Positions 1 to 64,000 of a stretch of DNA of 64,000 bases are shown here, piece by piece. Source of the stretch: Siphonodentalium dalli (lineage: Eukaryota > Mollusca > Scaphopoda > Gadilida > Siphonodentaliidae); contig CP136062.1 in the NCBI GenBank assembly GCA_032622095.1, positions 224,516,578-224,580,577 on the forward strand, given 5' to 3'. The position numbers and the translations under genes are program-made. Under the pieces are notes generated by a model. The model had not been told where the DNA came from and searched no databases. It was given only the letters and a program-made list of their open reading frames with translations. Every line of letters begins with the position of its first letter. Within the stretch, counting starts at the first letter, position 1.

Positions 1-173
1 TTCGATCGGTCCAGAAACAAGCCTATATGAGCGTATATGAGTGAGGTCAAGGTCAAGGACATGGTGGCATGTGAAATTGGACCCGCCCATATTTTTCCTG
101 GGATCATGACTCAGAGGCTAGGCTGTACCGATATCATAAGTTGAACTTATTTAATGCTCCACCAGCGCAGCTC
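1..173 (+). repeat. Module A, first copy
   Basis: A ~170 bp sequence beginning TTCGATCGGTCCAGAAACA and ending CCAGCGCAGCTC. It recurs at 2171-2337 and 53666-53833. Here it is followed directly by the 57 bp array, while the other two copies are followed by a different conserved sequence. It contains GGTCAAGGTCAAGGACATGG. Its position at the window edge suggests that a preceding copy of the ~2.2 kb unit lies to the left. Confidence 0.85.
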
Positions 174-450
174 ATGGCATGATACATGTGTGAGTATAAT
201 ACACAAGCTTCGTACATCTCACATGAGCATATGGCATGATACATGTGTGAGTATAATACACAATCTTTGTACATCTCATGTGAGAATATGGCATGATACA
301 TGTGTGAGTATAATACACAAGCTTTGTACATCTCATGTGAGTATATGGTGTGGATACATGTGTGAGTATAATACACAAGCTTCATACATCTCACGTGAGT
401 ATATGGTGTGGATACACGCATGAGTATAATACACAAGCTTCATGTCTCGC
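174..450 (+). repeat. 57 bp tandem array, short allele
   Basis: About five units of ~57 bp, each with the core GTGAGTATAATACACAAGCT followed by a TACATCTCACATGAG-like stretch. The period is divisible by three, so open frames run through it on both strands; these are not genes. The matching array in copy 2 (51125-52270) has about twenty units. Confidence 0.9.
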
Positions 451-558
451 CGCTGATGCTCTTGTTTGTGATACTATCGTACTCTCGATTTGATTTACAA
501 AGTGTAGTATGGTGCCAAGATACAAAGTGGATTTTATCCCAACCTATCTCAATTTATT

Positions 559-1537
559 TAAAGGCCCACTTAATTTCTGAATGCCCAGATCACATCATAT
601 ACAACATATATTCCATATTTTATACCGTTTGGAAGAGGATCCAAAAATATATATATTTCACCAGGATACAGAACAGCTGAGGCCAAGTAGTGTCCACCAA
701 GTGATAGAGATTCTAATAGTGTCCACCAAGTGATAGAGATTCTAATAGTGTCCACCAAGTGATAAGAGATTCTAAGATTCACCCCCTAATAGTGTCCACC
801 AAGTGATAGAGATTCTAATAGTGTCCACCAAGTGATAAGAGATTCTAAGATTCACCCCCTAATAGTGTCCACCAAGTGATAGAGATTCTAATAGTGTCCA
901 CCAAGTGATAGAGATTCTAATAGTGTCCACCAAGTGATAGAGATTCTAATAGTGTCCACCAAGTGATAGAGATTCAAATAGTGTCCACCAAGTGATAAGA
1001 GATTCTAAGATTCACCCCCTAATAGTGTCCACCAAGTGATAGAGATTCTAATAGTGTCCACCAAGTGATAAGAGATTCTAAGATTAACCCCCTAATAGTG
1101 TCCACCAAGTGATAGAGATTCTAATAGTGTCCACCAAGTGATAGAGATTCTAATAGTGTCCACCAAGTGATAGAGATTCTAATAGTGTCCACCAAGTGAG
1201 AGAGATTCTAATAGTGTCCACCAAGTGATATAGATTCTCAGATTCACCCAAAGACTTCCCCTGTTATTAACCGTAGAATACATCATAATTCACAACAAAG
1301 AGATAGAGTTATTTCCCTTCCATTGAGAATAATAAACTGGCTGTGCAGACAGATCGAAATTAATCACAGAACACACGTCGGTACCTTGACAAAAACAACA
1401 TATTGAAAGTTTATTCGACCGGATAAGTTGATAATACAATGTTTGGAAGCTTCCTCTTTCAAATGATAAAAATATAGATTATGTTGTATATTTTGTGATT
1501 ATGGGATCTGGAGATTCGAAAATTAAGTGGGCCTTTA
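559..1537 (+). mobile_element. TAAAGGCCC terminal-inverted-repeat element
   Basis: Left end reads TAAAGGCCCACTTAATTTC and the right end is its reverse complement, GAAAATTAAGTGGGCCTTTA, with matching inner bases (GAATGCCCAGATC against GATCTGGAGATTC). There is no coding capacity, so it is a non-autonomous DNA element or MITE. It encloses the 29 bp tandem array. Relatives are at 52380-53361 and, with nested insertions, 30108-32690. The target duplication is not clear. Confidence 0.75.
685..1240 (+). repeat. 29/44 bp minisatellite
   Basis: About 17 units of AGTGTCCACCAAGTGATAGA plus GATTCTAAT (29 bp). Some units carry an extra AAGATTCACCCCCT-type segment that makes them ~44 bp. Copy 2 keeps only a few units at 52507-52610, so the array length differs strongly between the two segments. 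Confidence 0.93.
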
Positions 1538-1734
1538 GTCGAACATAACCCAAACTCAAAGTTTACCTTGACTTAATTGCAGTGATTGAAGTTTGACTGT
1601 TTCTAAACTTCATCTAATATCATTCATGTTTGTTGTAAATTCAATTGTCATCTCAAAATACCAATATTTGGTTTAAATTTAAAGTTTAAAATCATCGCAA
1701 AACATTAATGTTTGATTTAACTGTTCCATGTCGG

Positions 1735-2010
1735 GAGCTGCACTGGTGCAGCATTACAGATCCTGTGCAAGTGCATTCTCTTATGTATGCGAGTTTCCCA
1801 TAGGGAGTCTCGCATATATAAGAGAATGCACTGGCTTACAAGGTCATGGTAAATATTGCTAGGCCATTGCATTCTCTTATACCTGTATATGCAAGGCTCC
1901 ATATTGGAGATATATAGAGAATGCATTCGCACAGGGTTTTCTCAAAATTTCAAAGAAGCTCCAGACATATTGCTGAATTCATGTTTTAGATTAAACGTAA
2001 TCCCATACCT
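1735..2010 (+). mobile_element. Copy-1-only insertion with two degenerate hairpins
   Basis: Absent from the matching place in copy 2 (about 53550-53560). It holds two imperfect palindromes (about 1765-1832 and 1864-1930) related to the GCATTCTCTTATATATGCGAG hairpins found in the TTAA elements further right, flanked by CCTGTGCAA and CGCACAGGG like the others. The ends are too worn for a target duplication to be named. Confidence 0.6.
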
Positions 2011-2170
2011 TCATGTTTGTTGTAAATTTAAAATACTCATGTTTTTTTGGTGTATTTATACCCCATCCAAAACTATTTGTGACAATTATAATAATTTGGC
2101 TGATGCGCCCGACTTCGTCTTGGCTATTTAGGGATTTCTTTGTGATCGCATATCTGGGCAGAATATATTG

Positions 2171-2337
2171 TTCGATCGGTCCAGAAACAGCCTATATGAG
2201 CATATATGAGTGAGGTCAAGGTCAAGGACATGGTCGCATGTGAAATTGGACCCGCCCATATTATTCCTGGGATCATGACTCAGAGGCTGTACCGATATCA
2301 TAAGTTGAACTTATTTAATGCTTCACCAGCGCAGCTC
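2171..2337 (+). repeat. Module A, second copy
   Basis: Near-identical to 1-173 and 53666-53833. Followed by CCCGTCATGAAGGGGTTCAT, as in the copy 2 segment. The piece 2338-2596 after it is shared with copy 2 and holds a small direct repeat of GTGGGTAATATCGGACCTGC; no gene is visible. Confidence 0.85.
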
Positions 2338-2596
2338 CCGTCATGAAGGGGTTCATTCACAAGTCATTCATTTGTGGGTAATATCGGACCTGCATTCATT
2401 CGTGGGTAATATCGGACCTGCATTCATAATTTATTTGTTTTATGTGATTTTGACTTGCTGTGATATTTTTATTAGAGATATTCTGTTATTTATACTGTGA
2501 TATTGTTTAAAGGGACTAATGCCTTTGAAGTGGGGTCATGCAAAATATCATAAAAGTCTGAAACAATTAACATCAACAAGTACATCCAAGCCTTGA

Positions 2597-3020
2597 TATA
2601 GTGTGTCTGTCATTTCCAGAATGAGGTCCCCAGAGGGTGAAATTATTGACGTTATCCTGCACGGTGGGCTAGCATCACCAAATTCACCCTCTGAGAACAT
2701 CATTCTGCTTAGACCTCAACTGTATGGGAGACCTAGGATCAGTTTGAAGTCCCCCAGTTGAAGCTGGTGATGTTCACCCATTAGTAACCTCAATGATGCA
2801 TTTTATCTTCTGCAAATTAGGGGATATAGAAACTGAGCAGAAAGGAAAAAGTAACAAAATACAACGTAAATTTGGGACTATAGATACTTCCCAGAAGATG
2901 AGGCCTAAGCAGAATGAGATCCCCATAGGGTGAGTTTGGTGATGCTAGCCCACTGTGCGTGATAGCATAATTAAATTCACCCTCTGGGGACCTCATTCTG
3001 CAAATGACAGACACACTATA
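2597..3020 (+). mobile_element. GAATGAGG inverted-repeat element (MITE)
   Basis: Starts TATAGTGTGTCTGTCATTTC and ends with the inverted form, AAATGACAGACACACTATA. Each end continues into a ~95 bp subterminal palindrome (CAGAATGAGGTCCCCAGAGG with its complement). No coding capacity. The family is abundant here: 36272-36435 (fragment), 42860-43165, 44876-45255, 46378-46475 (fragment), 54078-54502, 54581-54828. Confidence 0.85.
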
Positions 3021-3126
3021 TCCAGTCTTGAGTTCATGACTAAATAGATTGACTTTGTTCTTATTTTCATTAATAACTCTCCGATAATGATATTTTGTTA
3101 TGTAAACATTAGTCTTAGAGTGGAAT

Positions 3127-3607
3127 AAGTGATATCACTAACTCGCGGTGAATCCGCCATGAATCCGCCATTTTGGTCTCCGAAGGTCAAAGTTAAGAAG
3201 TAGCATCTATTTTTAGCATATGGCTCCAGTCTGGGAATTCCCAAAATAAAATGGCAAAAGTTCGTTTCACAATCGCATGGGCGACAACTTCATGAACCAA
3301 ATTAAACAATCACCCTGGTTACATACAATATATGTAGGTTTCGCGCAGTAGATGGATTGAGTGTATCACGTATATGCTTTTTGCGTGTTTTTTTTCGCAA
3401 ATACTCGCTATTTATCAGTAAATTAACTGAAATTATGTCGTCAAATGTTGATAAAAATGCTCGCGCTGTCGATGTTTACAAAAGAATGCTACTTCTCAAC
3501 TTTGACCTTTTACCGGCTTTTACCGGTGGGTTGGATAAAAAGCTAGGAATCGGACCATATGGAACCATCGGCCATCTTGAAAATCGCGAACCAGTAATAA
3601 GGCTTAT
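3127..3607 (+). other. 481 bp piece present in copy 1 only
   Basis: In copy 2 the flanks are joined directly (GTGGAAT next to TACTGATAACAGTCC, about 54873-54890). The piece contains two CCGCCAT motifs (YY1-like, about 3157-3172) and most of the open frame at 3435-3659. Because copy 2 keeps the last codons of that frame, a deletion in copy 2 is more likely than an insertion in copy 1. Confidence 0.7.
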
Positions 3608-3659
3608 TACTGATAAAAGTCCAATAAGATACCAAAGTTTAAAGGTACTCAACCCGTAA
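3435..3659 (+). CDS. Unrecognised small ORF, possible first exon
   Basis: An ATG at 3435 opens a frame whose protein starts MSSNVDKNARAVDVYKRMLL and contains GIGPYGTIGHLENREPVIRL. It reads like real protein: mixed composition, no repeat. I do not recognise the family. YY1-like CCGCCAT motifs lie ~270 bp upstream, as in many housekeeping promoters. The last codons (KVLNP, stop) come from the TTAA element inserted at 3639-3642. In the empty allele in copy 2 the frame would end a few codons after SPIRYQSL. Copy 2 lacks all but the last ~13 codons. It could be a small gene, an exon, or a gene remnant. Confidence 0.3.
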   Translation: MSSNVDKNARAVDVYKRMLLLNFDLLPAFTGGLDKKLGIGPYGTIGHLENREPVIRLITDKSPIRYQSLKVLNP

Positions 3660-4122
3660 AGAGGGTCCCCATCTCAACAGATTCCAACAACAACAATCCG
3701 ATCAGAGGGTCCTATATTACTATTTCTTTGGCTTTGGGGGTAAAAAATATTTGATTCGAGTCGAGGAACCCATCAAACAAAGCTCAGAGTTATTAGATAT
3801 TGATTTTTGAAAATTCTTATGTTCTCGAGATGAGTACCAATAACTGCCGTCAATTTGGTAACCTGCTCGAGATTTTACGCCAAAATTCTATTCAAACAGA
3901 CAAGGATGGATAACTCTATAATCAAGTGGGTAATAATAACGAATTTTTGATTGTCTTCTGGGCCAGAAAGAATTCCCGATAATGAAAAATAATAGATTTC
4001 TAAAATCGATATCTAACAAATCTGAGCTTTGATGGGTGACTTCCTCGACTCGAATCAAATATTTTTGACCCCCGAAGCCATTGAAATAGTAATTGAGAGG
4101 AGTTTTATCGGGTTGAGTACCT
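3643..4122 (+). mobile_element. TTAA-flanked fold-back element (AGGTACTC ends)
   Basis: Flanked by TTAA at 3639-3642 and 4123-4126. The ends AGGTACTCAACCCG and CGGGTTGAGTACCT are inverted, and the inverted similarity extends ~150 bp inward (ATTTGATTCGAGTCGAGGAA with its complement). Copy 2 has the empty site, a single TTAA at 54909-54912, which proves the TTAA duplication. TTAA targeting is typical of piggyBac-type transposition. No transposase is present. A relative lies at 28506-28889. Confidence 0.9.
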
Positions 4123-4126
4123 TTAA

Positions 4127-5116
4127 TCAAAACGTGAGGTAATCTATACTAATAAAACTCAATTTTGTTTGATTGTTTGTTTGACCAAATGCGGAGAGCA
4201 TTATTAGATAGGTCCCATTCACCTCAGGTGTCTTAAAATGGCACTAATAATTAGTTTATATTTACATGTATTTTGGCTTGAGGCGACCAAACAGTTGGAT
4301 CATCAGAGCTGAATTTTTGTACAGATGGGTAATTTGACCCGGGAATCTTATTAGATGTGTCCCGTTGACTTCAGATGTCTTAAAATGGCACTAATAATTA
4401 ATTTAACTAAACAATTATTGATATACCCAAAATGGTTGCAATCTGGTCAGTGAAAATTTAAACAGGGATAAAATTGACCCATAGAGTGTCATGAGGTAGA
4501 TGTCGTTGACCTCGGATGACTTAAATTGGCAAACATGAGCATGAGTGTTCTTATCAGCTCGGAAGATATGTAGGAAAAGATTAAAATATTTTAACTTACT
4601 ACACGATTAGCGATGCTTTTTGACAAATCACTGTAACAGTTTTGTTTAAATTTTAAAAATAAAGTTTATCTATTCTCTGTAATAGTGGTGATGTTTTTAC
4701 AGCCTCACCCAGATGGCATAATACACTACGGAGATTCGTCTGCTCCAGTCTATGTGGGGCTCTCTGTGGGTTTCATTTACCCACTGCAAATGCATTGGGT
4801 CCCTTTAACTGCTAATCTGTTATATCTATTATTATGACAATATAGCCTCATATCTGAAAGTTAGCCACTTTTTCAATTGTGCCAGATTTTTCGATAAAAA
4901 AATTAAGGGGTTTTCACCCTGAGCTTTGTCAGTTCTCAGTAGGTGAAAAGTTTAGATGGACCTTCACAAAAAACTTCTTTATTGTTAAGCTAGTACAACA
5001 CATGAAGGAATCTGCTATATGAAGATCACATCTTAGCATATTATATAACAATAAAAATGTCAAAAAGATGACTGGAAATGAATAAATGCCATAAAAAGTA
5101 CATGATCTATTATAAC
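4127..5116 (+). other. Shared spacer with degenerate ~145 bp repeats
   Basis: Matches 54913-57500 apart from insertions there. 4190-4520 has three worn direct repeats built on GTCTTAAAATGGCACTAATA. TTAGCGAT at 4607-4614 is the empty site of the hAT-like element found in copy 2. No gene is visible. Confidence 0.6.
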
Positions 5117-5336
5117 TACAGTAAGGCCCAAAGTATATGACCCTTTAACCATAGCAGAATTATGGGAAATTTTTCAGGATTTAGTCGGAAATATGGCTTG
5201 TTGCCATTCATTGGAAAACTCCCCCCAAGAGCTTTCCGATGAATGGCAGTAAGCCATATTTCCGACTAAATCCTGAAAAATTACCCATAATTCTGCTGTG
5301 GTTAAGGAGTCGATTATTTAGGACGTCACTGTATAG
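5117..5336 (+). mobile_element. Palindromic element (GGATTTAGTCGG)
   Basis: A nearly complete hairpin: CAGGATTTAGTCGGAAATAT on the left arm and its complement on the right arm, meeting at GAAAACTCCCCCCAAGAGCT. Outer ends are CTACAGTAAGGCCC and the related GACGTCACTGTATAG. Relatives are at 57501-57703 and, tandemly repeated, 40731-41575. Confidence 0.8.
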
Positions 5337-5519
5337 TGTATTTTATGCCAAGTGATGTGATGATCTTGTTTAAAATAATCAGAGCGAGGCTTGCAAAATT
5401 TTATATATATTAAATGAATTTAAATGATTGTGTGTTATATTTTTATATTGTAATCTAAACAATAGAATAAACGTTTTCAAAAATATCTTGTCCTTCAGTT
5501 CTGACAGCTTGGGGTCTGG

Positions 5520-5665
5520 CAGGGTAGGGCTATATTTCATTTCATACCTGTATTTATTTTCGACGATATACAAGTATGTTTGTTATATTCGTATTTGTAT
5601 TGTAAAGAAAGTGGCTGAGATACTTAGGCAGACGGACTCAAAAATCAACATGTTCAGATAATACT
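5520..5665 (+). repeat. Displaced copy of 9040-9203
   Basis: GGCAGGGTAGGGCTATATTT through AACATGTTCAGATAATA matches 9042-9203 and 61252-61410. In copy 2 the corresponding place (57873-58300) holds a different ~420 bp sequence. This looks like replacement by ectopic recombination or gene conversion within copy 1. Confidence 0.75.
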
Positions 5666-5774
5666 TTCTCTAATAAATGTGGGCAGCTGGATGTGCATAT
5701 GGATTCAAATGTGAAACTCAAAATGGCGGCTGCATGGTGGCTATAATTATACCCTCTGTTTTGCACTTGTTGGG

Positions 5775-6115
5775 GCTTCCGTCTGATGTCTGTTCATGTC
5801 ATCACTTAAACAGTAGTGCTCGGATCGCAATTTAATTTGGTATGGATGTTCACTACTGTAAGGACATTCAACAGATGATTCAATTGTCTTGTTCGGGTTT
5901 TCCATTCTAGAGTTATTCATCTCTGTTTATCTGGAAATGTTGGTTTTTTGGTCTGCCCGATGTCTGTTCAGGCCATAATGTGGAACAGTAGTGCTCGGAT
6001 CTCAATTTAATTTGGGATGGATGATCATTGCTACGAGAACATCCAATGGCGTGTGCAATTGTTTTATTTAGGTTTTTCATTCTATGGTTCTTCATCTTTG
6101 TTTATTTGAAAATGC
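5775..6115 (+). repeat. ~170 bp tandem duplication
   Basis: Two direct units, each with GATGTCTGTTCA, AGTAGTGCTCGGATC and CAATTTAATTTGG in that order. The same pair is at about 58410-58745 in copy 2. 6116-6489 is shared spacer with no visible gene. Confidence 0.8.
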
Positions 6116-6489
6116 TGATTTTTGAGTCCGTCGGGAGTATATCAGTAATAGGTTATACATGTAAGTATGCCCACACAAGGGGGTATGCACCGGACGACAG
6201 TCCATCTCTTGTTTTTAACAACTTTTGGAAAAAAATTATGGTTTCCATCCAGAGGTCACCGAAAAGACCCACATACAGTTTGCTGCATGATGATCAGATG
6301 AGGGATGTGTCCTGTAGGTACAAGTAAAGCTAAAACAGGGGATGGGTGGGGATTGTTAAAAATTAGCAGGAAGGTATGCCAGTACGTGTTGGCGGTGTAA
6401 TAACCATTTTTTTTACACCTGATTGTATTTTTATTTTAAATACTTTAAAAGCCCAAATACGACATCTGTCACATGCCTTAATTATAAAA

Positions 6490-8745
6490 TAGGGTGAACA
6501 TTTAGAGTGTCTGAGGGGCCACCCTACAACACCCTTTGTTTAACCTAAATCAGTCAAGGAACCAGGAAATGGCATAGGTGCCCTATTTTAACCCCTCTGG
6601 ACAGTGGCCATTATTTATCAGGGTAGGGTGAATATTTAAAGTGTCTTAGAGGCCTGACATAAATCAGACATAAATGGCATGGGTGCCCTATTTGAACCCC
6701 TCTGGTCGGTGGCCATTTTTGATCAGGCGGGCTGAATATTTAGAGTGTCTTGGGGCCACCCTACTACAGACCTAAATTGGTCAAGGGGGATAGAAATGGC
6801 ATGGGTGCCCTATTTAAACCCCCCTCTGGATGGTGGCCATTTTGGATCGGAGTGTGATGAATATTTAGAGTGTCTTGGGGGCCACCCTGCAACACCATTT
6901 GTTTGACCTAAGTTGGTCAATAGACCAATAAATTGCATGGGTACCCAATTTTAACCCCTCAACTGGACGGTGGCCATTTAGGATCAGGGTGGGGTGAATA
7001 TTTAGAGTGTCTTGGGGGTGGACCCTGCAAAACCATTTGACCTAAATCGTCAAGAGACCAATAAATTGCATGGGTGCCCTATTTGAACCCCTCAACTGGA
7101 TGGTGGCCATTTGTGATCAGGGTGGGATCTGTGGAATGAATATTTAGAGTGTCTTAAAGTCACAATGTAACACCCTTTGTTTGTTAGCCAAGAAATGGGA
7201 TGGGTGCCGTGTTTGAACCCATCTGGATGGCTGCCATTTTGGATCGAGGTTGGGTATGTGTGCATGTGTGAGTGTCTTGGGGCCACCCTACAGCACTATC
7301 TGCTTTACCTAAATCGAGAAATGGTATGGGTGCCCTATTTTGAACCCATCTGGATGGCAGCCATTTTGGATTGGGGTGGGGTCAATATTTAGAGTGTCTT
7401 GTGGTGGGCACCCTACAACTTGGGGGGGGGGGGCTCCCTACAACACCATTTGTTTGACCTAAATCGGGAAATGGTATGAGTGCCCTATTTGAACCCATCT
7501 GGACAGTGGCCATTTTTGGATCGATTTCACCCTACAGCACCCTTTGTTTTATCTAAATTTGTTAAGGGGCCGATAAATGGCATGGGTGCCCTATTAGAAC
7601 CCCTCGACTGGACCGTGGCCATTTGTGATCAGAGTGGGGTGTGTGGAATGAATATTTCGAGTGTCTTGAAGCCACCATGTGACACCCTTTGTTTGACCTA
7701 AATCAGTTATGTAGCCAAGAAATGGGATGGGTGCCATGTTTGAACCCATCTTGATGCCCCTCCCCCCTCTTCAACACTCTGCTTTACCTAAATCGGCCAA
7801 GGGACCGAGAAATGGCATGGGTGCCCCATTTGAACCCAATCTGGACGGCGGCCATTTTGGTTTGGGGTGGGGTGAATATTTAGAGTGTCTGGGGCACACT
7901 ACAACACCCTTTGTTTGACCTAAATCGGGAAATGGTATGGGTGCCCTATTTGAACCCATCTGAAGAGTGGCCATTTTGAATATTTAGAGTGTCTTAGGTG
8001 AGCGGCTACCCTGCAACACCATTTGTTTGACCTAAATCGGTCAAGGGGCCAAGAAATGGCATGGGCCCCCTTACCCTATTTGTACCCCTCTGGACGGCGG
8101 CCATTTTGGATCGGGTGTGGTGAATATTTAGATTGTCTTGGTTCGCATCCTACAACACCCTTTGTTTTATCTAAATTTGTCAAGGGGCCGATAAATTGCA
8201 TGGGTACCCTATTTTAACCCCTCGACTGGATGGTGGCCATTTGTGATCAGGGTGGGGTGTATGGAATGAATATTTAGAGTGTCTTGAAGCCACCATACAA
8301 CACCCTTTGTTTGACCTAAATCGGTTATGTATCCAGGAAATGGGATGGGTGCCCTGTTTGAACCCATCTGGATGGTCGCCATTTTGGATCGAGGTGGGGT
8401 GTGTGGAGTGAATATTTAGAGTGTATTAAGGCCACCATACAGCACCCTTTGTTTTACAAATTTACCTATATCGGTCATGTAGCCAAGAAATGGGATGGGT
8501 GCCCATTTTGGATCAGGGTGGGGTGTGTGATGTGAATATTTCAGTGTCGTTGGGCCAACACCCTCTCAGTGCTTGACCTAAATCGGTCAAGGGGCCAAGA
8601 AATTGCATGGATGCCCTATTTGAACCCCTCTGGATGGCTGCCATTTTGGATCGGGTGGGTGAATGTTTCGAGTGTCTTGGTGGCCACCCTACGGCACCCT
8701 TTTTTTACCTAAATCGGTCAAGGGCCGGGAAATGGCAATTATTTC
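6490..8745 (+). repeat. ~130 bp degenerate satellite, copy 1
   Basis: About 17 units of roughly 130 bp. Common order within a unit: GAATATTTAGAGTGTCTTGG, CCACCCTACAACACCCTTTG, TTTGACCTAAATCGGTCAAG, AAATGGCATGGGTGCCCTAT, GGTGGCCATTTTGGATC. Units vary in length (115-160 bp) and sequence, so the array is old. Copy 2 (59110-60945) lacks about three units. Short open frames inside are not genes. Confidence 0.93.
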
Positions 8746-8865
8746 ACTCATAAATATCATGTTGTCCCCATCATGTCGTGTATATCGACGTGTTGGTAAC
8801 AGGTTGACCTTTGCGAATGTACATCAAATGGAATATTCGATCCTGATGGCTATATGGCGATGAAC

Positions 8866-8978
8866 ACAGGTACCTGGAACACAATGGCCCCACTCCAAAA
8901 GGTATATAACATAGAGTAAGAGAGAGTAACAGAGTTATATACTGTTGGGAATGGGGTCATTTTATTCCAGGTACCTGT
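8866..8978 (+). repeat. 113 bp inverted repeat
   Basis: ACAGGTACCTGGAACACAAT at the left is mirrored by the complement of ATTTTATTCCAGGTACCTGT at the right, with a short purine-rich middle. The same structure is at 61079-61191. Probably a small fold-back element. Confidence 0.75.
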
Positions 8979-9235
8979 GATCGAGCCCGCGTCAGTAAAC
9001 CGATGAAACGATAAATATCCCATGGCAGGAACACAGACTGGCAGGGTAGGGCTATATTTCATTTCATACCTGTATTTATTTTCGACGATATACATTTGAA
9101 GTATGTTTGTTAAATTGTTATATTCGTATTTGTATTGTAAAGAAAGTGGCTGAGATACTTTAATAGGCAGACGGACTAAAAAATCAACATGTTCGGATAA
9201 TACCCCCCCCCCCGGTGTGCAATGTCCTCTTATGC

Positions 9236-9413
9236 ATTGCCAGACCCTAGATATGACTGAATTCCGTCTGACACAACCACGCCATACTCGTATGAGCGAT
9301 CCACGGTGTGGGTCCTCTTGTGCACGATCAGACTCCAGATATGACTGAATTCCGTCTGACACAACCACGCCATACTCGAATGGGCGATCCACGGTGTGGG
9401 TCCTCTTATGCAT
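9236..9413 (+). repeat. 89 bp tandem duplication, two units
   Basis: Two units built on TATGACTGAATTCCGTCTGA and CGATCCACGGTGTGGGTCC. Copy 2 has one unit only (about 61445-61535), so this is a copy-number difference between the segments. Confidence 0.88.
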
Positions 9414-9609
9414 GATGTCATAATTTTATTACTGAAGCCCCTTTAATCGTGCACCACAATTACACCCAACATTAAATTAGCACCCTAATTACATCTGTTA
9501 TTATGTCAATCACTTTAATCTGATTACGTTTCAAGCTGCATTCCTGTTATGTCTGTATATGTAATGTGTCTGTGCAGTAGCCAATGCTGGCTTTAGGCGC
9601 ACTGAGATG

Positions 9610-10340
9610 AGGTATGTGATGTTTTTCTTCCAAAACACTGCCCGGACAAAAGTACCCGTCGAAATCCAGCCGGTTTTACCCGATTTGACATCGAATTGAT
9701 CATTTTTAAGGTCAAGGTCAGGTCGGGGTCACGATTTGACCCGTCCAAAACACTCAGTGGACAAAAGGAACCATACGTATCAAATTTCGTCGAAATCCCA
9801 TAAAAATTCGCGACTCGACCTTGAATTGACCCGATTTACACTGCCCGGACACTAGTACCCGACAAAAGTACCCGTCGAAATCCATTCGGTTTTACCCGAT
9901 TTGACCTCGAATTGATCATTTTGAAGCTCAAGGTCAGGTTTTGACCCGTCGAAAACACTCAGTGGACAAAGGTAACCCCACGTATCAAATTTCGTCGAAA
10001 TCCCATCAAAATTCGCGATTTGACCTTGAATTGACCCGATTTCAAGGTCACGTCGCACGGGCAAACGAATAGGCTTACGACACTCCTCATACGAAAGTAT
10101 CCCTAGACACTAATTTTCATGGAAATCCCGTGATACACGGGCGTTTGACCTTGAAATGACCAGATTTCAAGGTCAAGGTCACGTCACACGGGCAAATTAA
10201 CAGGCCCATGCCACTCCACGGCCAAAAGTACCCCCACGTACCAAGTTTAATCGAAATCGGCTCGGCCGTTTTCGAGTCCATCGCGAACACACAGACAGAC
10301 AGACACACACACACCCTCACACACCCCCCACCCTTCCTCA
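9610..10340 (+). repeat. GGTCA-rich interspersed element ending in a CAGACAGACA tract
   Basis: Repeated ~150 bp sub-blocks with AAATCCCATCAAAATTCGCG, TGACCTTGAATTGACCCGAT and AAAACACTCAGTGGACAAA. It ends with CGGCCGTTTTCGAGTCCATC next to (CAGA)n/(CA)n, a tail seen in many invertebrate repeats. It contains many TCAAGGTCA/TGACCTTGA motifs. It lies ~0.5-1.2 kb upstream of HEATR3. Matched at 61740-62530. Confidence 0.8.
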
Positions 10341-10433
10341 CACACGCACTGATCTTCCAAAATATATAATAGATATCTATATTTTTATATCTATATTATA
10401 TTCATTAATGTCACACTCTGTATTGTTCTTTTG

Positions 10434-10550
10434 TATATGTGCTTTTGCTCACATATCTGCTTGTTAAGCATATATATTAGCCATGCATTCCGGCCGGGGC
10501 GAGATGTCTTCGGCCGAGTCGTCTCATGTATTCCGGCCCGAGTCGTCCCG
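10434..10550 (+). other. 117 bp insertion in copy 1 upstream of HEATR3
   Basis: Copy 2 joins TTCTTTTG directly to TTTCCCTTAAGACAG. The extra piece is GC-richer, with a repeated CCGGCC/GAGTCGTC motif (ATTCCGGCCGGGGCGAG, ATTCCGGCCCGAGTCGTC). Confidence 0.75.
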
Positions 10551-10699
10551 TTTCCCTTAAGACAGTTCTGATTAAAATCATGCTCAGCTGGACGATCCTT
10601 GAAATCACACGTTTCAGCAAGCTATGCCACAGAGGTTATAGGTCGAGTAGTCCAGAATGCAGAACTGCCCTCATTTTTATGGAGTTTGTGTGTGAATCT

Positions 10700-10831
10700 C
10701 TATCGGTACCGGTACGGTACGAAAAATTATAGTACGAAAATTACCACAACAAATATGGCCGCACCCATATGACAGTTCGACACGCGTTTTCTGTCCAGAG
10801 TTTTGTACATTTGAACTGTTATTTGTGCAAG
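10700..10831 (+). promoter_or_regulatory. Putative HEATR3 proximal promoter and 5' leader, copy 1
   Basis: The 130 bp before the start codon are almost unchanged between the two copies. They hold an ATATGGCCGCACCC motif (YY1-like, ~75 bp before the ATG). If transcribed, the ATG within it would open a six-codon upstream frame ending at 10771. A TACCGGTACGGTACGAAAA repeat precedes it and differs slightly in copy 2. The transcription start cannot be placed. Confidence 0.4.
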
Positions 10832-10990
10832 ATGGGGAAATCGAAACAGAACCGTTTTAAGTCAAACAAAACATCACCAACTGGACTCCCTAGTGTGAAA
10901 GAATTTGAACAAGAACTCGAGAATTTGGACGAGATGTCTTTAAAAAATGACAGTCACAATGATTTTGTGGTTTCAAATGTGATTGACAAG
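10832..10990 (+). CDS. HEATR3: HEATR3 (symportin) exon 1, copy 1
   Basis: Coding exon 1 of 53 codons, phase 0 at its end. The start ATG sits in AAGATGG. The N-terminus MGKSKQNRFKSNKTSPTG matches the conserved basic start of HEATR3/Syo1 (MGKSxxxRFK...SPTG). The exon closes GTGATTGACAAG followed by donor GTAACA. Joining it to exon 2 at 28897 gives ...SNVIDKLQSTSEEDRDCAC, which matches the family's ...LLEKLQ...ECAC region. HEATR3 is a HEAT/ARM-repeat chaperone that escorts ribosomal protein L5 into the nucleus for 5S RNP assembly (family knowledge). The frame stays open into the intron to 11146; that tail is intronic. Identical to the exon at 62914. Confidence 0.88.
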
Positions 10991-11039
10991 GTAACATGTA
11001 GTTCCAGGGAAACCCTAAAGATTTACACTCTTTTGGGTT

Positions 11040-12696
11040 TCAGATTGGGTCTGTACAAATCCTATCTGAAACTCATACCTTTTCTATTTACAGGCGATAA
11101 AAGGACTCCTGGTGCCAGATTCTGTTTGGTTCTCTTCTTATGGTGACAATAAATAAAGACAAGATTCCACCAAAAGTTCGGAAATCCGCACCTTCATGAA
11201 CTAAAATAAAGACATTTGTCATTTGTGCAAAAAAATTACTAACATACTTTTTAATAGCATTTTTGCTTCGAAAATAAACTATTTAGCCGGAATAAGAAAA
11301 AGTGTAGCTGAGTTGCTTTATTATCCAATTCTACTATATGTTGTATAATACTTTTAACAAGTTGTAGAAATATATTGGTGATATGAAGTAATTGTTTTAT
11401 TCAGAGAAGCATAATCAGTTCTCACATTTGTCGTGGTGTCAAAAAAAATCATCTATAGGCCTACTCTGGCCCCGACTCGGGAAATTGTGTAGCCTACTTG
11501 GAAGATATATGATACAATTGCATCACTATTCGTATTTACTTTATTATTTCAATAAACTATAAGTCAACAAAGTCATAGTTATAACAATGTTAACTTCATT
11601 TAAACAATACAAATGATTCTCCTATTACAATAAATTGTCGCCTACATCCAATAAAACGGACGACCAGAGGATGGTGCTTGCAGCTGTTAGTGCAGGGGAA
11701 AAACCAGGACAACGCAAAATATAACAAAACGGCTTCCACGAAGTCTGCTGGTCCCACGCCCAGATAAAGGACGAGGATAGTTAAAATGAACACTGAATAG
11801 ACACCGAATGAAAAACCCTATTTAGTGATACTTTAGTGATAATATGGCCATATTAATGTTGATAAATAGGCCTAATTAACATGCAAGTTTTGAGAAATTT
11901 TTACCATACAGTTGACAGTGGTTACCATTATTCTGTTGCAGTAAATCGATTCTGATAACTAAAGCTTATTTTGAAGAAATGTTGTTGTTGTATATACGCA
12001 ATACGAAAGCAAACCTTATGCGCGTTAGAATGCAAACACTGCTTGCGCAGAGCTATCAACGCGCGCCGGTGTGATTATGACATTTTTTGACACCACGACA
12101 AATGTGAGAACTCATTAAGCTTCTCTGAATAAAACTTCATATCACCAATATATTTCTACAACTTGTTAAAAGTATTATACAACATTTAGTAGAATTGGAT
12201 AATAAAGCAACTCAGCTACACTTTTTCTCATTCCGGCTAAATAGTTTATTTTCGAAGCAAAAATGCTATTAAAAAGTATGTTACCGGTAGTAATTTTTTT
12301 CTGTAATAGTTTTATTACATATATAATATATTGGCAAAGTAGCATATAATTTAGCAAAAGAATTGTTTTTTTTTCATATATGTTCCGTTTATACATTTTC
12401 CCCAGGTCGGTGTCGGGGCGGAGTACACGTTTTATTAACCATTATGAAACCATGCCACTGCGCATGACAGACATGTGCTTATTTTTAAACAGGAAATGAT
12501 TTTAATGAAACAGACAACAATTCTTTTTTGCACAAATGACAAATGTCTTTATTTTAGCTCATGAAGGTGCGGATTTCGGAACTTTTGGTGGAATCTTGTC
12601 TTTATTGTCACCAGAAGAAGAGAACCAAGCAGAATCTGGCACCAGGAGTCCTTTATCGCCTGTAAATAGAAAAGGTATGAGCTTCAGACAGGGTCA
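11040..12696 (+). mobile_element. Fold-back repeat in HEATR3 intron 1
   Basis: The left arm (about 11055-11450) and right arm (about 12074-12696) are reverse complements. Examples: AGATTCCACCAAAAGTTCGG against CCGAACTTTTGGTGGAATCT-like sequence, and CACATTTGTCGTGGTGTCAA against its complement at ~12090. The right arm carries an extra ~220 bp (about 12303-12525). The ~620 bp centre (11451-12073) has no recognisable transposase. The left arm includes a CTATTTACAG acceptor-like site and AATAAATAAAG, so it could be mistaken for a 3' exon. Copy 2 shows the left arm and part of the centre before the window ends. Confidence 0.8.
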
Positions 12697-13989
12697 AATA
12701 GTGGCTGATCTGAGTCCAATACATATGTATATCATGTATTGACTCAACTGGGTCTAGGTAACATGTGAGGACGTGTGAGATCGTACTAATGATACGTCAA
12801 TATATGACGTTCTTTGCACAGTATAGTAATTAATATTAACTATAAGAAAATAATTATACAGTACAGAAAGCGTGTGGTATAAGGAAAACACTCAATGTGG
12901 GGATGTTTTTGGGAGAGTGATTCACCGTAGCCCACTGAACACCGAAAGCTTGAGTGCAGAGGATTAGCAAGGCGCTATTGTGTAATCATCATGGTGATGG
13001 CAGTTTCTTCACACCTCACTACATACCACCGTGAATCACCGGGATACATAGATCCATTGGAACTTACTATCAAGGCTTACGCCTTGTAATTTCCATCGTT
13101 AGCCCTAAACGCTATACTAGTAGGCGAGTAAATTTTCAATAAAAGTAACAATTATGACCAACGCACATGTATTTATCAACTAAATACTAATACAAGTATG
13201 AAACCACCCACTCACCAATGTGTCATTTATCCTTAAAATCCGACCAATAACAGAACGTAAACACTGACATGTCCACCATAACATGTGACCGCAACATGTC
13301 ATTACACACGTTCATGAATCCCCGTGGAATATCCGAACAATCCACAATTAGGTCGAGTTTAACTACACCCTGCGCATGCGTGACCTTTGTTCTACTTACC
13401 TTACTAGGGGGAACTCCCATGGTTTCGGTCACATGTGATGTGACGTGAACATTGTCGTGTGATATTTAGGACCTCCTACTTTCCTTGCTTCGGCCATTTG
13501 CAACATGTGTTTTCTCGATTGGACTTTTGGATTAAATAATTACGGAATTATAAACACTTTCGGGTAGGTGTCAGAGTTAATATAGATTGCAATATTGTTA
13601 ACATTAATGACTGTGTTAGTTGATTCTTAAAATTAAGTGTATTTAAACAAATTAGCTACTCGCCCATGCTGAAGCGGCAGGGCGGTCCCCACCTGGATGG
13701 CCATTAGCCATATTACCAGGTCAGAGTCTGACTACGGGATACACAGTGGATCGCCGGCATTCACTGCGAAACTCTTATCTGTGCAACGGGAATAGCATTG
13801 CATTTTCCACAATTGGTCTTTTTTTTATCTGTTTTCTTAAAAATTTTATATAAAAAAACAGTAGTGTATAATAATATATTTATATAAAAACTAGTTGAAA
13901 CGGAAGGTGTTATAAGACATGTAAACATTCCACAGCGAATTTGAGGTCAGAGGTCAAGTGAGATAATATCCGCTGAACTTGAACTTAGG
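12697..13989 (+). other. Low-repeat intronic stretch
   Basis: No repeat of another part of the window and no convincing ORF. It contains the promoter-like patch at 13370-13510. Confidence 0.4.
13370..13510 (-). promoter_or_regulatory. Promoter-like patch with a possible minus-strand first exon
   Basis: CTGCGCATGCGTGACC (about 13369-13384) resembles an NRF1 site, and AAATGGCCGAAGC (minus strand, ~13487-13500) resembles a YY1 site. Between them the minus strand has an ATG (13420-13418) opening MGVPPSK, closed by a strong donor AAG|GTAAGTAG at 13400/13399. Seven codons are too few to name a gene, and no downstream exon was recognised. Could be chance. Confidence 0.22.
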
Positions 13990-14114
13990 CCTAAGAAAAA
14001 AATACATTTGTTTCCGCTAACGAGCTGAAAAAAATGAGGGTAGGTAGGTAGGCTTAACTTTTTTTTTTTGTTAACGTTTTTTTTCAGTATATTTAAAAAT
14101 AACTGTATAATACT

Positions 14115-15540
14115 TGTAGTAGAGGCTCTTATGTACTCCCGTGTGCACTTTGTGAAGAAATATAGCGACTATGCCAATGACGTTGCTTGATATCTCAGGC
14201 ACCAGAAAACAAATGTTAGACACCTTGGGGTCGCGACTGGATGGATTTATGACGTCATCAAGATGGCCGCCATACACAATTTCACAGTATGCACTGAGTC
14301 AGTTTGATCAATATCTACTTGTGAATTTATTATAGAAATTTGATTATCTCACCACTGACGTGAAACTAATACACCATACTTTCATTTGGCAGAAAAAGTG
14401 GCCACCATAAACCAAGATGGCCGCCAAAATGGCGACCGAAATTCGGAAAATTGATGATTTTTCACACTTTCCTCTTGAATCATTAACCGATGTTTGAAAT
14501 TTGTAACGAATAAAGACCTAAATTTGAATAAATTCTAGTATCCAACCATTTCTACAACATAATATGTCATATTTCGGATGTCATTCCTGCCAGCTATCTT
14601 TAAAATGTGAATTCAAAAATGTGCTATGAAAGTTAACCAAAATTCAATTATGTGATTCTAGCCAAGAGTTGAACAGAAAATAACTGAATTTGATGAAGAT
14701 AATGTAAAAATGTTTGAAATATGTGAATTGCCATATAGTTACACTAAAAAATAGTGCAATTTCGTTTAAGATGGCGGCCAAGATGACTGCCAAAATGGAG
14801 AAATCACCCAAATCTGTCCAATTTTTATTGATATCACTCATGTGTTGGGGAAAAGTAAATATATGTGAATATGTGCTACTTTTTCGCGGAAATCCATGGA
14901 CTTATGGAATAATTTGTAAATTTAGTGAACCAAATAGCTGCTTATACCCGAGAATTCAACAGAATTATACCACGAAAATTTAGTCAAATCATCTTCATGG
15001 CAGCCACAAAAAATTGCAGAATGGGCACTGAGTGAGGAAGAAAATTTAACACAGAAAATGAAAACTATTTCTACGGCAATGATAACATTGCACCAAGCTT
15101 CCTTTTGAAAGAACAAGATTGATAAAAAAAAACAAGATGGCTGTCAAAATGGCGACCGAAATATAGAAATGTGTTGAATTGTTACACATGCCCCTGACAT
15201 CATTTTCGGTTATTTGTAAACTGTGGCGAGTAGGACTTGTCTTTGTTTTTATCAGTTATGACACCAAGTTCTTTGGAAAACATATTATGCTGTAATTTGT
15301 GTCTAATTGTTGTCCATACTCCGAAAAATGCAAATTAAATAATTCGCTATGTAATTTCACAAATAAACTTGCTTCTCGAGGTTCTAGATTAACATTGGAC
15401 AGAAATACACATAAAATAAACAAAAGTGTACACAGTTTTAAATATCGTTAGTGTCATTCAATTACACTCGACATTGATCTATTTGACCCAAGATGGTCGC
15501 CAGAATGGCCGCCAAAACTCACAGTTATAAAATGTGACAA
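14115..15540 (+). repeat. Left arm of the long inverted repeat
   Basis: Starts near TAGTAGAGGCTCTTATGT, mirrored at 19845-19862. It has four ~355 bp units, each marked by AAGATGGCNGCCAAAATGG-like sequence (about 14417, 14769, 15134, 15490). The outer 300 bp matches the right arm at roughly 80-85% by eye, including the shared GGCACCAGAAAACAAATGTT. Confidence 0.8.
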
Positions 15541-18500
15541 ATGTTTATATTCTCAAACGGCATTTAGCAAAGGATGTGGATATATTCGCCCAATCTAAAT
15601 TATATACTATCATGTTAAGGTATATTGTGACATGTTTGACCAAACATAGTTTGTTTATAATCGAGAATATATCAGAATGGACTCTTAGAAACCTAACATG
15701 AAATTGCCCAATATAATTTAAACGATCCTGCCCGTTTCCTGGGAAGGAAGTCAAACCGGATATATTATTTCGTTTGGGGCAGATCTGCTTTATTCGTTGC
15801 CTATTCTTGACGAATTGTTGACCACGTTGATTTCGCCCGGCCACAAAAATTTAGAAGATTCAGGAACAATATCACACATTGACTTCATCGAAGTCGAAGT
15901 TGCATTGCTATCATACTGCCACCGGGAAATATAATTGCTCAACTTAGAAATACACAGGCATTACATGTTAGTGCAAACATTATTTCGTATCTAATTATGA
16001 AACAGTTGTGTCTAATAAGATAAAATAAGGGGAGATTGCATTGTTCAGTTTCTTGTTTTTGGCATATCTGTGTTTCATCACCCGAAATTCGTTTGGATAG
16101 TTGAGACATGGACACACTTCTCAAGACGTGAGTCAGCACATGTTACTTCGTCCAATAGATGGTCACATTGATGGTAGTCTATCTACAACCAACTCACCCC
16201 AGCAGCAACTACAGTTGAATTACAAACTTATCTCGCATGCTAACAGAGCTCACCACAAAACTCTCCGACTGCATATCAGAGACTCCATATAGAACGTTTG
16301 CTTCGGTTGTGGAATGGAGAGTCCATAATACAGATTTAATAAATAAATTTCAATACGGCCGCTGACCTCATAGCAGATACGTTGCATATTCACTTCGATG
16401 TAGTCTAACAGAATTGTGCACATAATCGAGTTAATGCTTGTCAGTTAATTTTAGGATATGTCAAAACATCAGTATGGGGCAAAAATAGCTTAAGGTTTGT
16501 CATTCTCCATGTCGAGTCCAGCAAGTGACAATAACGGCTCCTCAACATCTTCCTGGTTGTCAACGAACAAATATCGTGAAATCAAAATGCCTATGCCTAG
16601 TGCCTGGATATTTAGTGCTGAAATACCTCATCGAAACACCAGAAGCTCATCTTTGGTCCATGCCATATGATAGTGCATCGAAGTAATGAATACAGTGACG
16701 GGTCATCAAGATCATTTAATGGAACGTTTATTAAGATTTCTTGCAAAACGTCCACATGGGGACATTCATTTGCATTATACAATCGAATCACGAGAACCCC
16801 GCAATCTCGAACGAAATCATTTAAGTGTCCATCGAACAAATGTAGATTATAGAATTTGCTGGCAAACCGTACACCCATAATAGTCGGATCCACAAGTAGG
16901 CCAATTACAAGCTTGGAATATAGATACTGCGCAAAAGATGGAAGTAATAGATAACAATGTTATGGTTGAATTGAGAGAATATTGTGGATTGTTAGCTATT
17001 TGAAGAGTCCATAACTGAAATTTACTTCAACTATTGCTCAGGAAGGTATAAAATTTCAATGTTTATCGACCTGAGTTTTCTGCAAACCTGATTTCATTGT
17101 AGTGGGATATCAAATGTTCATGTATAAAACATCTGGAAAGAATACTACAAACTTTCCACCCAATAATAATACATGTACCTCAACATGTCGGTGAGTTGAA
17201 TTGCCTCTACAGCCAAGTCGAACTGTGCATTGGTGCGAGAAATTATTATCAGTTTTATCTGGAACATTGCCGATAGCCGATACAATTACAGAAATGCAGG
17301 CATTTAAAGAAAATTTGGTGTGAATATGTTTCTTGTATGATATTTTGATGAGACCGCATAACGCAAGCATGAAAGAACTTCGATAACACATGTGACACAT
17401 ATGACATGGTGTATCTAATATAAACTTGATGAGTGCATAAGTTCTGCACAGGAAGATGGGGATCATATACGGAACGAACTTGCAGTATATGCGATGTCCA
17501 GAAAACGATCTCTGTGGAACTCAAATACACATGTATACCAATTGAACTCATTATATGAGGCTATCTTCATATCCTAGCTCGATCAAAATCAGCCACGCTT
17601 TCGCAAATATTGGGTGTGGAGTCAGTGAGTTGACATATGAGCTGCCCAGAGCTCCACGGCAGTTTCTCTTTTGGTACGAACCTGAACATAATTTATCTCT
17701 AGTCGCTATAGATCGCATGTAATAAGCAGAGGTCTGGTAGAAATCCGCCAATGCGATTCTTCTTCGCAGAAGGCACATAGAGCGCACATCAGAACGCTCT
17801 CAGTTGGTAGTCTACGACAAAGCAATCACTGTCATATAATCCCCTGATGCACACACAATTTGAACTAGATGCTATTCAAGGACGAGCAATTGTAAATTTT
17901 CTCAGTTTCACAAAAGTATACCCTGTGTTTTCGTACATGTATATTAATAAGAACGAATCACACAAATAGTAGCTCCTATTCTTATATTTGGACTTAGTAT
18001 ACACTAATTATTAAGCTTGTTAACATGGAAGATGTCTGTAATGTCAACGCATTATATGCCGCTACTGTTTTTGGGTACTGCATTGTGTGATGTCTATTCA
18101 ATTAATTTCCGACGGTGAGCATCTGAATTTCGGTAGAATTGACTTAGTATGATGGCATTACATGAGCAATACAGGAGTCAAGTGAAAAAATACTATCCAA
18201 ACCCCATAAGGGAGGGGGGGGCGATATCAAGGGGAAGTAATTAAAGTGTTGCTCAATACCAACAGCGTTATTGTTGAGGTAGGGATTTTTCTCAAGTCGA
18301 GTCACCCAATCAGGACATTTCCGATGTACATGTAACGATGGATGTAATCAGCATATATTCAGATTTGGATATCTTCAAATAGGTCAACATCAGATGAATT
18401 TATTCTACTTTTCATGGTTTCTGTTTCCATTCTCATGAAATCTCGGATATAAGCAGCTACTGTTCGCAAACTATTCATATTGTATCAGATTGTATCAGCA

Positions 18501-18579
18501 TTCGTGGCACTTTTGTCAACAGGGGAACAAATGTGTTTACCAGTAGTCACTGAAACCCACCTTAAGACCGTTATCAATG
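15541..18579 (+). other. Core of the composite element
   Basis: ~3 kb of unique sequence with several short open frames, mainly on the minus strand (for example 16893-16612, containing DGHLNDFVRDCGVLVIRLYN). None is recognised as a transposase, and frames are broken. It could be a decayed coding core or captured host DNA. 18201-18240 has a G-rich tract. Confidence 0.4.
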
Positions 18580-19870
18580 AAAACTAGCAAATTTGGATGA
18601 TTTCTCCATTTTGGTAACCATCTGAGTCACCATCCTGAATTTAGATTCATATGGATAATAATATGTTAATCTAACATATCATGGTTGTCGAATGATTAGA
18701 TAGTATAATTTATTCAAAAATAAGGTTGCTATTAGCCACCAATTTCAAACCGCTGTGAATAATTTAAGAGGCGAGTGTGAAAAATCATCAATTATTAGAA
18801 TTTCGGTCGCCGTTTTGGGAGCAATCTTGGATTTTGAGGTCCAAATTGCACCATCAAGAGGAAGTGTGATCTAATGGTATTATTGGTCGCGAAACATAAT
18901 CATTTCACTATCTAAATTTTCCTCCCAGACTCAATGCCAACTCTGAAATTGTTCATGGTTGCCATTTTGATGATTTCATCTCATTTTAGTCGTTTCATTC
19001 TCTCGAATTCTTGAGTATAAACAGCCATTGTTCACAAACTATTCTTATTGTTTCATATCTCCATGTTATTACGCCAGCACGGAGCAAATATATTCACCTA
19101 TATTCACTAAATCGCAAATTAGGAGTGATATCAAAGAAAATATGACAAATTTGAGTGATTTATCAATTTTGGCAACCATTTTCGTCGCCATCTTGAATAC
19201 AGATGCACTATTTTGGTTGTAATTATATGGCAATCTATATGTTTAAATCTGTTGCAAATGTTTGTCATCAAATTCAGCTATTTTCTGGCTAACACTTGGC
19301 TCGAATTACAAAATCGATATTTGGTAAAATTTCATAGCATATTTGTGAATTCACATTTTGACGACCTTTTTTTTACGAATAAGACCCAAAGTATGACATA
19401 TTATCATGTTCAAATGGTTAGGTATTCAAATGTATTTAAACTTAAGTTGCTATTAGCCACAAATTTCAAACAACCGTGAATGTTTTAAGAGCCATGTGTG
19501 AAATTTCATCATTTTCTCGAACTTCGGTCGCCATTTTGGCGGCCATCTTGGTTAAATGTGGTCAATTTTTCTGTCAAAGTGAAGCTTCTTATCATAGTAT
19601 CACAACAGTAGAGTAATATTATATTTCCTACCATAAATTCACTACTAGCTATTAATCAAACTGATTCAGTACCTACTCTGAAAGTTTGAATGGCGGCCAT
19701 CTTAATGACGTCATAAATCCACCCAGTCGCGACCCCCAGGTGTCTAACATTTGTTTTCTGGTGCCCGAGATATCAAGCAACATCATGAGCATAGTGGCTA
19801 TATTTCTTCACAAAATGCACACGGGAGCCAAAAAATGGACATAAGAGCCTCTACTATTGTCAATAACCCA
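18580..19870 (-). repeat. Right arm of the long inverted repeat
   Basis: Reverse complement of the left arm, with the same motif on the opposite strand (CGGTCGCCATTTTGGCGGCC at ~19525; others near 18600, 18800, 18960, 19160, 19690). The units are somewhat rearranged relative to the left arm. Confidence 0.78.
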
Positions 19871-20890
19871 AACTATGCACTTCTTAGCCCCAATCAGGTT
19901 AACCCAGATGACAGAGGAACTAGAAACTCCAATTCAATCTTGCATACATGTATGCTTTAATATTTACATATTAATACTAATATAGTCTTTGATAATCCTA
20001 ATATGTCCCATATGGTCTGGCGACAACTGGAGTCAGTCCAGCACCACTGGACTGTTCACGGAGTGGCCGCCTTGTACCGATCTCTTAATGGTGGCTTCAC
20101 AACACTACCTTCTCCTCCGCATTCAGTGAAGGATCTAGGTATTTTTTGGGACACCTATTTTTGGGCAATGATATGCCGAAGGCATAACCTGAAGGCCTGA
20201 GCAGAGGAAGATTTGGGAGGGGTGACCCCTGCTGATGGTGGGGGTTCTCCCCCTGGAATATTTTGAAAATCCATTGCATTTAGAGCTAATCTAGGGCACT
20301 TTGAGTCAGTATTTTGAATTTTACGAAGAGGTCAATTTGATCAAGTTTCTCAAGCATAACTTTGGAAATTTTTATATATGTATGGATTGGAAATGCTTAT
20401 AAGTTATTGTCAGATATCTTTTGTTTCAATGGATTATGCTTATCCTGCTTGAAATGAGACTTACCATTATCACTCTAATTCATATAATAGGCTATTTTAT
20501 AAAATTCAAGTGAGACACATACATAATATACTACATGTACGTATATGTAGTATTAAGTTAGTAATTACTATTTATAGTACTAATCTCTATGTTAATTTTA
20601 CATTTGGTATTATGAGATCCCACCTGATAACCAGGTTGATTCGATCAAATTGTTAATGTTCCTGTACTGTATTTGATTGAAATACTGAAGTCTGAAGGCT
20701 GAATGATATTAACAAACCTGAACTGAAACTATTTGAAGTTTTCACAGATGAAAGCTAGATAAAGCCAAACATATTTTACAGTATGATTCCAACTGTTAAA
20801 CTTAAATCTTTTTGTAATCTTAAATTTCTTATGTCAATATATATAAATGTTTTGCATCTTGTTATGATATGAATTGGGACCTAAATTGAA
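19871..20890 (+). other. Right flank insert with a worn repeat
   Basis: Not matched next to the left arm. 20160-20280 (GAAGGCCTGAGCAGAGG, GGTTCTCCCCCTGGAAT, TTTTGAAAATCCATTGCATT) resembles 39310-39560. The rest is AT-rich, with no gene seen. Confidence 0.5.
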
Positions 20891-21048
20891 AAAAAAAAAA
20901 GAAAAAAAAAAATTTTTAACTTTTTTTTTCTTTTTTTTTTTCGGTCGAATTTTGTTGTTGTTGCAATGGCAATAAAAAAAGTTTAGGGTCGGGGGTTTAA
21001 AATAGGGTCGGTCGGGTTAGCGGAAACAAACGTCATTTTTTTTTAGCC

Positions 21049-21474
21049 CTTAACATTGTGCGTCGTCTATGTAAATAATCGGCTGTCAAAACGATTTAGC
21101 TGTCACTATTTTACGCAATATCGTGACTTTTTAGCCTTAGATACACAAATGAATAGAAGATGTGTCCAATGGTTGCATCTTGCCAGCTTCTAATTATGCA
21201 GTAAAAGCTAAAATTGGGTTTTTATTGGGTGAATATCGGCAAAAATCGAATGATTTCTACGATGCCACCGAGCCCGATTGTTGACGCAGTCAAAATACAA
21301 TGGCTGTCGCATTCTCTATATTTTTGCGCAAAAGCAAATAGAAGACCAATGAAGAAACTCACAAGTAACTGAACAAAAATGCATAAAATGGAATAGAAAA
21401 GTTGAAATGAAATTCAAAAGAATGAAAAATAATGTCCTGCTCCTGAAAAGTGAAGCAGCGTTGGGAGCATATAT
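21049..21474 (+). other. Spacer without recognised content
   Basis: Unique, AT-rich intronic sequence; no repeat partner or gene found in the window. Confidence 0.4.
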
Positions 21475-21925
21475 ACATTGTTTGTATGGAGCCCCAGAGG
21501 TGACATCCGAATATGAAGTCGTGGCCACTAGAATATGAAGTCGTGGCCACGAGAATATGAAGTCGTGGCCACGAGAATAAAGTTGTGGCCACGAGAATAA
21601 GGTCGTGGCCACGAGAATAAAGTCGTGGCCCCAAGAATAAGGTCGTGGCCACAAGAATATGAAGTCGTGGCCACGACTTCATAGTCTCGTGGCCACGGCT
21701 TCATATTCTCGTGGCCACAACCTTATTCTCGTGGCCACGACTTTATTCTCTTGGCCACGACTTTATTCTCTTGGCCATGACTTTATTCTCGGGTCCACGA
21801 CATTATCGTGGCCACGACTTTATTCTCGTGGCCATGACTTCATATTTTCGTGGCCACGACTTCATATTCTTAAAAAAAAACATTCGGATGGCACCTCCGG
21901 GCTCCATAACATTGCATAAGGATGA
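21475..21925 (+). mobile_element. Fold-back element made of a palindromic minisatellite
   Basis: Left half repeats GAATAAAGTCGTGGCCACGA (~20 bp) and the right half repeats the reverse complement, turning over near 21670-21690. Each unit contains the palindrome TCGTGGCCACGA. The outer flanks are also inverted: GGAGCCCCAGAGGTGACATC at the left and GGATGGCACCTCCGGGCTCC at the right. This symmetry argues for a fold-back transposon or a palindromic duplication, not a simple satellite. Frames through it on both strands are not genes. Confidence 0.85.
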
Positions 21926-24030
21926 AGTATAAAATTTATTATTTATGATTAAAAATTATTTTATATGGTATCATCCATATGCATGAAATTTGTTGGTGTC
22001 AATTTATCAAGCTTTTTATGATTTATATGTTAAAAGTACAATAATCGCTAAAATTATCTAAGTGTCATAATTTCAAATGGATCATGAGAATACATTGATA
22101 TTTTCATGGCATATTCAAATGAGGCAATATAAAGGGTTACCTGACCTTTTAAAGCTCAAGATTCCCTTCCCTGTAGTGCTCCAGCGTGTATTAGCAGAGT
22201 AGAGATTCATGGCATGATCTAGAGCATGTATATACATTGCCTAATCTCTGGAATATTTTATATGGGTTTATACTACTCAATAAGATAAATAGATCCACTT
22301 TCTGGCATGCCCAACATTTATACATATGTTCACTGTGTTAGTTGGATTCTCGGTAGTCAGAACTTCCTTCTCGGGGAACTGGCCATATGTACCACACCAG
22401 TAATCCAAGTGAAATTGAAAATTATGGCAGAAATCCCACCCGCAGTCCAAATTAAATTGAAAGATAATTCACCCCCATTTTCAATTTAGGAAAAGCTTCC
22501 CCTGTATGCATCATTGGACGCGAGAAGCATATATCAATGTTTTTTGTTTGACCCAATGCATATATATGTATGTGGAGAATAATTGGCAAATTACCCAACA
22601 AGAACCTTAACTCCATAAAACATGGATGGGTAGGGAGCTAGCCTGAATGACTGACTCGCAATAGTATTACCTTCTGTTTTGGTTGGAGCGACTGGTGATA
22701 GCAATGTATTATCTTCTGTATATATTAGTTGGGACTACTCGCGATATAATTTTTGGGACAGGGATGCTGATAATATGAAAATAGGGTTTTTTCCCTGATT
22801 TAAGTCAATAAGTAAACCATATGAGGTTTCGCAAGCCCTCATGCAGTGACACCACATGCATGCTATGGTATTTGACCAGAGTTTTGGCCCAAATCTGTGA
22901 TAACATACATTAAAAAACATCATAAAAAAAGTACTGGGATGGAGACATTAATTCTTTGGATATAGGGATGCTGATAATATTTAATTAGGGATTATCATTG
23001 TTGAACACAATCATAGTCACAGTTGACTGTTGAGTACTCAGGCAAATTAAAACAGGTTAAAATTAGCCCAATCCTCCTCTTGTGTTGCTAGGTGATACAC
23101 CAGGTCATGCCAATAGTTTTTGGGTAGGTTAGATAGTAGTGACAATTACGCTTAAGCGCAATTCATTACGCTTAAGTTTAAATGCCATATTTGTGCTTAA
23201 GCACAATATGTGGTATTTGCGCTTAAGCGCAATTTATTATTAAATGTGAATTTGGCCTCCCATAAGTATATAGTACCGGTATATATAAAACTCATATCAG
23301 GCAGGGTGGCCGGCTCATCTGGGGCAGGTGCATTAATGGATTCATGAATAAAGACAGATTCATATTAACCTACCCCATTATTGTACACAGAAAGTAGATA
23401 TTTTGAAAATACTGTGCACCAAAATTGGTGACAACAACAAACCTCTATTACAGGGAGATGCAGATAAATATGAGCAAATGGAGTATATTAAAGAATACTT
23501 AAAATAGTAATGAATAATAGTTGCTAGTAAAAAATATTGTGAAAAAGGCAATGATTAATAGAATACATTGAGTTGTTAGCTGTGAAAAGTATCCGAATTA
23601 GCACATTCATATGAGGATCGGAAACGAGAACGAAGAAGTGAGGTTGCTAATGGTAGGCTAGAGTATGAACTAAAGCATCATTTTAATTAATGCTTAAATT
23701 TCCAGTTGAGGGGGGGGGGGGGGGGGGGCGGGCCTGATGTGACTGATTTCCTCAGCTAGCATCCAGTGCCACCCATGGTTCTGCTCTCTGCCCATGTCTA
23801 AATAAGTGTTAAGCTACATGTAGTTTTAATATTGAATAGTGTCAGTGATGCTAACAAAGTTTTGGCACAGACAGCTGACTTAACACTAAATTTTGTTAAA
23901 TAAATAAATAATTAGGCAGCTGGCTGTCCTGGCTTCAATTTCAAACAAACTTTGAAACTGCTTTTTAAATATTTATGAAAATAATCACACGTTTGCTTCA
24001 AGATTATGGACCATATGGGCACGGTGTACA
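21926..24030 (+). other. Intronic spacer with a GCTTAAGC cluster and a poly-G run
   Basis: AT-rich, no gene seen. 23150-23236 has closely spaced GCTTAAGC-type palindromes (TTGCGCTTAAGCGCAATT and variants). 23708-23728 is a long poly-G run. Confidence 0.5.
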
Positions 24031-24520
24031 TTATTATACCCCCCGCAACGAAGTTAGGGGGGGTATACTGGAGTCAGCTTGTCCCTCCATCCGTCGTCCG
24101 TCCGGAGTTTTTCTCAGCTGTTTTTTTTATCAATTTCCGTGAAACTTGGCAACATGTATAATTTTGTCCGAGCTTTTATTCCTACATTTCTAGGTCAATT
24201 TTTTTTTAACTTGGCACAGAGATTTAGTACCATGGGAACCTGTGCACCTGCGATTATGACGTCTGTCCGGCATTTTTTGGTGGAGTTATTTCCCTTTTTT
24301 GACTTAGACATTTTTTTGCAACATGCCTAATTTTGTCCGAGCTTTTATTCCTACATTTTGCGGTCAATAGGTTTAAGATTACGGTTTGGTTTGTGTACCT
24401 GCAATGGGAACTGTTATTTTATTATTTTAACTAAATGTTTACTGACATGTGAAACATCTTAGTATTTTAAAAACATGGGGGGTATCCTTAGTCCCATTGG
24501 GACAGTCACACCTCTAGTTT
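24031..24520 (+). mobile_element. CCCCCGCAACGAAG-type repeat element
   Basis: Starts TTATTATACCCCCCGCAACG, with AAGTTAGGGGGGGTATACTG and CCATCCGTCGTCCGTCCGGA following, and ends near GGGGGTATCCTTAGTCCCAT / GGGACAGTCACACCTCTAGT. I know this type as common in bivalve genomes. It has an internal direct repeat of TTTTGTCCGAGCTTTTATTC (24161 and 24332). Non-coding. A related element with CCGTCCGTCATCCGTCCGGA is at 55037-55741. Confidence 0.7.
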
Positions 24521-26175
24521 TAACAGCTAAATAATAGTGCAATTCACCAAAGTGATCACCTATCATTATTAATTACAGGATGATCTCAGGTTTCTATCCG
24601 TTGTCAGTGTTGACATCGCTTGAAATTTAATCCCTGACTAAGCCAAAATCACTGACGAAGCCAAATAAAAGTTATTTTCTACAATTTAAATATTAAAAGA
24701 TTAAAAGGTCCATGACAAATAGTTTATGCAACATTGCTTCTTTCTTTAATTTGAAGCTAACATCGTTAAAACGCAGGTTAATGATCGTTAATCGTATTTG
24801 TTTTCATTTCATTTCAGTTTTGGAAGTGACAGTTTGTTTATCTCACTTGACCCCTGACCTGAAAATTTCTTGGCATGCATACTTGAAACATTTATTTGGC
24901 TTATTATGTACCCCCTTTGCGAGCTTCGCGCACATTTTGGTATTTTAAAAATGTTGACATGATGATATATAAAAAAAAAAATTTTTTGTTAGTTTGAACT
25001 ATGCGCTTCTTGCTCAATTTAAAGGCACTTGTATTATATTATTGGGGTACAGTGCAGCATAATTATACATGAATACGAAATAAATGCAAGTGAGAAATAA
25101 TACCTTTTAATAATACAGCAATGAAATAATATGATGTTGACAGTAAGGAGTTCTGGATTCGATTGCCGGTCTTCATTCACCTGGTCATCTCGTGAGCTTC
25201 TGGGTATCTTTCGGTCATACTCGGTGGTTTCCGGATTTCCCTGTATCTTTGCTTCAATATAGCTATATTGGAGCTGTTGACTGAGACATGTTTGTATTTG
25301 GTACAGATTTTATTCTACCAGGCCTAACTATGAAAACCCATAAATACAACAGTCTTCCCCATTTTAATAAAAAGAACGACCAGCCTACTCTAAAATTGAG
25401 GGAAGGTGGATATACCAATACCTCTTGGTCCAAAATGAGGCAGCAAAGTTCTCAGAGACATGCATGGTTAACACCTCTCTGAGACCTCTCAATGAACACC
25501 GCTCTGATGGGTTCCAAAAACCCATGTTACAAACCCACGAGCCAAAACAGGGTTAATTGCTTATGTTAAACCCTTAACAAATTCCAGCTAATGAATTTTG
25601 AACTACAGAATTTTGAACTTCGATCGTAGAATTGGGCTATTACTATCAGCTGATGGTAATATGAGGTACCAGTGATTGTCACGAGATACATGTAGTCTTG
25701 AATCTGGCATAGTTTTCATGTGCTGAGATTTCTCTCATGCAGTCCTCTTCCTCGGGAACTTATCAAATCACTGACTTGAGCATTCATTAAAACTAATGCA
25801 TCTGTATGAGATAAGATTTAACAGATGTCGTTTGACTCATATTTCTTGCTATGTTTAATTTGATATATCGCCCCGATCCGCATCATATATTCAGTTAAAG
25901 CGCATCATATTCGGACTGCAGCTGCAGTCGTAACCAGCTTCAATATTTATGCGATTATTTATACCATATCGTATACAATTGATGAGAGTTAGCAAACGCT
26001 CATAAACTTTTCCTTGGATAGGCCTCATCTTTGATCTGATCAATTTTCGTGTGATGGTTTGATATGTTGTTTAATTTTAGAGTTATTGTTCTTTGTTAAA
26101 TGTTACTGTTAACGATTCTCGAGTTCTCACAATTGGATGATAATACGATTGGAAACTATTTTGTGAGTAGATATC
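24521..26175 (+). other. Intronic spacer
   Basis: No gene or repeat partner was recognised. 24973-24990 has an A/T run. Confidence 0.4.
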
Positions 26176-26622
26176 ATGGAATGTGTGTCAAATATATATA
26201 CATTCCCAAACAATTTACTGTTACCAGAAAGTATAGGACTTGTGGATCGGCGGGTGCCTACAGATGCCACTAAAATGAGGGTGCAGACTTCACAACATAA
26301 ACAACCCCCTACTCTCATATCTAATCGGGACCAATGGGTGATAGTGTTAGTTGGCTCTATACTGCTGGGTGATAATGTTATCTTCAGCAACGAGTGCCGA
26401 CTCCCGTGCACTTATAATGATATACATACAAATGAAGGCAATGTTAGTGGTGAATTGGAAGAAACACAGAAATTAGTTAATCCCTATTTAATTTCTACCG
26501 AACGCCAATCCACTAGACACGACACAAGAAAGGTATATATAAACATAAGATATCAAAAGAAACTCTTTGGTAAGATTCGAGCCTTAGTCCGTAATCGTTT
26601 TCATTATGGTCATGTTGCTTAA
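26176..26622 (+). CDS. Unrecognised 148-codon ORF in HEATR3 intron 1
   Basis: Longest non-repeat frame in the intron. It contains a hydrophobic stretch (DQWVIVLVGSILLGDNVIF, about residues 52-70) and a basic C-terminus. Composition is not obviously low-complexity. No family is recognised, no splice sites or promoter stand out, and at this AT content a chance ORF of this length is possible. Confidence 0.18.
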   Translation: MECVSNIYTFPNNLLLPESIGLVDRRVPTDATKMRVQTSQHKQPPTLISNRDQWVIVLVGSILLGDNVIFSNECRLPCTYNDIHTNEGNVSGELEETQKLVNPYLISTERQSTRHDTRKVYINIRYQKKLFGKIRALVRNRFHYGHVA

Positions 26623-27029
26623 ACGCTCTTTATTGTCTATTCCGCTGAACAGAATGGAGGTTTATAGCATAAGGCATACTGTTTTAACTATATTGCAATT
26701 AGGCACTCTCAGAATAACAGAAAGTCCAGATGTGTATTCTGGTTCATCTCTATTGTAAACATTACTTTCTGTTGCTATATAATTCTGTTCTGGCAATATG
26801 CAACTCCGCTGCAATGCACATGCACCTTTAACAACAGCTTGAGTTTTCTCTTCTGAACAGCAGGTCAAAAGAGACAAGATTCTTGGGAGCTTCATATATC
26901 GAACTCGAACATGTTCGCCTAATGTTCGACAAGTGTTCTGAGAAATGTCTGAGAACACTACTGAGAACACTAAGGGCACTCCTAATCCATTGCGCTATTA
27001 AGTACTTATTATATGCTAGAACATTAGTG

Positions 27030-27420
27030 CTAGTGTTCCTAGAGTAGCCTAATGTTTGGTAAGTGTTCCCGCAGGCCGAATTATGCAAATTAGCTTAGCG
27101 AAGGAACACTACTTTAGATGTTCCTAGGAGCCTCTGAACACTTATATAGATGTTCATACTAATGTTCCTAGGGTCACCTAACACTTATATAGATGTTCCT
27201 AGGGTCTCTGATCACTTATGTGGGTGTTCCTACTAATGTTCCTAGGGTCTCCGATCACTTATATAGGTGTTCCCACTAATGTTCCTAGGGTCTCCGATCA
27301 CTTATATAGGTGTTCCCACTAATGTTCCTAGGGTCTCTGAATGCTTATATAGGTGTTCTCACTAATGTTCCTAGGGTTTTTCGATCATCAATATTGATGT
27401 TCCCAGTAGTTTTAGATCAC
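27030..27420 (+). repeat. 43 bp minisatellite
   Basis: About eight units of CTAATGTTCCTAGGGTCTC plus CGATCACTTATATAGGTGTTC. Edge units are worn. The palindrome CCTAGG recurs in most units. Shorter GAACACT repeats precede it (26900-27030). Confidence 0.9.
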
Positions 27421-28501
27421 CTAGATAATTGATACTGTGTTGTTTCGATCATCAATATGAATATTCAATATTCATTTATATAAATAATTGTTTACCAAAA
27501 ACCTGAATAATCCTATAGCTTTTCAAATGCAACTATTAATATAATCGCTTACATGTACTTATAACCAATTGGTGGCATTTTATCCAAGTTTCAAGAAATT
27601 GATTCCAGAATGAAATTCATCTTGCATTTATTATAAATCAGGATAGGATATTTACACCGTATACACATCACAAACTTTTCAATTGCCAATGATAGAGCAT
27701 CATGATGTCCACATTCACTGTTTCTTTTCCTTTTAATAATATTCTTTTCCTGAGGCATTTTCTTTTGGTGATCTTTATTCTTTTCCTGAGGCGTTTTCTT
27801 TTGGTGATCTTTATTCTTGGACTCTTCACTGAAAGAATAAGTATTTCGATCACTATAAATTCAAATAAATTAGCTATACATGCAGGCCCAATAATGTGTC
27901 AACATTTTTTGGAACTTTGGATATAGATATTTTATTTTCCATGTTCAAACATATTAAAATATTAATCGAGAAATGGCACAATTGTGTCCAGAGTGAAATT
28001 TGATCACAGAAAACTTATTTTATCAATTAAATAAAGTGTTAGAACATGAATCTCTTTCTGAAGACTTAGACAGTAAAAACTAATTTTCCTGCAGTTCAAA
28101 GAATAATTTGACAGTGCTTTATGAAAGGGCATGTTGATGGCATTATTATCTACAGGTATTACACATCAGTTAATTAGCAGAATGAGGTCATTCAGGTGCA
28201 TAATATGTAAATACTGAACACATACATGATTATAACGATAAAATATAACTGTGAACATACCAGTTCAATGGGACATAGGCCACTATGTCAGGAAAATCTG
28301 ACTACAACGATAGTCTAAATATCTTGAAGACATCTTGACAAAATAACCAGAAGCTTGAAGACAATAACTTTCCGACCACAGGTAAACAGTAAAAAGCCAA
28401 TCTCAAAGCCCGCGAAATATAATTAACCTTTGACCATTTGCGTGCGGCTGTGTATCATTCAATCGGCAGCGAGCTTACCTGTGCAAATTAAAGATACAAT
28501 G
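27421..28501 (+). other. Intronic spacer
   Basis: Contains a two-unit ~40 bp repeat at about 27745-27825 (CCTGAGGCATTTTCTTTTGG). No gene seen. Confidence 0.45.
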
Positions 28502-28505
28502 TTAA

Positions 28506-28889
28506 AGGTACAAAATCCAATTCAGTGGTATCCGTATCATCAGATTCCAACAACAACAACATTTCTTCAAAAGGCGTTTAGTTATCAGAATCTATTAATT
28601 ACCAAAAAATAATGCTAACCATGGTCAACGCTATTATAAAATTTTCCAAAACGTGTTATATATCAACATTTTGTTCAACGCAATTTGGTATCGAGAATAT
28701 GTCGGTCAGCCCATCGAATATTTGCTAGGCAGCCAAATATTCTAGGTGGTGAAAAAATAAGTGATGTCAAAAATCAATATCTGATAACGCTGTAGCTTTA
28801 ATGGGTGGTTCCTTGACTCAGATCAAATATTTTTTACCCCCGATGCCAAGAAATAGTAATTTCGGGGCGTTTATTCGGATTATGTATCT
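28506..28889 (+). mobile_element. TTAA-flanked element abutting the HEATR3 exon 2 acceptor
   Basis: Flanked by TTAA at 28502-28505 and 28890-28893. The ends AGGTACAAAATCC and GGATTATGTATCT are inverted. Inner sequence (AGATTCCAACAACAACAACA; ATCAAATATTTTTTACCCCC) is shared with the element at 3643-4122, so both belong to one TTAA-targeting family. The right TTAA is followed directly by CAG, the 3' splice site of exon 2. The pyrimidine tract and branch point therefore lie inside the element. Confidence 0.82.
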
Positions 28890-28896
28890 TTAACAG

Positions 28897-29069
28897 CTAC
28901 AGAGTACGAGTGAAGAGGATCGGGATTGTGCCTGCAACACACTCGCATGTCTGGTGTCACAAGACGAAGCTATACCTATACTGATGAAGCACAATGTTAT
29001 CAAGATCCTGGCCCCGCTGCTGGTCGATCCCAGTTTACAGCTACAGAAAAGTGCTTCCGGAGCCCTGAG
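28897..29069 (+). CDS. HEATR3: HEATR3 (symportin) exon 2
   Basis: 173 bp, phase 0 at its start and phase 2 at its end, between acceptor TTAACAG and donor GAG|GTATGA. It codes LQSTSEEDRDCACNTLACLV and then an ARM/HEAT-like stretch with HNVIKILAPLLVDPSLQLQK and SASGALR. This matches the conserved HEATR3 block (...ECAC..L..L..., RRDAVRRLGPLLLDPS..., ...AAGALRNLS). Reading the acceptor six bases upstream of AGTACG keeps the LQ pair found in the family. The next exon, which should begin with NLS, was not found before the gap. No second copy of this exon is in the window; copy 2 of exon 1 ends too near the right edge to show it. Confidence 0.88.
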
Positions 29070-29452
29070 GTATGATAGACTAAAGCATTGCTCAAATGGC
29101 TGTGTGTCCTCCTTACAGCATGAACCGTTGTCTGCTTTAACACATTGCATGCAAAAAGTATGAGATAACTCGTAGTTGGTACTCAACATGTTAACTTTGT
29201 CAAAAAATTCAAACTGTGTTAAAACATCTGCTTTTGCAAGTTGATATCTTGAAATAATGGGTTGTTTTGGACTCCTCTATAGTATACAACAAAAGTCCAT
29301 TAAAGTCATAGATATATTTATTCATCGTTGGTATGGTAATATTTTGAACTACAAACATGGCTCTGAAATGGAAAATTGAATGACATGTATTAAAATTATG
29401 CTGATGAATAAGGCTATGGCTAAGTTAACAATTCTTGTTATTATTATACTCT
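29070..29452 (+). other. HEATR3 intron 2, proximal part
   Basis: Follows the GTATGA donor. AT-rich, with no further exon seen. Confidence 0.5.
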
Positions 29453-29456
29453 TTAA

Positions 29457-29707
29457 CCCTTTGAGTGCCAGGTCCGATTTTTGTATCAACCCATATACCC
29501 TGTGCGAATGCATTCTCTTATATATGCGAGTCGACCATAGGTCGCTTCGCATATATAAGAGAATGCATTGGCCTAACAATTTTTTTTTTTTTTTTTTTTT
29601 TTTACAATATTTTACAATTTTAATAATTTATTCTTATATTCTTTAAGTTTAACAGACTTATTTTGTAGGTTTAGGGCCGATGAGATCGGCCCCTGGCACT
29701 CAAAGGG
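29457..29707 (+). mobile_element. TTAA/CCCTTT hairpin element 1
   Basis: TTAA at 29453-29456 and 29708-29711. The ends CCCTTTGAGTGCCAGG and CCTGGCACTCAAAGGG are perfect inverted repeats. It holds one ~67 bp hairpin at 29505-29571 (GCATTCTCTTATATATGCGA with its complement) and a poly-T run. CCCT-type ends plus TTAA are the hallmark of piggyBac-type non-autonomous elements. Confidence 0.9.
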
Positions 29708-29711
29708 TTAA

Positions 29712-30107
29712 ATGATGATTTGTTAAAGATATAAAATTCAAGTTGATTGAATTAAATAGACTACAACTTGTGAAACTTGTAAAATGTAGCTGTTTAATAA
29801 AATACAATTTAAATTACGTTCTTAAATACTCAGCGTGTTTTAAATTCCAATGTGACATGCTATTGTAAAAGGATGAATATAACAAAATGTGATATTTACT
29901 TGTCAGTTTGTCACAATGTTACCTGACTCCACTCCACGGACTATTTCTAAAAAAAACCACATAATCATACATAAGTAAAACTCTAAAAAAAATCACAAAA
30001 GCTCACAATTGAGAATATTGTTTATTTTTGGGTGAGAAATCATGAACACTCTTTATAAGGGATGATCATTGTAATTTTTCCTGGTAAAAAATAAAATGAA
30101 AGTGTAA
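29712..30107 (+). other. Intronic spacer
   Basis: AT-rich; nothing recognised. Confidence 0.45.
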
Positions 30108-30526
30108 TAAAGGCCCATTTAATTTTCGAGTCACCGATTATATTTATTATAATGCCTTGATATCCGGTTTTAATAACAATCTATGACATAAAATATGATT
30201 AAAATACCATAATTCATCACCATTTAAAAAGTCTGTGGCTCGGAATGTGCCCATAGAATAATAGATATAGCTGAAATCATAGAAAGATTTACCCAATCTC
30301 GCTCCCAGAATGCAACAGAATTCATACTAAGATTTAGAGTTAGTCCCCTTCCATTGAAAATAATAGACTTTGCAATACAATCCAGATGAAACTTAAGCAC
30401 AATAAAATGTCGGTACCTCAACAAAAACAACATGTTCACAGTTTATTACACCAGATAAGCTGATAATACAATGTTTTGGAGCTTCCTCTTTCAAATGGTA
30501 TATAATATAGAATATGTTGTATATAA

Positions 30527-31832
30527 CAGGGTTTCCGCCAGGCCGGCTGCGGGTCCGTCCAACGGACCCATTCCCCTCACAGATGATCTTTTTTATTCAT
30601 ACATGTACCAAAAGTCAGTAGCAATATGTCATAAAAAATCCGGCTGCAACGGGTGTTCGGGGGGTTGAACAGAATACTGGTGAAAAACGGGTTAATTGAG
30701 TATAGTATTTTACCGGTACAGCGTAACCCTTTGAAATCAAAGCGCCAAAACTACAACGTAATGTTTGGTGTGCATTGAAATAGCGACGTTATATACAGCG
30801 TAATAAATGTCGCGGTAACATCAAAGAATGTCGGACTGCTGAGTACGGATATTACTTCACACGGGTTTTCTGTGGTTGAAACTACTCACGCTCGGAGATC
30901 CCGTGCTATCGTACGATTACATAATTTGATCAAAGAATGCCGAATTGCTGAGTTCTCCTACCAAAGGAGGTATCTACCTCTGAGATCCCGTGCTATCGTA
31001 CTGTTATAATACGGAACCTGTCCCAAATAAGTCTTTATAGCGGGAATTCATAGTGACAACACCATTTATTTGACCCATATAACATGCATGGAGGATAAAC
31101 ACAAAAAAAATACCCCCACCCAATATGGAGATAAAGTCAAAGTACGGTCCACAATAGTTTCGTTGTCCCGCCTGGGTCCCCAAAGTTGGCCAAACACAAA
31201 CAACGGCTCACATGTTCCCATTTCCTCGCCAAAACTCAATTATATTTTCTATAACACGTTGGCTAAAACTCTCACAGCAGCGGTCGTCAGTAACTGTTGT
31301 TTGACTAATACAGACTATTGACAAGCTAACGCGTTCCGAGTTTGAATGATTTCACTAACATTCGTATTTCGCCGCTATAAATATCTCCTGCAGACAAACC
31401 CTGCAGTTTCACGGAAGCTACTTGAAATTCTAGGAAATACTTAATTCAATTCTCCCAGCTAGGTAGTATTGGATAGATGCTTTTTAGTGTTCAGTTTCAT
31501 TATACCTGTCGGAATATTATTGTAAGTTATAAATTTTTAAACAACTAAGTTGTAGCTTGATATAGTCGCATTAGTCTTCAATCAGACAGCAGTCTTACAT
31601 GCGTAATTACATGATTAATTATCTGGATACCATCAACAGAATTAATGCACCCACGGAAAATGATTGACTTGCGTAATATACGTAGCTTTGGATTGCTTTG
31701 TGTGACACTCAGGTGCAAGGAAATGGCTACTATTCAGTGTCAAATAATTTTTTTTTCGAACCATGGTCGTCCCGTCGCGTTATGTGTTTTCCCCAATACG
31801 GACTCATTAATTTCCCCTTGGCGGAAACCCTG
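30527..31832 (+). mobile_element. Nested CAGGGTTTCCGCC element
   Basis: The ends CAGGGTTTCCGCCAGG and CTTGGCGGAAACCCTG are inverted. Flanked by TATATAA on both sides (30520-30526 and 31833-31839), a 7 bp match close to the 8 bp duplications of hAT-like elements, whose ends also begin CAGGG. No transposase frame seen. Confidence 0.75.
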
Positions 31833-31841
31833 TATATAATG

Positions 31842-31928
31842 CAGGGTATCCGCGGCTCCTTGAATTCCTTGAAACTCCTTGATTTAGAAAATCAATTTTC
31901 CAGGGCCCTTGAAACCCTTGAGTTGAAT

Positions 31929-31960
<32 letters not shown>

Positions 31961-32649
31961 TTGAAAACCCTGGAATTCCGTGTAGCCCTAAAACCCAGGT
32001 ATATTGATTCATCGGGAAGCCAATAAATATAGATAGTTTAGTTCCTAACGCGTTGTTGGTATATGGGAAGTAACTCCTTTTTGAATTTCCCGCTGGTGGC
32101 AATTCTCTCGAGTCAATTGTAATTGTGTGACCCCCCCCCTAATGAAGCGTGTATTGTTGTTGGTATATGGGACGTAACTCCATTTCTCGCCAACAACAAT
32201 TCTCTCGAGTCTATTTCAATTATGTGATCCCCCTATGAAGCATCATAAAATTGAACACGACAAAAAATAGTTCCAAGCTTTTCAAACTCAGGTACCGTAA
32301 TTAGTGTATTTTTATATTATCGGATCAAGGTATTTTGTATATTATATAGACATTAGAAACCCGTGTTTTACATCAAAACGTACAAATTAACAAAAACGAA
32401 ACAAAAAAATCACATCCGCTTCCGATGTATTTAAATGTTCCCATTAAATTATGGTAATGCATTTACCCATAAAGGCCTAAAATGCTAAAATTATGGTGGA
32501 AAACGTGGTATCACATGTAATGTTCAACAGTTGGTTCCTGGAAACTCCTTTAAAATTGTCGGGTCAGTCCTTGAAAATCCTTGAATTGACTACTGGAACC
32601 TCCTTGAAACTCCTTGAATTCATTCACCAGAAATGGGGCAGATACCCTG
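31842..32649 (+). mobile_element. Nested CAGGGTATCCGCGG / CTTGAAACTCCTTG element
   Basis: Starts CAGGGTATCCGCGGCTCCTT and ends GGGGCAGATACCCTG. Flanked by TAATG on both sides. It has repeated CCTTGAAACTCCTTGAATTC near both ends and a long poly-C run (31931-31960) that is probably hard to assemble. It sits right beside the previous nested element. Confidence 0.65.
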
Positions 32650-32708
32650 TAATGTGATCTGGGGGTTCGGAAGAATAAAGTGGGCCTTTAAAAATTCCAC
32701 TTTTGCAA

Positions 32709-33613
32709 GTCAATAGCTGGCCATCAAAACATATTAGTGGGCTCAAGGGTCGGATAGTCAATAGCTGGCCATCAAAACATATTAATGGGCTCATGGGTCG
32801 GATAGTCAATAGCTGGCCATCAAAACATATTAGTGGGCTCATGGTCAGATAGTCAATAGCTGGCCATCAAAACATATTAGTGGGCTCAAGGGTCGGATAG
32901 TCAATAGCTGGCCATCAAAACATATTAGTGGGCGCATGGGTCAGATAGTCAATAGCTGGCCATCAAAACATATTAGTGGGCCCAAGGGTCGGATAGTCAA
33001 TAGCTGGCCTATCAAAACATATTAGTGGGCTCATGGGTCAGATAGTCAATAGCTGGCCATCAAAACATATTAGTGGGCTCAAGGGTCGGATAGTCAATAG
33101 CTGGCCATCAAAACATATTAATGGGCTCATGGGTCGATAGTCAATAGCTGGCCATCAAAAACATATTAATGGGCTCATGGGTCAGATAGTCAATAGCTGG
33201 CCATCAAAACATATTAGTGGGCTCAAGGGTCGGATAGTCAATAGCTGGCCATCAAAACATATTAATGGGCTCATGGGTCGGATAGTCAATAGCTGGCCAT
33301 CAAAACATATTAATGGGCTCATGGGTCAGATAGTCAATAGCTGGCCATCAAAACATATTAGTGGGCTCAAGGGTCGGATAGTCAATAGCTGGCCATCAAA
33401 ACATATTAATGGGCTCATGGGTCAGATAGTCAATAGCTGACCATCAAAACATATTAGTGGGCTCAAGGGTCGGATAGTCAATAGCTGGCCATCAAAACAT
33501 ATTAGTGGACTCATGGGTCGGATAGTCAATAGCTGGCCATCAAAACATATTAGTGGGCTCAAGGGTCGGATAGTCAATAGCTGGCCATCAAAACATATTA
33601 ATGGGCTCATGGT
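32709..33613 (+). repeat. 48 bp satellite ending at the assembly gap
   Basis: About 19 units of CAATAGCTGGCCATCAAAAC plus ATATTAGTGGGCTCAAGGGTC and GGATAGT. Unit types differ at AGTGGG/AATGGG, CAAGGG/CATGGG and GTCGG/GTCAG, and they partly alternate, giving a 96 bp or longer higher-order pattern. 48 is divisible by three, so 16-residue repeat frames run on both strands; these are not genes. The array is cut by the N run, so its true length is unknown. Confidence 0.95.
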
Positions 33614-33713
33614 NNNNNNNNNNNNNNNNNNNNNNNNNNNNNNNNNNNNNNNNNNNNNNNNNNNNNNNNNNNNNNNNNNNNNNNNNNNNNNNNNNNNNNN
33701 NNNNNNNNNNNNN
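33614..33713. other. Assembly gap of exactly 100 N
   Basis: 100 unknown bases. A round 100 N is a standard scaffolding spacer of unknown real size. Satellite on the left, unrelated sequence on the right. Confidence 0.99.
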
Positions 33714-34609
33714 CCTTTCGATTCCGGAAAATAGTGTATTTATGGATTATCACTTGCATGTACTAGTATGTACTATATAGTCTTATGATAACAATATGTT
33801 CTTTCATTTTGCACAGTACCGCACAGTACCGCACTGTACCAAGTGCTGTAAATTAAAGGCCCGCCTTCGCACAGTAGAACGGTAAATTCGTGATTTCACA
33901 TCAGGAATTCAAATCACTTTTCACTCATCCCAATGTGTGTAGACTGTAGTTACTATAGTGTCGTTATTTATTGTGTGTTATTTTCTCAATAAAAGGTAAA
34001 CTAACGATACGAATGAACTTACATTGTAATTCAATATTCATAATTCTCATTTGCAATACCAGTAATCGAAAGACACAGTAACAAGATTTTCCGATTACAA
34101 CATTAATACTTTAAGCCCACCGATCTACTGTGTGCTCGCAAAATTCAAAACAGCAGCGTCGTATTAGATAATAATTGTTAACGTCACAAAATCAGATATA
34201 CGACCCAAAGCATCCGGCTTTGGTTCATTATCAAACAGACTTCACATGAACATGTTAATCAATTGTTATTGTAAAACTAAGAGTCGGTCAGATTCGTTCC
34301 ATGAAATATATGATGATGATGATGATGATGACGCGATTGCAACCAACAACGTTCTGCATTCAAGCTCCACAACTTGATTACATATACAAGTGTAAATGTA
34401 CATGTATGGCAATATCGATGGAATTAAGCTTCCAGTTTAATTTTCATATTCTTCCTGTAATAAAGAGACCACTTATTTTCCTCTCATTAATCCACCCCCC
34501 CCCCCCCCCCCCCCCCCCCCCCGAAGAATTCACATTAATTGGTGGGAAATGTTTAGGATAATAAGTTCAACAAACAATCTATAGCCAGCAGCCACTTGGA
34601 TTTCACATT
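33714..34609 (+). other. Spacer at the start of the right contig
   Basis: Nothing coding recognised. It holds a (GAT)n microsatellite at ~34305-34332, a poly-C run at ~34494-34522 and a tandem GCACAGTACC at ~33813-33838. Confidence 0.5.
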
Positions 34610-34613
34610 TTAA

Positions 34614-35005
34614 CCCTTTACCCAACAGAAGGGCCCTGTGCCAATGCATTCTCTTATATATGCGAGTCGACCATAGGTCGCCTCGCATATATAAGAGAAT
34701 GCATTGGCTTAGCACATTAAAAATTATAAAATTGTTAAAGAATGTAAGAAAAAATGGTAAAAAGTGTTAAAAAAAGATTTTTTTTAGGCCAATGCATTCT
34801 CTTATATATGCGAGGCGACCTATGGTCGACTCGCATATATAAGAGAATGCATTGGCACAGGGCATAACTGTAACTATCACAATGTGGTCAAGGAGCCGGT
34901 TCCAATGATATCCATATTTGTATGGTTCTATTGAGACAGACCGAAGATATTTTAGGCTGTTGAAGCTTTATTTGGCCGGTTTTGGCCGGTTTGTTGGGTA
35001 AAGGG
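34614..35005 (+). mobile_element. TTAA/CCCTTT hairpin element 2, two hairpins
   Basis: TTAA at 34610-34613 and 35006-35009. The ends CCCTTTACCCAACA and TGTTGGGTAAAGGG are inverted. Hairpins at 34641-34707 and 34789-34855 are near-identical ~67 bp palindromes (CCAATGCATTCTCTTATATA with its complement) placed in mirror orientation about an AT-rich middle. Confidence 0.9.
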
Positions 35006-35178
35006 TTAATTCATCAGCACACCCTGCAGATTTATTGGAGAAATGTTTGAAATGAAAATAATTTAAGCTACACAATACAATCCCTTTCTTTCTTTTTTTC
35101 TTCAGCATAAAATTAACGCCTCCCCGAGTTGAGCTACAGTGTCATTGACACTTTCTCTTTCAATTTTCCTCTTTTCAG

Positions 35179-35208
35179 TAACTGGTAACACAACGGCAAC
35201 AACAACAG
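35179..35208 (+). CDS. Stalk/TM gene, Thr-rich microexon 1
   Basis: 30 bp between CTTTTCAG and GTAAGAT. In phase 1 it codes (V/x)TGNTTATTT(G). Each boundary is a good splice site, and the phase agrees with the exons at 36090, 38969 and 48471. Upstream exons, including the start of the gene, are not in the window or fall in the gap. Confidence 0.55.
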
Positions 35209-35509
35209 GTAAGATAAAAAATTCAAAAGATCTTTTTTTCAGACCTGAGGGTGAATCTAGTGATGCTATCCCTCATAGCCACCTCTTATCTGAAGTGTTG
35301 GCATGTTATACTTGGTATTAAAAACTGTTCTGATTTAATTACTAACGTTTATATCTATGGCATGAGGTGTCACCCCTGTCTTCCATGTCTATACACCCCT
35401 GCATTTGCTTGTTAGTAATACTCACATTGGCGGACAAATCATTGCCTTAAATGATCGGGAGTGCATAATTTGCCAATCAAGGTGTGCGCCACGAATACAA
35501 TACACATGC

Positions 35510-36268
35510 CAATTGTAGTTATGATAGACCGTTTGAGCAGGCAACGACTTAAAGATCTTTACAGTAAATAAAGGTCGATCACCGGACCTCATGAGATAAC
35601 TTCCATTGGTCGAGGGCTGATAGGCGTTTTATAAGCATGGATTATGATAGCTTCCCTTGTCTATAAATTGTCACCTCTCGATTATAACATGTCACATTGT
35701 GATCATAAATTTCCTCCAGTGCCTTTCAATTGTTTTGGAGTTACAATTAGTACACCAGACTATGATGATCAGCTAATAATTTTCTTCAATGTAGTCACTA
35801 TTTAATTTTCTATTTCACTATGTGTATTCATGATAGTCAGTCACAGAGATATGTTATGAGTTCATGTATGTTGCAATTAATGCTCAATATGTATGGACAT
35901 GTTGGTAGAAATATACCAAAATAATTAGATTTTTTTTTTTTATACTTTTTTTCCATCATATCAAAAATTAAAATAAACCATCCAATGCGGGCCATTTATT
36001 TCAATGCGGCGGTGTCTGAGACTCAAATAATATTTTGTATTTGGCCTAATTTATATAATGAACCATAATAATATTTTTCTGATTTTCAGGAATGAGTACC
36101 ACAAGAGGTAAGTTGGAATATATAGATGATCGTATTTTCTGTGATACATTTTCTTTATGGCAGCGTTTTTCTTGAAACCTGACTATAATTATCAGGATGC
36201 TGTCAATCAAAATGACAGATATGAACTGGAATCATAACTGTCCTCCAGATTTGTCCCTGAAAAACATA
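35510..36268 (+). repeat. Microexon-bearing duplicated block, copy 1
   Basis: Matches 38398-39164 in the same orientation almost base for base (starts near GATAGACCGTTTGAGCAGGC, ends near CTGAAAAACATAACTGAGTG). It includes the microexon at 36090 with both splice sites. Confidence 0.93.
36090..36107 (+). CDS. Stalk/TM gene, microexon 2
   Basis: 18 bp, GAATGAGTACCACAAGAG, between GATTTTCAG and GTAAGTTGG. Phase 1, coding (G)MSTTR(G). It lies in the duplicated block, and its sister exon is at 38969. A length divisible by three means inclusion or skipping keeps the frame. Confidence 0.6.
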
Positions 36269-36271
36269 ACT

Positions 36272-36435
36272 GAGTGCAGAATGAGGTCCCCCAGAGAGTG
36301 AATTTAGTGTTATTATCACACACAGTGGGCCAGCATCACAAAATTTACCCTCTGAGGAGCTCAGTCTGCTTAGACCTCATATTCTGGGAAGTATCTATAA
36401 TCTCAAAATAACATTGGTTTTAGTGCATAATCAAG
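36272..36435 (+). mobile_element. Fragment of a GAATGAGG element
   Basis: GCAGAATGAGGTCCCCCAGA through TTACCCTCTGAGGAGCTCAG and the start of the inner region; the right end is missing, cut by the TTAA element that follows. Confidence 0.7.
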
Positions 36436-36440
36436 GTTAA

Positions 36441-38331
36441 CCCTTTACCCAACAAACCGGCCAAAACCGGCCAAATAAAGCTTCAACAGCCTAAAATATC
36501 TTCGGTCTCTCTCAATAGAACCATACAAATATGGATATCATTGGAACCGGCTCCTTGACCACATTGTGATAGTTACAGTTATGCCCTGTGCCAATGCATT
36601 CTTTTATATATGCGAGTCGACAATAGGTCGCCTCGCATATATAAGAGAATGCATTGGCTTAGCACATATTAACGAGAGGCCGATCACGATCGGCAGATGT
36701 TTAACCCATACCTTGGCGATAGTGATCAGCTATTTTCAGTTCTGACACGAAAATCCATAAGCCATAACTCTGTTTAAAATATAAAAAAATGGATCAAACC
36801 CAAATTCGAAATCTATCTGTATTTTGGGCTGAGAAATTCACATACAAAAGTTACATACATCTCAATAAAATGAGATATATCAGATGAAAGGTATTTCTGC
36901 TAAGTATAAGGAATGTTGAGAATTAAAGGGTTCATTTTAACCACAAAAATCCATACAAGTGAAAGGGATATAATAGGAGAATGATTACATGAAAAGTATA
37001 CAAAAGCATAAAATTGATGACAAGGGTTAACAATTTTAACTCAATAAAATTAGATACAGGTATGTCACTGGAACACTGCATTGATATCCTAAACCAGAGA
37101 GCTGTATGGAAATACAATAAACAACAGATGGTTCTCTGTCCAATTACATCTTCCACAGTGCCCTGACAATATGATGGCTAAAAATAACTCTAATTTCCAA
37201 TAATACAAGTTAATCTATTCTCTCTATCAGTGCTAACTGATATCACAGGGGTTAGCTGCTATGGTTCTACATGATAAGCATAAAAATATCGAATCTGTTC
37301 AATCCTTAGATAAAAAGGGCCATAACTCTGGTATAAAAAACAGGATCTAACCCATATTCAAATTTGATCTGTATTTTGAGTTGAGAAACTCACATACCAA
37401 ATTTGGTTCCTATCAGACGATAACTGGTTGAGCTATCGAAGCGTGGATGAATTCTATATCAAAGGGCCATAACTCCATTAAAAATAATCTGATCAAACCC
37501 ATATTCGAACTCAAATTGTATTTTAGATAGAGAAACTCACATACCAAATTTGGTTCTCATGAGATAATATTTTTTTTAGTTATCGTAGCATCCATGAATT
37601 CTAAGTCGAAAGAGGGCCATAACTCCGTAAAAAAAACTCGGATCAAACCCATATTCGAACTCGATCTGTATTTTGGGCTCTGAAACTCGCATACCAAATT
37701 TGGTTCCGATCAGATAAAAATTGTTTGAGTTATGACAGCATGCGTGAATTCGAAGTCGAAAAAGGGCCATAACTCCGTAAAAAAAACTCGGATCAAACCC
37801 ATATTCGAACTCGATCTGTATTTCGGTCTGAGAAACTCATATACAAAATGTGGTTCCGATCGGATATAAAATATTTGAGTTATCGCACCATGCGTAAAGT
37901 GTCCACAGACAGACGGATGGACGGACGGACGCACGACGAGTGGTCAATCCGGACGTCGACATTATGTTTACCATACTATGGTATGGGTAAACATAAAAAT
38001 GATAAAATTGTCAAAGAATGTAGAAAAATATGATAAAAATTGTTAAAAAATGTAAGAAAAAATTCTAAAATTGTTAAAGAATGTAAGAAAAATGGTAAAA
38101 AGCTTTTTTTTAGGCCAATGCATTCTCTTATATATGCGAGGCGACCTATGGTCGACTCGCATATATAAGAGAATGCATTGGCACAGGGCATAACTGTAAC
38201 CATCACAATGTGGTCAATGAACCGGTTCCAATGATATCCATATTTGTATGGTGTTATTGAGACAGACCGAAGATATTTTAGGCTGTTGAAGCTTTATTTG
38301 GGCGTTTTTGGCCGGTTTGTTGGGTAAAGGG
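36441..38331 (+). mobile_element. TTAA/CCCTTT hairpin element 3, with a nested element
   Basis: TTAA at 36437-36440 and 38332-38335. Long inverted ends (CCCTTTACCCAACAAACCGG and its complement, ~150 bp). Hairpins at 36591-36657 and 38115-38181. The middle is interrupted by a second element (36697-37994), which raises the size to ~1.9 kb. It separates the two microexon-bearing blocks. Confidence 0.9.
36697..37994 (+). mobile_element. Nested 'GGGCCATAACTCC' element
   Basis: The ends ATGTTTAACCCATACC and GGTATGGGTAAACAT are inverted. The body is made of ~160 bp direct repeats (GGGCCATAACTCCGTAAAAA, CATATTCGAACTCGATCTGT, TTTGGTTCCGATCAGATA), and the 3' part has ACAGACAGACGGATGGACGG. Non-coding; short frames are by-products. 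Confidence 0.8.
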
Positions 38332-38397
38332 TTAAAGGAACATGTACTGCATGCCCATTTGAAATGATATTATGATACAATCTGGAAGCAAGTGCCA

Positions 38398-39164
38398 ATT
38401 GTAGTCATGATAGACCGTTTGAGCAGGCAACGACTTAAAGATCTTTACAGTAAATAAAGGTCGATCACCGGACCTCATGAGATAACTTCCATTGGTCGAG
38501 GGCTGATAGGCGTTTTATAAGCATGGATAATGATAGCTTCCCTTGTCTATAAATTGACACCTCTCGATTATAACATGTCACATTGTGATCATAAATTTCC
38601 TTCAGTGCCTTTCAATTTTTCTGGAGTTACAATTAGTACACCAGACTATGATGATCAGCTAATCATTTTCTTCAATGTAGTCACTATTTAATTTTCTATT
38701 TCACTATGTGTATACATGATAGTCAGTCACAGAGATATGTTATGAGTTCATGTATGTTGCAATTAATGCTCAATATGTATGGACATGTTGGTAGAAATAT
38801 ACCAAAATAATTAGATTTTTTTTTTTTTTTTAACTTTTTTTCCATCATATCAAAAATTAAAATAAACCATCCAATGCGGGCCATTTATTTCAATGCGGCG
38901 GTGTCTGAGACTCAAATAATAATTGTTATTTATATAATGAACCATAATAATATTTTTCTGATTTTCAGGAATGACTTCCACAATGAGTACCACAAGAGGT
39001 AAGTTGGAATATATAGATGATCATATTTTCTGTGATACATTTTCTTTATGGCAGCGTTGTTCTTGAAACCTGACTATAATTATCAGGATGCTGTCAATCA
39101 AAATGACAGATACGAACTGGAATCATAACTGTCCTCCAGATTAAATTGTCCCTGAAAAACATAA
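38398..39164 (+). repeat. Microexon-bearing duplicated block, copy 2
   Basis: Direct duplicate of 35510-36268. Its microexon has 12 extra bases; otherwise differences are few. Confidence 0.93.
38969..38998 (+). CDS. Stalk/TM gene, microexon 3
   Basis: 30 bp between GATTTTCAG and GTAAGTTGG. It equals microexon 2 with 12 added bases, coding (G)MTSTMSTTR(G). Phase 1. If all microexons are used, the stalk reads roughly TGNTTATTTG-MSTTRG-MTSTMSTTR before the terminal exon. Thr/Ser-rich linkers of this type are usually O-glycosylated (inference). Confidence 0.6.
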
Positions 39165-39252
39165 CTGAGTGATGACAGCTGCAAATGTTAAAAACAGGAA
39201 AATTCCCCCTCATCCCCTTATTTATGAGTCTTATTCCCTTATTTATGAGGGG

Positions 39253-39560
39253 AAGAGAGGAATTCTTTGAATACGAGAGCAGGGGCTGGTCCAGGAATAT
39301 AGTTTTTGTACACTTTAGGTCTTAGCAGGCATATCCCGAAGGCCGCAGGTCATGGGGGGGGGTTTTCTCCCAGCAGATTTTTGAAGAGAGGAATTCTTTG
39401 AATAGGAGATCAGGGGCTGCATGGTCCAGGAATATAGTTTTTGTACCCTTTAGGTCTTAGCAGGCATATCTACAGAATATCCTGAAGTCCGCAGGTCATG
39501 AGGGGGGGGGGGGGGGGGGGGTACAGGGGTTCTCTCCCAGGACATTTTTGAAAATCCAAT
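39253..39560 (+). repeat. ~130 bp direct repeat with a G-rich tract
   Basis: Two units with GAGAGGAATTCTTTGAATA, GGTCCAGGAATATAGTTTTT and GTCTTAGCAGGCATATC. Poly-G at ~39502-39521. Related to 20160-20280. Confidence 0.75.
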
Positions 39561-39713
39561 GCTCTGAGAGTGAATCTGGGGTGTCTTGAAGCCTTATATT
39601 GTGCTAATCATATTGGTAAATTTAGTCATATTTTAGATAGCAAATTCTTAATTGTTAGTGATTTTCTGTATGCATCATTGCATGCTCATGCAGTGCTGTG
39701 ATATAGAGGATCT

Positions 39714-39872
39714 CACATGAGTTTCTATTTTATACGGAATTTATCAACCGAGTTCACTAAATTCGATTTGAGCCGAGGTTTACCGAGGCTCATATAGAAT
39801 TTAGAGGACGAGGTTGATAAATTACGTATAAAATAGGACGAGTGTGAGATACTTTTTATCACATGATCAAAT
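39714..39872 (+). mobile_element. Fold-back repeat (GAGCCGAGGTTTACC)
   Basis: TCTATTTTATACGGAATTTA and its complement TAAATTACGTATAAAATAGG bracket GAGCCGAGGTTTACCGAGGC. A ~150 bp imperfect palindrome, non-coding. Confidence 0.7.
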
Positions 39873-40730
39873 AAACCCGAAGCAACGCGAAATATTCATC
39901 GAAAACAACAATCATAAACTACAGCGATCGCAAGTTATTTGAAGAACGCCGTGACGTCATCGCACGCGCTGATATTAAACGTGTCTATTACCGATAATTA
40001 TGAAACTGCTTTTATGACCAAATTATGTGATAAAATTAAATGTTATGAGACCAAATCCAGTTTGAGTAAGTTGGGTGAGTAGCAACAATGTACAACACCC
40101 TGAACTATTTTGTTTATTAGAAGTTCTGTATCACTTTGAATGGTTTACCATTTTCCTACCAATATGTATATAACTATTGTCATTGATTGAACATATATAT
40201 TCTACCTACCCTGTCTGAATAATATGGATGGGAGAGTAGAAACCAAACTTTTTATAGATATTACCTTTGGATTTATAATAGTTACCAGACAGAAATGTAT
40301 ATAAGAACTAAATTTGTTCATTTTCTGTCACACCTCGGAATAACAACAAAAAAGCTTCCGGATTACGTTCGTTAAAATACGTTGAATCGTCGGTAAACCT
40401 TACAATCAGTTACTATATTTGCCTAAAACTATGAACTAATTTGCCATTTTTCTGTTAGCTGGTACATAACTTATTTATTGATCATCCGGGTGGGGGCATA
40501 TTATACTATTCCGGTTCATCGCGGCCTAATTTATTCCTTGTTTTTAATAACCTCTACCAGGAAGTTTGGGAAATTTCCGCATTCTGCATTGTGAATGCTA
40601 ACAATTTAGATTTCCATTGTATTTGGCAAAATAGTCTTACTAATTATAACACGCCCATTCTCTATTATAAAATCTAACGATAGAATATCATCTGGCCTAA
40701 ATCAACTGGGAAGAAGGTCATTATTCATAG
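39873..40730 (+). other. Intronic spacer of the stalk/TM gene
   Basis: AT-rich; no exon or repeat recognised. Confidence 0.4.
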
Positions 40731-41575
40731 TCGATATCTACAAAGTAAATTTTGTTTGGGTGCCCAAACTCCGGACTCCCAAACCCAGTATACCGGTTTG
40801 GAAATACAGTAATGCTCTAAGTAATCGACTTCTTAACCACAGAAGAATTATGGGTAACTTTTCAGGATTTAATCTGAAATATGGCTTGTTGCCATTCATC
40901 GGAAAGCTCTCCCCGAGAGCTTTCCGATGAATGGCAACAAGCCATATTTCTGGGGAGAGCTTTCCGATGAATGGCAACAAGCCATATTTCCGACTAAATC
41001 CTGAAAAGTTACCCATAATTCTTCTGTGGTTAAGAAGTTGATTACTTAGGGCATTACTGTATTTCCAAACCGGTATACTGGGTTTGGGAGTCCGGAGTCG
41101 ATATCTACAAAGTAAATTTTTTTTGGGTGCCCAAACTCCGGACTCCCAAACCCAGTATACCGGTTTGGAAATACAGTAATGCTCTAAGTAATCGACTTCT
41201 TAACCACAGAAGAATTATGGGTAACTTTTCAGGATTTAGTCTGAAATATGGCTTGTTGCCATTCATCGGAAAGCTCTCCCCGAGAGCTTTCCGATGAATG
41301 GCAACAAGCCATATTTCCGGGGGAGAGCTTTCCGATGAATGGCAACAAGCCATATTTCCGACTAAATCCTGAAAAGTTACCCATAATTCTTCTGTGGTTA
41401 AGAAGTCGATTACTTAGGGCATTACTGTATTTCCAAACCGATATACTGGGTTTGGGAGTCCGGAGTCGATATCTACAAAGTAAATTTTGTTTGGGTCTGC
41501 CCAAACTCCGGACTACCAAACCCAGTATACCGGTTTGGAAATACAGTAATGCTCTAAGTAATCGACTTCTTAAAG
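40731..41575 (+). mobile_element. Palindromic element in ~2.3 tandem copies
   Basis: Units start with TCGATATCTACAAAGTAAAT at 40731, 41098 and 41466 (367-368 bp period). Each complete unit is a fold-back: CCAAACTCCGGACTCCCAAA, CAGTAATGCTCTAAGTAATC and GGAAATATGGCTTGTTGCC are each mirrored within the unit. A short GGGGAGAGCTTTCCGATGAA segment is repeated at the centre. The third unit stops at about 41575. Same family as 5117-5336 and 57501-57703. Long frames here are palindrome artefacts. Confidence 0.88.
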
Positions 41576-42770
41576 TCGCCGTCACGAAGTTCATATTTTA
41601 CCCATTTCCCCGCTTATTAGACCAACAGAGTCGTTCTGAGAACGAAATTAATCGTCCCAAGATTAGCCGCTATCGATTCGCATTCCAGGAAACCCCCTGG
41701 CATGCGCACAGGTCTAAATGCAAACAACAGATTGTGTGTAATTTATTTTTGACATGTGACGTCATAAATCACCTTGCGGCATTCTGTTGACATTGTGTTA
41801 TCGAAATCGGTTTATGCATGGTTTTGTTTTAGTTCACAAACATGTTTCGTTTTCGTTGGAAATCGTGAATTCGGAATGGATTTATGTGTGTAATAAAATA
41901 TTGAATAATACGACATGAATTATTCGCGAGGCCAACAGCTCCGGAGTAAATTCGTACATATTTGGACGAAGTTCGTGTGTCACTGTGACTGGGAATTATA
42001 AAAAAAAACATTTTTCTGGCAATTTCAGGATCAAACTATGGAAAGTGGGGGGAAATTTGTCACTTGAAAATAAAAAAAATTTAAATTTAAAAGTTAAATA
42101 TCAAACAATTTGGCCATTCCAGAGTCAAACGTTATCAAATGAATGAAATTATTTTCATTCATATATGGGAGATGAAGATTAGGGAGATACATTGTAACAA
42201 TAATCTATTAAGATTTCATTCATTTATTCATGCATTTCTCCAGCTCGGGCAAACGAAAGCCCCTGTAATTTCCACCATCATTTGGGAAAGCATACTGAAA
42301 TTACTGATGCTATTCACAACACACGATGGAAGAGGTCTGCGGTTATGCAAACCATGGTAGCCATAGCACCACCGAATAAACTGTCTATGCTATATGCCTG
42401 TATTTGTTGTGCAGATCGAGGTCCATTAAACGGATGACTATACTGTTGCTGGTATCCTAACCATGCAACTTCAAGTAGCCATGGGTCCAGGCACACACTC
42501 CTGAAGGGGACAGTCTTCGTGATACACTTGAAGTGTCCTTCTTCCTATGAAATCGCTTTTGTCACTTCCTTTAGCTTGGTCTCAACTTTTTCAATCTCAT
42601 GGCAACATCTGCACTCACAGGTACATTGTAGTCTCCATCACAGTACATCGGCCGCATGAACACCTGAAATGACAAGGGAAATACATTTATTATGGAACAA
42701 CTCAGAGTTAACATTCAATTCCTCAATTTTGTTGATGCAAACTTTGACAAATGTGTAACAAACTCGACAT
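41576..42770 (+). other. Intronic spacer
   Basis: No confident exon. 41760-41990 and 42130-42500 look unique but hold only short frames. Confidence 0.35.
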
Positions 42771-42774
42771 ACAG

Positions 42775-43165
42775 TAATGCCCTAAATAATCGACCCTTAA
42801 CCACATCAGAATTATAGGTATAGTTTCAGAATTCAGTTGGAAATATGGCTTGTGGAAATTCATAGGGGACCTCATTCTGCTTAGGCCTCATCTTATGGGA
42901 AGTATCCATAGTATCAAATTAACGTAAAACAAAATAATACTTTTTCCCTTCTGTTCAGTTTCAATGTCTCCTAATTTGCAGAAGATAAATTACATATTCA
43001 AGGTGACCAATGGATGAACATCACAAACTTCAACTGAGGAACTTTAATCTGATCCTAGGTCTCCCATAGCACTTGAAGCCTAAGCAGAATGAGGTTCCCA
43101 GAGGGTGAATTTGGTGATGCTAACCCGCTGTTCTGGGAACCTCATTCTGCAAACACACTATATAC
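42775..43165 (-). mobile_element. GAATGAGG element, reversed, with a palindromic-element fragment
   Basis: 42775-42860 begins like the GGATTTAGTCGG family (ACAGTAATGCCCTAAATAAT). From 42870 the sequence is the reverse of the inner part of 2597-3020 (GGGAAGTATCCATAGTATCA; GATCCTAGGTCTCCCATAGC) and ends with CCTCATTCTGCAAACACAC. Truncated on the left. Confidence 0.75.
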
Positions 43166-43208
43166 AGGCATGGATAATAGCCTTTACATTGAATCAGTTT
43201 TTGGGGTT

Positions 43209-43390
43209 TTAAGATATAGACGGAACACAACGCGCATCTTAATCGAGTATCTTTTATCGAATGCGGTTGGCAGATGGCGCAAGGATATATTTCGCGAGAG
43301 CGTATAGCTCAAGCGAAATGTAACTATGCGCCATCCGCAACGAATTCGATAAAAGATTCGAGATTATGATGCATGTTGTGTTCTGTATTT
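43209..43390 (+). mobile_element. Fold-back repeat (GCGCCATCCGCAACGAATTC)
   Basis: ACGGAACACAACGCGCATCT at the left mirrors AGATTATGATGCATGTTGTG at the right, with ATCTTTTATCGAATGCGGTT against CAACGAATTCGATAAAAGAT inside. ~180 bp imperfect palindrome. Confidence 0.78.
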
Positions 43391-43711
43391 ATTCTACACT
43401 GTTGTGTCAGATAAATTAAATCCATTACTGTCACCTTCATTGAAACAATGACTACCTTTATTGTGATTTAACTCTGATGAATAATCAGTAATGTTCAGGT
43501 CATCACCCGAATCGGATTGTTGACGTTTAATGTACGTCATCTTTCTTGGTGACAACGTCAACAAGAATAGTTCCGGCTTGTATTCCACTAGAGGTATACA
43601 CTAATATGTATTCAATGGCTCGTATTCCGTTGATTACATGTGACTCGCGTAGATGGTTGTGGAATAAATTCTTGTATTTCCACTGGAAAATGGCCCTAAC
43701 ATCAACATTTG

Positions 43712-43905
43712 AGCTATACTGGCACACAACCCATGTTCATCCTAACATAAACAATACTGGCACACAACCAGTGTTCATCCTAACATCAACAATCCAGCTA
43801 TACTGGCACACAACCCATGTTCATCCTAACATCAACAATCCAGCTATACTGGCACATCCAGTGTTCATCCTAACATCAGCTATACTGGCACACAACCCGT
43901 GTTCA
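43712..43905 (+). repeat. ~46 bp minisatellite
   Basis: Five units of TATACTGGCACACAACCCAT plus GTTCATCCTAACATCAACAA, two of them shortened. Confidence 0.9.
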
Positions 43906-44875
43906 TGCTGGGCCCAACAATTTTTTAGCCAATTCTAGTTTTTTTTTTTTTGTCAATATAAAAAAACTTGGGCCAAATTAAATCATTTTCTGGTCTCACA
44001 ATGAATATTTTTGTTTTATTTAACATCTAACATTCCTCATAATTATGTCCATACCTTCAAATACTGTGTCCAGACTTCTTTAATCCCACCAATGTTACTT
44101 GACAATATACCACTACCCACCATCTACCATTCAGCCTTAAGGCAGACACAGGATCCATTAGTGTTAATCCTCTTTACTGTTTTATTACATTGGTTGATAG
44201 TGCATTGTCATGAGTGCCTTTTGTTATCCATTAAGCTGTATCACCTAATCAATTAGCAGATGATCATACTATAAATTTGATTCGCACATCGCTCCTGTTA
44301 CAAAATAGATTGGGGTTTTTGAAGTAGATTTCCGATGATGGGGTAAAAAAAATTGGTCATTTGCAGCGTGAACCCTGCACACGACATCATGATGTCATTC
44401 AGCAGTGAAGAAGTTAATTGTTTATTTGAATCCTTATGTATGAATCTTTGAATACGCATGATTACTACATGATTAATGTCCCTAAAATATTGCCGTTTTC
44501 ATGTGGCAACATGATAGAAACATATGATCTATTTCACAATATGTAACATCAAGTTTCAATCTCTTCCTGTTTTTGGTTAGTCCATAATTATAAATAGGAA
44601 GTGAAACATTAACACAAATATCAACTTATTGTTTATTAATCTTGATAGAGTTCCAAAAGACTGCCTACTTTGGTGGAGTTACGGCCCTTAATTTATTCCT
44701 TTTTATGAATTTTTATCATGATAGCACAATAACTTTGACAAGGTTGGTTCAAGGGGGGAATAGTTGGTATGTCAGTCTTCTTAAATAGTGTTATGCCGGT
44801 GTATGATAGCCAGTTATGACTAATTGATTATTAATACTAAGTTTTGCGCAGCAACCACAACAAGCATGAGTTTCA
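43906..44875 (+). other. Intronic spacer
   Basis: No gene seen. 44625-44690 (CTTGATAGAGTTCCAAAAGA) is the source of pieces repeated at 46200-46380. Confidence 0.5.
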
Positions 44876-45255
44876 TGTGTCTGTCATTTGCAGAATGAGG
44901 TACCCAGAGGGTGAATTTAGTGACGCTATTCTGCATAGTGGGCTAGCATCACTAAATTTACTCCCTGGGGACCTCGTTCTGCTTAGGACTCCGATTCTAT
45001 TTCTTTTTTAGTTTGTTTTCTCTATATTCCAGATTGGCAGACATCACATTGCATAAACAAGGTTCCCAATAGGTGTACATAACAATATTCACCATTTGGG
45101 AACTTCAATCTGAGTCTATGTCTCCCATAGCAGAGGAGGCCAAAGCAGAATGAGGTCCCCAGAGGGTGAATTTGGTGATGCTAGCCCACTATGCGGGACA
45201 GCGTCACTAAATTCACCATCTGGGGACCTCATTCTGCAAATGACAGAAACACTAA
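44876..45255 (+). mobile_element. GAATGAGG element
   Basis: GTGTCTGTCATTTGCAGAAT at the left and CTGCAAATGACAGAAACAC at the right, with both subterminal palindromes. Confidence 0.82.
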
Positions 45256-45489
45256 ATTCAGGCTTGTACCACAAACACGTATCTCTGATGAGAATTCTTT
45301 TTATGTTTTAACTTGTTTCACTCGAAGAAACATAAATGATTTATGGAATAACAACTGCGAATTATATAAACGAAGATTTAATCTAGAAATTCAGGTTAAC
45401 AATTTGCTTCACATAAATTGTGCACATCATATATATGTTGTTATCATTATATAATCACAAAAGACCTGTAATACTATAAACGTGGATCA

Positions 45490-46070
45490 TATTAACTTTA
45501 TTCTCATATGTATTGATCAACTTTTTCAAAAGCCAATATATAATCGAACAAGAGGTACGCTGTCGCGTGGCATTTGCCCCCGACCGTAGCAATTTGGATT
45601 AAGCATGGACGAAACTGCGGATATCCGAGGAGGTCTATATGACCATTCCAAAAGAAGTTCGTACAGAAATGTTGACTAAAAACCACAAAACAAGCGATCC
45701 GGAAACCCAAAAACAAGCGAAAATTCAAATTTTCTAAGTTGAAAAATGGCCATAACTCTGGAAAATTCGCACTTGACATGTATTTTCATATAACTGATCC
45801 ACAAAAATACGGGATTTGCAATCGTACCACCAAAGCTCACGCTATCATCTGGAAACCAAAAAAAAACAAGAGAAAAATAGAATTTTCTAAGTAAAAAAAG
45901 GGCCATAACTCTGGTGAAAATGGGTGGACAAAACCCGCGCTATGCATGTAGCTGTTCCCCCATGCTGCTCTATCACCATACCAAATATCAGCTAAATCTG
46001 CCCAGCGGTTGCTGAACAATAATGCAAAATGTTTGTACGGATGGACAAAATTCAAATTTTCTAAGTTGAA
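45490..46070 (+). repeat. 'GGGCCATAACTCTGG' repeat element, left part
   Basis: Degenerate ~175 bp units with GGGCCATAACTCTGG, CCCGCGCTATGCATGTAGCT, GCTGAACAATAATGCAAAAT and TTTGTACGG. It resumes at 47272 after the mosaic and the LINE fragment. Confidence 0.75.
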
Positions 46071-46130
46071 AAAAGGGCCATTACTCTGGCAAAAATCATC
46101 AGATCATACCCAAATTCGCACTTGACGTGT

Positions 46131-46553
46131 ATTTTCATATAACTGATCTTTGATTATTGTTTATTAATATAACTGATCATTGATTATTGTTTATTTTCAT
46201 ATAACTGATCATTGATTATTGTTTATTAATCTTGATAGAGTTCCAAAAGACTGCCTACTTTGGTGGAGTTATTTTCATATAACTGATCATTGATTATTGT
46301 TTATTTTCATATAACTGATCATTGATTATTGTTTATTAATCTTGATAGAGTTCCAAAAGACTGCCTACTTTGGTGGTTTCACCCAGAGGGTGAATTTGGT
46401 GATGCTAGCCCACTATGCGGGACAGCGTCACTAAATTCACCATCTGCATGGGGACCTCATTCTGCAAATGACAGAAACAGTTAAAACATAAAAAGAATTC
46501 TCATCAGAGATACGTGTTTGTGGTACAAGCCTGAATCCACCATAAATGATTTA
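46131..46553 (+). other. Mosaic of short copied pieces
   Basis: Made of pieces also found nearby: repeated TTTTCATATAACTGATC (source ~45781), ATTGTTTATTAATCTTGATA through GCCTACTTTGGTGG twice (source 44625-44681), AGAGGGTGAATTTGGTGATG through ATTCTGCAAATGACAGAAAC (source 45160-45250), and 46474-46527, the reverse complement of 45258-45311. It looks like template-switching repair or a complex insertion; assembly error is possible. Confidence 0.7.
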
Positions 46554-47272
46554 TGAATCCAGTTGGTTAAATGAATTAGCCCCTTCATATCCTTCTCTGC
46601 AGTTTCTATGCACAGATCTGTTCCATGCTGGTCAAATCCACCCTGTAATGTTTGTGACCGGAGATCCACCAAGAGCAGTACGACGGTTGTCAATCAAACT
46701 GAGGCTATTATTTAATACCTACTCTCTTGAGGCTAATAGGCAACGATGGAACAACAACAACTCCAGTGGTATATGTAAATTGTGTGGCAAGGAACCAGAA
46801 AGTTTGGAACACTTTATCCTAAAGTGTGACAAATTGGAGCAGCGTCGAAATGCAGCACTTTCAAACATCATGTCTGCATATCATACTTTATTTGGTGTAC
46901 TATTTACAACCTTGACTGATGATGAACAGATGCAAGCAATTCTGGATATATCGAAGCAAGTGCAGTGCTCAGATGCGAACGTAAGAAAGGAGGACATTGT
47001 CAAGCTGCAATCACTAACGGACAGATTATGTTATACCCTCCACACACAAAGGATACAACTTCTAAATTCATAACGTTTTGTTCAATCTTCAAACTCTTAA
47101 CTGAATGACTTTCATACTTTTATATTTGTGGATGCGATACTTGGGTCCATCAGAGAAGATTTTATGGTTGTGTTTATTTAACATTTAATAATTAACTGTG
47201 TACACACTTTTGTATAGTGTGGTTGCTCTACGAGAGCGGATAGATCAATAGAAGAAGAAGAAGAAGAAGATC
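46554..47272 (+). mobile_element. 5'-truncated LINE fragment with (GAA)n tail
   Basis: The 3' end of a non-LTR retrotransposon: end of the reverse-transcriptase ORF, ~180 bp of 3' UTR, then TCAATAGAAGAAGAAGAAGA. It interrupts the GGGCCATAACTCTGG element, which resumes right after it. 5' truncation is usual for target-primed insertion. The left junction lies in the mosaic and the target duplication is unclear. Confidence 0.8.
46555..47073 (+). pseudogene. C-terminal remnant of LINE ORF2
   Basis: About 172 codons, open to the natural stop TAA. It has RRLSIKLRLLFNTYSLEANR followed by the Cys/His cluster GICKLCGKEPESLEHFILKC, the zinc-binding tail typical of CR1/Jockey/RTE-like LINE proteins after the RT domain. 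The catalytic RT (with its YxDD motif) and the endonuclease are missing. The remaining frame is intact, so the insertion is fairly young. It cannot move by itself. Confidence 0.82.
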
Positions 47273-47745
47273 CACAAAAATACGGGATTTGTAATCGTAC
47301 CACCAAAGCTCACGCTATCATCTGGAAACCAAAAAAACAAGAGAAAAATTGAATTTTCTAAGTAAAAAAGGGCCATAACTCTGGTAAAAATGGGTGGACG
47401 AAACCCGCGCTATGCATGTAGCTGTTCCCCCATGCTGCTCTATCACCATAACAAATATCAGCTAAATCTGCCCAGCGGTTGCTGAACAATAATTCAAAAT
47501 GTTTGTACGGACGGACAAAATTGAATTTTCTATGTAAAAAAAGGGCCATAACTCTGGTGAAAATGGGTGGACGAAACCCGCGCTATGCATGTAGCTGTTC
47601 CCCCATGCTGCTCTATCACCATACCAAATATCAGCTAAATCTGCCCAGCGGTTGCTGAACAATAATGCAAAATGTTTGTACGGACGGACGGACGGAGACG
47701 TCGACTATATACCCGCTGACTTTTCAAGTCGGGGGCATAATAATT
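47273..47745 (+). repeat. 'GGGCCATAACTCTGG' repeat element, right part
   Basis: Two more ~175 bp units, then TACGGACGGACGGACGGAGA, GTCGACTATATACCCGCTGA and CAAGTCGGGGGCATAATAA, a tail I know from mollusc repeats. Confidence 0.78.
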
Positions 47746-48470
47746 ATCTACGTCGCAAAATTTGAGTGGGAGGGTGGCCCAACTGTGCTCATTAGAAGAT
47801 GAATGTAGAATGAGCACTAAAATCTTGATTGCGTGCAAGCTCACTTTAGAACAATCGAGAAACCCGTGCTGAATCTAGTCAAATATCAATCAACGCTTAT
47901 CACGCGTGAACCACGATTGCCAATCACCCAGATATGCCCCATCGATCTAGCCCCCGAATATTTCCATTAACACCCTTATCTCCAAATAATTCTTCGTTGA
48001 ACTTCAATAAGTGAGGGTCAGAGCAAAATAATTGTTCTTTACCAGAATCAATCGAGTCGAAGACGAGATTTATTCTGGTAAAGAACTATTCGGGTGCTCT
48101 TACCGACTTGGAGCACAATTGATCCCACATAATGCAATCAACTGGAAATGTGCCGTTGGGCGTGTTTTGACCACGATGCACAATCTGTGCGCTGGCCGCG
48201 ATTGGACACAATCGCCCATTAGCCACATCAAACAACGTGATTAACATGATCGCCGTTGAATGTGAATACATATGTCCGAAACAACACGGACTAGCCCCAG
48301 TTTGAAGCGCCTGTGCGATTTGTCTGTTATGAGTTGCGTGTGCCTAACACTGGGATAATCACTTAACTATTCCTTCGCCAGCCTTTGGAATTGGTGTGCT
48401 TTACCAAAAATCAGGGAACGATTGTAACAATGGGATTGTGCTCTAAAGTATTTTTATTTTATTTTTTCAG
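47746..48470 (+). other. Last intron of the stalk/TM gene, distal part
   Basis: Ends in a good pyrimidine tract and TTTTTTCAG at 48470. A short inverted repeat (TTCTTTACCAGAATCAATCG and TTCTGGTAAAGAA) lies at ~48034-48088. No exon recognised. Confidence 0.5.
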
Positions 48471-48760
48471 CTCGGCCTCCCATCTTCGTGAAACCACTGT
48501 ATGAATGCTCGAGAAACTACAAAAATAGATACCATCAGAGCCAAATTGATATGGCAGAAATAATCCGAGATCTCACCATACAGATAAATATGACATCGGC
48601 TTATCGTCGCACGAAAATATCAGTGATGGAGTATCGTGCATCTGTGATTGTAGCTGGTTCATTTGCTATTGTTTTCATAGGATGTGTATTTGGAACCATT
48701 GTTGTTTTTGACATTTTGGGGATTCTTATTGACAAAAGGTCTGTTATTCCAACATACTGA
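48471..48760 (+). CDS. Stalk/TM gene, terminal exon with membrane tail
   Basis: Phase-1 acceptor at TTTTTTCAG; codes (A)RPPIFVKPLYECSRNYKNRY..., then IIRDLTIQINMTSAYRRTKI, then a single hydrophobic span (about ASVIVAGSFAIVFIGCVFGT and IVVFDILGIL), LIDKRSVIPTY and stop TGA at 48758. One N-glycosylation site (NMTS) lies before the span. A short tail after the span suggests a type I membrane protein with a Thr-rich stalk outside. The pattern L-x-I/V-x-(K/I)-x-x-(L/T)-S-x-x-R-R before the span is, from memory, shared by many molluscan surface proteins of unknown role. The ectodomain is not in the window. An AATAAA is at ~49405. Confidence 0.7.
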
Positions 48761-49682
48761 TGAATTTTGACCTCACAAATCATGGACCATTTAATTAATT
48801 ATATAGGTTGACCAATACAGGTAAGTGATTGTCTGACAAGATGACACATCTGTCCGGGTCAACGAAAATCACACCTAGCCCTCCGGAATGACAATAACAA
48901 GTCAGAACGGAGCACTGCATGGCTGACGGACCATACGGCCTTTCTGTTTGTCAAAATAGGTATAGTGAAAGAGATAATATAGCTTAGAACCTATCCGTCA
49001 TATCATTTCCCCGTATAATGAAGGTGGTACATAAATGAATGGATGTCAATAGAAAGGGGATGTCTGCTGGGCATATAAAAGAAGATTTGAGGCTAAATTT
49101 AATATTTACCAAGGTCCCAATTTCTTGCAGACAAATTGCTCCTCGTTCTAATGACATGAATTTTGAAGTAGAATTAAGCTGGATCCTGGAGCGGTTTAAT
49201 GGAATTTTGAAAATAGTTTTTATTTTCAAAAGTAGAATTCAGACAATTTTGGAAATTACTCTCACTGAAATGAAAAGATGCCAGAACGTGCATGTCACAT
49301 TACATTTTTACTAAAACAGGTTACCTGACTGATACTGGACTCATTAAAGATGGTCTATCTCTTCCAATAACAAGTTTTATATAGTTTCCTGGGTATAAAA
49401 TAATAAATATGAATTGAAGACCCCTGTCTGGAAATGCTTCTATCAATTAATATGGATTTTATTTTGAATTTTCTGGTATACTAGTAATATAGACAATCAA
49501 TTTGGGATATTTTATACCTCGTGGTGTGTAGCAAGCGGGAGAACTCTATCTTTATCTGAGATCGCGTGAAAGCATCGTGACTGTCTGTTCTAAAAATAGT
49601 AATTAAATAATGTACCTGTTGATTATCGCATTATATAAGAAAATATTCATATAAAATCAATATTAATTGATAGAAGCGTTTC
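48761..49682 (+). other. 3' UTR and downstream of the stalk/TM gene
   Basis: First AATAAA well placed for polyadenylation is at ~49405. The 92-codon frame at 49039-49314 is not recognised and is probably UTR. Confidence 0.4.
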
Positions 49683-49841
49683 CGCATGAAAATATCAGTG
49701 ATGGGGTATCACACATCTATGGTAGTAACTGGTTCATTTGCTGTTGCTTTCATAGGATGTGTATTAGGAATCATAGTGTATTTTGACATTATACCGTTTC
49801 TTATTAACAAAAGGTCTTTTATTCCAAAATCACAATTTTGA
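49683..49841 (+). pseudogene. Truncated copy of the terminal exon
   Basis: Codes RMKISVMGYHTSMVVTGSFA then VAFIGCVLGIIVYFDI and LINKRSFIPKSQF to a stop, aligned to the last ~50 residues of 48471-48760. The part before AYRRTKI is missing and no acceptor is visible next to it. The frame is open and several substitutions are conservative. Either a relic of a tandem gene copy or an alternative 3' end. Confidence 0.7.
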
Positions 49842-50400
49842 CATCTTACTGTATAAAACATTTTAGAAGTACTTGTTTTGAAACTGAAACCATTCCAATA
49901 GCTTTGTTTTTTTATTCAAAATTGAAAGCTTGCCAAAAATATTCATATCATATCATTGCCTTCATGTTTGTTTCAAATTTCAATCCTATTGTTAAATCTT
50001 CATATTGTTGATATATATGAACAACCCCAAATATTCATATTTTTTTGTAAATTTTAAACTCAGTTCAAATCATTTTGTTGTAGATTTAAGGTTCAAAGTA
50101 AAATCCTCATGTTGCTGTATATTTAAATCCATCCAAAAATATTCATGTTTGCTGCATACAGTCAAACTTCAAAAGCATGAATACTTGGGCGGTGGGTTGG
50201 GCCCTGCGATTTGGGTGTTTACAGTCAAATCTAATCTCGAATCAAATCGGGGGTGAGATTTGCAAATTTTAATTTCGATTGAATATATACATGAGCCAAA
50301 CCTAGGTATCAAAATACCAGTTACAGGCAACTTTGGTAACATAAAACCAGTTTTGTGATTCTGGGAAATATAGTGCACAAAACCATGGGATAAAGCCCAA
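49842..50400 (+). other. Spacer
   Basis: AT-rich with scattered CAAATATTCATA-type short repeats; no gene. Confidence 0.45.
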
Positions 50401-50404
50401 TTAA

Positions 50405-50912
50405 CCCTTTCAGTGCCAGGGGCTGATCTCATCGGCCATAATTTACGGTCTGTAGAGTGGCCCTAAAAAAAATAAAAAATAAAAAAAACAAACATTTTTT
50501 TTTAAAGATTTTTTTTAGATTTTTTGGGTTGAATTGTTTTTGGGTATGCTGAAGCAGTATGCTTAAGCATGCTATAGCTAATTTAAAAACAAACTGGATA
50601 AAACCTTAGGGGCATGTTATAACTCAAAACTATCACAAAGTATTCATAGTAATAATTTTGATGCCCATGAAAAACGTAAGATTCCCTGGCACTTTTTTAA
50701 AAGTGCCAAAATAAGTCTGTTAAAGAATATAAGAAATAATTATTAAAATTGTAAAAAATTGTAAAAAAATAATAACAAATGATGAAAAATTGTTAGGCCA
50801 ATGCATTCTCTTATTTATGCGAGGCGACCTATGGTCGACTCGCATATATAAGAGAATGCATTGGCACAGGGTATATTGGTTGATACAAAAATCGGACCTG
50901 GCACTGAAAGTG
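50405..50912 (+). mobile_element. TTAA/CCCTTT hairpin element 4
   Basis: TTAA at 50401-50404 and 50913-50916. The ends CCCTTTCAGTGCCAGG and CCTGGCACTGAAAGTG are inverted. One hairpin at 50798-50864. Same subfamily as 29457-29707 (shared GAGTGCCAGG/CAGTGCCAGG ends and the TTGATACAAAAATCGGACCT flank). Confidence 0.88.
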
Positions 50913-51124
50913 TTAAGGAGCATTACTACATGTATGTGTACTGGGGCAAAATTTGCAATCACAAGGGCGTCATATAGCCCACTGGCGAACAGCTAGAAAT
51001 TTCAGTTGCAAAAACTATTCTCATCTTCGCTTTTGTTTCGAAAATCAAGAACATTGTAAGTCTGCAATTACATTTCAAGAATGCATTGACAAACATATAT
51101 CCGATTAATCAAACAATACTTTGT

Positions 51125-52270
51125 TTGAGTATATGCCACGGATACACATGTGAGTATAATACAGAAACTGCATACATCTCGCGTGAGTATATGTCTTGGA
51201 TAAATGCAGGAGTATAATACATCTTGCAAGAGTATATAGTGTGGATACACGCGTGAGTATAATACACAAAAGCTTCTTGCATCTCGCATGAGTATACAGC
51301 ATGGATACACATGTGAGTATAATATAGAAGCTTCGTACATCTCGCATGAGTATATGGCATGGATATTTGCGAGAATATCATACACAAGCTTCATACATCT
51401 CACATGAGTATATGGCATGAATACACAGGTGAGGATAATACACAAGCTTCGTACATCTTGTATGAGTATATGGTGTGGATACACGAGGGAGTATAATACA
51501 CAAGCTTCATACATCTTGTATGAGTATATGGTGTGGATACACGCGTGAGTATAATACACAAGCTTCGTACATCTTGTATGAGTATATGGTGTGGATACAC
51601 GCGTGAGTATAATACACAAGCTTCGTACATCTTGTATGAGTATATGGTGTGGATACACGCGTGAGTATAATACACAAGCTTCATACATCTTGTATGAGTA
51701 TATGGTGTGGATACACGCGTGAGTATAATACACAAAAGCTTCTTGCATCTCGCATGAGTATATGGCATGGATACACATGTGAGTATAATATAGAAGCTTT
51801 GTACATCTCGCATGAGTAGATGGCATGGATATTTGCGTGAATATCATACACAAGCTTCGTACATCTCACATGAGTATATGGCATGGATACACTGGTGAAT
51901 ATTATTCACAAGCTTCGTAAATCTCACATGAGTATATGGCATGAAATTACACAGGTGAGGATAATACACAAAAGATTTTTACATCTCGTGTGAGTATATG
52001 GCACGGATACATGCTTGAGTATAATACACAAGCTTCGTACATCTCATGTGAGTATATGTATGGCATGGATACACATGTGAGTATATTATACAAGCTTCAT
52101 ATATCTTATGTGCGGATACACGCGTGAGTACAACACACAAGCTTCATACATCTCACGTGAGTATATACTTGCAGATACACATGTGAGTACAATACACAAG
52201 CTTCATACATCTCAGGTGAGTATATGGTGTGGATACACGCATGAGTATAATACACACGCTTCATGTCTCG
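51125..52270 (+). repeat. 57 bp tandem array, long allele
   Basis: About twenty units of the array seen at 174-450. Units differ at GGCATGG/GGTGTGG and at the TACATCTCGCATGAG part. A 261-codon minus-strand frame through it is a product of the 57 bp period, not a gene. Confidence 0.93.
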
Positions 52271-52379
52271 CCGCTGATGCTCTTGTTTGTGATACTATCG
52301 TACTCTCGATTTGATTTACAAAGTGTAGTATGGTGCCAAGATACAAAGTGGATTTTATCCCAACCTATCTCAATTTATT

Positions 52380-53361
52380 TAAAGGCCCACTTAATTTCCG
52401 AATGCCCAGATCACATCATATACAACATATTCCATATTTTATACCGTTTGGAAGAGGATCCAAAAATATATATATTTCACCAGGATACAGAACAGCTGAG
52501 GCCAAGTAGTGTCCACCAAGTGATATAGATTCTAAGATTCACCCCCTAATAGTGTCCAGCACGTGATAGAGATTCTAATAGTGTCCACCAAGTAGTGTCC
52601 ACCAAGTAGTGTCCTGAATTAGGGGTTCTTAAAATATATCTTGTTTGCATTACTAACAAGGATAGGAATAGTCAAAGACCAGTGCGAATAATATTCAATC
52701 AAGTAATCATTAGTGGATTAATTATAAAGTTAATCGATACACGAGTTAATTGTAGGTACCTCAGCTAACTACGAACATTGAATTGTATCGATAAGCAATA
52801 TATATACACACACAAGTAATGGTCATGGTAAATGTAACCATATGAGGAAATCTATTGTTACCGGTAAATCAAGTAACCACTCGTCAATGAGAATCGACAG
52901 ATTATTATGAGGTATGTAGATGTATTAATTAATTAGGGAATATCAAGTGCATCATGTTTGAATTACTAACATGGATGGGATGTGCCCTAAATCCAAAAAA
53001 ACGCAATATCACCAAAAAATAAACAAAATTCCTATGTTTTTAATACACAGCTTGGTGAGAGATTCTCAGATTCACCCAAAGACTTCCCCTGTTATTAACC
53101 GTAGAATACATCATAATTCACAACAAAGAGATAGAGTTATTTCCCTTCCATTGAGAATAATAAACTGGCAGTGCAGACAGATCGAAATTAATCACAACAT
53201 GTCGGTACCTTGACAAAAACAACATATTGAAAGTTTATTCGACCGGATAAGTTGATAATACAATGTTTGGAAGCTTCCTCTTTCAAATGATAAAAATATA
53301 GATTATGTTGTATATTTTGTGATTATGGGATCTGGAGATTCGAAAATTAAGTGGGCCTTTA
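52380..53361 (+). mobile_element. TAAAGGCCC element, copy 2
   Basis: Ends as in 559-1537. The inner 29 bp array is reduced to a few worn units (52507-52610), and 52611-53045 is a ~430 bp sequence not found in copy 1. Confidence 0.75.
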
Positions 53362-53665
53362 GTCGAACATAACCCAAACTCAAAGTTTACCTTGACTTAA
53401 TTGCAGTGATTGAAGTTTGACTGTTTCTAAACTTCATCTAATATCATTCATGTTTGTTGTAAATTCAATAGTCATCTCAAAATACCAATATTTGGTTTAA
53501 ATTTAAAGTTTAAAACCATCGCAAAACATTAATGTTTGATTTAACTTTTCCATGTCCCCATTCATAAATATTTGTGACAATTATAATAATTTGGCTGATG
53601 TGCCCGACTTCGTTTTGGCTATTTAGGGATTTCTTTGTGATCGCATATCTGGGCAGAATATATTG

Positions 53666-53833
53666 TTCGATCGGTCCAGAAACAAGCCTATATGAGCGTA
53701 TATGAGTGAGGTCAAGGTCAAGGACATGGTGGCATGTGAAATTGGACCCGCCCATATTTTTCCTGGGATCATGACTCAGAGGCTGTACCGATATCATAAG
53801 TTGAACTTATTTAATGCTCCACCAGCGCAGCTC
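53666..53833 (+). repeat. Module A, third copy
   Basis: As 1-173 and 2171-2337. 53834-54077 after it matches 2338-2596, apart from an extra ~15 bp (ATCACATTTGGACG). Confidence 0.85.
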
Positions 53834-54077
53834 CCGTCATCAAAGGGTTCATCACATTTGGACGTTCACAAGTCATTCATTCGTGGGTAATATCGGACCT
53901 GCATTCATAATTCATTTGCTTTATGTTATTTTGACTTGCTGTGATATTTTTATTAGAGATATTCTGTTATTCATACTGTGATATTGTTTAAAGGGACTAA
54001 TGCCTTTGAAGTGGGGTCATGCGAAATATCATAAAAGTCTGAAACAATTACCATCAACAAGTACATCCAAGCATTGA

Positions 54078-54502
54078 TATAGTGTGTCTGTCATTTCCAG
54101 AATGAGGTGGCCAGAGGGTGAATTTATTGACGTTATCCTGCACGGTGGGCGAGCATCACCAAATTAACCCTCTAAGAACATCATTCTGCTTAGGCCTCAA
54201 CTGCTATGGGAGACCTAGGATCAGTTTGAAGTCCCCCAGTTGAAGTTGGTGATGTTCACCCATTAGTAACCTCGATTATGCAATTTATCTTTTGCAAATT
54301 AGGGGAAATAGAAACTGAACAGAAGGGAAAAAGTAACTGAATACAATGTTAATTTGAGACTATAGATACTTTCCAGAAGATGAGGCCCAAGCAGAATGAG
54401 ATCCACATACAGTGAATTTGGTGATGCTAGCCCACTGTGCGGGGTAACATTACTAAATTCACCCTCTGGGGACCTCATTCTACAAATGACAGAAACACTA
54501 TA
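54078..54502 (+). mobile_element. GAATGAGG element, copy 2 of 2597-3020
   Basis: Same ends and inner sequence as 2597-3020 with scattered changes. Confidence 0.85.
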
Positions 54503-54580
54503 TCCAGACTTGAGTTCTTAACTAAATAGATTGACGTTCTTATTTTCATTAATAACTCTCCGATAATGATATTTTGTGTG

Positions 54581-54828
54581 CAAGCCTTGAAATAGTGCCT
54601 GTCATTTGCAGAATGAGGTCCCCAGAGGGTGAATTTAGTTATGCTACCCCGCATAGCGGGCTAGCATCACCAAATTCACCCTCTGGGAACCTCATTCTGC
54701 TGAGTTGTAAGCAGAATGAGGTCCCCAGAGGGTGAATTTGGTGATGCTAGCCCACTATGCGGGGGTAGCATCACTAAATTCGCACTCTGGGGACATTCTG
54801 CAAATGACAGACACTATTTCAAGGCTTG
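54581..54828 (+). mobile_element. GAATGAGG element present in copy 2 only
   Basis: CAAGCCTTGAAATAGTGCCT at the left and CACTATTTCAAGGCTTG at the right. Two back-to-back palindromes of ~95 bp. Not in copy 1 at the matching place (about 3100), so it is a recent insertion or a loss. Confidence 0.8.
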
Positions 54829-55036
54829 TTTGTGTGTCAAAACCATTGTGATGTACACATTAGCCTTAGAGTGGAATTACTGATAACAGTCCAATAAGAT
54901 ACCAAAGTTTAATCAAAACGTGAGGTAATATCTATGCTAATAAAACTCAATATTGTTTGTTTGTTTGACTAAATGCGGAGAGCATTATTAGATAGGTCCC
55001 ATTCACCTCAGCTGTCTTAAAATGGCACTAGTAATT

Positions 55037-55741
55037 GTCCTCCGTAAAATTTATTTTCGGGGGACTATTGTAATCAGCTCCGTCCGTCATCCGTCCGGAG
55101 TTCTAACTCCAGTAATGATAATCCGATTTGATTGAAACTTGGTATGTAGGTGTCTCAACCAAGCACACAGGTGCTCTGCAATTCTGGGTTTGATCCGATG
55201 TTTATGGAGTTCTTTCCCTTTTTTCAACTTTTTTTTAACTTAGAAAATTTCTCACTTTTTCGGTTTCCGGATGATATCTCAAGTTTGGATCGTTTAATTG
55301 CAAATACCGTTTTAGAAAATTCAATTTTTCTTGTTTTTTCTATGGTTTCCGGATGATAACTCAAGTTTGGATTGTTTAATTGGAATTCTGTTTTTTTTTG
55401 TGGGTCGTTCATATCAAAATACAGGTCAAGTTCGAATTTGAGTTTGATCCAATGATTTTTCGACTTGGAATTTTGTTTTTTATAAATATTCTGTATGAGG
55501 GTACCTTCATGGTGTAATCAACTCCTCCTACAGTTTTGATCGTAGATATTTGAAACTTCAGAGTATTGTTACCCACATATTGCAGATGTGCAACATGTAT
55601 ATAGATGACGGAATTTTTTTTTTTTTACGGAATTATTAACCCTTTCGACTTAGAACATTTCAACATTTTTTTTAATTTCTTTAACAAAGCGGCCATCGAC
55701 TTGCCACGTTGTCGGGGGACACTGTGGTCGGACGACCTTTT
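55037..55741 (+). mobile_element. CCGTCCGGAG element present in copy 2 only
   Basis: Inserted in GTAATT|AGTTTATAT relative to copy 1 (~4249). It starts GTCCTCCGTAAAATTTATTT and ends GTCGGACGACCTTT. It contains CTCCGTCCGTCATCCGTCCG and direct repeats of TTTCCGGATGATA and CAAGTTTGGAT. Non-coding. Confidence 0.75.
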
Positions 55742-56105
55742 ATTAGTTTATATATACATGTATTTTGGCTTGAGGCAACCAAACAGTTGGATCATCAGAG
55801 CTGAAATGTTTACATATGGGTAATTTGACCCGGGGAATCTTATTAGATGTGTCCCGTTGACCTCAGATGTCTTAAAATGGCACTAATAATTAATTTAACT
55901 AAACAATTATTGATATACCCAAAATGGTTGCAATCTGGTCAGTGAAAATTTAAACAGGGATAAATTGACCCATAGAGTGTCATAAGGTAGATGCCGTTGA
56001 CCTCGGATGACTCAAATGGGCAAACATGAGCATGAGTGTTCTTATCAGCTCGGAAGATATGTAGGAAAAGATTAAAATATTTTAACTTACTACACGATTA
56101 GCGAT

Positions 56106-56909
56106 CAGTGTTCACACTGGCCCAAAATGTTCTTGAGCCACCACCTTAGCCACTTGTGAATGTTTTGAGCCACTTTTCATTTACTTGAGCCACATTTTTC
56201 AACCCATATATTTTGGAGCCACTTTGATTTAAACATATTCAAAGAACAACACAAGCACATTAACTCTATTATTTATTCTAATATAATATAACAGGTTTTG
56301 GAAGGTAAAACAACAACAATATAATCAACATATTAATAATCAAACATTGAAAATTATGCGAGATTTTACATCTGCCCATTTATTAAATGCTTTACCAAAA
56401 TTAAAGTCTAACATTGGAGGGCCTTCAATTGCAATTTTCATTAATAAGTTTGAATGTGGAAAAAAAAATCTGTTTTGCCGTTTATTTTTTATTAAATGTC
56501 GGTACGAGAAGGCCCTCTCACATTCCACAATCAACACGGGTATACAATATAGTGTTTATGTAAAGTCTGATATAGGATATGTGTCCTTTCTTTGTTTCAC
56601 TAATGTTTGGCGATGTGAAAGCAATACAATGAATGTGTGTTTTTATCGAGTAGAAGTAGGAATCCCATTCATGGTACGCGATACAATTACAACCAGACGC
56701 CGTGGCATAAGCCGAGAATCAATTAGCGAGTGCTTTTATTCAGACTGTCACCATAATTGTTAAACTTAATCTGTCCTACGGCAGTTAATTTAAGAGCCAC
56801 ACACCCAAATTCTTTGAGCCACTTTCTTTAGCCACTAGCACATTTTGTTGAGCCATTTTTGTTTTTCTTTCGCAATTTGCGACATTTGCTCACGGCAGCG
56901 TGAACACTG
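56106..56909 (+). mobile_element. hAT-like non-autonomous element present in copy 2 only
   Basis: Flanked by TTAGCGAT at 56098-56105 and 56910-56917. Copy 1 has a single TTAGCGAT at 4607-4614, the empty site. The ends CAGTGTTCACACTG and CGTGAACACTG are inverted, and an 8 bp duplication with CAGTG ends is the hAT signature. Both ends carry repeated TTGAGCCACTTT-type motifs. Inside is a 138-codon frame (56347-56763), unrecognised and without a transposase signature. Confidence 0.9.
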
Positions 56910-57500
56910 TTAGCGATGCTTTTTGACAAATCACTGTAACAGTTTTGTTTAAATTTTAAAAATAAAGTTTATCTATTCTCTGTAATAGTGGTGATGTTTT
57001 TACAGACATTTACCCACTGTGAGCCTCACACAGATGGCATCATACACTACGGAGATTCGTCTGCTCCAGTCTATGTGGGGCTCTCTGTGGGTTACATTTA
57101 CCCACTGCAAATGCATGGGGTCCCTTTAACTGCTAATCTGTGATATTTATTATTATGACAATATAGCCTCATATCTGAAAGTTAGCCACTTTTTCAATTG
57201 TGCCAGAATTTTCGATAAAAAAATTAAGGGGTTTCCACCCTGAGCTTTGTCAGTTCTCAGTAGGTGAAAAGTTTAGATGGATCTTCACAAAAAACTTCTT
57301 TATTGTTAAGCTAGTACACCACATGAAGGAATCGGCTATATGAAGATCACATCTTAGCATATTATATAACAATAAAAATGTCAAAGAAATTACTTTAGCA
57401 ATAGTTTTAGAAGGGAACTTTTTGGGAAGAGCTTTCTCAGCAAGGATACAATTAGAGTGGAAATGAATAACTGCCATAAAATGTACATGATCTATTATAA

Positions 57501-57703
57501 CTACAGTAATGCCCAAAGTATATGACCATTTAACCATAGCAGAATTATGGGAAATGTTTCAGGATTTAGTCGGAAATATGGCTTGTTGGCTCATCGAGAG
57601 CTTTCCGATGAATGGCAGTAAGCTATATTTCCGACTAAATCCTGAAAAATTACCCATAATTCTGCTGTGGTTAAGGAGTCGATTATTTAGGACGTCACTG
57701 TAT
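57501..57703 (+). mobile_element. Palindromic element (GGATTTAGTCGG), copy 2
   Basis: Matches 5117-5336, with a ~12 bp shorter centre. Confidence 0.8.
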
Positions 57704-57872
57704 AGTGTATTTTATGCCAAGTGATGTGATGATCTTGTTTAAAATAATCAGAGCGAGGCTTGCAAAATTTTATATATATTAAATGAATTTAAATGATTGT
57801 GTGTTATATTTTTATATTGTAATCTAAACAATAGAATAAACGTTTTCAAAAATATCTTGTCCTTCAGTTATG

Positions 57873-58300
57873 GCAGTTTGGGGTCATGCCGGGTAATAAA
57901 TTGAAAAAGTGGGATTGGGTACAGTTAAGCACTTAATTGAATGAATTGTATTGTGCAGATAAAACTGTTTTCATTTCAAACATTTCTCCAATGTTGGGCT
58001 GCATGGTGTGCCAACGGATTCAAATGTGATATCCAAGATGGCCACTGATGGCCATGTTTTTTTTAAGAAATTCGGAAAAAAATTGATAGCTCACATCTGG
58101 AGGTCACCCCGAAGATCCATGTTAAGTGTAGTATGAATCTAATGAAAATCTGCTGCCTGCAGTATGTGACGAAGGATTTGGTCATGCAAAGAGTAAAATG
58201 CAAGATGTCTGCTGGCAGCCATTTTTTTTTCAAAAATCGTTCAAAATAACTTTCATCTAGAGGTGAACCTTAACATGCCAGTAAAGTAAAAAAATATTTC
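57873..58300 (+). other. ~430 bp present in copy 2 only
   Basis: Replaces the displaced 5520-5665 piece of copy 1. Contains AAGATGGCCACTGATGGCC and related pieces; no gene. Confidence 0.6.
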
Positions 58301-58409
58301 TCTAATAAATGTGGGCAGCTGGATGTGCATATGGATTCAAATGTGAATCTCAAAATGGCGGCTGGTGGCTATAATTATACCCTCTGTTTTGCACTTGTTG
58401 GGGCTTCCG

Positions 58410-58745
58410 TCTGATGTCTGTTCATGTCATCACTTAAACAGTAGTGCTCGGATCGCAATTTAATTTGGTATGGATGTTCATTACTGTAAGGACATTCAAC
58501 AGATGATTCAATTGTTTCGTTCGGGTTTTCCATTCTATAGTTATTCATCTCTGTTTATCTGGAAATGTTGGCTTTTTGGTCCGCCCGATGTCTGTTCAGG
58601 CCATAATTTGGCAGTAGTGTGCTCGGATCTCAATTTAATTTGGTATGGATGATTATTGCTACGAGAACATTCAATGGCGTGTGCAATTGTTTTATTTAGG
58701 TTTTTCATTCTATGGTTCTTCATCTTTGTTTATTTGAAAATGCTG
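58410..58745 (+). repeat. ~170 bp tandem duplication, copy 2
   Basis: As 5775-6115. Confidence 0.8.
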
Positions 58746-59109
58746 ATTTTTGGGTCCGTCGGGAGTATATCAGTAATAGGTTATACATGTAGGTATGCCC
58801 ATTGCCCACACAAGGGGGTATGCACCGGACGACAGTCCATCTCTTGTTTTTAACAACTTTTGGAAAAAATTATGGTTTCCATCCAGAGGTCACCCAAAAG
58901 ACCCACATACAGTTTGCTGCATGATGATCAGATGAGGGATGTGTCCTGTAGGTACAAGTAGAGCTAAAACAGGGGATGTGTGGGGATTGTTAAAAATTAG
59001 CAGGAAGGTATGCCAGTGTTGGCGGTGTAATAACCATTTTTTTTACACCTGATTGTATTTTTATTTTAAATACTTTAAAAGCCCAAATACGACATCTGTC
59101 ACATGCCTT

Positions 59110-60945
59110 AATTATAAAATAGGGTGAACATTTAGAGTGTCTGAGGGGCCACCCTACAACACCCTTTGTTTAACCTAAATCAGTCAAGGAACCAGGAAAT
59201 GGCATAGGTGCCCTATTTTAACCCCTCTGGACAGTGGCCATTATTTATCGGGGTAGGGTGAATATTTAAAGTGTCTTAGAGGCCTGACATAAATCAGACA
59301 TAAATGGCATGGGTGCCCTATTTGAACCCCTCTAGTCGGTGGTCATTTTTGATCAGGCGGGCTGAATATTTAGAGTGTCTTGGGGCCCACCCTACTACAG
59401 ACGTAAATTGGTCAAGGGGGATAGAAATGGCATGGGTGCCCTATTTAACCCCCCCCCTCTGGATGGTGGCCATTTTGGATCGGAGTGTGGTGAATATTTA
59501 GAGTGTCTTGGGGGCCACCCTGCAACACCATTTGTTTGACCTAAGTTGCATGGGTACCCAATTTTAACCCCTCAACTGGACGGTGGCCATTTAGGATCAG
59601 GGTGGGGTGAATATTTAGAGTGTCTTGGGGTGGACCCTGCAAAACCATTTGACCAATAAATTGCATGGGTGCCCTATTTGAACCCCTCAACTGGATGGTG
59701 GCCATTTGTGATCAGGCTGGGATCTGTGGAATGAATATTTAGAGTGTCTTAAAGTCACCATGTAACACCCTTTGTTTGTTAGCCAAGAAATGGGATGGGA
59801 TGGGTGCCGTGTTTGAACCCATCTGGATGGCTGCCATTTTGGATCGAGGTTGGGTATGTGTGCATGTGTGAGGTGAATATTTGAGTGTCTTGGGGCCACC
59901 CTACAGCACTATCTGCTTTACCTAAATCGAGAAATGGTATGGGTGCCCTATTTTGAACCCATCTGGATGGCAGCCATTTTGGATTGGGGTGGGGTCAATA
60001 TTTAGAGTGTCTTGGGTGGGCACCCTACAACTTGGGGGGGGGGGGGGCTCCCTACAACACCCTTTGTTTGACCTAAATTGGGAAATGGTATGAGTGCCCT
60101 ATTTGAACCCATCTGGACAGTGGCCATTTTGGATCGATTTTGTGTGAATATTTAGAGTGTCTTGTGTGCCACCCTACAACACCCTTTGTTTTATCTAAAT
60201 TTGTTAAGGGGCCGATAAATGGCATGGGTGCCCTATTTGAACCCCTCGACTGGACCGTGGCCATTTGTGATCAGAGTGGGGTGTGTGGAATGAATATTTC
60301 GAGTGTCTTGAAGCCACCATTTGACACCCTTTGTTTGACCTAAATCAGTTATGTAGCCAAGAAATGGGATGTGTGCCCTGTTTGAACCCATCTTGATGCC
60401 CCCCCCTCTTCAACACTCTGCTTTACCTAAATCGGCCAAGGGACCGAGAAATGGCATGGGTGCCCCATTTGAACCCATCTGGACGGCGGCCATTTTGGTT
60501 TGGAGTGGGGTGAATATTTAGAGTGTCTGGGGCACCCTACAATTTTTTAACACCCTTTGTTTGACCTAAATCGGGAAATGGTATGGGTGCCCTATTTTAA
60601 CCCATCTGAAGAGTGGCCATTTTTAATATTTAGAGTGTCTTAGGTGAGCGGCTACCCTGCAACACCATTTGTTTTACAAATTTACCTATATCGGTCATGT
60701 AGACAAGAAATGGGATGGGTGCCCATTTTGGATCAGGGTGCATGGGGTGTGTGATGTGAATATTCCAGTGTCGTTGGGCCAACACCCTCTCAGTGCTTGA
60801 CTTAAATCGGTCAAGGGGCCAAGAAATTGCATGGATGCCCTATTTGAACCCCTCTGGATGGCTGCCATTTTGGATCGGGTGGGTGAATGTTTCGAGTGTC
60901 TTGGTGGCCACCCTACGGCACCCTTTTTTGACCTAAATCGGGGAA
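59110..60945 (+). repeat. ~130 bp degenerate satellite, copy 2
   Basis: About 14 units. Compared with copy 1, the part matching 8010-8450 is missing and several short indels are present. Confidence 0.92.
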
Positions 60946-61078
60946 TGGCAATTATTTCACTCATAAATATCATGTTGTCCCCATCATGTCGTGTATATCG
61001 ACGTGTTGGTAACAGGTTGACCTTTGCGAATGTACATCAAATGGAATATTCGATCCTGATGGCTATATGGCGATGAAC

Positions 61079-61191
61079 ACAGGTACCTGGAACACAATGG
61101 CCCCACTCCAAAAGGTATATAACATAGAGTAAGAGAGAGTAACAGAGTTATATAATGTTGGGAATGGGGTCATTTTATTCCAGGTACCTGT
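61079..61191 (+). repeat. 113 bp inverted repeat, copy 2
   Basis: As 8866-8978. Confidence 0.75.
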
Positions 61192-61739
61192 GATCGAGCC
61201 CGCGTCAGTAAACCGATGAAACGATAAATATCCCATGGCAGGAAGACAGACTGGCAGGGTAGGGCTATATTTCATTTCATACCTGTATTTATTTTCGACG
61301 ATATACAAGTATGTTTGTTAAATTGTTATATTCGTATTTGTATTGTAAAGAAAGTGGCTGAGATAATTTAATAGGCAGACGGACTAAAAAAGCAACATGT
61401 TCAGATAATACCCCCCCCCCCCGGTGTGCAATGTCCTCTTATGCATTGCCAGACCCTAGATATGACTGAATTCCGTCTGACACAACCACGCCATACTCGA
61501 ATGGGCGATCCACGGTGTGGGTCCTCTTGTGCATGATGTCATAATTTTATTACTGAAGCCCCTTTAATCGTGCACCACAATTACACCCAACATTAAATTA
61601 GCACCCTAATTACATCTGTTATTATGTCAATCACTTTAATCTGATTACGTTTCAAGCTGCATTCCTGTTATGTCTGTATATGTAATGTGTCTGTGCGGTA
61701 GCCAATGCTGGCTTTAGGCGCACTGAAATGAGGTATGTG

Positions 61740-62530
61740 ATGTTTTTCTTCCAAAACACTGCCCGGACAAAAGTACCCGTCGAAATCCAGCCGGTTTTAC
61801 CCGATTTGACATCGAATTGATCATTTTGAAGGTCAAGGTCAGGTCGGGGTCACGATTTGACCCGTCCAAAACACTCAGTGGACAAAAGTAACCCTACGTA
61901 TCAAATTTCGTCGAAATCCCATAAAAATTCGCGACTCGACCTTGAATTGACCCGATTTACACTGCCCGGACAAAAGTACCCGACAAAAGTACCCGTCGAA
62001 ATCCATTCGGTTTTACCCGATTTGACCTCGAATTGATCATTTTGAAGCTCAAGGTCAGGTTTTGACCCGTCGAAAACACTCAGTGGACAAAGGTAACCCC
62101 ACGTATCAAATTTCGTCGAAATCCCATCAAAATTCGCGATTTGACCTTGAATTGACCCGATTTCAAGGTCACGTCGCACGGGCAAACGAATAGGCTTACG
62201 ACACTCCTCATACGAAAGTATCCCTAGACACTAATTTTCATGCCGATTTCAAGGTCACGTCGCACGGGCAAACGAATAGGCTTACGACACTCCTCATACG
62301 AAAGTATCCCTAGACACTAATTTTCATGGAAATCCCGTGATACTCGGGCGTTTGACCTTGAAATGACCAGATTTCAAGGTCACGTCACACGGGCAAATTA
62401 ACAGGCCCATGCCACTCCACGGCCGAAAGTACCCCCACGTACCAAGTTTAATCGAAATCGGCTCGGCCGTTTTCGAGTCCATCGCGAACACACAGACAGA
62501 CAGACACACACACACCCTCACACACCCCCA
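61740..62530 (+). repeat. GGTCA-rich element, copy 2, with an 86 bp duplication
   Basis: As 9610-10340, but the block with ACGGGCAAACGAATAGGCTT and ACACTCCTCATACGAAAGTA occurs twice in tandem (about 62158-62329). Copy 1 has it once. Confidence 0.82.
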
Positions 62531-62913
62531 CCCTTCCTCACACACGCACTGATCTTCCAAAATATATAATAGATATCTATATTTTTATATCTATATTATA
62601 TTCATTAATGTCACACTCTGTATTGTTCTTTTGTTTCCCTTAAGACAGTTCTGATTAAAATCATGCTCGGCTGGACGATCCTTGAAATCACACGTTTCAG
62701 CAAGCTATGCCACAGAGGTTATAGGTCGAGTAGTCCAGAATGCAGAACTGCCCTCATTTTTATGGAGTTTGTGTGTGAATCTCTATCGGTACCGTACGGT
62801 ACGAAAAATTATAGTACGAAAATTACCACAACAAATATGGCCGCACCCATATGACAGTTCGACACGCGTTTTCTGTCCAGAGTTTTGTACATTTGAACTG
62901 TTATTTGTGCAAG

Positions 62914-63072
62914 ATGGGGAAATCGAAACAGAACCGTTTTAAGTCAAACAAAACATCACCAACTGGACTCCCTAGTGTGAAAGAATTTGAACAAGAACTC
63001 GAGAATTTGGACGAGATGTCTTTAAAAAATGACAGTCACAATGATTTTGTGGTTTCAAATGTGATTGACAAG
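62914..63072 (+). CDS. HEATR3: HEATR3 (symportin) exon 1, copy 2
   Basis: Same 159 coding bases as 10832-10990, same ATG context and GTAACA donor. The first difference after it is in the intron (63125). Exon 2 would lie beyond the right edge. If this is the other haplotype, one HEATR3 gene exists; if a real duplication, this copy needs its own exon 2. The 5' leader differs from copy 1 by loss of GGTACC at ~62790 and of the 117 bp insertion further upstream. Confidence 0.87.
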
Positions 63073-63121
63073 GTAACATGTAGTTCCAGGGAAACCCTAA
63101 AGATTTACACTCTTTTGGGTT

Positions 63122-64000
63122 TCAAATTGGGTCTGTACAAATCCTATCTGAAACTCATACCTTTTCTATTTACAGGCGATAAAAGGACTCCTGGTGCCAG
63201 ATTCTGCTTGGTTCTCTTCTTATGGTGACAATAAATAAAGACAAGATTCCACCAAAAGTTCCGAAATCCGCACCTTCATGAGCTAAAATAAAGACATTTG
63301 TCATTTGTGCAAAAAAATTACTAACATACTTTTTAATCGCATTTTTGCTTCGAAAATAAACTATTTAGCCGGAATAAGAAAAAGTGTAGCTGAGTTGCTT
63401 TATTATCCAATTCTACTAAATGTTGTATAATACTTTTAACAAGTTGTAGAAATATATTGGTGATATGAAGTAATTGTTTTATTCAGAGAAGCATAATCAG
63501 TTCTCACATTTGTCGTGGTGTCAAAAAATATCATCTATAGGCCTACTCTGGCCCCGACTCGGGAAATTGTGTAGCCTACTTGGAAGATATATGATACAAT
63601 TGCATCACTATTCGTATTTACTTTATTATTTCAATAAACTATAAGTCAACAAAGTCATAGTTATAACAATGTTAACTTCATTTAAACAATACAAATGATT
63701 CTCCTATTACAATAAATTGTCGCCTACATCCAATAAAACGGACGACCAGAGGATGGTGCTTGCAGCTGTTATTGCAGGGGAAAAACCAGGACAACGCAAA
63801 ATATAACAAAACGGCTTCCACGAAGTCTGCTGGTCCCACGCCCAGATAAAGGACGAGGATAGTTAAAATGAACACTGAATAGACACCGAATGAAAAACCC
63901 TATTTAGTGATACTTTAGTGATAATATAGCCATATTAATGTTGATAAATAGGCCTAATTAACATGCAAGTTTTGAGAAATTTTTACCATACAGTTGACAG
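63122..64000 (+). mobile_element. Left arm and centre of the intronic fold-back, copy 2 (cut by the window)
   Basis: Matches 11040-11920. The right arm is outside the window. Confidence 0.78.

Follow-up and report, generated by a model that had tools for sequence, protein, structure and literature searches.

The scaffold very probably carries the two alleles of a single locus one after the other, the second copy of HEATR3 being the other parental version. The apparent gene duplication is almost certainly an assembly error and not biology; false haplotypic duplication is a known kind of error, not a real genomic feature. The copies would be allelic within one individual rather than true paralogs, and their order would have been made by assembly and scaffolding. 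Three contigs are involved, called A, B and C from left to right. Positions follow the numbering of the window, the whole stretch of 64,000 nucleotides that was analysed; negative values lie to the left of its start, and C2 marks chromosome coordinates.

Overlap of contigs A and B at the first gap

Comparison of the window with itself gave a collinear, plus-strand series of HSPs that ran from 174-760 / 51998-52593 (88.8%) through 10550-11918 / 62633-64000 (99.2%). This series and the single run of N confirmed the preliminary description of two collinear, near-identical segments around a gap. The limits given there, 174-11920 and 51125-64000, were found to be too narrow. When 40 kb was added on each side, A from -16981 to 33613 (50.6 kb; 50,595 bp) was collinear with B from 33714 to 78175 (44.5 kb). 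Position 64000, formerly the end of the homology, is merely the end of the window, and the 99.4% block found there continues to 66193. The apparent start of homology at 174 reflects a local tandem duplication within A that has its junction there: -1234 to -601 matches 174 to 816 (89.0%) and -728 to -109 matches 1096 to 1732 (95.3%).

In the 50,595-bp overlap, A and B differed at 2.14% of 35,295 ungapped columns. The mismatch rate varied from 1.3 to 5.1% across 10-kb bins, and chained matches covered 62% of the A side. Inside the overlap, 46 of 296 plus-strand HSPs were at least 400 bp long, the longest being 10,140 bp. Outside it, in a comparison of smaller stretches on both strands (A -39999 to -16982, 23 kb, against B 82000 to 104000, 22 kb), the corresponding count was 0 of 12 and the longest HSP was 376 bp. 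The collinearity of A and B is far beyond chance. A single 2.9-kb probe taken just left of the overlap had one full-length place in the assembly, the other matches being repeats.

The homology extends from the first base of B to the last repeat array of A, which is the pattern expected of two overlapping contig ends. The boundary of the duplication coincides with the gap between A and B and is thus not independent of the assembly gaps. The low divergence, together with seven reciprocal insertions, bears out the allele-like differences reported earlier (SNPs, array lengths, and presence or absence of mobile elements). The insertions, three in A only and four in B only, were picked as clean from 23 block junctions, and each comes with a short direct repeat of which the partner has one copy. 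The ends of the 5,739-bp insertion appeared inverted by eye with a one-base offset, and an ungapped test gave 6/30. The coordinates of the features are collected in Table 1.

Table 1. Features of the window and of the adjoining sequence
Feature	Position	Strand	Remarks
Contig A, part in the window	1-33613	+	overlap, first version: last 50.6 kb (-16981 to 33613; C2:224499596-224550190)
Gap between contigs A and B	33614-33713		exactly 100 N, sole run of N in the window
Contig B, part in the window	33714-64000	+	continues to C2:224734539 (184,249 bp in total); first base aligns with A -16981
Gap between contigs B and C	C2:224734540-224734639		exactly 100 N, 184 kb to the right
48-bp tandem array where contig A breaks off	32708-33613	+	counterpart in B 434 bp, 77742-78175
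HEATR3 exon 1, coding part, A copy	10832-10990	+	ATG at 10832; 53 codons; donor AAG|GTAACA after 10990
HEATR3 exon 1, coding part, B copy	62914-63072	+	identical to A copy over 159 coding bases
HEATR3 exon 2 (helical-repeat type), A copy	28896-29069	+	B copy at 75195-75368, outside the window
A-only insertion, 5,739 bp	14118-19856	+	4-bp direct repeat TTGT, single in B
A-only insertion, 2,123 bp (CAGGGT...ACCCTG)	30527-32649	+	3-bp direct repeat TAA, single in B
A-only insertion, 115 bp	10435-10549	+	2-bp direct repeat GT
B-only insertion, 192 bp	35724-35915	+	2-bp direct repeat CC
B-only insertion, 705 bp	55037-55741	+	3-bp direct repeat ATT
B-only insertion, 798 bp	56106-56903	+	14-bp direct repeat (12/14 bases alike), single in A
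Second unit of local tandem duplication in A	174-2337	+	first unit about -1234 to 173

HEATR3 exons and the third contig

The gene is probably HEATR3, as pieces of PF25567, the profile of the SYO1 domain, lie downstream on the same strand. The same exon 1 had been described in both copies, and all 159 of its coding bases are indeed identical. It had also been proposed that the two segments are alleles in one scaffold if A, too, has to the left of position 1 the stalk/TM gene that precedes the second copy, and if B carries HEATR3 exon 2 to the right of 64000. Both points were checked: A has a counterpart of the stretch said to hold the stalk/TM gene, and B has exon 2. B 33714-52106 corresponds to A -16981 to -1023, broken by insertions, and the B copy of exon 2 differs from that of A in one of 58 residues. 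Neither exon contains a stop in either copy. These results support the allelic interpretation.

Each tested piece of the gene was present two-fold. The exon 1 probe had two full-length places, in A and in B, among the matches listed, the other 38 of 40 being a repeat confined to the last 245 bases of the probe. The exon 2 probe likewise found A and B among the matches listed, and the other 38 of 40 were short repeats. A profile search of the genome for the SYO1 domain identified five pieces, with all 10 of 10 matches falling one each in B and C. In C, one weak piece scored 22 bits, below the cut-off, and its matched stretch contains a TAG. Exons 1 and 2 were therefore seen in A and B only, among the matches listed, and the SYO1-domain pieces in B and C only. 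This distribution suggests that A plus C is one allele and that B, wedged between them, is the other.

The gap between B and C was unforeseen in the preliminary description and turned up in sequence fetched after the collinearity of B and C had pointed to the left. A forecast from the SYO1 offset had placed it at 224.754 Mb and was wrong by 20 kb. Samples of B and C were compared, and C proved collinear with B; the match becomes recognisable 2.2 kb (measured on B) beyond the end of A. C resumes the second version about where A stops. Since the first aligned base of C corresponds to B 80348, the parts of B matched by A and by C are separate, with 2.2 kb of B between them. The first 5.3 kb of C, mostly a high-copy element of 4.4 kb, and B 78176-80347 gave no alignment. 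The possibility that A ends and C restarts within one 48-bp array was rejected, as the array unit had no match in the first 8 kb of C. Near the contig ends, matches of B and C had 88-94% identity; divergence was 7.8% in the first 451 aligned columns of C and 8.8% over the last 1,934 (2.7% outside a minisatellite). At the gap between A and B, homology extends to both contig ends; at the gap between B and C it does not.

The arrangement could have arisen as follows. A and C would represent one version of the HEATR3 region, broken between the 48-bp array at the end of A and the 4.4-kb high-copy element near the start of C. The 184 kb of B would be the other parental version, unbroken. The versions differ by about 2% in bases, by many insertions and in array lengths, and for this reason the assembler may have kept B apart and the scaffolder may have put it between A and C.

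The distal part of contig B and alternative explanations

When the last 40 kb of B (C2:224694.2k-224734.5k) was compared with C up to 224886577, only 11 matches of 150-377 bp and 83-88% identity were seen, and no long counterpart. Four probes covering about 17 kb of this stretch did not find a long counterpart among the 40 of 10,519-13,086 candidates scored for each. The idea that all of B is allelic to C was accordingly rejected for this last part. The stretch matches the left flank of A in inverted order, with 7.05% mismatch and 20% coverage, indicating that simple allelism does not hold along all of B.

The possibility was considered that B represents a haplotype in which the HEATR3 region is inverted or otherwise rearranged. 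The segment concerned would be roughly 155-180 kb long on either haplotype, with breakpoints in inverted copies of a minisatellite of about 64 bp (A 224489.4k, C 224852.4k). This minisatellite lies at 224694.4k-224698.8k in B and at 224852.4k-224853.7k in C. The distal 40 kb would then be allelic to the left flank of A, and the rearrangement itself would account for B being kept as a separate contig. This is doubtful. An inversion polymorphism was not adopted as the main reading of the distal 40 kb because the inverted match is more than three times as divergent as the interior. The flank divergence (7.05% vs. about 2%) and the low coverage speak against an inverted haplotype and favour an old inverted duplication, the right arm of which is missing from C.

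Quite improbable is a genuine tandem segmental duplication of recent date, about 50 kb long, in which B follows A and the gap is an unassembled junction. In its favour are the head-to-tail order of the copies within a single scaffold and the mismatch of 2.1%, by itself compatible with a young age, but the gap would have to fall exactly at the junction. Moreover, this explanation does not account for the second 100-N gap, nor for C as a third collinear stretch that starts near where A stops with pieces that A lacks. Highly improbable is a genuine insertion of B, as a 184-kb duplicate that split a resident HEATR3 after exon 2: the assembled order A-B-C is literally that, and the last 40 kb of B lacks a long counterpart in C, but both junctions coincide with 100-N gaps, and a copy inserted into its own original would overlap collinearly with both neighbours there only by coincidence.

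Relation to known assembly errors and consequences for HEATR3

The tools purge_dups and purge_haplotigs target contig ends that overlap but were not joined across a scaffold gap. The contigs described here resemble such ends in that homology reaches the gap edges on both sides at the first gap. They differ in forming a chain of three contigs (A-B, B-C), with the outermost stretches unaligned at the second gap. Among the cases of false heterotype duplication described by Ko et al. 2022 (PMC9516828) are NPNT and NPNT-like, which are neighbours with an assembly gap, and ZBTB11, which has its duplicate beside it. That paper used read depth and k-mers to study false duplications and names both purge_dups and purge_haplotigs. 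As in those cases, two alleles would stand in one haploid assembly with a gap between the copies and genes split or doubled. Unlike them, the haplotig would be enclosed by two parts of the other version, with gaps at both ends and a structurally different far end.

If the two versions are left in place, the HEATR3 region would be counted as a gene duplication, comprising a 5' fragment, a complete gene and a 3' fragment, and the chromosome would seem to have about 140-185 kb of additional sequence. Homology that runs exactly to a 100-N edge, together with exons occurring twice across three contigs, provides a signature that can be checked at other gaps of the assembly. Removal of one version would restore a single HEATR3 gene.

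Extent of the homology around the gap

The preliminary description placed two near-identical collinear segments on either side of the window's gap, and alignment of the window (C2:224516578-224580577; C2 is contig CP136062.1 of the 2.23-Gb, nine-contig assembly) to itself recovered this series, with 99.2% identity in its last pair, 10550-11918 and 62633-64000. The only N run, at 33614-33713, is exactly 100 N. The sequence to its left is called A, that to its right B, and that beyond the next gap C. Window position p is C2 position p + 224516577 on a scale that includes 0, and negative positions and those above 64000 lie in the flanks. The collinearity stood; the proposed start at 174 did not, as a local tandem duplication within A has a junction at this position. 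Extending the comparison by 40 kb in each direction enlarged the homology, which pairs A -16981 (C2:224499596) to 33613, where A ends, with B 33714 (its first base) to 78175.

The chained alignment of A and B (24 blocks) showed a mismatch of 2.14% (755 of 35,295 ungapped columns), with 377 transitions and 378 transversions. A stricter chain covering 62% of A's span gave 1.97% over 30,842 columns, and 1.3-5.1% per 10-kb bin. Outside the overlap (A -39999 to -16982 vs. B 82000 to 104000), none of 12 HSPs reached 400 bp, vs. 46 of 296 plus-strand HSPs inside it, where the stretches compared were about twice as long as the outside control. A 2.9-kb probe taken just left of the overlap had one full-length place, the remaining matches being repeats.

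At the edges of the gap, A -16981 is paired with B's first base in a block of 92% identity, and A terminates within a tandem array of 48-bp units (32708-33613) whose B counterpart is at 77742-78175. Two contig ends that overlap but were left unjoined would show homology stopping at the gap from either side, as here. A true tandem duplication could also have produced the likeness of A and B, but the gap would then have had to hit its junction by chance.

HEATR3 pieces and a second contig boundary

If A and B were alleles, the stretch preceding the second copy, said to hold a stalk/TM gene, was expected to have a counterpart left of position 1, and HEATR3 exon 2 was expected in B right of 64000. 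Both were found. By collinearity, B 33714-52106 matches A -16981 to -1023, with insertions interrupting the match, and exon 2 is present in B (see table). Exon 1 is identical in A and B across 159 coding bases. In the PDB, exon 2 alone matched four chains of helical-repeat proteins with E up to 1, and the two strongest matches were to designed proteins, 4rv1 (1.5e-11) and 4hxt (9.6e-7).

A genome search with PF25567 (TPR_SYO1), which we take to be the domain of HEATR3, returned 10 matches, that is, five pieces each found twice. Six of the 10 were above the cut-off, and one weak match in the right-hand set contains a TAG. Among the matches listed, exon 1 was located in A and B only; exon 2 was likewise located in both of these, and no copy of it in C. 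Since the SYO1 pieces occur twice and exon 1 was located only in A and B, a further contig boundary was expected. The first forecast, 224.754 Mb, was wrong; collinearity with B pointed further left, and a second gap was found there.

Coordinates of features in and around the window
Feature	Position	Remark
HEATR3 exon 2, A copy	28896-29069	flanked by AG and GT
HEATR3 exon 2, B copy	75195-75368	1 difference in 58 residues vs. A
870-bp B-only insertion	76243-77112, outside the window	flanking repeat AAAA
PF25567 matches, left-hand set	C2:224634470-224651603	genome search
PF25567 matches, right-hand set	C2:224793945-224814507	genome search
Second gap	C2:224734540-224734639	exactly 100 N
4.4-kb high-copy element	C2:224734887-224739273	inverted ends of ~190 bp, 96% alike
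48-bp-period array, B	100085-101447	1.36 kb
48-bp-period array, C	C2:224757603-224764577	at least 6,975 bp, to the end of the piece
ORF of 175 aa	46546-47073	Cys/His motif CKLCGKEPESLEHFILKC
Dense ~20-bp units	21509-21870	both orientations; palindromic core TCGTGGCCACGA

C opens with about 250 bases followed by the 4.4-kb element, and its alignment with B begins at C 224739927 and B 80348. On B, the match to A ends at 78175 and that to C can first be recognised at 80348, so A and C do not overlap there. Three stretches of B and C differed by 2.72% (12,628 columns), 1.16% (7,382) and 8.84% (1,934); minisatellite makes up 1,221 of the 1,934 columns in the last, and the rest differs by 2.7%. Collinearity was traced by samples up to B 224694192 and C 224852523, skipping C 224764578-224814577 and 224824578-224846318 except for the SYO1 matches there.

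HEATR3 is therefore represented by its 5' part in A, its 3' part in C and both in B, and exon 1, exon 2 and the five SYO1 pieces each occur exactly twice among the matches listed (best 40 candidates scored per search). This copy-number pattern is that of two alleles, one split around the other.

Insertions, arrays and repeated elements

Seven insertions were selected for clean ends from the 23 block junctions of the A-B chain: three in A only (5,739, 2,123 and 115 bp) and four in B only (192, 705, 798 and 870 bp). All seven are flanked by direct repeats of 2-14 bases that are single in the partner. The larger insertions resemble mobile elements; repeats of 2 bp, or the simple AAAA beside the 870-bp insertion, are too short or too plain to prove it.

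The 175-aa ORF lies in a B stretch of ~1.5 kb, between direct repeats of ~300 bp, that is missing from A; its Cys/His motif is reminiscent of the tail of non-LTR reverse transcriptases. The units at 21509-21870 are strongly self-complementary. The 4.4-kb element has long matches of 95-98% at 26 other places among the matches listed, across all nine contigs, and has perhaps been recently active. The 48-bp-period array is a large length difference between the two versions.

The end of B and the standing of the duplication

No long counterpart of the last 40 kb of B (224694.2k-224734.5k) was found in C up to 224886577; the 11 matches there were short, 150-377 bp, at 83-88%. Four probe searches over about 17 kb of this region gave no close copy beyond high-copy elements among the best 40 candidates each. 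C2:224694192-224734539 matched the left flank of A (C2:224451456-224492408) in inverted order, with 23 HSPs, some of them dispersed repeats, 7,913 columns, 20% coverage and 7.05% mismatch. For the control chain in direct order, the figures were 4 HSPs, 998 columns and 6.41%; the inverted match is therefore carried by order and extent, not by divergence. The switch to it occurs at a ~64-bp minisatellite that all three contigs contain, A in inverted orientation. An old inverted duplication whose right arm is missing in C is somewhat likelier than an inversion polymorphism, with a candidate inverted segment of about 155-180 kb on one haplotype, or a misjoin inside B, given a divergence of only about 2% in the interior. 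The A-B overlap is independent of how the end of B is read.

Ko et al. 2022 (PMC9516828) describe false heterotype duplication, in which a haploid assembly contains both alleles as if they were paralogs; they recognise it by coverage at the haploid level, by discordant linked reads and by gaps separating the copies. In three species, they report, 4 to 16% of the sequence of earlier assemblies was falsely duplicated, and the legend of their Fig. 9 describes a case beside a gap. The HEATR3 region has such a gap between the copies. The proposal that both haplotypes were placed in one scaffold is supported by homology reaching the gap edges, by the left counterpart and exon 2 where they were expected, and by tested HEATR3 pieces that were each found twice. 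This genome very probably has no real duplication of the HEATR3 region.
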